Origin: a virus
Virus record (IMG/VR): IMGVR_UViG_3300048999_000006
Span: 1 to 31,108 of that record
Strand: one strand, 5' to 3'
Length of the DNA: 31,108 nt
Shown here: positions 1-31,108 of the stretch, in pieces
How the letters are laid out: each line of letters begins with the position of its first letter
How positions within the stretch are numbered: the stretch's first letter is position 1
Program-made: the position numbers and the translations under genes
The notes under the pieces: generated by a model
What the model was told of the DNA's origin: nothing
The model's input: the letters and a program-made list of their open reading frames with translations, nothing else
The model's database searches: none

Positions 1-1
1 G

Positions 2-115
2 GACGAGCATCACATGAGGATGGAGGACGACGAGTACAACGAGCACTGCCCAGGCCCCACGTTCAAGGCCTGGTTGATCGGACAAGGAGGAGCGCGTGAG
101 CGCCAAGAGAAGTGA
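2..115 (+). CDS. 3' end of an unidentified gene, cut by the window edge
   Basis: This frame is open from the left edge to a TGA at 113-115 and has the GC-rich third positions of the neighbouring genes. It encodes 37 visible residues ending in GGARERQEK and is rich in Asp, Glu and His near its start. Two in-frame ATG codons (14 and 20) could be starts of a very small protein, but a longer gene beginning outside the window is more likely. It overlaps the next gene by 20 bases, as is common in this operon. No family is recognisable. Confidence 0.5.
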   Translation, partial: DEHHMRMEDDEYNEHCPGPTFKAWLIGQGGARERQEK

Positions 116-362
116 CGCAAGCAAGTTGCTGAAGCGGTGGGGCAAGATGGCCGAGAGGTACCAGGCCAGCATCGATCAGCAGCGCCACGTGATTGACCGA
201 CTCATGGCAGCGATGGCCGTGTACGCAGACCTAGCGTATGGGGTGGAGAACGAGGCCAAGGACGTCAAGCAGGCCCGCAAGTGGGCCAAGGAGGCGCAAG
301 CCAAGGTGGCGGCCATTCTGGCCGTACCACAGACGCAGCAGGAGGAGAAGAAGGATGGCTGA
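96..362 (+). CDS. Hypothetical helical protein, 88 aa
   Basis: The GTG start at 96 is preceded by a strong ribosome binding site (AAGGAGG at 84-90). The protein is basic at the N-terminus and then largely helical, with long Ala/Lys/Glu/Gln stretches consistent with a coiled coil. It has no membrane segment and no motif I recognise. It overlaps the next gene by 8 bases, so the two are probably translationally coupled. Function unknown. Confidence 0.7.
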   Translation: MSAKRSDASKLLKRWGKMAERYQASIDQQRHVIDRLMAAMAVYADLAYGVENEAKDVKQARKWAKEAQAKVAAILAVPQTQQEEKKDG

Positions 363-1008
363 GAGATACATCGACATCTTGTTCGATGGCCCACCGGACC
401 ACCAGGGTGGGCGGTTCGTTGAGGTCGAGAACGAGAGGGGACAGAGCATCAACGCTGGCACGTGGATCAGCCCTGTCGCGACCGAGGACGCAGACGGCAA
501 GAGCGATGGCCTGTGGAGGCTGCGCATCAAGGTCACGCCGTCGCTCAACAACATGGCTCGGATGATCCATGACGTCAGTACGGCGCATGGGTTCGATGCT
601 CCCAACCCGTCGAACCTGCCGAGCAAGTTGATGCTCAGCGTGACGGAGTTGGCTGAGGCCATGGAGGAGTTCCGTGACGACAAGCCAGCCGTGTACTGGA
701 AGTGCACGGCGTGCGGCATGGAGTCCTCCGAGCCTCTGTCGCCGGCCATCGCGCACAGGCCTACTGTCAGAGGGTTCTGGGGTCACCTGATGGCGCTGTA
801 CAACGCGGCGACGGGCAAGACCATCGAGTGTGATGGGAGCGAGTGGAAGCCTGAGGGTGTGGCGGTGGAGTTGGCTGACTCCAACATCAGGAACCTCCAC
901 ATGCTCGCATCGATGTACCCAGACCTGGATCTGGACTGGCTCCATCAGATCAAGATGGAGTTCAACGAGGGACGACCGATGAACCACGGAAGGATCAAGG
1001 CACTCTGA
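355..1008 (+). CDS. MazG-like nucleotide pyrophosphohydrolase with extra N-terminal module
   Basis: The protein (217 aa) starts at ATG 355, overlapping the previous stop; an upstream in-frame ATG at 238 lies inside the preceding gene and is rejected. Residues about 90-217 match the all-alpha NTP pyrophosphohydrolase (MazG-like) pattern: SVTELAEAMEEF at 95-106 supplies the first acidic helix, VELADSNIR at 171-179 the ExxD helix, and a C-terminal KMEFNEGRPMNHG typical of phage members. Such enzymes hydrolyse (d)NTPs to NMP and pyrophosphate. Two things are odd. There is an N-terminal module of about 60 residues (FVEVENERGQSINAGTW region). There is also an insertion of about 50 residues between the two acidic helices carrying a CxxC pair (C117, C120). 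It sits close to ThyX and a deoxyribosyltransferase-like gene, which fits nucleotide-pool control. The fold call is fairly firm; the substrate is unknown. Confidence 0.75.
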   Translation: MAERYIDILFDGPPDHQGGRFVEVENERGQSINAGTWISPVATEDADGKSDGLWRLRIKVTPSLNNMARMIHDVSTAHGFDAPNPSNLPSKLMLSVTELAEAMEEFRDDKPAVYWKCTACGMESSEPLSPAIAHRPTVRGFWGHLMALYNAATGKTIECDGSEWKPEGVAVELADSNIRNLHMLASMYPDLDLDWLHQIKMEFNEGRPMNHGRIKAL

Positions 1009-1286
1009 TGAACACACTGGACACCCTGCTCGCCTACAGCGAATGGCTGGACGGCGAGAAGATCAACCCCAGCGACTCCGAGGACGAGAGGACTCACGAG
1101 GACCTGGTGAAGCAGTTCATCGCACACTGGGACGAGAACCCAGAGCGCGCACGGCTTGCCGACGCAGCACAGGCGAACCTCGGCATGGCCACGACGTACG
1201 ACATCATCACGGAGTTGGCTGCGCGAGCAGACGTGGCTGACACGATTGGTGAGGACTGGCCCAGGTACAGGACGGTTGACTCATGA
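1008..1286 (+). CDS. Hypothetical acidic protein, 92 aa
   Basis: The start ATG at 1008 overlaps the stop of the MazG-like gene (TGATG). The protein is acidic, soluble and predicted helical, with Trp residues at both ends and a DEDERTHEDL-like charged stretch near residue 25. No catalytic motif or known family is visible. It is embedded between two nucleotide-metabolism genes and coupled to both, so a role in the same process is possible but is only inferred from position. Confidence 0.7.
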   Translation: MNTLDTLLAYSEWLDGEKINPSDSEDERTHEDLVKQFIAHWDENPERARLADAAQANLGMATTYDIITELAARADVADTIGEDWPRYRTVDS

Positions 1287-1657
1287 TCAAGGTGTACCTG
1301 AGCGGCCCCATCAACAGCGACGTGGGTGACGGGCTCGACAAGGACGACCACAAGGAGGCGTTCGCCGACCTGGCCAGGTGGCTCAAGCAGAACTACGGCA
1401 ACTGGGAGGTCGTGAACCCTTGCGAGGTCGGGCCGAACTGCAAGCAGATGGACTGTGGTCCGTTCGATGGCCACTCGTTCGGCTGCTGGCTCAAGGCCGA
1501 CCTCAAGGCCATGCTCGACTGTGACGCCATCTGCTTCCTGCCCTTCTCTGACCGCAGCATGGGTGCTCGGCTGGAGGGCCACGTCGCACAAGGCGTGGGC
1601 ATGGACACGTACTACGCAACGCCCATCGGGGCCACATCATGGAGGATCGACAGATGA
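1283..1657 (+). CDS. DUF4406 / nucleoside 2-deoxyribosyltransferase-like protein
   Basis: The 124-residue protein begins with VYLSGPI (residues 4-10), the characteristic first strand and loop of the nucleoside 2-deoxyribosyltransferase superfamily. It then has VVNPCE (43-48), a KADLKAMLDCDAICFLP strand (71-87) and GARLEGHVAQGVGM (94-107), in which E98 lies where the family's catalytic Glu is expected. Family members cleave or transfer the N-glycosidic bond of deoxynucleosides or nucleoside monophosphates. Phage DUF4406 proteins are mostly uncharacterised. A Cys-rich insertion (C53, C58, C68) breaks the usual helix spacing. ATGA overlaps at both ends tie it to its neighbours. Confidence 0.7.
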   Translation: MIKVYLSGPINSDVGDGLDKDDHKEAFADLARWLKQNYGNWEVVNPCEVGPNCKQMDCGPFDGHSFGCWLKADLKAMLDCDAICFLPFSDRSMGARLEGHVAQGVGMDTYYATPIGATSWRIDR

Positions 1658-1893
1658 CAGAGCAACGACCAGTCGAGTACATGTCGGCGCGCGAGGCCAG
1701 GCAGGAACTGCTTGCGTCCATCACGCCGTCACAGGCCATGGTGGTCCGGCTGATGGTGAGCATCCTCGCCAAGGCCTGGGGCACCTTCAAGGGCACGCTC
1801 ACTCCGAGGCAGAAGGAGTTGCTGGCGCGCATCGGCAAGGACGAGAACGTCAGCACCATGATCAGTGACGTCGAGGAGTTCGTGGAGCGATGA
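1654..1893 (+). CDS. Hypothetical protein, 79 aa
   Basis: ATG 1654 is preferred over the in-frame ATG 1639. It forms an ATGA overlap with the previous stop and has GGAGG about 8 bases upstream. The protein is mostly helical with a hydrophobic central helix (MVVRLMVSILAKAW) and a short TPRQKELLARI segment. No family recognised. It overlaps the ThyX start by four bases, so expression is coupled. Confidence 0.7.
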   Translation: MTEQRPVEYMSAREARQELLASITPSQAMVVRLMVSILAKAWGTFKGTLTPRQKELLARIGKDENVSTMISDVEEFVER

Positions 1894-3005
1894 ACGACCA
1901 GGTGCTTGGAGAGGCCATGCAGGACCTGCATGGTTACAACCCACTCAAGGAGGACAAGCCAGTGGCCAAGGAAGTACAGCGATGGGCCGACGACGCGATG
2001 TTCAAGGCTGAGCCGCTCAAGGCCAGCGACGGCATCAAGGTGTTCATGTTGGCCGGCACGCCCGATCCGTTGGGCGCCGTCGCAGCGATGAGCAAGATGT
2101 ACAAGGGTGAGGTGGTGCGAGACTTCGCAGACGTCACTCGTGAGGAGCGCGAGGAGTTCCTGCGTGAGATTCTCAAGACCAAGTTGAAGGCTCCGCTGGA
2201 GGCTGTGAAGATGCACTTCATGGTCGAGGGTGTGACGCGATCCTTCACCCATCAGATGGTCCGACAGCGGACTGCGGTGTACGCGCAGGAGTCTCTGCGG
2301 TTCGCCGTCAAGGAGGACATGGCCGAGGGTGTGGCGTACCCACCGAGCCTCATCGGTGTCGATGACTGGGAAGGCATCGGCGAGAGGAGCACGGATCAGG
2401 AGATGCTGGCCATCTGGGACAATGCCGTGAACTTCATCGACATGTCCTACAACCGTCTGGTCAACATGGGCATGCCGGCTGAGGATGCTCGTGGTCTGCT
2501 GCCGCACAACGTCACCACGCGGCTCAACTACGTGACTGACCTGCGCGCGCTCCAGGACCATGGTGGGAACCGTCTGTGTACGCAGGCTCAGTTTGAGTGG
2601 CGCATCTACTGGGTGCGACTCCTCGACGCCATGCGGCACTACTGCTCCAACCCGGTACACGGATCGGTGCCGCAGGCTCTCCATGAGGGCTCAAGCCATG
2701 CGTGCGACAACTGGCAGTGGGTGGCCATCGCGGACATCTTCAGGCCAGTCTGCTACCTGACGGGCAAGTGCGAGTTCAAGGCCAACTTCGATCGCAAGTG
2801 CTCCATCAGGGATCGTGTGGAGGCCAACCACAACATCGGTCGTCCGAGCGATGACTGGAGCGGGGAGTACGACCACGTGAAGGGCAACCCCATCGTGGCT
2901 GGAGTCGGCCCGAGGAGCGTGGTGCGTGACGAGGAGGACACGCCGGTGTTCATCGGTGCGATCCAGCCGCGCGAGTGGCTGTTGGACGCAGGTGCTGCGC
3001 GATGA
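1890..3005 (+). CDS. thyX: Flavin-dependent thymidylate synthase ThyX
   Basis: The 371-residue protein carries the ThyX signatures. The RHR-x7-S motif appears as RQRTAVYAQESLR (R125, R127, S135, R137), and a second conserved block, LLPHNVTTRLNYVTDLRAL followed by CTQAQFEWR, spans about residues 203-238. ThyX makes dTMP from dUMP using methylenetetrahydrofolate, FAD and NADPH. The canonical His of the motif is Gln here, a divergence at a usually conserved position. The protein is longer than the usual 220-250 residues because of a C-terminal extension of about 110 residues with several Cys (CYLTGKCEF and KCSIRDR). It sits downstream of MazG-like and DUF4406 genes in one coupled operon, pointing to supply or remodelling of the thymidine pool. 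Confidence 0.9.
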   Translation: MNDQVLGEAMQDLHGYNPLKEDKPVAKEVQRWADDAMFKAEPLKASDGIKVFMLAGTPDPLGAVAAMSKMYKGEVVRDFADVTREEREEFLREILKTKLKAPLEAVKMHFMVEGVTRSFTHQMVRQRTAVYAQESLRFAVKEDMAEGVAYPPSLIGVDDWEGIGERSTDQEMLAIWDNAVNFIDMSYNRLVNMGMPAEDARGLLPHNVTTRLNYVTDLRALQDHGGNRLCTQAQFEWRIYWVRLLDAMRHYCSNPVHGSVPQALHEGSSHACDNWQWVAIADIFRPVCYLTGKCEFKANFDRKCSIRDRVEANHNIGRPSDDWSGEYDHVKGNPIVAGVGPRSVVRDEEDTPVFIGAIQPREWLLDAGAAR

Positions 3006-3208
3006 GCACGACACCTGAGCCGTTTGAGCCAGACGCCATCATGAGCAAGGAGGAGTGCTTGCGTCGAGCGCAGGCTCAACTCCGGCTGGCGGAGAACGTC
3101 AGCGGTGACTGGGGCATGGCGCGAGCCCTCACAGCCATCGGCTACCTCTGGTTGGGCGACTCACAGCCCGAGGTCAGGACGTACACGCCAAGCACTGGGC
3201 CTGGCTGA
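3002..3208 (+). CDS. Hypothetical protein, 68 aa
   Basis: Start ATG 3002 overlaps the thyX stop (ATGA); an upstream in-frame ATG at 2975 would intrude into thyX. The small soluble protein has a helical middle part (EECLRRAQAQLRLAEN) followed by GDWGMARALTAIGYLWL, reminiscent of a helical hairpin. No family is recognised. Confidence 0.65.
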   Translation: MSTTPEPFEPDAIMSKEECLRRAQAQLRLAENVSGDWGMARALTAIGYLWLGDSQPEVRTYTPSTGPG

Positions 3209-3342
3209 TGCTGGGCGCCAAGAAGGGTCGGTGCGGGAAGCCAGAGAAGCATGCCAAGCACGAGTGGCGTCCCAAGCCGGCCAGTCCACTCGACAAGCAG
3301 GATGATGCGGACATCCGCTTCTGTGATGGGAGGGGTCGGTGA
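3208..3342 (+). CDS. Hypothetical small basic protein, 44 aa
   Basis: The ORF begins at ATG 3208, sharing its A with the previous stop (TGATG), and ends at 3342, where the next ATG again overlaps. It encodes a Lys/Arg-rich peptide with the pattern CGKPEKHAKHEW followed by a second Cys near the C-terminus (FCDGRG), which could hold a metal through Cys and His. Support comes from its fit into the overlap chain and its codon use. Function unknown. Confidence 0.55.
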   Translation: MLGAKKGRCGKPEKHAKHEWRPKPASPLDKQDDADIRFCDGRGR

Positions 3343-3461
3343 TGTGGATCTACATCGCGTACATCACCGCACCGATCTGGGCGAGTGCTCTCGTCCTCGG
3401 TGTGTTCGCAGCGATGGGCAAGTTGCCCGACGACAGGAGGAAGCATGGCTCAGACGTTTGA
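3342..3461 (+). CDS. Small single-pass membrane protein, 39 aa
   Basis: ATG 3342 overlaps the previous stop (TGATG). The first 25 residues form one hydrophobic segment (WIYIAYITAPIWASALVL and following), then a short basic tail with DDRRKHG. It overlaps the next gene by 17 bases in another frame. Topology and function are unknown. The call rests on the clear membrane segment and operon fit. Confidence 0.55.
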   Translation: MWIYIAYITAPIWASALVLGVFAAMGKLPDDRRKHGSDV

Positions 3462-3612
3462 TCAACAGTTGGCCGACATGGGCGTGGACATCACGGCTCG
3501 TGACGTGCTGGACGACGAGGAGTTGGAGGAGTACTGCCGCAAGCAGGGTGGGCACCCCAGCGACATCGCGCTCAAGGGCTCAAGCGAGGAGGACACACCG
3601 CCATGGCTGTGA
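3445..3612 (+). CDS. Hypothetical acidic protein, 55 aa
   Basis: The ATG at 3445 has a good binding site (ACAGGAGGAAG) just upstream. The protein starts MAQTFDQQLADMG and contains a very acidic helix (DVLDDEELEEYCRKQGG). An upstream in-frame ATG at 3385 would add residues that read as a shadow of the membrane-protein gene. No family recognised; it overlaps the next gene by 10 bases. Confidence 0.65.
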   Translation: MAQTFDQQLADMGVDITARDVLDDEELEEYCRKQGGHPSDIALKGSSEEDTPPWL

Positions 3613-4034
3613 AGCCAGTACACGTTGAGGCCATCGTGCGCGTCACCATGGAGGATGGCTCGGTGATCGATCACCACATGTACCGCATCGACATGAAGAG
3701 CCAGGAGGAGTCAGGCCTGGTGTTGCGGATGAAGGAGGAGGAGCCTGACGAACTGATCGTGGTGAGCAGGAACAGGCCCGAGCGTCCCAAGAAGCAGTAC
3801 ATCACGCTGGCCATCAAGGGCCAACTGCTGCCCAAGGACCCGGACGGCCCGGATCACCTGTACCTCGTGGCCCGCGAGTACCCAGCGGACAGGCCTCCAG
3901 AGCCGTTGCCGGACACGCTGGTCCCCGAGGCCCCAGCGACCTCGGCAACACGGGAGAACGGCGCTGCAAGCCGTGCACGGCCCGGTACGGGAGGAGGGGT
4001 CAACGGTGCCGCGAGCCCGAGTCGTGATGACTGA
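3603..4034 (+). CDS. Hypothetical protein with disordered Pro/Ala-rich tail, 143 aa
   Basis: AGGAGG lies about 10 bases before the ATG at 3603. Residues 1-95 look like a small beta-rich domain (alternating hydrophobic strands such as VEAIVRVTMEDGS and YITLAIKGQLL). From about residue 98 the protein is Pro, Ala, Gly and Arg rich and probably disordered. No homologous family is recognised. The following gene starts inside its 3' end. Confidence 0.65.
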   Translation: MAVKPVHVEAIVRVTMEDGSVIDHHMYRIDMKSQEESGLVLRMKEEEPDELIVVSRNRPERPKKQYITLAIKGQLLPKDPDGPDHLYLVAREYPADRPPEPLPDTLVPEAPATSATRENGAASRARPGTGGGVNGAASPSRDD

Positions 4035-4242
4035 CCCCAACGCGGCCCATCAGATCAGATTGAGAAGGTCTGGTGACTGGACCGCTGTGTGCTGCTCGTG
4101 CAAGTCGAGCGCCATCGCACTCATCTCACCAAAAGACAGCCCCTGGCCGCACTACAACCGTGCGGACCACCACGACAACAGCAAGGAGCAGTTCGTGCCA
4201 CGAGCAGTTCCAGCCGGCCAGCAGGTGTTCGATGTCCAGTGA
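4006..4242 (+). CDS. Hypothetical protein with CxxC, 78 aa
   Basis: I chose GTG 4006 because GAGGAGGGG sits about six bases upstream. ATG 4027 is the alternative and would give 71 residues. The protein contains CCSCK in its N-terminal half and several His residues (PHYNRADHHD), so a small metal site is possible, but no defined zinc-finger family matches. It overlaps both neighbours. Function unknown. Confidence 0.5.
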   Translation: MPRARVVMTDPNAAHQIRLRRSGDWTAVCCSCKSSAIALISPKDSPWPHYNRADHHDNSKEQFVPRAVPAGQQVFDVQ

Positions 4243-4489
4243 CGACGACCGTTGCGAGATGAGCGACCTGCCCAAGGACCAGTGCGACCACTGTGTGGGC
4301 AAGCCCACGGAGCCGTGGAGTGGGCTGGACATGGGGGAGGTGTTCGTGGCGCGGTTCAAGGGCACCTGTGTCTCGTGTGATGAGCCCATCGAGCCTGGCG
4401 ACCACATCGCTGTCACGGAGTATGTGCGTGATGGTACTGGCCAGATCATCAAGGGTCACTATGCCCACTACGGCTGCATGCGTTCATGA
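4232..4489 (+). CDS. Putative zinc-binding protein, 85 aa
   Basis: The start at ATG 4232 is supported by the short overlap with the previous gene; ATG 4259 is an alternative. Cys pairs occur at CDHC near the N-terminus and CVSCDEPIEPGDHI in the middle, with a final His and Cys in HYAHYGCMRS. The second part (CxxC, then an 'EPGD' turn, then HxxxC) is the pattern of a treble-clef type zinc knuckle seen in many small phage proteins. The exact role is unknown; nucleic-acid or protein binding are both possible. Confidence 0.6.
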   Translation: MSSDDDRCEMSDLPKDQCDHCVGKPTEPWSGLDMGEVFVARFKGTCVSCDEPIEPGDHIAVTEYVRDGTGQIIKGHYAHYGCMRS

Positions 4490-5040
4490 GGAAGCAGGAG
4501 GAGAAGGTGTGGTGCGAGGTACTCGCATACGATCCGGGCGGCACCACTGGTTGGGCAGTCATGTGCGTACGTCCTCAGGACCTCCTGTCTGAGAAGCCCA
4601 TCAACAAGCGTCTGCTCAAGCACTTCGCACACGGACAGATCGTGGGCGACGAGATGACGCAGGTGGATCAGTTGGTGGAGTTGGTCGACATCTGGCCACA
4701 CGCTGCTGTGGTGGGCGAGTCGTTCGTCCAGCGCATCCGCAACACCGGCCTGGAGACAGATGTTGCCTACAGCCCGGTGCGGATCAACGCCACAGTCAAG
4801 TGGTGGCTGGCGACTGAGGACAGGTTCCTGTTCAAGCAGAGCCCGAGTGACGCCAAGGATCGGTGGACCGACGAGAGGCTGGAGGCTGCCAAGATCAACC
4901 CAGAGGGAGGACGAGTGAACCGCCATGCTCGTGACGGCGTACGTCACGCAGGCTTGTTCCTTGGAAGGGCACGTGAGAAGCAAGGGTTGCGTCACCGGGC
5001 GTGGCCGCAGTTCTTCAATGAGAAGGGTGAGTTGTTGTGA
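4486..5040 (+). CDS. RuvC-like (RNase H fold) Holliday junction resolvase/nuclease
   Basis: The 184-residue protein starts with an ATGA overlap. It has the acidic residues of an RNase H-fold nuclease in the expected order: D16 in LAYDPGGTTGWAV at the end of strand 1, E78 in AVVGESFV on a central strand, and D150 in HARDGVRHAGLFL on the last helix. Phage RuvC-like proteins resolve branched DNA during recombination or before packaging. The segment FKQSPSDAK before the last helix is also typical of these phage proteins. It lacks any extra DNA-binding domain. The fold assignment is good; the exact DNA substrate is inferred. Confidence 0.75.
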   Translation: MRKQEEKVWCEVLAYDPGGTTGWAVMCVRPQDLLSEKPINKRLLKHFAHGQIVGDEMTQVDQLVELVDIWPHAAVVGESFVQRIRNTGLETDVAYSPVRINATVKWWLATEDRFLFKQSPSDAKDRWTDERLEAAKINPEGGRVNRHARDGVRHAGLFLGRAREKQGLRHRAWPQFFNEKGELL

Positions 5041-5378
5041 CTGGTTTGATTCGCAAGGACGACTTCACAGCGTCTGCTGCTGAGGTTGCCGATGCGCTGA
5101 AGGCGTTGCGTGAGTGTGAGTTCAACGTCAAGCAAGCACGAGAGGACCTGGCTGAATGCGAGCGTGAGCGCGACGAGTGTCAGACAGCGTTCACCAACGC
5201 ACGCGATGCGTTTCACGAGCAGTTCCCCGAGATGGCACCAGCGCTTGGTGTTGTCGCTGATCCTGTTCAGCCTGCGGCTCCGCAGAGGCCTGCGACGCCC
5301 GAGCCGGTCATGAGCCCGCAGGGTCCGCTCGCGTTCCGTGACCTGGATGATGACTTCTCGCCGGAGGGCATGGGATGA
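5037..5378 (+). CDS. Hypothetical coiled-coil protein, 113 aa
   Basis: The GTG start at 5037 overlaps the previous stop (GTGA). Residues about 12-62 form a heptad-like helix rich in Glu, Arg and Ala (KALRECEFNVKQAREDLAE and following) with several Cys. The C-terminal 40 residues are Pro rich and probably disordered, ending in an acidic patch (RDLDDDFSPEG). No family recognised. Confidence 0.65.
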   Translation: MTGLIRKDDFTASAAEVADALKALRECEFNVKQAREDLAECERERDECQTAFTNARDAFHEQFPEMAPALGVVADPVQPAAPQRPATPEPVMSPQGPLAFRDLDDDFSPEGMG

Positions 5379-5689
5379 GCCACGACCTCGCAGACAAGAT
5401 CAGGACAGGCACAGCATTCCTCTCAGCCGTAGGGCTCCTGCTGTTGGTGCTGGAGACCAAGCACCTGTGGAAGTTCATCAGCGGCGCAAGGAAGTTGCGC
5501 TACATCTCGCTGTCCATGTTCGGCTCAGCGATCTGCTACGGGTCGTTGGAGGCAGCGTACTGGCCACAGCATCAGATCAGGGTGGTGTGGCTGTTCCTCG
5601 CCGCGCTCTCCATGGTGATCGCAGGCTGGGCTGGAGTCAAGAAGAACAGAGACAACCGACAGGAGTACAACAACCGTGCTGGTAAGTGA
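5375..5689 (+). CDS. Membrane protein with about three transmembrane segments, 104 aa
   Basis: An ATGA overlap sets the start. Hydrophobic segments are visible at about residues 13-27 (TAFLSAVGLLLLVLE), 43-61 and 69-86 (VVWLFLAALSMVIAGWAGV), followed by a basic C-terminus, which suggests the tail is cytoplasmic. It is not next to the lysis genes, so a holin role is unlikely from context. It may act at the host membrane, for example in superinfection immunity, but that is inference. Confidence 0.6.
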   Translation: MSHDLADKIRTGTAFLSAVGLLLLVLETKHLWKFISGARKLRYISLSMFGSAICYGSLEAAYWPQHQIRVVWLFLAALSMVIAGWAGVKKNRDNRQEYNNRAGK

Positions 5690-6374
5690 CAAGCATGAGT
5701 TCGTGATCGCGTGCCCAACCAAGACAGGCACCACATCGCTGCTGGCGCTCGCGGCTCACTACAAGCGCCATGGTGGTGACCCTGAGGTATTCACTGCTCT
5801 GCGTGGGGAGCCGATGACCAAGCACCGCATGGCGCCTCCTCCGGGGAAGGAGCACTACAAGCGCATCATGATCGTACGCAACGAGCGTGACCGTCTGGTG
5901 TCGATGTACGAGTGGCTGCGTCGTGTTGCGAGGGATGAGGCCATAGGTCGAGCCATCGTCAAGGCAGAGGCAGATGGGGACCGGAGGCGTGGTTGGGTCG
6001 AGATGCTCAAGGTGTTCGTCCATGAGCAGGAGCAGCCGGACTACCTCAACCTCAGGGCGAGACGCTGGGGCGGCGCACGGCCATACATGTGGGTTGACTC
6101 CCTGGACCTTCTCTCTGACGTCGTCCGTGGCGACCTCGTGGGGCAGCGCGCCCCGTGGTTCCGAGGAGGCGTGGTTGCCTGTGAGCCGATTGAGGCGATG
6201 GATGTGCGTGGCTTGCTCCACGACCTTGGGGTGCGGGACTCGCGGTTGCTGTCGGCTGAGGTGAAGCGCCTCAACCATACACGTGTGTCGGCAAGGCTGT
6301 TCCCGACGACTGATGAGTACCTCATGGTGCGTGGTGCGAGGCGCTGGCTGGATCGTCTGGTGTGGCGAATCTAG
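5676..6374 (+). CDS. Sulfotransferase-like protein (PAPS-binding motifs)
   Basis: The GTG at 5676 has AGGAG about 10 bases upstream and overlaps the membrane-protein gene by 14 bases. The 232-residue protein begins, after a short strand, with CPTKTGTTSLLALA (residues 13-26). This is the 5'-phosphosulfate-binding loop of sulfotransferases (Lys16 and Thr-Thr-Ser). IMIVRNERDRLVSMYEWLR (65-82) matches the 3'-phosphate-binding motif with R68 and S76. The C-terminal LNHTR and FPTTDEYLMVRGARRWLDR resemble the usual sulfotransferase end. Such enzymes move sulfate from PAPS to a hydroxyl or amine on a glycan, lipid or peptide. The acceptor is unknown. It is the last gene of the left operon. Confidence 0.7.
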   Translation: MLVSDKHEFVIACPTKTGTTSLLALAAHYKRHGGDPEVFTALRGEPMTKHRMAPPPGKEHYKRIMIVRNERDRLVSMYEWLRRVARDEAIGRAIVKAEADGDRRRGWVEMLKVFVHEQEQPDYLNLRARRWGGARPYMWVDSLDLLSDVVRGDLVGQRAPWFRGGVVACEPIEAMDVRGLLHDLGVRDSRLLSAEVKRLNHTRVSARLFPTTDEYLMVRGARRWLDRLVWRI

Positions 6375-6401
6375 GTCGGCCCGAGGGCTGGAGACGGTTA
6401 C

Positions 6402-6423
6402 CACCCCGGTACCTCTAGGGGTG
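6402..6423 (+). terminator. Weak hairpin after the left operon
   Basis: CACCCC (6402-6407) can pair with GGGGTG (6418-6423) around a 10-base loop. A second small hairpin (CGGCC/GGCTG) precedes it just after the stop at 6374. There is no U-rich tail. It may be a terminator of the left operon, but the stem is short. Confidence 0.3.
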
Positions 6424-6448
6424 TGTCACATTGGGTTGTGTGTCAGTG

Positions 6449-6460
6449 TCTCGCGCGAGA
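6449..6460. promoter_or_regulatory. Perfect 12-base palindrome, candidate operator
   Basis: TCTCGCGCGAGA reads the same on both strands and is followed directly by GAAC repeats and, 25 bases later, a TAGGCT element. A symmetrical site beside a possible -10 box is what a dimeric regulator would bind. No regulator gene is in the window, so the role is inferred. Confidence 0.35.
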
Positions 6461-6632
6461 ACGAACGAACAGGTGTTTGTGCAGTAGGCTCTAGGGGAGG
6501 GGTACACATCTCTCGTTGGGTGTTGCAGGCCCTACTACGTAGGGGATTCGTTGCATCTGCTGGTTTGCATGGGTGGGCTGTGTGGTTGGTTCTCGGGGTC
6601 TGCTGAGAAGTGTCTGGAAGGGGTGTGTTGGA

Positions 6633-7049
6633 ATGGGCGTGTTCGTCTGGGCTGAGCGGTGGGTGCTCGTGCCAAGTAGGCTTACCGGCGGTGGAATCGA
6701 ACTGAGGTGGAAGGAGTTGATTCCTGTGCCTGATGGGCCGATTGAGTTTGTGTCTGACCCTGTTGGGGTTGATGAGAAGGCATCGACTGAGTTCGGTGGA
6801 GTGTCTGGGTTGGTCCAGCCTCTGCCGCATGAGATGGACGGGTCTGAGAAGCGAGGTGTCTTGGTGAGGAGCCGCGCCGCAACCAAGGCTGATCCGCTGA
6901 CCGGACTCGTCGTGCCGGACGAGAGCGCGATGGCTGTTGACCCAGTCACCGGTCTGCTTGTCGATCCGGCATGGAATGAGGATGGTGCTACAGGGAAGCC
7001 GGTGGACTCACCTCCACTCACTGGCGACCCGCGAGCGGGAACGCTCTGA
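6633..7049 (+). CDS. Hypothetical protein with DPxTG repeats, 138 aa
   Basis: I chose ATG 6633, which has GGAAGGGG upstream, over an in-frame ATG at 6573 whose product would begin in noncoding-like sequence. Codon use is coding but uses T in third positions more often than neighbouring genes, suggesting a different history. Near the C-terminus two similar units occur, DPLTGLVVPD (87-96) and DPVTGLLVDP (103-112), followed by a looser PLTGDP. No family recognised. It stands alone between a noncoding junction and a terminator, unlike the overlapping genes around it. Confidence 0.6.
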   Translation: MGVFVWAERWVLVPSRLTGGGIELRWKELIPVPDGPIEFVSDPVGVDEKASTEFGGVSGLVQPLPHEMDGSEKRGVLVRSRAATKADPLTGLVVPDESAMAVDPVTGLLVDPAWNEDGATGKPVDSPPLTGDPRAGTL

Positions 7050-7099
7050 GCCCGGAGGCCCCATGACTCTGTGAGTGCTCGCACTTGACTCATTCTGGT

Positions 7100-7126
7100 G
7101 AGACCCCTGCCGCTGGTGGGGGTTTC
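7100..7126 (+). terminator. Strong hairpin terminator before the structural operon
   Basis: The left arm starts at 7100 (GAG then ACCCCTGCC) and pairs through GGTGGGGGT into TTTC ending at 7126. This gives a 12-bp stem with a few G-U pairs and a 3-base GCT loop. The right arm runs into a short T-containing tail. It would insulate the head operon from the upstream gene. Confidence 0.7.
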
Positions 7127-7149
7127 ATCATGTCTGGTGGGCACGTGGG

Positions 7150-7155
7150 TAGGGT
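7150..7155 (+). promoter_or_regulatory. Candidate -10 element (TAGGGT) for the packaging operon
   Basis: TAGGGTTGCC lies between the terminator and the first packaging gene, 60 bases before its start. It resembles TAGGCTTGCC-type elements in other gaps (14582, 19085). No good -35 box is visible, so promoter activity is only suggested. Confidence 0.3.
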
Positions 7156-7215
7156 TGCCTGTATGAGTAACTGCGGTGTTGCTCTGACACTACTTACTGC
7201 AGTGGAGGTGTTGGG

Positions 7216-7848
7216 ATGAGTGACGAGGGTGTCGACCCCAAGCGCCGTGAGCCAGGTCGGCCACGTGGCACAAAGGTCAGCGACGCACAACGTGCTGCTG
7301 GCAAGGCCAACCTCACCAAGGCTCACGAGGCTCGGAGAGCGCGCAAGGAGGCCAGGAAGGCAGCACCCAAGCAGAAGCCGCGATGGAAGCAGTTGGAGGA
7401 TGGTGACATCCACGTTGCTGACCTGACGACCAAGGAGTTGTCGAGGCGATCCTGTGCGAACAACGACGGCTCATGGGAGGGTGCGAGGCATCAGTTGCCC
7501 AAGCGGCTGACTGACGCCATGGCCGGCGAGGAGGTACGCCGCTGGCGCAAGACGATGCGCAGCCTGGTGCGTCCTGCCCTCAAGGCCATCAACACGCGCA
7601 TAGAGGACGACGACAACCCGGCCCAGCAGTTCGCCGCTGCCAAGATGGCGATTGAGTACGGGCTGGGCAAGGTTCCTGAGGTCGTCCACCACGGTCTGGA
7701 GACAGAGTTCGACCGGATGTCGCAGTCAGCGTTCATCATCCGTCGTGGTCCAGACTTGGCCGCAGAACTTGAGGCTCATCAGGAGCCCAAGGAGGAAGGC
7801 ACCAGCGATGACATCGTTGAGGCCGAACTGGTAGAGGAGGAAGCATGA
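7216..7848 (+). CDS. Probable terminase small subunit
   Basis: ATG 7216 is preceded by GGAGGTG. The 210-residue protein has a very basic N-terminal third containing an AT-hook-like core (GRPRGTK, residues 14-20) and a Lys/Arg/Ala-rich helix. A helical middle follows, then LVRPALKAINTRIEDDDN and AAKMAIEYGLGKVPE, a pattern common near the C-terminus of phage small terminases. The tail is acidic. The small subunit recognises phage DNA and recruits the large subunit. The assignment depends on position two genes before the large terminase and on these features; a general DNA-binding protein is the alternative. Confidence 0.55.
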   Translation: MSDEGVDPKRREPGRPRGTKVSDAQRAAGKANLTKAHEARRARKEARKAAPKQKPRWKQLEDGDIHVADLTTKELSRRSCANNDGSWEGARHQLPKRLTDAMAGEEVRRWRKTMRSLVRPALKAINTRIEDDDNPAQQFAAAKMAIEYGLGKVPEVVHHGLETEFDRMSQSAFIIRRGPDLAAELEAHQEPKEEGTSDDIVEAELVEEEA

Positions 7849-8639
7849 CCGGCAAGACCAAGTACGCTGACGTGCTCATACAGCACAACAGCATGCAGTT
7901 CAGCGACGACGTCAAGCAGCACACGCACGACACGCGCGCTGTCTTCCAGCACGCACGCGAGACGGGTGCGCTGTTCGTGACGGGCACGGAGTCGGGCACA
8001 TCGCCGCTGAACCACGACCTCCATGACCTCGTCATCGAGGCAGCCAAGGAGTTCGACTACCACGTCAACGCTCACAAGTGGGGCGACTGGGCGGCTGTCG
8101 ACAAGAGGCGTGTCCTCAAGGACTCCATCGCCCATGGGTATGAGGGACCGTTCGTGCCTGGTACCAAGGGCCTCAAGGCAAGCCAGGGCGGTCACTCGCC
8201 TCGTGGGATCACGACCATCACCGCTGAGGTGAAGGCCAAGGGTGTGGGTGTCGTGACCATCGGCTCCTGCCACTTCCTCACCCATCGCTCGACCGTGGTG
8301 TCTGGACCCAACACGCCGCTGGTCGATGGGATCGCACGGTGGGCCCATGGTGCCGGCTCTGGACACAACCTGGTGTTCCTCGACGCTGATGCCAACCTCA
8401 ACGACGAGAGGGTGGATGTCTTCAACGGCAACCCGCTGACCACGTGCTGGGATGAACTGGATCGGTACCCAGCCACGCATGGGCTCAACAAGAAGCGTGG
8501 GACGACCATCGACATCATCGCGTCGTACGACAAGGATGGGCGTGTGACGTGCAAGTGGGCCGACTCGCTCGATGACAGCGACCTGAAGTTGGCCACCGAC
8601 CACTTCATGATCCAGGCTCTGTACAAGGTGAAGGTCTGA
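7845..8639 (+). CDS. Endonuclease/exonuclease/phosphatase (EEP) family metal-dependent hydrolase
   Basis: The 264-residue protein shows all the EEP superfamily motifs in order: LIQHNS (N15), FVTGTES (E49), GSCHFLTH (H143), VFLDADANLND (D180/D182 and N184), GTTIDIIAS (D223), and a final ATDHFMI with the catalytic Asp-His pair (D252, H253). These residues bind Mg2+ and cleave phosphodiesters in DNA, RNA or small molecules. ATGA couples it to the putative small terminase, and it is followed by the large terminase. A nuclease acting in packaging or genome-end processing is the natural inference, but family members also act on nucleotides and phospholipids. No signal peptide is visible, so it should be cytoplasmic. 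Confidence 0.75.
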   Translation: MTGKTKYADVLIQHNSMQFSDDVKQHTHDTRAVFQHARETGALFVTGTESGTSPLNHDLHDLVIEAAKEFDYHVNAHKWGDWAAVDKRRVLKDSIAHGYEGPFVPGTKGLKASQGGHSPRGITTITAEVKAKGVGVVTIGSCHFLTHRSTVVSGPNTPLVDGIARWAHGAGSGHNLVFLDADANLNDERVDVFNGNPLTTCWDELDRYPATHGLNKKRGTTIDIIASYDKDGRVTCKWADSLDDSDLKLATDHFMIQALYKVKV

Positions 8640-8642
8640 CCC

Positions 8643-8921
8643 ATGAGCGACGGGCAAACGCCCGAGCCTGTTGAGATCAGTGAGGCCATCTCCCAGCGAC
8701 TCAGTGAGGCCATCAACGCGGTCCTTGCCGAGGAGTTGGGAGGTGGCTTCCTCTCAGGGTTCATCGGGCTCGTCAAGTACATCGATGCGGATGGCGACAA
8801 CAACTGGTCGTTCGTGGCCATGGGCGACCAGTCGCTGGACACGTCCCTCGGGATGCTCCACATCGCCAACGCCATCACAGACAGGCAGATGAAGGAGGTG
8901 TGGGGTCTTGACCGTGGCTGA
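8643..8921 (+). CDS. Hypothetical protein, 92 aa
   Basis: It starts three bases after the EEP gene. An N-terminal helix (ISEAISQRLSEAINAVLAEE) leads into a small alpha/beta part with GFIGLVKYIDADGDNNWSF and a C-terminal helix. The D-x-D-x-D-x-N run (DADGDNN) resembles a calcium-loop spacing but lacks the rest of an EF-hand. It overlaps the terminase start by 14 bases. Function unknown. Confidence 0.65.
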   Translation: MSDGQTPEPVEISEAISQRLSEAINAVLAEELGGGFLSGFIGLVKYIDADGDNNWSFVAMGDQSLDTSLGMLHIANAITDRQMKEVWGLDRG

Positions 8922-10377
8922 TCAGACCACCATGCTAGACACGGCCCAGGTGTTCCGTTCTGCGAACTACCGGCCGCACGCAGGCCAGGTGCCGTACCAC
9001 GCGAGCGATGCGCGCAACAGGGTGGCGTCCTGCGGCCGACGGTTCGGCAAGTCCCAGATGGGTGGCCATGAGTTGGACCTGGAGGCCATGGCTACCAAGG
9101 CACACCTGGCGTACCTGGAGGAGGTACAGCAGCGGCGTGAGTTCTGGATCGTGGGGCCCAACTACTCCGACAGTGAGAAGGAGTTTCGTGTCCACTACAA
9201 CAGCCTGAAGCGCATGGGGTTCCCGTTCGACAAGCCTGGCACCTACAACAACCCTCATGGCGGCGACATGGTCATCTCGCTGTACAAGGGCAAGTACCTC
9301 GTCCAGGCGATGTCTGCGGCGCATCCCGAGAGCCTGGTGGGTGAGGGACTCAGCGGCGTGATCATGGCTGAGGCCGCCAAGCAGAAGGAGTCCACGTGGT
9401 CCAAGTTTCTGCGCCCGACCCTGGCTGACTTCCACGGCTGGTCTCAGTTCACCAGTACACCTGAGGGCAAGAACTGGTTCTATGACCTGTGGAACGACGG
9501 CCAGGATGTCACCAACCCTGACTGGGCGTCATGGCGCATGCCGTCGTGGCTGAACCCGTACGTGTACCCGATGGGCGCCACCGAGTCCAAGATCAAGACG
9601 CTGCGTGCTGCGTTGGAGGAGGGAGCGTTTGACTGGCGTCGTCTCGTCCAGCGGCTCGGCATCGACCCCGAGGTTGCGAGCCTGGTGCGTGACCTCAACG
9701 ATGCCACGTTCGATCAGGAGATTGGTGCTGACTTCAACACCATGGCTGGTCGCGTGTTCTCGGACTTCGATGAGGAGGTCCACGTCACAGACCTGCGCTG
9801 GAACCCGGCATGGGAGACGTACGCAGCAGTGGACTATGGCTTCACCAATCCGTTCGTGTGGCTGCTGATCCAGATTGATCCGTTTGGCTGCGTGTACGTG
9901 GTGGATGAGTACTACCAGCGAGGACTGACCATCGATGAGATCGCCTGGGAACTCTCGGCCCGTCCTGAGTTGACGGCTGGTGTCCGCTGGTTCTACCCAG
10001 ACCCGGCAAGCCCTGGTGACACAGTGGCGTTGGAGAAGCACCTGCGCATCCAGGCCCATGGAGGGACCGGTGGTGAGTTGGAGCATCGCCTGCGCTACAT
10101 CCGCGCAGCCCTCAAGGTCCGCAACCGTCACCTGGCGTTTGATGACCCTGATCGCAAGCCCAAGTTGCTCATCAACCGTCGGTGTACGCACACCATCGAT
10201 GAGTTCGGCAAGTACAGGTACCCAGAGAAGCGTGGTGAGCGCAACGACGACGAGAAGCCGATGAAGAAGGACGATCACACGCCTGAGGCACTGGGGCGGT
10301 TCTACGCAGGCCACTATGGCGAGCAGCCAGACGAGCAGGGAGGACAGGCGGCAGTGGTTCAGGCCCGTCTCGGGTAA
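8908..10377 (+). CDS. Terminase large subunit
   Basis: The 489-residue protein starts at TTG 8908, with GAAGGAGGTG seven bases upstream; GTG 8914 is a weaker alternative. It packages DNA into the prohead with an N-terminal ATPase and cuts it with a C-terminal RNase H-fold nuclease. The Walker A-like loop is CGRRFGKS (42-49). A hydrophobic strand ending in an acid (VIMAEAA, E155) replaces the usual DE Walker B. TSTPEGKNWF (182-191) is the coupling motif. Nuclease acids are D309 in AAVDYGFTN, E334 in VVDEYY and D365 in FYPDPAS. Length is normal. It is followed by a 34-base gap. Confidence 0.93.
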   Translation: MTVADQTTMLDTAQVFRSANYRPHAGQVPYHASDARNRVASCGRRFGKSQMGGHELDLEAMATKAHLAYLEEVQQRREFWIVGPNYSDSEKEFRVHYNSLKRMGFPFDKPGTYNNPHGGDMVISLYKGKYLVQAMSAAHPESLVGEGLSGVIMAEAAKQKESTWSKFLRPTLADFHGWSQFTSTPEGKNWFYDLWNDGQDVTNPDWASWRMPSWLNPYVYPMGATESKIKTLRAALEEGAFDWRRLVQRLGIDPEVASLVRDLNDATFDQEIGADFNTMAGRVFSDFDEEVHVTDLRWNPAWETYAAVDYGFTNPFVWLLIQIDPFGCVYVVDEYYQRGLTIDEIAWELSARPELTAGVRWFYPDPASPGDTVALEKHLRIQAHGGTGGELEHRLRYIRAALKVRNRHLAFDDPDRKPKLLINRRCTHTIDEFGKYRYPEKRGERNDDEKPMKKDDHTPEALGRFYAGHYGEQPDEQGGQAAVVQARLG

Positions 10378-10411
10378 CATTACGACCTCAAGATGAGTGG
10401 TTGGAGGAACC

Positions 10412-10639
10412 ATGGGAGTAGCAGAGAACAGGGCCAAGTCGTCGGCCCAGGCAGCGTTCATGAAGGAGCGTGGCATCATGCGCCGCTCGGGCCAGTGCCC
10501 GTGGGGTTGCGGTGCGACGTACAGCACGAGCCCGACTGGTGAGGGTGGTGGCACGTCCCTGCTGTCGCACCTGACTCGTTGCGTGGGTGGCGCGGCAGCC
10601 AAGCGCAGCAGGCGTTCGTTCGTTGGGCGTCGGTCGTGA
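10412..10639 (+). CDS. Small basic protein with a Cys/His zinc site, 75 aa
   Basis: GGAGG lies about five bases before ATG 10412. The protein has CPWGCG, then about 20 residues later SHLTRC, giving a C-x3-C...H-x3-C zinc-finger-like arrangement. It ends in a strongly basic tail (KRSRRSFVGRRS). Such small fingers often bind nucleic acid. Its place just after the large terminase suggests a role near packaging, but that is positional inference. Confidence 0.6.
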   Translation: MGVAENRAKSSAQAAFMKERGIMRRSGQCPWGCGATYSTSPTGEGGGTSLLSHLTRCVGGAAAKRSRRSFVGRRS

Positions 10640-11013
10640 GTGCGTTCGCGCTGATCGTGTTCACCGGCGTGCGTGATGACGGCAAGGTCGAGGAGATGAC
10701 GCGTGAGGCCGACGACATCGAGCACGTGGGGCGCCTGCTGAGGGAGTTGGTCGAGGACGGCATGGCCTGGAAGGCAGTGACCGTCGTCCACATCGAGGAC
10801 TACCCGCGCATGATGGACGGTGCCCTCCAGGAGAGCATGCCGCCCATGCCTGGTTCCAAGAACAAGTGCGGGCACTGCGGTGAGGACATCATCTACGTCG
10901 TCCCGGTCGATGAGCCTGGTGGCAGCCAGACAGGCCCTGGGTACTGGATCCACGAGTCGACAGACATCAACGATGGCCATGAGGCCGTCCCAGCCAACAT
11001 GTCGTCGTCATGA
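10636..11013 (+). CDS. Hypothetical protein with CxxC knuckle, 125 aa
   Basis: GTG 10636 overlaps the previous stop (GTGA); an upstream in-frame ATG at 10579 lies inside the previous gene. The N-terminal part looks like a small alpha/beta domain with a long acidic helix (READDIEHVGRLLRELVEDG). A CGHCGED zinc-knuckle half follows near residue 82. No second Cys pair is present, so zinc binding is uncertain. It overlaps the glycosyltransferase gene by four bases. Confidence 0.6.
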   Translation: MSAFALIVFTGVRDDGKVEEMTREADDIEHVGRLLRELVEDGMAWKAVTVVHIEDYPRMMDGALQESMPPMPGSKNKCGHCGEDIIYVVPVDEPGGSQTGPGYWIHESTDINDGHEAVPANMSSS

Positions 11014-11810
11014 GCCACGGTGTCTACATCCACACGAGGAATCGGCTCAAGTTCTTGGAGCAGACCCTCCCCAAGTGGCCGGCTGTCACGCCGGATGACG
11101 TCGAGTTGACGTTGGTGGTTGAGCCCAACGAGGTCAAGAAGCATCTGCGCTTCCTCAAGGAGCATGACCTCAAGGATCGCGTTGGAGTCCTCGGGCTCAG
11201 CGACACGAACCTGGGGATGGGCAACAGTCGCAACGAGGCGTTCCATGACGCGCAGCGGAAGGGGCACGAGTCCTTCATCACGACGGACGATGACCTGTTC
11301 CCCATGGACGACCCGACCATCCTGCTGGAGACCGCTGCGTACACAGATGACCTCCTCGGAGTCGGTTGCTACTTCTCCATGTACGGCCTGCTGCTGAAGT
11401 TGAAGCGCAACACGGGCCTGTACAAGGTCGGCGTGGGCCTGGGGTTCCGGTGCTTTGCGATGAACACCGGCATGCTCGACCTCGTGGGAGGGTTCCCTGT
11501 CGAGTTCAAGGGGTACGACGACCACGAGATTGCTCGCATGGGTATCTCGCAGTTGAACGTGCCCTGGTACATCGACACGGACATGGCGTGTAACAGCGTT
11601 GCCAAGATCGGCGACCCTGGTGGTATGACCAGCCTGCCAGGTTACGCTCGGGTGGTGGATCGCAAGCACACGGCCCACGTCCTGACCCACAAGAACTGGC
11701 CTGGGTTCGTGTCCAACCCGGAGAAGTGCGACCCTGACAGCGGCAGGTGTACGTACACGATGCAGTGGAAGAAGTTTCTTCAGGCCAACAACGTGTCACT
11801 GGAAGGATGA
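11010..11810 (+). CDS. GT-A fold glycosyltransferase
   Basis: The 266-residue protein opens with VYIHTRNR, has LTLVVEPNE (34-41), then NLGMGNSRNEAF (67-78), and FITTDDDLFP (89-98). In the last, the DDD at 93-95 is the metal and nucleotide-sugar binding DxD. KGYDDHEIARM (167-177) supplies the later acceptor-side acids. These are the landmarks of an inverting GT2-like enzyme that moves a sugar from a nucleotide sugar to an acceptor. The VVEP and N-L-G-x-G-x-x-R-N pairing also recalls the TET-associated glycosyltransferases that decorate hydroxymethylated bases. Lying between terminase and portal, it could instead decorate virion proteins. The acceptor is unknown. A Cys-containing tail (EKCDPDSGRCTY) follows the catalytic part. 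Confidence 0.75.
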   Translation: MSHGVYIHTRNRLKFLEQTLPKWPAVTPDDVELTLVVEPNEVKKHLRFLKEHDLKDRVGVLGLSDTNLGMGNSRNEAFHDAQRKGHESFITTDDDLFPMDDPTILLETAAYTDDLLGVGCYFSMYGLLLKLKRNTGLYKVGVGLGFRCFAMNTGMLDLVGGFPVEFKGYDDHEIARMGISQLNVPWYIDTDMACNSVAKIGDPGGMTSLPGYARVVDRKHTAHVLTHKNWPGFVSNPEKCDPDSGRCTYTMQWKKFLQANNVSLEG

Positions 11811-11813
11811 TCG

Positions 11814-13292
11814 ATGAGCGTTCAGCCACTGGAGGTGTTCACTCCGTACAGCAGCGTGGCTCCGCTGTTCACAGCCACGCCGCAGTGGATGTCGGAGGGA
11901 GACGCCCAGCGCGTCACGGCTTACCAGGTCTATGAGCAGATCTACTGGAGCGTGCCAGACACGTTCAAGTTGATGAGCCGTGGAGCCGAGGACCGTCCCA
12001 TCTACGTCCCGACTGGCAAGACCATCGTGGACACCACGAACAGGTACGTGGGCAAGTCGTGGGGTCCCATCATCGATCCTGCGTTCGGCTCAACCAGCGA
12101 ACAGGCTGCGCTCCGACTCGCGTTGGCCCAACTGTTCAGCCGAGAGAAGATGTTCAGCCTGTACAACTCATCCAAGCGTTACGGCATGATCCGTGGCGAC
12201 TGGCTATTCCACATCATCGGCAACGACCTCAAGGCCCCAGGCACGCGCATCAAGATTGAGGCCGTGGACCCTGCGGCCTACTTCCCGGTGCCGCACCCGG
12301 ACGACCCTGACCGGATCATCGGCTGCCACATCGTGGAACAGATCCAGACCGAGGACGGCTGGAAGTTGAAGCGCCAGACGTACCAGAAGGGTGCGGACCC
12401 TGTCGCCAACGACGGCAGCGACACGACCATCTACAACAGCGTGGCGACCTTCAACGGTGACTCGTGGGAGACGTTCGACGCCAAGCCTGTGACGATCATC
12501 ACGCCGATCCACGCTCTGCCTCCGCAGATCACCGCGCTGCCGGTGTACCACCTCAAGAACATCGAGACGCCAGGCGATCCGTTCGGCACCAGCGAACTCC
12601 GTGGCCTTGAGCGCATCATGGCCGCCGTGAACCAGGCCATCAGCGATGAGGAGTTGGCGCTTGCCCTTGACGGGCTGGGTGTCTACGCCACAGATGCTGG
12701 TACTCCGGCAGGTGGCCAGTGGATCATCGGCCCTGGTCGTGTCGTCCAGAAGCCCAAGGGCACAGACTTCACGCGAGTGAGCGGTGTTCAGAGCGTCGTC
12801 CCCATGCAGAGCCACCTTGAGTTCCTGATGAAGGCACTGAAGGAGGGATCGGGCACACCCGACATCGCCATCGGCATCGTCCAGGTGGCCCAGGTGAGCG
12901 GCATCTCGCTCCTCCTCCAGATGGGGCCGATGCTCTCCAAGGCTGAGGAGCGCGAGACTGGCATCAGCGGAGTGATGGACAACTTCCTCCACGACCTGAT
13001 CACCCAGTGGCTGCCTGCGTATGAGCAGACTTCCTTCAACGCCATGTGCGTCTCGTCGTTCGGCGACGTGCTGCCGCCAGACCGCGCAGCGATTCTTGGT
13101 GAGATCATTCAGATCGCAGGCTTGCCTGGTGTTGTAGACACCGCTTGGATCCAGGGAGAACTCGCCAAGTTGGGCTACGTGTTCGCCAACGAGACGGCAG
13201 GACGTGCGATGAACGAGTTGCAGGCCCGTGCTCAGGCTCTTGACCCGTTCGGAGCCAGGATCGTTGCTGAGGAGGGAGATGTCCAGGCGTGA
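11814..13292 (+). CDS. Portal protein
   Basis: The 492-residue protein starts at ATG 11814 with GGAAGG upstream. It forms the dodecameric ring at the head vertex through which DNA enters and leaves. Support comes from its length, its place after the large terminase and before a MuF-like protein, and features of the SPP1 gp6/HK97-type portals: an N-terminal region with Tyr/Trp-rich helices (AYQVYEQIYWSVPDTF), a beta wing with EAVDPAAYFPVPHP, a stem/clip region, and a helical C-terminus. No catalytic motif is expected. Confidence 0.85.
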   Translation: MSVQPLEVFTPYSSVAPLFTATPQWMSEGDAQRVTAYQVYEQIYWSVPDTFKLMSRGAEDRPIYVPTGKTIVDTTNRYVGKSWGPIIDPAFGSTSEQAALRLALAQLFSREKMFSLYNSSKRYGMIRGDWLFHIIGNDLKAPGTRIKIEAVDPAAYFPVPHPDDPDRIIGCHIVEQIQTEDGWKLKRQTYQKGADPVANDGSDTTIYNSVATFNGDSWETFDAKPVTIITPIHALPPQITALPVYHLKNIETPGDPFGTSELRGLERIMAAVNQAISDEELALALDGLGVYATDAGTPAGGQWIIGPGRVVQKPKGTDFTRVSGVQSVVPMQSHLEFLMKALKEGSGTPDIAIGIVQVAQVSGISLLLQMGPMLSKAEERETGISGVMDNFLHDLITQWLPAYEQTSFNAMCVSSFGDVLPPDRAAILGEIIQIAGLPGVVDTAWIQGELAKLGYVFANETAGRAMNELQARAQALDPFGARIVAEEGDVQA

Positions 13293-13398
13293 GGCAGGCC
13301 TCGCTGTGGCCGGCGGCATCCTCGGAGGAGTCGCTGCGGTCGCAATCTGGCTGGAGTGGACCGAGAGGATCATGAGACGTCATGCCGTGGGCACGTAA
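13279..13398 (+). CDS. Small membrane protein nested between portal and MuF genes, 39 aa
   Basis: ATG 13279 overlaps the portal 3' end, and its TAA at 13396-13398 lies inside the MuF gene start; GGAGG lies only three bases before the ATG. The product is a basic N-terminus (MSRREAG), one Gly/Ala/Val-rich hydrophobic segment (LAVAGGILGGVAAVAIWL) and a basic tail. It fills the 89 bases between the two larger genes, which supports it being real. Function unknown. Confidence 0.5.
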   Translation: MSRREAGLAVAGGILGGVAAVAIWLEWTERIMRRHAVGT

Positions 13399-14206
13399 GC
13401 AGCCTCTCACGACCTACATCAGGCAGCAGAGGGTCGTGGATGCGCAACTCCGCAAGGTTCTCATCGCTGCTGCCAACGACGCACGGCGTCGAGCGGCCCT
13501 CATCACAGACAGCAACCTGCGTCGAGCCCAGTTGCAGTTGGCCGACGCACAGTTGCGCATGTGGGCACAGATCGGGACGGTCATCGAGGATGGGATCAGA
13601 GGCACGGCACCTGCCGTCGCTGACGTTTCCACCATCTTCACCAAGGACCTCCTGTCTAGCCTGGGGTTGACACCCAGCGATGCGTTGGTGCGTGGGATGG
13701 AACGTGCTGCTCGCAACACCGTGAGGACGTACCTGGCCCGAGAGAACCTGGGCATGACGCTGAGTGAGCGCGTCTACAGGAACGGGCAGGTGGCATCCGG
13801 CCGCATCGACACCGTCATCAACAACGCGATCCTCCGAGGAGCCTCAGCCAAGGAGATTGCGCGTGACGTGGCTGCTCTGGTGAACCCGAACACCCCTGGC
13901 GGCGTGTCGTACGCAGCCATGCGGCTCGGGCGCACTGAGTTGAACAACGCATTCTATGAGGCGAGCAACGCTGCGTACGCGAGCAACCCGTTCATCGAGC
14001 AGGTGGACTGGAACCTCTCGGGTTCGCACCCACGACCGGACGAGTGTGATGGTCTGGTGGGGACGTACGACCCCAATGACGTGCCGGACAAGCCTCACCC
14101 GCAGTGCTTGTGCTACACGACGCCTGCCGTCATGAGCAGGGCCCAACTAGTGAAGCGGTTCAAGAGTGGAGAGTTCGATGAGTGGGCAGACCGACAAAGT
14201 GCGTAG
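13382..14206 (+). CDS. MuF-like minor capsid protein
   Basis: The 274-residue protein has a long helical N-terminal part and a C-terminal region with the Mu F-type (SPP1 gp7-like) pattern. R-x-x-x-T-E-L-N-N-A-F-Y-E-A begins around residue 183, then VDWNLSGSHPRPDECDGL, then PDKPHPQCLCYTTP. The Cys and His residues in the last two blocks are usual in this family. These proteins bind the portal inside the procapsid and may be ejected with DNA. The next gene begins within its 3' end. Confidence 0.85.
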   Translation: MPWARKQPLTTYIRQQRVVDAQLRKVLIAAANDARRRAALITDSNLRRAQLQLADAQLRMWAQIGTVIEDGIRGTAPAVADVSTIFTKDLLSSLGLTPSDALVRGMERAARNTVRTYLARENLGMTLSERVYRNGQVASGRIDTVINNAILRGASAKEIARDVAALVNPNTPGGVSYAAMRLGRTELNNAFYEASNAAYASNPFIEQVDWNLSGSHPRPDECDGLVGTYDPNDVPDKPHPQCLCYTTPAVMSRAQLVKRFKSGEFDEWADRQSA

Positions 14207-14546
14207 GCCGACCAGCGCCAGAGTCCTGGCGATCAAGTACGACATCATCTGGCTCAACGAGGATGAGTGGTACCAGAAGAAGTTGGACAACGATGCCATG
14301 GGCATCACCGAGCGCGACAGCGCTGTCATCTGGATGCGTCGTGACTCGACCAGCAACGAGGACTCGCTGCGGTACACGCTGCTTCACGAGATTCTCCATA
14401 CCTGTACGCAGACCACGAGGCTGGACAAGTACCTCAAGGAGGTCGAGGACCCGGAGGAGTTCTTCATCGGCCAAGTCAGCCCTCTGCTGCTACAGGTGAT
14501 GCACGACAACGCTGCTCTGATGCGGTATCTGCTCAGAGTGAACTAG
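14178..14546 (+). CDS. Small zincin-like metallopeptidase (HExxH), 122 aa
   Basis: ATG 14178 is chosen over GTG 14166 because GGAGAG lies five bases before it. The key motif is LLHEILHTC (68-76): H70, E71 and H74 form the HExxH zinc-peptidase signature. A downstream acidic helix (DPEEFFIGQVSPLLL, 91-105) could supply the third ligand. The protein is far shorter than ordinary peptidases, yet fits a class of small phage zincins. Lying between MuF and scaffold, it might process a head protein, but that is inferred; a stress-type ImmA/SprT-like role is the alternative. No signal peptide. Confidence 0.6.
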   Translation: MSGQTDKVRRPTSARVLAIKYDIIWLNEDEWYQKKLDNDAMGITERDSAVIWMRRDSTSNEDSLRYTLLHEILHTCTQTTRLDKYLKEVEDPEEFFIGQVSPLLLQVMHDNAALMRYLLRVN

Positions 14547-14576
14547 CACAGGCTGGCACACCTCGCTGTTGCCACG

Positions 14577-14603
14577 GGAACTAGGCTTTGCCCTTGTAGT
14601 TCC
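14577..14603 (+). terminator. Short hairpin in the gap before the scaffold gene
   Basis: GGAACTA (14577-14583) pairs perfectly with TAGTTCC (14597-14603) around a 13-base loop that contains most of a TAGGCTTTGCC element. It could attenuate transcription or be an RNA structure before the scaffold gene. The stem is only seven base pairs. Confidence 0.3.
14582..14587 (+). promoter_or_regulatory. Candidate -10 element (TAGGCT) before scaffold
   Basis: TAGGCTTTGCCC lies 43 bases before the GTG start of the scaffold gene, in an 83-base gap. The same core occurs before 19114 and, slightly changed, before 7216. No clear -35 box is seen. A separate promoter for the abundant head proteins would make sense. 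Confidence 0.35.
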
Positions 14604-14629
14604 GTTCATCAACAGAAGAGGAGGCCGAC

Positions 14630-15403
14630 GTGTTCAGTGGACACAGGCCGATGCCGAGCATCAAGAGTGGTTACAGCCTCAGCGATGAGGCCATCGCAGC
14701 CCTGCAGAGCGGGGACATCCAGCGCCTGATCGACAGCCGCAACACCGGGCTGATCATGATGGCCGACGATGGTGATGATGACGACGACGACGACGATGAT
14801 GACGGCGACTCCGGGGACAGCGGCTCCGGGGATGGCGACGACAAGGGTGGCAAGAACGACGACGACGACGATGCCGGCAGTGACGGTGACGACGACGACG
14901 ACGAGAAGGTCACCAAGGCAGACCTGAAGCGGGCACTCGCCCGGATGAAGGCAGCCGACAAGCGGGCCAGCGAGGCCGAGGCACGCTTGCGCAAGATCGA
15001 TGACGACAAGAAGGACGACCTCACCAAGGCCACAGATCGGGTGACCGAACTGGAGGGTGACGTCGAGGAGAAGGACAAGACCATCGGGAGTCTGAGGCTC
15101 CAGATCGCTTTCCTGTCCAGCAACAAGATCACGTGGCACAAGCCTGGGGCTGCGCTCAAACTCGCACAGAGTGAGGGTTACCTCGATGACCTGGACACGG
15201 ACACGGATGGCAACATCACGCCCAAGGCCATGGAGCAGGCGCTCGCCAAGTTGGCCAAGGACAACGACTACCTGGTCAAGCCGCGTGAAGGTGCTGGACC
15301 CTCAGGGTCCTCTGCTGGCGGACGTTCCGGCAACGGGAAGGACGACAAGCAGACCGAGGACGAGGACCGGCGCAGAGCACCGGCACTCGCACGTCGTCGC
15401 TGA
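14630..15403 (+). CDS. Capsid scaffolding protein
   Basis: GTG 14630 is preceded by AGAGGAGGCC. The 257-residue protein has no globular signature but the usual scaffold layout: an N-terminal disordered part, a long Asp-rich tract (about 46-92), a charged coiled coil (KADLKRALARMKAADKRAS and following, to about 160), and a C-terminal segment with KLAKDNDYLVK typical of phage scaffolds, ending in basic residues (RRRAPALARRR) that could contact the capsid protein. It would guide procapsid assembly and then leave. The extreme acidity of the Asp tract is unusual. Confidence 0.75.
   Translation: MFSGHRPMPSIKSGYSLSDEAIAALQSGDIQRLIDSRNTGLIMMADDGDDDDDDDDDDGDSGDSGSGDGDDKGGKNDDDDDAGSDGDDDDDEKVTKADLKRALARMKAADKRASEAEARLRKIDDDKKDDLTKATDRVTELEGDVEEKDKTIGSLRLQIAFLSSNKITWHKPGAALKLAQSEGYLDDLDTDTDGNITPKAMEQALAKLAKDNDYLVKPREGAGPSGSSAGGRSGNGKDDKQTEDEDRRRAPALARRR
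14767..14907 (+). repeat. Low-complexity GAC/GAT repeat encoding Asp tracts
   Basis: Two runs of GAY codons (about 14773-14806 and 14856-14907) are separated by a Ser/Gly/Lys linker. They code for the Asp-rich part of the scaffold. Replication slippage could change the length of these runs between relatives. Confidence 0.7.
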
Positions 15404-15442
15404 TCGCACTCGCAACATCCACATCAACCAAGGAGACTGAGC

Positions 15443-15829
15443 ATGGCTCGCTTCGACAAGGTGGACCCCAAGGATGGGTCCTTCCGCGTCAAGTTGGGGT
15501 TCGCTGTGGTCGCCGCTGACGTGGGCAAGGTCATCCCCATCGACATCACTGGAGCCGGTCTGGCTGCGCGAGCAGCCGCCAACTCCGTTGCGTGTCGTGG
15601 TGTGATCTGCCCCACGGCTCCGACGCCCCAGGGTGATCCCATCGACTGCATGACGGATGGTGAGATCGTTGACGTGAACCTCGTCAACACCGATGTCACC
15701 GGTGCCGTCGCAGGCGCGGACATCAAGGCAGGCGCTGCCGGAACCGTCGATGCCGCTGGGACTGGAAAGTCCATCGGCTGGATGGTCGAGAACTGGCGCC
15801 TGATCGTTCGGCTCGGAAGGGGTACCTGA
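15443..15829 (+). CDS. Probable head decoration protein
   Basis: AAGGAGACTGAGC precedes ATG 15443. The 128-residue protein is small, beta-rich and Gly/Ala/Val-rich. It has the sequence flow of capsid decoration or DUF2190-like proteins: a DCMTDGEIVDV strand, a Gly/Ala-rich turn (AGADIKAGAAGTVDAAG), and a final GWMVENWRLIVRLG. It sits directly before the major capsid gene with a one-base gap, the usual place for such proteins. It would stabilise the capsid surface. Confidence 0.65.
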   Translation: MARFDKVDPKDGSFRVKLGFAVVAADVGKVIPIDITGAGLAARAAANSVACRGVICPTAPTPQGDPIDCMTDGEIVDVNLVNTDVTGAVAGADIKAGAAGTVDAAGTGKSIGWMVENWRLIVRLGRGT

Positions 15830-15830
15830 G

Positions 15831-17096
15831 ATGGGTAACCTGATGACTGCGCGCAAGAGCGCGTTCGGTGGAGACTTCCTCCACCAGCCTGCGCTCACCA
15901 TGCTGGATCGCAAGGGTGGACTGCTCCCTCGCATCGCCGGCATGGACGAGCACATCGATCCCGCCGAACTGGGCATCATCCTGGGTGTGGCTGGTGGTGA
16001 CCGTGGCTTCCACGCTGCGGCCGACATCGTCACGCAGACCCAGGACGGGATGGACATCAACACCCTGTGGGACACGTACCAGCGCTGGCTGGACTCGTGG
16101 AACTCCGCACGGGAGACGTTGGTCAACTTCTTCACCTACAACACCACCGCTTCCTTCGAGAACGTGTGGCAGGGTGGAAGCCAGGCCGACTTCGAGGACG
16201 CCACTGAGTTCGGTGAGCCGGTGGGCGCACGCCCGACCAGCACGCCGGCAGTCATGGGCTTCCCCTTCAAGTGGAGCGACCTGGCTGGCCGCTTCACCTG
16301 GCAGTTCCTTGCGAACGCTCCGGCTTCGCAGGTGGACTCGTTCGCCAACATGGCGATGGAGGCCGACAGCCGCCTGGTGTTCCTCCGGGTGATGCGCGCG
16401 CTGTTCAGCAACGTGCGTGGGGTCAACAAGGAAGGTCAGACCACGTTCCCGTTCTACAGCGGCGTGGCCGGCGACAAGCCTCCGACCTACAAGATGACCG
16501 TGTTCGCCGACTCGCACAACCATTTCGTGACCAGTGGCACGGCCACGGTGACGCCTGCGAACCTGGAGGCCCTCATCGGCCTGCTGGAGGAGCACGGCTA
16601 CACCAAGGCCAACGGTTACGACTCGGTGGTGCTGGTGAACAAGGCGCAGGGCAACACCATCCGCAACTTCCGGTCGGTGGCCAACGGTGGCACCGGTCTG
16701 TACGACTTTGTCGTTGCGCAGGGTGCTCCCTCGTTCCTCATCCCCACCACGATGGTCACCGAGGGTGGACGCCCGCCGGCAACCGTCAACGGTCTGACCG
16801 TCATCGGGTCCTACGGCGACGCGACCATCATCCAGGAGGACTACATCCCTGCTGGCTACATGGTCGCCATCGTCACCGGTGGTGAGCAGAACCTGTCCAA
16901 CCCGCTCGCGTTCCGCGAGCACCCGACGGCCACTCTGCGTGGTCTGCGGTTGGTCAAGGGTCGCAACCCTGACTACCCGCTGATTGACTCCTTCTACATC
17001 CGTGGATGTGGTGTGGGGGTCCGTCATCGTGGTGCTGGTGCCGTGATGCAGGTGTCCACCAACCCGACGTACGCCATCCCGGCGCAGTACGTCTGA
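15831..17096 (+). CDS. Major capsid protein
   Basis: The 421-residue protein follows scaffold and decoration genes and is followed by connectors, the standard place for an HK97-fold capsid protein. Its start follows the previous stop by one base with AAGGGG upstream. The first 80 residues form an extended helical arm, and a long central alpha/beta region has Trp-rich strands (WDTYQRWLDSWNSARE). The C-terminal half contains a VVLVNKAQGNTIRNF strand-helix element and GYMVAIVTGGEQNLSNPL. A specific HK97 crosslinking pair cannot be judged from sequence alone. Confidence 0.85.
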   Translation: MGNLMTARKSAFGGDFLHQPALTMLDRKGGLLPRIAGMDEHIDPAELGIILGVAGGDRGFHAAADIVTQTQDGMDINTLWDTYQRWLDSWNSARETLVNFFTYNTTASFENVWQGGSQADFEDATEFGEPVGARPTSTPAVMGFPFKWSDLAGRFTWQFLANAPASQVDSFANMAMEADSRLVFLRVMRALFSNVRGVNKEGQTTFPFYSGVAGDKPPTYKMTVFADSHNHFVTSGTATVTPANLEALIGLLEEHGYTKANGYDSVVLVNKAQGNTIRNFRSVANGGTGLYDFVVAQGAPSFLIPTTMVTEGGRPPATVNGLTVIGSYGDATIIQEDYIPAGYMVAIVTGGEQNLSNPLAFREHPTATLRGLRLVKGRNPDYPLIDSFYIRGCGVGVRHRGAGAVMQVSTNPTYAIPAQYV

Positions 17097-17111
17097 GGGG
17101 AGTGACTCAAC

Positions 17112-17468
17112 ATGGCGCTTGATCGCGTTCTGAGCAACCCGCTCACCGAGGATGAGGCCAACAGCCTCACCAGCGAGGAGAAGGAGTGGCTCAAGGCATG
17201 GAACCGTGCAGGTGAGATTCCTGGCGAGGACGGCCCTGAGGTGCTCGACCCTCTCGACCCCAACGGAGTGAACAAGGCAGCCCGCGAGGCTCTGGCTGGT
17301 GCTGATTCCGATCAGTACACGGACATGAGCAACGAGGACCTGCAGGACGAACTCCGCAAGCGGGAACTCCCGGTGAGTGGCAACAAGGCGGACCTCCAGG
17401 CCCGTCTCCGTGAGGACGACGCCAACAACGCCGGCAGCGGCGAGGCTGGTGGCTCCAACCCGGAGTGA
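17112..17468 (+). CDS. SAP-domain protein downstream of the capsid gene, 118 aa
   Basis: Residues about 70-101 (YTDMSNEDLQDELRKRELPV followed by SGNKADLQARLRED) match the helix-turn-helix SAP motif, which usually binds nucleic acids. The first 65 residues are acidic and partly disordered, with a Trp-containing helix (EEKEWLKAWNRAGEI). The tail is Gly/Asn rich. Small SAP or Rho-N-like proteins right after the capsid gene are a recurring feature of actinobacterial siphophages. The role in the head is unknown. It is the last gene before a strong terminator. Confidence 0.65.
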   Translation: MALDRVLSNPLTEDEANSLTSEEKEWLKAWNRAGEIPGEDGPEVLDPLDPNGVNKAAREALAGADSDQYTDMSNEDLQDELRKRELPVSGNKADLQARLREDDANNAGSGEAGGSNPE

Positions 17469-17484
17469 CCTCACCACCCCGAGC

Positions 17485-17528
17485 GAACCACCCCTGGCTC
17501 TCCAACCACTCTGGGCCAGGGGTGGTTC
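17485..17528 (+). terminator. Perfect 14-bp stem-loop after the head operon
   Basis: GAACCACCCCTGGC (17485-17498) is the exact reverse complement of GCCAGGGGTGGTTC (17515-17528), with a 16-base loop. It lies 16 bases after the stop of the SAP gene. There is no U-tract, as is common for terminators in high-GC actinobacteria. It would lower readthrough from the capsid gene into the tail genes. Confidence 0.7.
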
Positions 17529-17545
17529 CGCATCACGTGGCCAAC

Positions 17546-17551
17546 TAGACT
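17546..17551 (+). promoter_or_regulatory. Candidate -10 element (TAGACT) before the connector genes
   Basis: TAGACT lies 18 bases beyond the 14-bp hairpin and 31 bases before the next start codon, where a new promoter would be needed if the hairpin terminates. No convincing -35 box is present. Confidence 0.35.
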
Positions 17552-17581
17552 CATGACGTTGGCACAACCCCAGGAGGAGAC

Positions 17582-17926
17582 ATGGCTTCACCCGAGCAGA
17601 TCGCTGACCTGCGCAGGATGATCAGCGAGCCCGACGACGCAGACCCTTGGACCGACATCGTCCTTGGCGGACTGATCGATGCCGCAGCCGGTGACCTGAA
17701 CACCGTCGCTGCCGATGTCTGGCAGGAGAAGGCATCGACGTACAGCGAGATGGTTGACATCTCGGAGGCAGGGTCGTCACGCAAGAACAGTCAACTGATG
17801 GGCAACGCCTTGAAGATGGCTGAGTTCTTCAGCGGCAAGGCAGAGTCAGCGGCTCCGGTCCCTGGCGTTGATCTGCCGACCACCAGCCCCATCGTCCGGC
17901 CCACCTCAGTCGGTCAGGTGCTGTGA
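17582..17926 (+). CDS. Head-tail connector (adaptor) protein
   Basis: The ATG at 17582 has CAGGAGGAGA upstream. The 114-residue mostly helical protein begins with ADLRRMISEPDDADPWTD, followed by a short helix (IVLGGLIDAAAGDLNTVAADVW), as in HK97 gp6/SPP1 gp15-type adaptors that bind the portal ring. Position, size and order before a stopper protein agree with this. The next gene starts in its stop codon. Confidence 0.75.
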   Translation: MASPEQIADLRRMISEPDDADPWTDIVLGGLIDAAAGDLNTVAADVWQEKASTYSEMVDISEAGSSRKNSQLMGNALKMAEFFSGKAESAAPVPGVDLPTTSPIVRPTSVGQVL

Positions 17927-18285
17927 TGGAGGACCGAGAGTTGGCCGTGCTGCGGAAGCAGACCGCAGCGTTCATCAGGGACAACCCGGTCACCATCACG
18001 CTGAACCGCAACGTACGCACTCCCAACGGCAAGGGTGGGTTCACGGTCACGCCGACCCCACAGGACCCGCAGACCTTCCGCAAGGTGCCGGTGAACGCTG
18101 GCCAGACGCAGACACGCAACATCGATGGCGTCGAGGTCCAGCCCAAGTTCGTGCTCATCGGCCCGTACGACGCAGACGTGACCAACGACGACACGTTCAT
18201 CATCGACGGCCACAACTACAACGTTGACTTCGTGCGTGACGACCACAGGTATGAGACCTGGGTGGAGGCGACATACGTTGGCTAG
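17926..18285 (+). CDS. Head-tail stopper (head closure) protein
   Basis: ATG 17926 (TGATG overlap) is used; GTG 17923 would add one Met. The roughly 120-residue protein is beta rich after an N-terminal helix. It has VTITLNRNVRTPNGKGGF, a PQTFRKVPVN segment and the C-terminal FIIDGHNYNVDFVRDD followed by YETWVEATYVG, features of SPP1 gp16-like closure proteins. It would sit below the adaptor and hold DNA until the tail attaches. Confidence 0.75.
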   Translation: MEDRELAVLRKQTAAFIRDNPVTITLNRNVRTPNGKGGFTVTPTPQDPQTFRKVPVNAGQTQTRNIDGVEVQPKFVLIGPYDADVTNDDTFIIDGHNYNVDFVRDDHRYETWVEATYVG

Positions 18286-18643
18286 CAGCGCTGGTGGTGG
18301 GGCTGAGATCAAGTGGAGCGGTGACCTCCACGACAAGTTGAACCAGTTCGGACCTCGTGTGAAGCGCGCCATGGTGACGGCTGCCAAGTACATCGAGCCC
18401 CAGGCACTTGCGTACATGCGTGACAACGCTCCGTGGACTGACCAGACCGGCAACGCCCGTGCGGGCCTGAACGTCGAGACTGAGGTCAAGACCAACCAGG
18501 TCACGATGTACCTGTACCACCAGGTGCCGTACGGTCCCTGGCTTGAGTTGCGTTGGTCAGGCAAGTACCAGATCATCAACCCAACCATCGAGGTGTTCGC
18601 CCCACAGTTGATCCAACTTGTGGCTGACCTCGCGTTCGACTGA
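18278..18643 (+). CDS. Neck protein, HK97 gp10-like
   Basis: No ATG or GTG is available in a sensible place, so TTG 18278, overlapping the previous stop with GGAGG about ten bases upstream, is taken as the start (121 residues). The protein has a KRAMVTAAKYIEPQALAYMR helix, then APWTDQTGNARAGL and a strand set ending in YHQVPYGPWLELRW, typical of HK97 gp10-type tail-completion proteins. It would help join tail to head. Confidence 0.7.
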   Translation: MASSAGGGAEIKWSGDLHDKLNQFGPRVKRAMVTAAKYIEPQALAYMRDNAPWTDQTGNARAGLNVETEVKTNQVTMYLYHQVPYGPWLELRWSGKYQIINPTIEVFAPQLIQLVADLAFD

Positions 18644-18653
18644 GGAGACGACG

Positions 18654-19067
18654 ATGTGCCGACAGTTCATGTACGACGCAGTCATGGCCTGCCCCAAGGC
18701 CAGCGACCCGTTCGGTGAGCGCGTGTTCGCTCCAGGAGGGGCAGAGGGGCCTGGCGGTGAGGGTGACTCGCCTGACCGTCCGTTCGTGATGATCAGGGCT
18801 GCGACGAACCAGCCCGGCATCCGAGGAGGAGCGCCCAAGCAGCAGAGGTTCCAGGTGTACGTACACGACACTCCTGGTGATACGACCAACATCGATGACC
18901 TCCAGAAGGAGTTGGAGGACACCGTGCCTGGGCAGGCGCCTGTGGCCAACGCAGAGGGCTGGATCATGGACTGCGTGTGGGAGGACACAAGCGGGGATGG
19001 GTTCGATGATCACTACGGCACGACCGTCCGTTATGTCACATTCCTCGTCACGTGGCGACCTGTCTAG
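18654..19067 (+). CDS. Tail terminator protein
   Basis: GAGGAG precedes ATG 18654; the longer in-frame ORF from ATG 18618 would overlap the previous gene without a binding site. The 137-residue protein has an alpha/beta pattern with FVMIRAATNQPG, QRFQVYVHDTPGD, a helix DDLQKELEDTVPG and the closing strand TVRYVTFLVTWRPV, as expected for the tail terminator that caps the tail tube and binds the neck. Size and order before the tube protein agree. Confidence 0.65.
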   Translation: MCRQFMYDAVMACPKASDPFGERVFAPGGAEGPGGEGDSPDRPFVMIRAATNQPGIRGGAPKQQRFQVYVHDTPGDTTNIDDLQKELEDTVPGQAPVANAEGWIMDCVWEDTSGDGFDDHYGTTVRYVTFLVTWRPV

Positions 19068-19084
19068 CCTGGTGTGTCAGTAGG

Positions 19085-19090
19085 TAGGCT
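19085..19090 (+). promoter_or_regulatory. Candidate -10 element (TAGGCT) in the gap before the tail-tube block
   Basis: TAGGTAGGCTTGCCCGTT lies just before the binding site AAAGGAGG of the gene at 19114. The core TAGGCTTGCC matches elements at 14582 and, loosely, 7150. A transcript starting here would have a very short leader. No -35 box is clear, so it may be another type of signal. Confidence 0.35.
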
Positions 19091-19113
19091 TGCCCGTTGA
19101 AAGGAGGCTGACA

Positions 19114-19503
19114 ATGGCCAAGGTACGTGTGTACTACAAGGGTCTGAGTGACGTCCGCATCATCCACGCGGATCACCTCAAGGATGCTCACGGCATCGAG
19201 GTGTCACAGGACCTGGTCTGGGACAAGATCGGCAAGGCCAATGGTGGCGTGCTGGACTTCCCTCGGCTCGCCATGAACATCGACGCACCTGATGAACTGA
19301 TCGCGGTTCTCCGCAAGGAGCACACCTTCACGATCAGCGAGATCAAGGACGACGGTGAAGTGGGCGAGGACATCGTGACCGGTCAGGTCATCGATGAGGG
19401 AACCATCGCTGCCAAGGTGGTCGATGAGACCACCGGCCAGACGACCGAGAACGACACTCCCGGCGAGCCTGCTGCCAAGGGCAAGACCGCCAAGAAGGGC
19501 TGA
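19114..19503 (+). CDS. Hypothetical protein in the tail block, 129 aa
   Basis: AAAGGAGG sits close to ATG 19114. The first 70 residues (VRVYYKGLSDVRIIHADHL and following) appear to be a small alpha/beta domain. The rest is acidic and Thr rich, then turns basic at the end (KGKTAKKG). It lies between the tail terminator and tube genes, so it is probably a virion or assembly protein, but no family is recognised. Confidence 0.6.
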   Translation: MAKVRVYYKGLSDVRIIHADHLKDAHGIEVSQDLVWDKIGKANGGVLDFPRLAMNIDAPDELIAVLRKEHTFTISEIKDDGEVGEDIVTGQVIDEGTIAAKVVDETTGQTTENDTPGEPAAKGKTAKKG

Positions 19504-19506
19504 TCC

Positions 19507-19743
19507 ATGGAACTGCGCTGCCGCCACAAACTCCACGGAGTCGTCAACGACGGCCTGCTGGAGTTCAAGTGTGGCAGTTCGTTCTGTGGAGCAGGTTCGG
19601 GTGTCGTGGTGATCCATCAGTTCGATCCGATCACAGGTCAACTGGTGAACACCAAGCGGTACAAGGACACGCCGATCATCAACAACAACACGGAAGGAGC
19701 CAGGGATGCCCTGGGACACAGGACTGCCATACGGTCTGCGTGA
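19507..19743 (+). CDS. Small zinc-ribbon-like protein, 78 aa
   Basis: ATG 19507 follows the previous stop by three bases. The first 40 residues contain LRCRHKLHG and FKCGSSFCGAG, giving C5, C22, C27 and His residues for a zinc ribbon. This resembles in outline the small Com-like fingers of phages, though only three Cys are present. The C-terminus is unremarkable. It overlaps the tail-tube gene by 38 bases. Function unknown; it recurs in this place in many actinobacterial siphophages, as I recall. Confidence 0.55.
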   Translation: MELRCRHKLHGVVNDGLLEFKCGSSFCGAGSGVVVIHQFDPITGQLVNTKRYKDTPIINNNTEGARDALGHRTAIRSA

Positions 19744-20254
19744 CGCGCGTCTGACGCCGTACACGGACACCGGAGGCGTCACGCTGGGAACCAGCGCTGA
19801 CAATCCTGTCGCACGTTCCATGACCTTCAGCGAGGCTGAGGACTTCGAGGAACTGCGGGGTGACGACAAGGTCGTGGCCCTGCGCGGCAAGGGTGCGTCG
19901 GTGGACTGGGAGATGGAGCACGGTGGCATCGCTCTGTCTCAGTACAAGGTCATGGCTGGTGGCGTTGTCACCACGACCGGCACCACGCCGGCACAGGTCA
20001 CGACCTTCACCAAGAAGGTGACCGATGCGAAGCCGTACTTCAAGGCTGAGGGTCAGGCCATCTCGGACCAGGGTGGAGACTTCCACGTGGTCCTGTACAA
20101 GTGTCGTGCCAGCAACTCGCTTGAGGGCGAACTTGCTGACGGCGCGTTCTGGCTGACCAAGGCGAGCGGTGCGTGCCTGCCCTCGACCATCGTGGCCAAG
20201 GCCGACGTTCTGTACGACTTCATCCTCAACGAGACGGTCACGCCGATCACCTGA
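19706..20254 (+). CDS. Major tail (tube) protein
   Basis: CGGAAGGAGCCAGG precedes ATG 19706. The 182-residue protein is beta rich with Thr/Gly-rich strands (LTPYTDTGGVTLGTSADNPV) and strand-helix-strand units (TFSEAEDFEELRGDDKVVAL). It is followed by the two chaperones and the tape measure, which fixes its role as the tube subunit of a long non-contractile tail. No added Ig-like domain is visible. Confidence 0.8.
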   Translation: MPWDTGLPYGLRDARLTPYTDTGGVTLGTSADNPVARSMTFSEAEDFEELRGDDKVVALRGKGASVDWEMEHGGIALSQYKVMAGGVVTTTGTTPAQVTTFTKKVTDAKPYFKAEGQAISDQGGDFHVVLYKCRASNSLEGELADGAFWLTKASGACLPSTIVAKADVLYDFILNETVTPIT

Positions 20255-20292
20255 TCGACTGGCACCAACCATCGGAGTCCAAGGAGACCAGC

Positions 20293-20856
20293 ATGGCTAC
20301 CAAGGCAAGTGCATGGAAGAGCAAGAGCAAGACCCGAGACGAGACCATCCAGTTGCCGTCTGGCAACGAGTGCCTTGTCCGGCCCATCAAGCCTGAGGCG
20401 TTCCTTGAGAGCGGCATGATCCCAGACGCGCTGTCGTCGATGGTCATGAAGGCTGTCAACAGCAAGAAGGGCCTGCCTCCGAGCAAGGTCCAGGAGTTGG
20501 CGAACGACCCCAAGAAGTTGGCTGCGGCCATGGAGTTGTTCGACCGAGCGCTGGTGTACTGCGTCATCGAGCCTCCCGTGGAGATGGCGCCTGCGTGCGA
20601 GAAGGAGGGCTGCGGGGAGTCCTACACCGGTGGTGACGCAGTCCACGTGGATCGCAAGCACAAGGACTACCACAAGTACGTGGAGGGTGAGCGCGACCCG
20701 GATGTCCTGTACGCAGACGTTGTCGACATGGAGGACAAGATGCACATCTTCCAGTGGGCTGTTGGAGGCGTCGGCGACGTTGCCAAGTTTCGTGGAGAAC
20801 TCCAGTCAACTATGGATGCTGTGGACACAGGCGACGGAGTTCAAGACTCGGCCTAG
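20293..20856 (+). CDS. Tail assembly chaperone (G-type, unshifted product)
   Basis: CCAAGGAGACCAGC lies before ATG 20293. The 187-residue protein has the layout of siphophage G proteins: an N-terminal beta part (TIQLPSGNECLVRPIKPEAF), a helical middle, and a small Cys/His segment (ACEKEGCGESYTGGDAVHVD) before KMHIFQWAVGG. It ends at TAG 20854-20856 after DGVQDSA. It coats the tape measure during tail assembly. A second, longer product is made if ribosomes shift frame near 20790. Confidence 0.8.
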   Translation: MATKASAWKSKSKTRDETIQLPSGNECLVRPIKPEAFLESGMIPDALSSMVMKAVNSKKGLPPSKVQELANDPKKLAAAMELFDRALVYCVIEPPVEMAPACEKEGCGESYTGGDAVHVDRKHKDYHKYVEGERDPDVLYADVVDMEDKMHIFQWAVGGVGDVAKFRGELQSTMDAVDTGDGVQDSA

Positions 20857-21085
20857 CACCCTGCTTGGCGTGACTGATGAGTACGCTGCGTACTGCATCG
20901 ACCAGTCGGTGTACACGTTCGGGTCAGCGCTCCAGCACGCGCTTGAAGAAGTGGAAGGCAAGACCAAGGAGGAGATCAAGAGGAAGCGTGTGCGCATCAT
21001 CACCAGGTGGCTTGGTGGCGAACAGCAGTACCGCAACCCGATGGCTCCGACTGCTACACGCGCCGAACTTGAAGGAGTTCACTGA
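20293..21085 (+). CDS. Tail assembly chaperone, frameshifted (GT-type) product
   Basis: A second ORF in the +1 frame is open from before 20630 to TGA at 21083-21085 and overlaps the next start (TGATG). Its distinctive part, TEFKTRPSTLLGVTDEYAAY followed by CIDQSVYTFG, is the typical T domain of siphophage chaperones and lacks its own credible start. If the shift occurs at TTT 20788-20790, the fusion is 166 residues from the first frame plus 97 from the second, 263 in total. The T domain is thought to bind the tail tube protein. The exact slip position is inferred; the need for a +1 (or -2) shift is read directly from the frames. Confidence 0.75.
20788..20791 (+). other. Candidate +1 ribosomal frameshift site (TTT C)
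   Basis: In the G frame this reads AAG TTT CGT. The tRNA-Phe on TTT can re-pair one base downstream with TTC, which puts the ribosome in the T frame at GTG 20792. The UUU_CGU arrangement is the same as the influenza PA-X +1 motif. Phe is nearly always TTC in this phage, so TTT is a rare codon here. Confidence 0.5.
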
Positions 21086-23796
21086 TGTCGTTCGCGCTAG
21101 GCACAGCTGTTGGCAAGATCGTTCTGGACTATGACGGGTCCGGTGTCGATGAGGCCAAGAAGGACCAGACAGACCTTGAGAAGAAGTCTGGTAGCACGCA
21201 GAAGGCACTGGACAAGACGGGCCGCACAGCCGGCATCGCTGGTCTAGCCATCGCTGGCGGGCTCGCGCTCGCCGTCAACGCTGCTGCCAACTTCGACCAG
21301 AGGATGTCGGCCATCGCGGCTGTGTCTGGCGCGACAGGCAACGACCTGGATGCCCTGCGCGGCAAGGCTCTCCAACTCGGCAAGGACACGCAGTTCAGCG
21401 CGACCGAGGCAGCCACGGCCATCGAGGAGTTGGTCAAGGCTGGCGTCTCGGTCCCTGACGTCCTGAACGGCGCGGCTGACGCCGTCGTGAACCTGGCAGC
21501 CGCCGGAGAGATTGATCTCCCGCAGGCCGCCACGATCAGCGCCAACGCCATGAACGCCTTTGGCCTCCAGGCCAAGGACATGGTTGGCGTGGTCGACAGC
21601 ATCGCTGGTGCGGCCAACGCATCGGCCATCGACGTGGGCGACTTCGGCCAGTCCCTCCAGCAGGTCGGCGCTGTCGCACACCTGGCCGGCGTGAACTTCC
21701 ACGACACCGCAGCCGCCATCGCCATCATGGGCAATGCAGGCATCAGGGGCAGTGACGCCGGTACGTCCCTCAAGACGATGTTCCAGCGGCTCCAGCCGAC
21801 GACGCTGAAGCAGATCAGCACCATGGAGGACTTGGGCATCCTGACGCTCAACGCCAACAAGAGCATGGAGTTGCTGCGCTCCAACGGCGTGAAGCCTCTC
21901 GGGAACGACCAGGCCACGCTCAACAAGCAGATGGAGGCACTCGCTGCGAACCTGAGCGACTCCGACGTTGGCTCGGCCAAGGCTGCCAAGGAACTCCAGA
22001 AGTTGCAACTGCAGTCCGGTGCGCTCAGCAATGCGTTCTATGACCAGCACGGCAACACCAAGTCTCTGGCCGACGTCAGCCAGGTCCTTCAGGACTCGAT
22101 GAAGGGAATGAACAAGCAGCAGAAGCAGATGACGCTCAACACCCTGTTCGGCTCCGACGCGATCCGTGGCGCAGCGATTCTCTCGGAGGCTGGCGCCAAG
22201 GGGTTTGAGAAGATGGGCAAGTCCATGGACAAGGTCAGCGCTGCTGACGTTGCCGCCAAGCGCATGGACAACCTCAAGGGCAAGATTGAGATCATGAAGG
22301 GCTCCGTCGAGACGGCTGGAGTCGCCATCGGCACAGCCCTGGTCCCGATGCTCACGAGTCTCGTCAACGTCCTCACATCGGTCGTGAACGTGTTCCTCGG
22401 CTTCAGCAGCGGAACGCAGAAGGCAATCGTCGCAGTGGTCGCTGCTGTTGGCGCGTTCCTCCTGCTCGTCTCGGCCATCATCAAGATCGTCAAGTTTGCA
22501 AAGGAAGCACAGGCCACCTTCCTCATCCTGCAGACAGCCATCGAGGGCACGTGGATTGCTGCGCTTGGCCCCATCGCGCTCATCATCGCAGCCGTGATCG
22601 CGTTCATCGCCATCGTCGTGATCTTGTACAAGAAGTGGACACCGTTCAGGAACCTCGTCAACGCCGTGTGGGCTGCGATCAAGACGGCCATCAGCGCGGT
22701 GGTGGATTGGTTCCAGGGTGTACCAGGCATGTTCGGCGATGCCATCAACGCCATCCAGTCGTTCTTCAGTGGCCTGCTTGACTGGCTGACGTCGCACTGG
22801 CGGCTCATCATCAGCATCCTCCTCGGTCCGCTTGGCATCGCCATCGCGCTCATCACCAAGTTCTGGCCTCAGATCACTGCTGCCTTCACCAAGGGTGTGG
22901 ATGCGGTCAAGGCTGTGTGGGAAGGGTTCTGGAACACGTTCGGTGGCCTCATCACCGCAGCGTTCCAGTTGGTTGTTGCCATCCTCAACCTGGCCTGGGT
23001 GATCGTCAAGGGCCTGTTCCTGCTGCAGTTGATGGCGATCAAGGCCATCGTGATGACTGTGTTCAACGCCATCGCCGGAGTAGTCCGAGCAGCGTTCAAC
23101 ATTATCATGGGCATCGTCCATGCGGCGTTCAACCTGTGGTTGTCCATCGTCCGGGCTGAGTTGAACATCATCAAGGGCATCTTCCAGGCCGTGTGGAACG
23201 CGATCCATGCGGTGATCGCTGCCGTCTGGGGCAAGATCGGTGGCACCATCACTGGTGCTCTCAGCCGGGCCAAGGGTGCCGTGTCTGGTGCGTGGTCGTA
23301 TGTCTCGGGCGTCACGTCGAGGATGTGGAACGCGATCTGGGACGCCATCGTCAAGGCTGTGGGCAAGATCGGGACGACGCTCGACACCATCAAGACCAAG
23401 GCGCTGGATGCGCTCTCTGGTGCAGCGACATGGCTGTTCGACAAGGGCAAGGAGATCATCCAGGGCCTCATCGATGGCATGACGTCGATGATCGGGAAGG
23501 TCACTGGTGCGATCCACGGCATCACGAGCAAGGTCAGCGGCTTCCTGCCGGGTTCCCCGGTGAAGGAGGGTCCGCTGACGGTCCTGAACAAGGGGTACGC
23601 CGGCAGCCAGATCATCAACATGATCATCGACGGCATCACCGCCCAGCAGGGTGTGCTGGAGGCGACGTGGAGGCACCATCAAGCGCAAGAAGAAGGGCAA
23701 CGGTGGTGGGCACATGACCATGAGCGGTGCGCTGACGCTGAAGGACGGCCAGGCGTACGTCGAGGGGATCGCCTCAGGCCTGGACAACAACGATGA
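21085..23796 (+). CDS. Tape measure protein
   Basis: The 903-codon ORF is the longest in the middle of the tail block and starts in the stop of the chaperone gene. Residues about 65-260 contain the TP901-type tape-measure core (FSATEAATAIEELVKAGVSV and following). Two hydrophobic segments lie at about 447-515 (KAIVAVVAAVGAFLLLVSAI and ALGPIALIIAAVIAFIAIVV), and Trp/Ala-rich helical repeats follow. GSPVKEGPLTVLNKGYAG near 828 is typical of the late part. It sets tail length and helps DNA cross the membrane. The last 40 or so codons before 23796 read as out-of-frame sequence (RWWAHDHERC); the true C-terminus seems to lie in another frame ending at 23830. Confidence 0.85.
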   Translation: MSFALGTAVGKIVLDYDGSGVDEAKKDQTDLEKKSGSTQKALDKTGRTAGIAGLAIAGGLALAVNAAANFDQRMSAIAAVSGATGNDLDALRGKALQLGKDTQFSATEAATAIEELVKAGVSVPDVLNGAADAVVNLAAAGEIDLPQAATISANAMNAFGLQAKDMVGVVDSIAGAANASAIDVGDFGQSLQQVGAVAHLAGVNFHDTAAAIAIMGNAGIRGSDAGTSLKTMFQRLQPTTLKQISTMEDLGILTLNANKSMELLRSNGVKPLGNDQATLNKQMEALAANLSDSDVGSAKAAKELQKLQLQSGALSNAFYDQHGNTKSLADVSQVLQDSMKGMNKQQKQMTLNTLFGSDAIRGAAILSEAGAKGFEKMGKSMDKVSAADVAAKRMDNLKGKIEIMKGSVETAGVAIGTALVPMLTSLVNVLTSVVNVFLGFSSGTQKAIVAVVAAVGAFLLLVSAIIKIVKFAKEAQATFLILQTAIEGTWIAALGPIALIIAAVIAFIAIVVILYKKWTPFRNLVNAVWAAIKTAISAVVDWFQGVPGMFGDAINAIQSFFSGLLDWLTSHWRLIISILLGPLGIAIALITKFWPQITAAFTKGVDAVKAVWEGFWNTFGGLITAAFQLVVAILNLAWVIVKGLFLLQLMAIKAIVMTVFNAIAGVVRAAFNIIMGIVHAAFNLWLSIVRAELNIIKGIFQAVWNAIHAVIAAVWGKIGGTITGALSRAKGAVSGAWSYVSGVTSRMWNAIWDAIVKAVGKIGTTLDTIKTKALDALSGAATWLFDKGKEIIQGLIDGMTSMIGKVTGAIHGITSKVSGFLPGSPVKEGPLTVLNKGYAGSQIINMIIDGITAQQGVLEATWRHHQAQEEGQRWWAHDHERCADAEGRPGVRRGDRLRPGQQR

Positions 23797-23830
23797 CGAC
23801 TATGACGACACGATTGATAGGATGAACTGA
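23669..23830 (+). CDS. Displaced 3' end of the tape-measure gene (or separate 38-aa ORF)
   Basis: In the +1 frame relative to the tape measure, codons from 23669 read GGTIKRKKKGNGGGH, then MTMSGALTLKDGQAYVEG and an acidic end (LDNNDDDYDDTIDRMN). The stop at 23828-23830 overlaps the next start as TGATG. This fits a phage tape-measure end much better than the annotated frame. Skipping base T23668 joins LEAT to GGTIKRK smoothly. ATG 23714 could alternatively start a separate small gene. A natural indel, a programmed shift and a sequencing error all remain possible. Confidence 0.5.
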   Translation, partial: GGTIKRKKKGNGGGHMTMSGALTLKDGQAYVEGIASGLDNNDDDYDDTIDRMN

Positions 23831-25680
23831 TGGGCGCGCCAGTCACAGTCAAGAACGCCACGGACACTTGGGTCAACTCGGCCAAGCCGTCCAAGAACTA
23901 CGGCGAGGGGTCACGGCTGCAGTTGAAGACAGGCGCCAAGTCTGTACTGCTGTACTTCAACCGTCCGTGGACTCCTGGCTCCACGATCATGAGCGCCAAG
24001 TTGCGCGTGTACAACGTTGCGGCGTGGGCGGGCTCCGTGACGCTCACAGTCCAGCGTGCTGGGTCGGCTTGGTCGGTCAACAAGGCGAACTGGAACAACA
24101 AGCCTGCCGGCTCCGGTCCTACAGCGACCAAGAACCTGACTGGCGCTGCTGCCGGGACGATGTGGGAGATGGACGTTGCTCCGATCCTCCAGCCCATCGC
24201 CAACGGGCTCGCGTGGTACGGCCTGGTCCTGACCACGAACAACGCAGCCGACTCGGCCATCCACAGCGCACAGTCATCGTCTGGAGCACTGCGCCCGGTG
24301 CTGATCGTCCAGTGGAACGATCCTCCTGACGCCCCAGACAACCTGCGTCCTGCTGGTGGCCGCAACGCAGGCAAGGCCAGCCCATACGTCCAGTACGACT
24401 TCAACGACGCGAACGGAGACACTGACCTCCAGTCGCACCAGATCCAGTTCGGCGCGAGCACGGCCCTGCTTGACGCAGGCACCACGACGCTCGACCTCGG
24501 CGAGGTTGCCACGACCGTCCCTGAGGCAGACCTGAGCGATGCTGTCAAGTACCCGACATGGGTCGCGCTAGTTAGCGGGACTCAGAAGGCATGGAGGGTT
24601 CGCACCAAGGACTCTGCTGGCATCTGGTCTGTCTACTCGGACTCGCAGTTGTTTGGGTACCTCTCCAAGGGTGTCCTCACGATCACGAGCCCTGCTGTGG
24701 CGCCCAATAACTTCATCTGGGAGGGCAGCCCTGACGTCTCGTGGACGTTCACCGGTCGTACGCAGCGCGCGTACCAGGTGATCATCGCTGATGCGGCCGA
24801 CCCGAACACTTGGTTGTGGGACAGCGGGAAGATCACGAGCACTGCGACCTCGCAGACCATACCATTCCGTGTCATCAAGGACGCCGGCAAGTCGTACATC
24901 ATCACGGTGCGCATCTGGGACGACCAGGTCCGCGAGGCTCTGCCCAGCGACCCTGTGTACGTCGAGGGCACGATCACGGCCACAGTCGCCTACGACAACA
25001 CGGTGACTGCTGTGACTGCGCTCGCTGCGGTGTCGGACGCATACCTGCCCGTCGAGCACCTGACGTGGACGAGTGCCGTGGCTCCCGACTCCTTCCAACT
25101 CCAGCGCAGCAGCGACGGTGGCGCCACGTGGGAGTACAGGCGAGAGTTCTTGCCGACCGATGCGACCTTGGGCGGCACGTCGTACGGGTACGACGACAAC
25201 GGTGCGACTCCGTACCAGGCGTACCAGTGGCGTGTCATGAGGATCGTTGCAGGCAAGCAGTCTGGCAACAATCTTGTCGTCTCGGGACAGGTCCGCAAGT
25301 TGGCTCCGTTCCTGATGCGCAAGGACTCGACCGATGCTGTCTGCTTCCTGAACCCCAAGCGGAACAAGGGCAAGATGGACATCCAAGAGTTGATCCTGAC
25401 TCAGGCTGGCCCGCCCGTGCTCCAGACGCAGCGACTCGGAGGAGAGGCTGGGCACATCGAGGGAAGGTTCACGGACAACGACGCGATGGCCGGCGTGACC
25501 GCAGACATGCAGGCCGCGAGGTTTGAGCGGCTCCGCAAGGACAGCGGCATCGAGGTGACTGTGTACTACGCCAACCAGACGTTCAACGCCATCGCCTACA
25601 ACTTCCAGATCGACACGATCACAGACACTTCTGGCGTGTCGTATCTCGCATCGTTCGATTGGTTTGAGGTGCCCGCATGA
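23830..25680 (+). CDS. Minor tail protein with N-terminal DNRLRE domain
   Basis: The 616-residue protein starts with DTWVNSAKPSKNYGEGSRLQ and continues through LLYFNRPWTPGSTIMSAKLR to LRPVLIVQW near residue 163. This is the pattern of the DNRLRE beta-sandwich domain found on cell-surface and carbohydrate-associated proteins. Two or three fibronectin III-like domains follow (for example PPDAPDNLRPAGG and a LTWTSAVAPDSFQLQRSSDG strand pair). The C-terminus (TFNAIAYNFQIDTITDTSGV) resembles other siphophage distal tail proteins. It is coupled to the tape measure and the hub gene and probably forms part of the tail tip facing the cell. Confidence 0.7.
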   Translation: MGAPVTVKNATDTWVNSAKPSKNYGEGSRLQLKTGAKSVLLYFNRPWTPGSTIMSAKLRVYNVAAWAGSVTLTVQRAGSAWSVNKANWNNKPAGSGPTATKNLTGAAAGTMWEMDVAPILQPIANGLAWYGLVLTTNNAADSAIHSAQSSSGALRPVLIVQWNDPPDAPDNLRPAGGRNAGKASPYVQYDFNDANGDTDLQSHQIQFGASTALLDAGTTTLDLGEVATTVPEADLSDAVKYPTWVALVSGTQKAWRVRTKDSAGIWSVYSDSQLFGYLSKGVLTITSPAVAPNNFIWEGSPDVSWTFTGRTQRAYQVIIADAADPNTWLWDSGKITSTATSQTIPFRVIKDAGKSYIITVRIWDDQVREALPSDPVYVEGTITATVAYDNTVTAVTALAAVSDAYLPVEHLTWTSAVAPDSFQLQRSSDGGATWEYRREFLPTDATLGGTSYGYDDNGATPYQAYQWRVMRIVAGKQSGNNLVVSGQVRKLAPFLMRKDSTDAVCFLNPKRNKGKMDIQELILTQAGPPVLQTQRLGGEAGHIEGRFTDNDAMAGVTADMQAARFERLRKDSGIEVTVYYANQTFNAIAYNFQIDTITDTSGVSYLASFDWFEVPA

Positions 25681-26867
25681 TCGGGATCGGGAAGCACAAG
25701 GCCCACCTGAATGAGTTGGACACGGTCCTCAACACTGCGTACAGCATCCGCATCCGCGTGCGCCTGCTGGACCTGGACCACAACTACAAGAAGGACCTCA
25801 CGGACTACTTCTATGACGGCCTGGTGACGGTCGATGACACCGCACAGGTGACGCGCGCTCTGGACCTGACGCTGCTCGACCCCAAGCAGAAGGTCCACAT
25901 CGACCCGGACAGCCCGAGCCGCACGTCCATCTTCATCACGGACATGATCAGCATCATCTATGTAGTCAGCCGGCCAGACCGCACGAGGTCATGGGAGATT
26001 CCTGTGTTCTGTGGGCCTGTTGACGCCATGGATCGTGACGACGTGTACATCGACCTCAAGTGCCTCGGCAAGGAGTCTTTGAGCATCACGAACCTCTGGC
26101 GTGGCAGGACCTTCAAGAAGAACCAGCCCAAGACCGACGTCATCCGAGCGATCCTGCGCGACCTCGTGGGTGAGACCAAGTTGAGCCTGGTCGACAAGAG
26201 CGCCAAGATGCCGGACGACCGCAAGTTGAACCGCGCGAGCAAGCCGTGGCTGATCGCCAAGAAGTTGGCCAAGACCATGGGGTACCAACTGTTCTACGAT
26301 GGCCGTGGGTACGCGACCATGCGCAGGATTCAGCACAGGCCTGCGCTCAAGATGAATGAGCAGTGGATCACGACCGACCCCAAGGTTGCGTACGACCTCA
26401 GCCAGACGATCAACGCTGTGGAGGTCATCGGCAAGAAGCCCAAGAAGGCAAAGAAGCCTGTGTCGTACACGCTGGTTGCGAAGAAGTCGCACCCGTTGTC
26501 GCCATGGAGGATCGGTCGTGGAGGCGTCCCCAGGTACCTGTGGACCAGCGTCCAGGACGAGAGCCTCAGGACCACCAAGGAGTGCAAGAACCTTGCGAAG
26601 ATACTGCTGGCAGACGGGCTGCTCGCAGGAGTCGATGTCACGTATGACGGCGCTCCCCATCCTCGTCTACAGGAAGGTGATGTCATTGCTCTGCGGACTG
26701 ACCTGGTGTCGGTCAACTTCAAGGCGAGCAAGTTCACGATCCCGTTGACGGCAGGGACTGTCGCATCGTACGGCTACCACAAGCGACTGCGCCCCAAGGG
26801 TGGCCAGCGCATCATCAGGCCGCGCCACAAGCACCACCACCACAAGCCCAAGGAGAACGCTTCATGA
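25677..26867 (+). CDS. Tail tip hub / minor tail protein with His-rich tail
   Basis: The 396-residue protein overlaps its neighbours by four bases on both sides. Its N-terminal half (YSIRIRVRLLDLDHNYKKDL, then DGLVTVDDTAQVTRALDLTL and the FCGPVDAMDRDD strand) is typical of actinophage tail proteins related to gp27/gp44-like hubs. A central helical part (PKTDVIRAILRDLVGETK) and a beta domain follow. The last residues (RPRHKHHHHKPKENAS) contain four consecutive His, a possible metal site. It likely forms the platform that holds the fibre encoded next. Confidence 0.7.
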   Translation: MIGIGKHKAHLNELDTVLNTAYSIRIRVRLLDLDHNYKKDLTDYFYDGLVTVDDTAQVTRALDLTLLDPKQKVHIDPDSPSRTSIFITDMISIIYVVSRPDRTRSWEIPVFCGPVDAMDRDDVYIDLKCLGKESLSITNLWRGRTFKKNQPKTDVIRAILRDLVGETKLSLVDKSAKMPDDRKLNRASKPWLIAKKLAKTMGYQLFYDGRGYATMRRIQHRPALKMNEQWITTDPKVAYDLSQTINAVEVIGKKPKKAKKPVSYTLVAKKSHPLSPWRIGRGGVPRYLWTSVQDESLRTTKECKNLAKILLADGLLAGVDVTYDGAPHPRLQEGDVIALRTDLVSVNFKASKFTIPLTAGTVASYGYHKRLRPKGGQRIIRPRHKHHHHKPKENAS

Positions 26868-29710
26868 TTGAGACCGGCAAGATCACGAACGTGTGGATCG
26901 CAAACCTCGGGTCGGAGTTGGTCTCTGACGCAGCCGCAGCGCAAGCGTTACTGGTGGTGGACGATGCGTACGACTTCAACGAGACAGGCGGCACGTTGCG
27001 CCTGACGGACGACACCAACACCATCGACCTCCCGTACACGTCGGTCAACATGGACACCGACACGATCACGCTCACGGCTCCGCTGGCTGGCACGTGGCTG
27101 GCGGGTACTGATGTCGCAGTCCTCCCGTTGGGCCGGCAGAAGAAGGCACAGATTGACCTCAACGACGGTGATGAAGGCCCTGTCGCCATCGTGCCCATGA
27201 CGTTCGACACGATGCTGGACGACGGCATCCGCGAGCCTGACGAGCAAGAGGCTGTCCTGATCGATGACTCCTCGGGCCGTTGGGAGATCAGCGCAGTCGA
27301 TGACCAGCAGGGGATGGTGAACGGTTCGTCCGTCACCGGTGATGGCCTGCCGCAGTTCGTCCCGGTGGATCCTCCTCCGATCAGCCCTGCGCTCAAGGTC
27401 ACCGGCACGACCAACAGCCTGGTCATCGAGGCTCTGGATGAGGTGGCTGCTGGGACGCTGATCAACTACTACGTCAGCACAGTCTCTGGGTTCGTGCCTG
27501 ACCCCACCACACTTGTCTCAACGACCCCGGCCCAGGTCGCCGTGATCAGCGCTGATGCGACTGGCGCTCCTCTCCAGCCGGACACCACGTACTACGTCGT
27601 TGCCGTTGCTACCAACATCATCGGCTCCGCTCTGCCCTCGGCAGAGGTGCAGGGCCTCCTGAACCTCGACAACGTCGATGCTCTCATCGCCGCGCGTCTC
27701 GTCGTCGGCTTCATCCTCACGGGCTCCATCGCTGTCGGCAACATGACCATAGATGCGATCACCGGCATCACGATCAACGCAGCCGGTGGCGGCACCATCC
27801 TTCACTTCCCTGTGGATGGTGTCTCACCGCTGGAGTTGACAGCCAACGTCGTCGCGCAGTCGCTCAACGTCCAGGACAACCTGACCATCGCCGGTGGTGG
27901 AACCATCTATGGCAACCTCCAGATGGCCAACGGCATCCAGGACCCGCTGACGGCACCAGGGCTCTCGTCGTACTACCCATCGGTCAACACAGGCCTGTAC
28001 ACCGATGGCTCTGACCGTGCGTACTACTTCGCAGACATGGTTGAGTACCCAGCCGACACCACCAAGGTGGCCGTGGGCATGTCTGACTCTGCAGTCACTG
28101 GCGGTGCTGGGACAGCGATCTGGGTGTTTGACAAGATCACTGGCGCGTTCACCTCATCGCCAACGGGTGGTGGCAACGCATGGCAAAAGAACTTCTATGC
28201 GTGGGGTGGCATGACCTATTACAACGGGTCGTACTACTTCATGGGCCAGGACTATGACAGGGCTGCTGACTGGTACCTCTACCGAATCTCGGCAACGACA
28301 TGGGCACTCCAGACTGAGTTGAGGATCGGAGGCTCTGGCGCGTTCAACGGCTACAACCCGAGGATCGCTGCTGACGTCACCAACGCTCGGATCGCCATGG
28401 TGTGGATCCCCAACAGTCTCGACCTCACGCTGCGGTGGCTCAACCCGACGACTCTGGCGACCGTGGGAGCAGACAACGTCCTGTACGCGAACTGCGGCCA
28501 CTCCAGCATCGGCGCTGTCCACATAGGTGACCCCGGTATCGGATCGCAGAAGGTGCTGGTGGCACTAAAGGACCTGTCAGGATCGCCCTTCACCAAGGTA
28601 CTGTGTTGGAACCTTGCCACTGCGCCGACCCGAGACGCCACGCATGACTTCGCACGTGCGAACGGCAACAAGATCGAAGCGATGACGTACGACGTACCTG
28701 CTGGCGTGATGCTGACCATCGACATCGCTGGCCGGCTGAACCACTACGGCACCGGGATCGTGGACACGACCCACACAGCAGAGCACGCATGGTACGACGC
28801 CGATGTGACTGGAGGTACTCATGAGACTCACGTTGGCCCGTCCAAGTCCTACGTGCTGCCGGCTCGGGCGTACCTGAGCGTGTCGGTCCCGCCACCGCCC
28901 GACTTCACCAACCCGGACACATCCAACCACGACCGAGCGAACCAGGTCAAGTTGTACATGTCGAACAACGGTGGTACAACGTGGCACTACCAGATCTTCA
29001 CCACCACACCCTGGTCTGCGACCATGTTGAGCGTCAACGGCCTGCCGACGGACACTCCGAACGCAGGCGCTGCGTTCCCAGTCGCGCTCACACCTGCGGT
29101 CCTCCGGTCTGGCGCCATCAGGCTCGACGGCAAGCCCAAGTCGTACATCGACGGATCAGGCATCGCAAACCTGGATGGCCTGATCCCTCCCGGTGCGATG
29201 ATGATGTGGCCAGGCACTACTGCGCCTACAGGGTGGCTGATATGTAACGGCCAGGCCGTCTCCCGTGCGACGTACGCAGACCTCAAGGCAGCGGTGTTCG
29301 ATGGCACCAACCACAGGTTCGGCAACGGCGACGGTACAACAACCTTCAACGTGCCTGACTTCCGTGGAAGGTTCCCAGCAGGTGTTTCGCCATCGGGCTC
29401 GACGCTTGTGACGCCAGGCTCGTTTGAGACAGCATCGGTCGGTGGCACTGCACCAGGCGCCGCAGATGAGGCAAGGTTCAACCACAGGCACACGCACGAC
29501 CTGTCGATCACGATCAACACGCTGTCTGCCAACACGCAGACCAACACGACAACAGGAGGTACTGCCACTCGTGTGACGGGTCTGGCCGGCGACACGCCAG
29601 GCAACCACAGGCACGTTGGATCCACTGCGCTCTCCGAGGGAGTGGGTGGAGCAGGAGCGAACCTGCAGAACCACGGAATGCTTGGCATCAACTTCATCAT
29701 CAAGACGTGA
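26864..29710 (+). CDS. Tail fibre / receptor-binding protein with phage collar domain
   Basis: The 948-residue protein has an N-terminal beta part that resembles tail-attached domains, a fibronectin III-like unit (about 175-270), a Gly/Ile-rich stalk (VGNMTIDAITGITINAAGGG), and a large beta region (about 360-690) with repeated Trp/Tyr strands that may be a propeller. The C-terminus from residue 777 (GAMMMWPGTTAPTGWLICNG) is a tail collar domain. FNHRHTHDL and GNHRHVG after it give His-x-His pairs like those that bind metal in short-tail-fibre tips. This is the best candidate for host recognition. Confidence 0.75.
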   Translation: MIETGKITNVWIANLGSELVSDAAAAQALLVVDDAYDFNETGGTLRLTDDTNTIDLPYTSVNMDTDTITLTAPLAGTWLAGTDVAVLPLGRQKKAQIDLNDGDEGPVAIVPMTFDTMLDDGIREPDEQEAVLIDDSSGRWEISAVDDQQGMVNGSSVTGDGLPQFVPVDPPPISPALKVTGTTNSLVIEALDEVAAGTLINYYVSTVSGFVPDPTTLVSTTPAQVAVISADATGAPLQPDTTYYVVAVATNIIGSALPSAEVQGLLNLDNVDALIAARLVVGFILTGSIAVGNMTIDAITGITINAAGGGTILHFPVDGVSPLELTANVVAQSLNVQDNLTIAGGGTIYGNLQMANGIQDPLTAPGLSSYYPSVNTGLYTDGSDRAYYFADMVEYPADTTKVAVGMSDSAVTGGAGTAIWVFDKITGAFTSSPTGGGNAWQKNFYAWGGMTYYNGSYYFMGQDYDRAADWYLYRISATTWALQTELRIGGSGAFNGYNPRIAADVTNARIAMVWIPNSLDLTLRWLNPTTLATVGADNVLYANCGHSSIGAVHIGDPGIGSQKVLVALKDLSGSPFTKVLCWNLATAPTRDATHDFARANGNKIEAMTYDVPAGVMLTIDIAGRLNHYGTGIVDTTHTAEHAWYDADVTGGTHETHVGPSKSYVLPARAYLSVSVPPPPDFTNPDTSNHDRANQVKLYMSNNGGTTWHYQIFTTTPWSATMLSVNGLPTDTPNAGAAFPVALTPAVLRSGAIRLDGKPKSYIDGSGIANLDGLIPPGAMMMWPGTTAPTGWLICNGQAVSRATYADLKAAVFDGTNHRFGNGDGTTTFNVPDFRGRFPAGVSPSGSTLVTPGSFETASVGGTAPGAADEARFNHRHTHDLSITINTLSANTQTNTTTGGTATRVTGLAGDTPGNHRHVGSTALSEGVGGAGANLQNHGMLGINFIIKT

Positions 29711-29716
29711 GACACG

Positions 29717-29722
29717 TAGACT
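29717..29722 (+). promoter_or_regulatory. Candidate -10 element (TAGACT) before the lysis block
   Basis: TAGACT lies in the 31-base gap between the fibre gene and the holin-like gene, 20 bases before its GTG. It matches the element at 17546. It may allow separate expression of lysis genes; no -35 box is seen. Confidence 0.3.
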
Positions 29723-29741
29723 ACAGCGAGAGGAGGCCACA

Positions 29742-29960
29742 GTGAGAGACTGGCAGTTCGATGTGATCTTCTGGCTCGGAATCATCGGTGCGCTAGTCAT
29801 GCTGTTCAGCGATCCTCTCGGGATCACGGTTCGGCCCGAAGTGGTGACCCTGTTCGGGGTGATGTTGGCGTTCGTGTACCAGCAGAAGCAGAGGATCAAC
29901 AACGACAAGGAAGATTCCAAGAAGCACAGGAAGCGGAAGGAGGACGAGGACGATGGATGA
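29742..29960 (+). CDS. Holin-like membrane protein, 72 aa
   Basis: The GTG at 29742 has AGAGGAGGCC upstream; longer in-frame ORFs would run into the fibre gene. Two hydrophobic helices are visible (VIFWLGIIGALVMLFSD and VVTLFGVMLAFVYQQ), followed by a strongly charged C-terminus (KEDSKKHRKRKEDEDDG). Size, two-helix topology and charged tail fit small class II holins, and the gene lies between the tail and a probable endolysin. The holin call is by form and context only. Confidence 0.6.
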   Translation: MRDWQFDVIFWLGIIGALVMLFSDPLGITVRPEVVTLFGVMLAFVYQQKQRINNDKEDSKKHRKRKEDEDDG

Positions 29961-30135
29961 CCTTCAGATCAGGCTGGTGTTCCTGCTTGTGGGCCTCATC
30001 CTTGGCTACACCGCAGGCTGTGCCAAGTCAGCGATGCTCTACGCTCGCGCGATGAAGAAGGAAGTGCATGAAGTGAGGCATGAGGTCCACGTCATCATGA
30101 CGCTGCTCAAGCCAGAGGAGGAGGAGCAGTCATGA
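29953..30135 (+). CDS. Small membrane protein of the lysis block, 60 aa
   Basis: It starts inside the 3' end of the holin-like gene. A single hydrophobic helix (LVFLLVGLILGYTAGC) is followed by an amphipathic charged helix and an acidic tail (LLKPEEEEQS). It may be a holin partner or antiholin, but a specific role is not shown. It overlaps the next gene by four bases. Confidence 0.6.
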   Translation: MDDLQIRLVFLLVGLILGYTAGCAKSAMLYARAMKKEVHEVRHEVHVIMTLLKPEEEEQS

Positions 30136-30572
30136 TTCTCAGGAAGAACTGGCGCGACCTTGTGTTCTGGCCCGTGGTGTTCGCCATCGTGGCGCTGTCG
30201 TTCTGGCAGACCACGAGGACCAACGACCGGCTTGCGGCCGGCCAGCAGCAGCAACTCGTGTCCCAGCAGTGCACTACAGACTTCCTGGGTCGCGCGTTTG
30301 AGGTGCTGAACGAAAGGACCCAGGCTGCGCCCGAACTGAACCAGGCGGACAAGACCAAGACTGAGGCTGAGGCTAGACTGTTCGGCTTCCTGGTCAAGGC
30401 CACAGGGTCCAACAGCGCGTTTGACTCTGATGAGTTCAACAAGCGCATCAACGACTACTTCCAGGGCATCAGCAAGTACCTCACTGCTCTCGGGAGAACG
30501 AACATCGACCAGCAGACCAACCCAGTCCCAACCAAGGAGGACTACCAGGCCTGCTTGAGAGGAGGAGGATGA
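30132..30572 (+). CDS. Membrane-anchored protein of the lysis block, 146 aa
   Basis: After a short basic start (MILRKNWRD) comes one hydrophobic segment (LVFWPVVFAIVALSFW). A helical domain follows, predicted outside the membrane, rich in Gln, Glu and Lys, with a Cys near the start (SQQCTTDFLGRAF) and one at the end (YQACLRGGG) that could pair. This fits an N-in membrane protein with an extracytoplasmic coiled domain, such as a spanin-like or holin-accessory protein. The assignment is by topology and place, not by a motif. Confidence 0.6.
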   Translation: MILRKNWRDLVFWPVVFAIVALSFWQTTRTNDRLAAGQQQQLVSQQCTTDFLGRAFEVLNERTQAAPELNQADKTKTEAEARLFGFLVKATGSNSAFDSDEFNKRINDYFQGISKYLTALGRTNIDQQTNPVPTKEDYQACLRGGG

Positions 30573-30718
30573 TGGAGAAGCACCCATGGGAGGAGTTGGA
30601 CACTGATCTGCCGGAGCCCGGCACGATCACCGACACCGACCACGGCATCCCTGGTCCGGCAGAGGCTCTGCCTGATGGCGATGCCGACACCGATGACCCT
30701 GACGTCGAGGAGGACTGA
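30572..30718 (+). CDS. Very acidic small protein, 48 aa
   Basis: GAGGAGGAGG precedes ATG 30572, which overlaps the previous stop; ATG 30569 is an alternative. The peptide is rich in Asp, Glu, Pro and Gly (GDADTDDPDVEED at the end), has no hydrophobic helix, and is probably disordered. It overlaps the following gene by one base (TGATG). Function unknown. Confidence 0.55.
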   Translation: MEKHPWEELDTDLPEPGTITDTDHGIPGPAEALPDGDADTDDPDVEED

Positions 30719-31108
30719 TGACTGTCCTCACGATGACCGGGAAGCAGTTGGACTACACCAAGCGGCTCGACGCCACGATGCTCGTGCGCTGGGACACCCT
30801 GTGCGACAACGGCAAGGTGTTCAAGGGGTCGCTGCGTACGGTCGCACACATGGACTCGCTCTCGGCTGCGGCTGTGCGGAAGTTCGGGACACGCATCCAC
30901 GTGATCCAGCCTCCGTACAACACTGGGGTCCCTGCGTCTGCCGGCACGCACGACTTCGACTGCTGCTCAGACATCTACATCCCCGGAGTCGCATGGTGGA
31001 CCGCGCAGAGGTTCCTGCGTGCTCGTGGGTTCGGCTGCTGGTATCGGCACCCACCGCTGTTCGGCAACCACATCCATGGCTTCACGGTCCCTGCGGACGG
31101 ATGGCACT
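30718..31108 (+). CDS. Probable endolysin, M15-type peptidase domain (cut by window edge)
   Basis: Translation from ATG 30718 is open to the right edge (130 residues seen). GTHDFDCCSDI (76-86) gives the His-x6-Asp spacing of M15 D-Ala-D-Ala/L-Ala-D-Glu type peptidases (H78, D85). RGFGCWYRHPPLFGNHIHGF (102-121) supplies the closing His-x-His (H118, H120). In phages this domain cuts cell-wall peptides and usually forms the first part of an endolysin. Placement right after the membrane proteins supports a lysis role. Any cell-wall-binding domain would lie beyond the window. Confidence 0.65.
   Translation, partial: MTVLTMTGKQLDYTKRLDATMLVRWDTLCDNGKVFKGSLRTVAHMDSLSAAAVRKFGTRIHVIQPPYNTGVPASAGTHDFDCCSDIYIPGVAWWTAQRFLRARGFGCWYRHPPLFGNHIHGFTVPADGWH

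Follow-up and report, generated by a model that had tools for sequence, protein, structure and literature searches.

It is well established that viruses can evade restriction by losing the recognition sites from their genomes. Complete or almost complete site elimination has been described in about one-tenth of viral genomes; it concerns essentially only sites of orthodox Type II systems and is more common in non-temperate phages (Rusinov et al., 2018, PMC6286503). In the HF1-group haloviruses, CTAG and GATC are wholly absent, TGCA is partly depleted, and one virus, HRTV-7, is devoid of AGCT (PMC7230728). The DNA analyzed here, a virus record of 31,108 bases taken at its full length (hereafter, the window), contains almost no AGCT, and the phage family to which it belongs is an unusually clean and complete case of the same strategy. 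Like the surveyed phages, it represents a dsDNA tailed phage avoiding a palindromic 4-bp site, with an observed/expected ratio below 0.1 at an expectation above 15 (1/110 and 1/120.4 by two estimates). It differs from them in that its family switches state several times with almost no intermediates, and in that the cognate system is a putative one. The complete loss of 4-bp palindromes and the partial depletion of TGCA are shared with the HF1 group; however, the latter are haloarchaeal myoviruses unrelated to the window phage, and AGCT loss affects one member there and 19 contigs from several sublineages here. The all-or-nothing, repeatedly switched state inside one family is the less usual aspect of the case.

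The restriction enzyme AluI is a product of the actinobacterium Arthrobacter luteus; the named hosts of the related phages mostly belong to the same phylum. Its recognition sequence is the word avoided in the window, and the likeness between the two rests on that word. The methyltransferase M.AluI is a C5-cytosine enzyme acting on AGCT (PMC11879396). The same word is methylated by archaeal m4C methyltransferases of Thaumarchaeota and Methanomicrobiales, described as orphan enzymes (PMC6329791, PMC10609329), whereas the window family is actinophage-like. Nothing relevant on AGCT or AluI sites of actinophages was found in the literature searched.

The window is a part of an actinophage-like siphovirus (Table 1) that also encodes a head morphogenesis protein, tail-fibre genes, and a pyrophosphatase. 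Homologs of the portal and capsid proteins, at approximately 34-46% identity, are found in phages of Gordonia, Microbacterium, Mycobacterium, Micrococcus, Nocardia, and Arthrobacter, and the related prophages reside almost exclusively in Actinomycetota genomes; because of these two observations, the host is likely an actinobacterium. Known phages searched by Megablast gave no match to the window, and neither a terminase scan of genome contigs nor a tape-measure scan of viral contigs yielded relatives. No tyrosine integrase (PF00589) was found in 16 records, including near-complete ones; related prophages exist, however. Sharing of tail proteins was considered as a host marker and rejected, as it is common to AGCT-free and AGCT-normal phages: homologs of one or other of the window tail proteins also occur in the AGCT-normal L280 and L283.

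Table 1. Features of the window discussed in the text
Feature	Position	Strand	Description
Whole window	1..31108	.	Phage fragment, 31 kb; nearly AGCT-free within and between genes and, the word being a palindrome, on both strands
ThyX-type thymidylate synthase	1890..3005	+	Pfam PF02511, 2.5e-30; PHROG thymidylate synthase; non-structural region, likewise AGCT-free
Terminase large subunit	8908..10377	+	PHROG 2, 1.9e-41; query for finding relatives
Portal protein	11814..13292	+	PHROG 64; homologs in Gordonia, Microbacterium, Mycobacterium, Micrococcus, and Arthrobacter phages
Major capsid protein	15831..17096	+	PHROG 3990, 1e-104; basis of the family tree
Tape-measure protein	21085..23796	+	PHROG 1533, 6e-108; bears the sole AGCT
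Sole AGCT	21105..21108	.	Context CACAGCTGTTG (Thr-Ala-Val, ACA GCT GTT); codons 7-8 of the tape-measure gene
Three tail proteins	23830..29710	+	G003 has homologs of all three and L279 of the first two; both are AGCT-free

A previous sequence-only reading of the window had reported a single AGCT at the start of the tape-measure gene against an expectation of about one hundred. The exact count is one copy, at the same coordinates, and the computed expectation is 107.8 from base composition and 110.0 from a second-order Markov model. In permutations of synonymous codons with both the protein and the codon usage fixed, 120.4 +/- 6.9 copies are expected (z about -17), and the lowest count in 200 shuffles is 101. 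Thus, the codon-preserving control proposed in that reading is not equally depleted, and the depletion exceeds the constraint imposed by proteins and codon usage, as is also seen at the aligned conserved codons considered below. Genes were called with a simple purpose-written program, and the counts made without it agree. The Markov deficit of AGCT is by far the largest among all 4-mers in the window. In the matrix of 16 xGCy words, AGCT occurs once and the other 15 words 46-266 times, so that the depletion is confined to a palindromic Type II-like site and its neighbor words are spared. The words said to remain common do so (GGCT, 229 copies; AGCC, 159; GATC, 208; GTAC, 176), and GGCC is found 256 times. 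A compositional or codon bias might be suspected as the cause, as the phage family is strongly biased, having few A/T runs, and such runs are nearly missing from the window. Codon bias is nevertheless excluded, because the codon shuffle predicts 120 copies of AGCT.

The relatives of the window fall into two classes. We scored by codon shuffle 246 loci, nearly all of the window's phage family and overlapping where they come from one contig. The observed/expected ratio is bimodal: 25 loci have a ratio of at most 0.02, one has 0.07, hardly any lie between 0.1 and 0.3, and the bulk lies between 0.7 and 1.3. Among other palindromes, those consisting of A/T only set aside, none is near-absent in more than six loci, compared with 25 for AGCT. 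Contigs with zero or one AGCT comprise the window and 18 others from public metagenomes, with near-duplicates among them (L044/L064 and L239/L240). Although the relatives are mostly fragments, some are long. The 61,687-bp record G001, with a 60-bp terminal repeat, has no AGCT (192 expected), and neither has the 57,760-bp G002, with a 127-bp terminal repeat (142 expected); G003 (55.7 kb) and G004 (49.5 kb) have one copy each (162 and 138 expected, respectively). AGCT-normal records of like size contain 160-292 copies, and the ratio is 0.95-1.15 in the cultured relatives Kurnik, Wollypog, Suzy, P3.1, Sparcetus, Cuke, LilyPad, and Crestdrop. With none of about 190 sites present in 62 kb and AGCT-rich relatives at hand, the family provides a clean natural experiment, from which one can learn how a 4-bp word is lost from a phage genome and whether intermediate states persist.

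Phages of both classes coexist. Metagenome 3300015371 contains AGCT-free L001 and L193 beside AGCT-normal L026 and L196/G018, and metagenome 3300015374 contains AGCT-free L044 beside AGCT-normal L062 and L063. With AGCT-normal relatives present in these metagenomes, the pressure is not common to the whole community, which counts against the explanation by host restriction preferred below. For the same reason, AluI digestion before sequencing, or any other library artefact, is excluded: the AGCT-normal contigs were assembled from the metagenomes that yielded the AGCT-free ones. Taken together, compositional or codon bias and library artefacts have virtually no chance of being the explanation.

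The AGCT-free phages do not form a single group. In portal and capsid trees, built by fast methods, they are scattered among AGCT-normal ones; the well-supported nodes force at least three changes of state, and a FastTree phylogeny of 158 capsid proteins requires about ten. By these trees, the AGCT-free state arose several times in one virus family. The closest pair of opposite state is G003, with its single AGCT, and G030, separated by a capsid path length of 0.21 (L243 to L218); L218 has 165 copies of AGCT at 129 expected. At codons conserved between G003 and G030, AGCT is kept in 0/15 cases, GATC in 11/14, and TCGA in 14/16. Similarly, none of the 64 AGCT that six normal genomes have at aligned conserved codons is kept in the window, and five other AGCT-free phages keep 0-1 of 52-72, whereas normal-to-normal controls keep 108/170 and 37/72. 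GATC, GTAC, and TCGA are often kept at aligned codons in the AGCT-free phages.

The avoidance is realized through codon choice, as had been noticed by eye for Leu and Ala contexts. In tallies that pool the window and the sister phage L001, Leu following a codon that ends in AG is encoded by TTG in all 94 cases, vs. 31/189 (16%) in AGCT-normal sisters; Ala is encoded by GCT after an A-ending codon in 2/143 cases, vs. 316/1284 (25%) elsewhere; and Ser is never encoded by AGC before T (0/98, vs. 251/654, or 38%, elsewhere). One could suppose that this pattern results from mutational decay, the host producing AG(5mC)T and deamination converting it to AGTT/AACT without selection. The excess of AGTT/AACT in the window (187 vs. 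121 in codon shuffles) and the aligned Leu contexts, which mostly changed to these words, agree with such a process. The Ser and Ala contexts do not. Decay of Ser AGC before T should give the synonymous AGT-T, but AGT is found in 0/98 cases and TCN is used instead, and the aligned AGC-T sites mostly became TCGT/TCCT/TCAT. Many aligned Ala GCT sites became GCC/GCG, where the final T rather than C was lost and which are no deamination product. Moreover, decay alone is not expected to produce an exact zero in 60 kb. We therefore regard mutational decay as barely credible.

Most probably, and with considerable confidence on our part, AGCT was purged under selection exerted by a host-encoded Type II restriction-modification system with this word as its target (AluI-type). 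Long-term selection by an AGCT-cutting system of the hosts had already been proposed in the sequence-only reading, and among the considered explanations it alone fits all data. The restriction reading is supported because one palindrome is lost in every codon phase while its one-letter neighbors are spared, and because the state is all-or-nothing among relatives, has several independent origins, and is accompanied by no phage methyltransferase of the searched families. Profile searches of the AGCT-free records with PF00145 and PF02086 gave no matches, and a search with PF01555 gave one sub-threshold match only, of the N4/N6 type, in G004; no Pfam DNA-methyltransferase was found among the 20 window genes tested, and no PF00145 in the window record. 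The following scenario may be suggested. The hosts would possess such a Type II system, with AluI-type specificity for AGCT, and any unmodified copy of the word in the entering phage DNA would be cut. Phage genomes without any AGCT would escape, and the lineage would experience long and strong purifying selection. Sites were lost synonymously in all three codon phases, by CTN to TTG or xAG to xAA in Leu contexts, by AGC to TCN in Ser, and by GCT to GCC/GCG in Ala. We infer three things: a restriction enzyme as the agent, the host as the bearer of this enzyme, and an actinobacterium as that host.

An all-or-nothing elimination would likewise result if the phages encoded an AGCT-specific nuclease degrading the host DNA and had purged their own sites for immunity. 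As the window and several other AGCT-free records are fragments, the relevant genes may be missing from them. However, clustering of proteins from eight AGCT-free and six AGCT-normal genomes revealed no family present in all the former and in none of the latter. The best family (5/8 AGCT-free vs. 0/6 normal) has a JAB/M67 metallopeptidase motif, and it was rejected as the cause, since an M67 family metallopeptidase is also annotated in P3.1, a cultured phage with normal AGCT. A phage nuclease is thus very unlikely.

For the preferred explanation, host restriction, a candidate locus was found in two bacterial genomes. As a proxy for AGCT content in 297 genomes, all from a single actinobacterial order, we took the count of GAGCTG relative to that of the reversed word GTCGAG. 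The lowest ratios, in a table read by eye, are 0.106 (G224) and 0.119 (G041); the 23 other sampled members of the family of G041 have a mean of 0.356 and a minimum of 0.223. G041 is a Demequina metagenome-assembled genome and carries a prophage of the window's capsid family (L094), in which AGCT is only mildly depleted. In codon shuffles, the AGCT ratio is 0.19-0.24 for G041, 0.35-0.43 for G224, and 0.88-1.11 for another Demequina, G056. Among the C5 and N4/N6 methyltransferases found, G041 and G224 share a single orthologous pair, a C5 enzyme (PF00145) with 66% identity between the two. In both genomes its gene is convergent with that of a 269-273 aa HNH_2 nuclease, in a conserved arrangement adjoining the tag glycosylase gene. 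Full-length homologs of the nuclease at 50% identity or above occur only in these two of the 297 genomes. The chance of the two carriers being the two lowest is 2.3e-5 if they are independent; moreover, the choice of both genomes for their low AGCT preceded the discovery of the locus. Because G041 and G224 belong to one family and the locus is syntenic, carriage of the nuclease and low AGCT may reflect a single inherited event. In G056, where AGCT is not depleted, a 54% identical methyltransferase has a DUF4420 gene as its neighbor in place of HNH. Among 396 phylum-wide genomes, the HNH gene was found in none beyond the query genome, apart from a 39% homolog, and plasmid and PDB searches with the protein returned no informative homolog.

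As in an AluI-type system, the pair combines a C5-cytosine methyltransferase with a separate nuclease nearby, here of the HNH type; the likeness concerns the gene types. On the basis of the correlation, it has an even or slightly better chance of being AGCT-specific; that it acted on the window's lineage is far less probable than this specificity. A broader proposal, in which AGCT content is a binary, repeatedly switched record of host restriction, with an uncharacterized AGCT-specific C5-methyltransferase and HNH system of the Demequina type, not classical AluI, as the agent, is tentative and rather unlikely to hold as a whole. Since the agent is putative, one may also think of an AGCT-targeting defence other than classical Type II, such as a methyltransferase-linked system or a palindrome-reading nuclease; the candidate methyltransferase also matches Druantia-associated DruM profiles (PADLOC). 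We consider this highly improbable, given that near-complete elimination is tied essentially to orthodox Type II sites (PMC6286503) and that the lead locus is a compact, Type II-like methyltransferase and HNH pair. The family is a strong instance of a known anti-restriction strategy, not a new kind of system. Site elimination this complete also offers a means of predicting which hosts uncultured phages infect and of matching uncharacterized restriction systems with the words that they recognize.

Two further features accompany the loss of AGCT and weigh against the restriction reading. The single AGCT of the sister phage L001 is located in a different gene, but its 11-mer context is identical to that of the window, which restriction by itself leaves unexplained. 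TGCA is also low in the window, with 46 copies vs. 139 in the Markov model and 30 vs. 79 at avoidable sites; because this depletion is only partial, a second pressure may act in addition to that on AGCT.

The only AGCT in the window and the only one in its sister phage L001 lie within the same 11-mer, CACAGCTGTTG, although the genes that carry it differ between the two phages. By base composition, the probability that the seven flanking bases match by chance is roughly 6e-5. The shared context could be one that is poorly cut, a functional site, or a coincidence. On the host side, a convergent pair of genes encoding a C5-methyltransferase and an HNH_2 nuclease is conserved in two AGCT-depleted actinobacterial genomes, and it is a candidate for an AGCT-specific restriction-modification system.

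Coordinates of the features discussed
Feature	Location	Orientation	Remarks
CACAGCTGTTG	window 21102-21112		
CACAGCTGTTG	L001 12456-12466		
C5-methyltransferase and HNH_2 nuclease pair	L287 1438-3615; L288 1498-3603	convergent	conserved, adjoins tag
Uncharacterised gene	window 5676-6374		sulfotransferase-domain match (PF00685), 22 bits, borderline, at cut-off

TGCA is a second depleted palindrome in the window, with 46 copies vs. 139 under the Markov model. When the forced Met-His and Met-Gln sites are taken out, 30 avoidable sites are left vs. 79. Similar depletion is observed in L001, in the relative contig L007 and in the 49.5-kb relative G004, but it is absent from most other AGCT-free phages (0-1 AGCT per contig). 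Perhaps it reflects a second, weaker restriction pressure.

In the contigs L022 (1-21122) and L010 (1-12640), AGC and GCT are themselves rare, and AGCT is therefore low by composition (9 vs. 79 and 10 vs. 44, respectively); only about 0.4 remains after codon shuffling. These contigs may represent a different or fading state.

Four-base A/T runs are nearly missing from the window, with 15 observed vs. 679 by composition and 13 vs. 181 in codon-shuffled sequences, and six-base G/C runs likewise fall below expectation. Because the scarcity of A/T runs is strong not only in the window and L001 but also in the AGCT-normal relative G030, and is weaker across the phage family, it is independent of AGCT.

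Avoidance of other palindromes was observed in several contigs. CGCG is reduced to 0.31 in L001 (22/72; positions 1-13951) and only to 0.72 in the window. The genes of L075 (1-6196), a distant phage contig with 38% GC, entirely lack AGCT, TGCA, AATT, and CATG and nearly lack ACGT and GTAC, while retaining ATAT, TATA, and TTAA; many palindromes are avoided simultaneously. Among the contigs recovered in searches, GATC is missing or nearly so from L067, L071, L072, L203, L205, and L206, CCGG from L198, and CGCG from L162, L212, and L232.

Follow-up and report, generated by a model that had tools for sequence, protein, structure and literature searches.

A putative GT-A glycosyltransferase gene with TAGT-like profile similarity between the terminase and portal genes of an uncultured phage, and its possible action on virion proteins

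Gene and neighbourhood

The window, i.e. the whole stretch of DNA that was analysed, is a 31,108-base virus record from an uncultured phage. It is about half as long as the related records (59-65 kb) and is a genome fragment. Its head genes were closest to those of Gordonia, Mycobacterium, Microbacterium and Micrococcus phages, and its portal protein shared less than 60% identity with every match (about 35-39% in the best matches listed). The virion genes were assigned by profile matching to TerL (terminase large subunit; 8908-10377, +; phrog_2, E 1.9e-41), portal protein (11814-13292, +; phrog_64, E 5.4e-24) and MCP (15831-17096; phrog_3990, E 1e-104). Between TerL and the portal gene lie an ORF with a Cys-rich stretch (CGHCG) and a weak match to phrog_11565 (10579-11013, +; E 0.0053) and the gene for a GT-A glycosyltransferase (GT; 11010-11810, +). 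The stop of the former overlaps the start of the latter by 4 bases (ATGA), and the portal gene starts 3 bases beyond the GT stop. A PADLOC search gave no hits.

The GT ORF is open, starts with ATG and encodes 266 amino acids, and its GC contents by codon position (57, 38 and 84%, in a record of 61.6% GC) are typical of a real gene. By translation, the DDD at residues 93-95 (11286-11294, +), a candidate DxD motif for binding of metal and nucleotide sugar, was located, together with VVEPNE at residue 36 and NLGMGNSRNEAF at residue 67. The DDHE at residues 170-173 (11517-11528, +) was aligned with the ED motif of TAGTs (TET-associated glycosyltransferases) and is the putative counterpart of the GT2/TAGT ED motif; by analogy with GT2-type enzymes, the catalytic base is likely to be D171 or E173. 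A long hydrophobic run of the membrane-anchoring kind was not seen by eye in the GT sequence. The location of the gene between terminase and portal genes and its intact DDD had been proposed in an earlier note on this DNA, and both were confirmed by the intact ORF, the TerL and portal profiles and a homologue at the same place in a second viral contig, L001.

Relatives, insertion and selection

The homologue in L001 (3495-4292) is 73% identical to the window GT and lies likewise exactly between TerL and portal genes. The corresponding identities of TerL and portal protein are 71% and 69%, respectively, which indicates that the gene diverged together with its neighbours. In L001 the GT gene begins 32 bases past the TerL stop, leaving no space for a counterpart of the Cys-rich ORF. 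Comparison of the two GT genes gave a dN of 0.22 and a dS of 0.81, and the gene is thus under purifying selection, with the C-terminal half (dN 0.13) more constrained than the N-terminal half (dN 0.37).

No GT was present at the TerL/portal junction in any of seven relatives, in six of which (the uncultured L010, L012 and L013, and the cultured Kurnik, Nocardia P3.1 and LittleFella) the gap between the two genes is within about 90 bases; in the seventh, L011, about 330 bases separate the TerL and portal matches. Because the junction lacks a GT in these relatives and carries one in L001, the gene is an insertion specific to its lineage, where it has been kept. L001 was the only close relative found in the GT-based searches of viral contigs, and the collections of phages and plasmids yielded none. 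Two matches in genome contigs were rejected, as both lay within flavin-monooxygenase-like proteins, and so were the pattern matches L078 and L079, which are not GTs.

Family placement

TAGTs add sugars to hydroxymethylated phage DNA. The TAGT set comprised 75 loci from viral contigs, 44 of which were used in alignment A5, in addition to those of LuckyBarnes, MW202897, DLP6 and T-even-type phages. The search against TAGT profiles that the earlier note had called for, and with it the proposed kinship, gave a divided result. The Pfam TAGT model (PF20691) scored 15.0 bits against a gathering threshold of 27.5 with the window and L001 proteins alike, as compared with 35.8 bits for T6 Ggt and 63.7 bits for MW202897 in the same test. 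By hhalign, in contrast, the pair of window and L001 proteins was aligned to the 44 TAGTs over residues 4-259 against 5-255 with a probability of 95.7 and an E-value of 9.8e-9. Residues 111-266 and 181-266 alone gave E-values of 2.8e-5 and 6.3e-5, respectively; when the columns of residues 111-266 were shuffled 40 times, the lowest E-value was 0.011.

As a single sequence scored with the TAGT profile, the window protein reached 56.3, above all of 28 cellular GT2s (best, 42.2). Its C-terminal half alone scored 33.5, a tie with the two best cellular GT2 controls (34.2 and 33.5), so that the discrimination from GT2s depends on the whole length and not on the C-terminal half by itself. A profile of 22 cellular GT2s was aligned to the window pair in the N-terminal half only (E 0.05). 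The GT was also matched by phrog_842, the family of T6 beta-glucosyl-HMC-alpha-glucosyltransferase (residues 5-254, E 9.4e-5), by phrog_2456 (residues 4-167, E 2.4e-5) and by a 73-sequence HMM (22.5 bits, E 2.6e-5). Since phrog_2456 had matches in 11 of 14 control genomes, it is taken as a generic GT profile; phrog_842, found in 2 of the 14, is more specific. In a HMMER genome search with the 44-TAGT profile the window gene was not picked up, and the link to TAGTs is therefore based on hhalign, phrog_842 and the 73-sequence HMM. Similarity between T6 Ggt alone and the window GT was found neither by BLASTP nor by hhalign, and a nine-sequence TAGT alignment gave an hhalign match in the C-terminal part only (E 0.0027); the 44-sequence profile was needed.

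In a 46-row alignment including the TAGTs, the C-terminal stretch at residues 204-257 (11619-11780, +), with GG..T...R, WPxFV and R....QWKK, was common to the GT and TAGTs. D93, D94, G205, R214 and W253 were invariant and D95, G204, P231 and V234 nearly so; R74 is a further TAGT-conserved position kept in the GT. The GT thus appears to share with TAGTs (PF20691/phrog_842, represented by the T6 enzyme and LuckyBarnes gp39/gp40) the GT-A fold, the DDD, an ED-type motif and the C-terminal motifs. It differs from them in its low identity (14-23% in alignments), in lacking two features of LuckyBarnes-type TAGTs, namely the F..R that follows DDD and a REGGNR-like motif, and in the absence of the Ala after QWKK. 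In the best trees, the window pair was placed on a very long branch outside the 29 sampled TAGTs, which were held together at SH-aLRT values of 92 and 98; nesting within one chosen TAGT subgroup was not rejected (p-AU 0.245).

By full-length profile comparison, then, the nearest known family of the window GT is TAGT, at a similarity that lies beyond the ordinary GT2 level over the full length, and the protein appears to be distantly related to the enzymes by which T-even phages add sugars to DNA. As it scored below the Pfam TAGT cut-off and branched outside the sampled TAGTs, it is described here as TAGT-related and not filed as a TAGT. The layout of VVEPNE and the NLGMGNSRNEAF segment, which had been read as recalling TAGTs, was dropped as evidence: such a layout is common to GT-A/GT2 enzymes in general, scores of 18-20 bits being reached by cellular GT2s with the N-terminal part of a TAGT profile, and phrog_2456 is as widespread as stated above.

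Cellular GT2s (PF00535) resemble the window GT in the N-terminal Rossmann-like half, the DDD region and an ED-like motif. The PF00535 (Glycos_transf_2) score, however, was 11.7 bits against a gathering threshold of 23.3, and the Pfam TAGT and Glycos_transf_2 matches were both confined to the N-terminal part. The cell-wall galactofuranosyltransferase model GlfT1 (NCBIfam) was matched by the L001 homologue only, at 17 bits against a cut-off of 330. Placement in a cell-wall GT family, which had been named beforehand as an outcome that would speak against the earlier proposal, was thus not found. Membership in the GT-B alpha- or beta-glucosyltransferases of T4 was not found either, neither PF11440 nor PF09198 being matched and the model being of the GT-A type.

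Structure model

Prediction with AF2 from two sequences gave a model too poor to use (pLDDT 46.8, pTM 0.43), whereas addition of the 44 TAGTs gave a GT-A model with a pLDDT of 75.3 and a pTM of 0.78, in which residues 102-145 are unreliable. PcManGT, WrtF and TarS were ranked first by Foldseek against the PDB. By VIA-align against the PDB, the top folds were GT27 polypeptide GalNAc-transferases (Z about 15, rmsd 3.6-3.9, about 221 residues aligned, 13-16% identity), from which the GT2 enzymes BcsA and PcManGT differed by only about 1 Z (14-15; GT27/GT2 neighbours overall, Z about 13-15), so that GT27 and GT2 folds were not separated in this list and the match carries no functional inference. 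In BFVD, Foldseek ranked TAGT-annotated phage proteins third and fourth and a beta-glucosyl-HMC-alpha-GT sixth. Because TAGTs were present in the AF2 alignment, the fold result and the viral ranking are partly circular and are only partly independent evidence. With its DDD, the AF2 model and GT-A enzymes as the top PDB matches, the window protein is predicted to belong to the GT-A superfamily, as defined by the GT-A fold and a DxD motif; the fold gives no information on the acceptor.

Partner genes for DNA modification

The ThyA Pfam family includes both thymidylate synthases and pyrimidine hydroxymethylases. Partner genes were counted in 45 TAGT-bearing viral records (L080-L154), a non-random sample of the family gathered by similarity to four TAGTs. 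A ThyA-type gene (counted at the level of PF00303, at which thymidylate synthase and hydroxymethylase are not distinguished) or a TET/JBP gene was present in 43 of the 45. The ThyA-type gene occurred in 40 records, in all 40 within 6.2 kb of the TAGT gene (median 1.4 kb), and a TET/JBP gene occurred in 3 of the other 5; the exceptions with neither were L109 (G421) and L122 (G428). With this statistic as a rule, DNA modification of the hydroxymethyl-based kind can be predicted from metagenomes.

At Pfam level, ThyA-type (PF00303), TET (PF12851) and C5-methyltransferase (PF00145) genes were all absent from the 31-kb window, in line with the earlier statement that it holds no TET/JBP and no cytosine methyltransferase; the ThyA-type gene can be added to that list. 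None of the three was found in the 14 kb of L001, which is a fragment as well. With the window being about half of its 59-65 kb relatives, this absence is no proof, as the sequence that is missing could encode a partner.

The window does encode ThyX (flavin-dependent thymidylate synthase; 1890-3005, +; Pfam Thy1, 106 bits). It was rejected as a source of hydroxymethyl groups or as part of a GT system, because it is also present in the GT-less relatives G003 and G005, and the GT-less L011 carries homologues of ThyX and DUF4406 as well as of phrog_1981 and TerS. ThyX belongs to a nucleotide-metabolism block (238-3005, +) that also includes pyrophosphatase-like and DUF4406/deoxyribosyltransferase-like proteins.

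Proposed function

The product of the gene would be a soluble, metal-dependent GT-A enzyme of the GT2/TAGT clan, probably inverting, as judged from its family. A nucleotide sugar would be bound by the N-terminal Rossmann-like half at the DDD, and D171 or E173 would act as the base. The phage lineage acquired the gene by insertion at the TerL/portal junction, and this position suggests that its transcription may be late, along with that of the head genes, and that the acceptor may be an abundant virion protein made concurrently (capsid, head or tail). The particles would thereby be glycosylated; in Che8-type mycobacteriophages such glycosylation, by other enzymes, is reported. Glycosylation of a virion protein by a TAGT-related GT-A enzyme of the late virion operon is the explanation preferred here, and it is held tentatively. 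A virion protein is more likely as the target than DNA, since the absence of TAGT-type partner genes near the GT makes decoration of the particle more probable than decoration of the genome.

Counted in favour of a virion target were the DDD, the TAGT profile match, the GT-A model, the TerL/portal location, kept in L001 and free of a GT in seven relatives, the lack of partners, the branch outside TAGTs and the mycobacteriophage precedents. According to passages in PMC11256854 and PMC11600133 (citing Freeman 2023), mycobacteriophage capsid and tail proteins are glycosylated by phage GTs; capsid glycosylation is reported for Che8, and the virion-glycosylating GTs reported for this phage lie outside a virion block. 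The three annotated Che8 GTs (gp108-110) resemble the window GT in belonging to an actinobacterial phage, in being GTs and in the proposed kind of acceptor. Their genes occupy the right end of the Che8 genome, whereas the window GT is in the head operon, and they have no detectable sequence relation to it (hhalign E 0.15-0.53). These differences were counted against a virion target, together with the DNA-acting nature of the nearest known family and the fragmentary state of the record.

It is possible, but less likely, that the protein is a divergent TAGT and adds sugars to hydroxymethylated pyrimidines in the phage's own DNA, with the hydroxymethylase or TET gene in the unsequenced half, the GT gene having moved to the late operon and DNA being modified at or just before packaging. 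The nearest family over the full length and the conserved TAGT-style C-terminal stretch agree with this, as do the improvement of the AF2 model on addition of TAGTs and the BFVD ranking, the last two with the circularity noted above. Against it, all expected partners are missing from the 31 kb sampled, while every ThyA-type gene in the TAGT records was close to the TAGT gene; the window GT forms a deep branch outside the sampled TAGTs; and the 59-61 kb relatives G003 and G005 have ThyX and neither ThyA nor TET, though they also lack the GT. From the suggestion that the enzyme is of the DNA-modifying type, the family relationship is retained in the sense that TAGT is the nearest known family; the other proposal of the earlier note, glycosylation of virion proteins, would agree better with the gene's position. 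In PMC13216743, TAGT homologues of phages that have neither alpha- nor beta-GT are presented as potential novel transferases, and many of the solitary homologues lack an assigned function.

Action on a surface or cell-wall glycan of the host, as in receptor masking or superinfection exclusion, by a GT carried as a moron would fit the generic GT2-like N-terminal half, the weak GlfT1 match of the L001 homologue and the moron-like insertion pattern, but is improbable given the failure of cell-wall families to reach their cut-offs, the lack of a hydrophobic anchor by eye, and the position of the gene within the head operon, directly adjoining the portal gene.

A further idea is that a relative of the DNA-glycosylating TAGT lineage was redirected to virion proteins or, alternatively, modifies DNA during packaging and does so without a hydroxymethylation partner of the usual kind; this is less probable still. 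Were it true, phages would switch one enzyme fold between armouring the genome and armouring the particle. A TAGT-related enzyme in a virion operon with no hydroxymethylation partner nearby, unlike TAGTs, makes a clean case for asking whether virion proteins, too, are glycosylated by members of the lineage, a question that bears on immune recognition of phages and on evasion of restriction.

Other observations

In Brevibacterium phage LuckyBarnes, an actinobacterial phage, two adjacent TAGT genes directly follow a ThyA-family gene of about 517 aa (gp41-gp39; L058, 2562-5726). A TAGT in a bacterial genome (L067, 1282-2148, -), scoring 163 bits with PF20691, lies beside ParB-like and methyltransferase-like proteins, perhaps in a prophage, and its C-terminal end is unlike that of phage TAGTs. 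Upstream of TerL in both GT-bearing phages, an endonuclease/exonuclease/phosphatase-like protein was recognized by eye (window 7845-8639, +; L001 427-1134, +), the window protein giving no Pfam match; in L001 a papain-type cysteine protease-like protein (1207-1854, +; QC, GGHEVELIG, MNSWGEDWG) was seen by eye just 5' of TerL. A sulfotransferase-like protein (window 5676-6374, +), with the motifs PTKTGTTSLL and RNERDRLVSMYEWLR, scored 22.0 bits with Pfam Sulfotransfer_1, exactly the cut-off, and had no relative in 50,697 phage records or in the related loci examined. A tail-region protein (window 23830-25680, +) carries a CBM96 carbohydrate-binding module and Rha78A-type Ig domains, which is consistent with binding of surface sugars.
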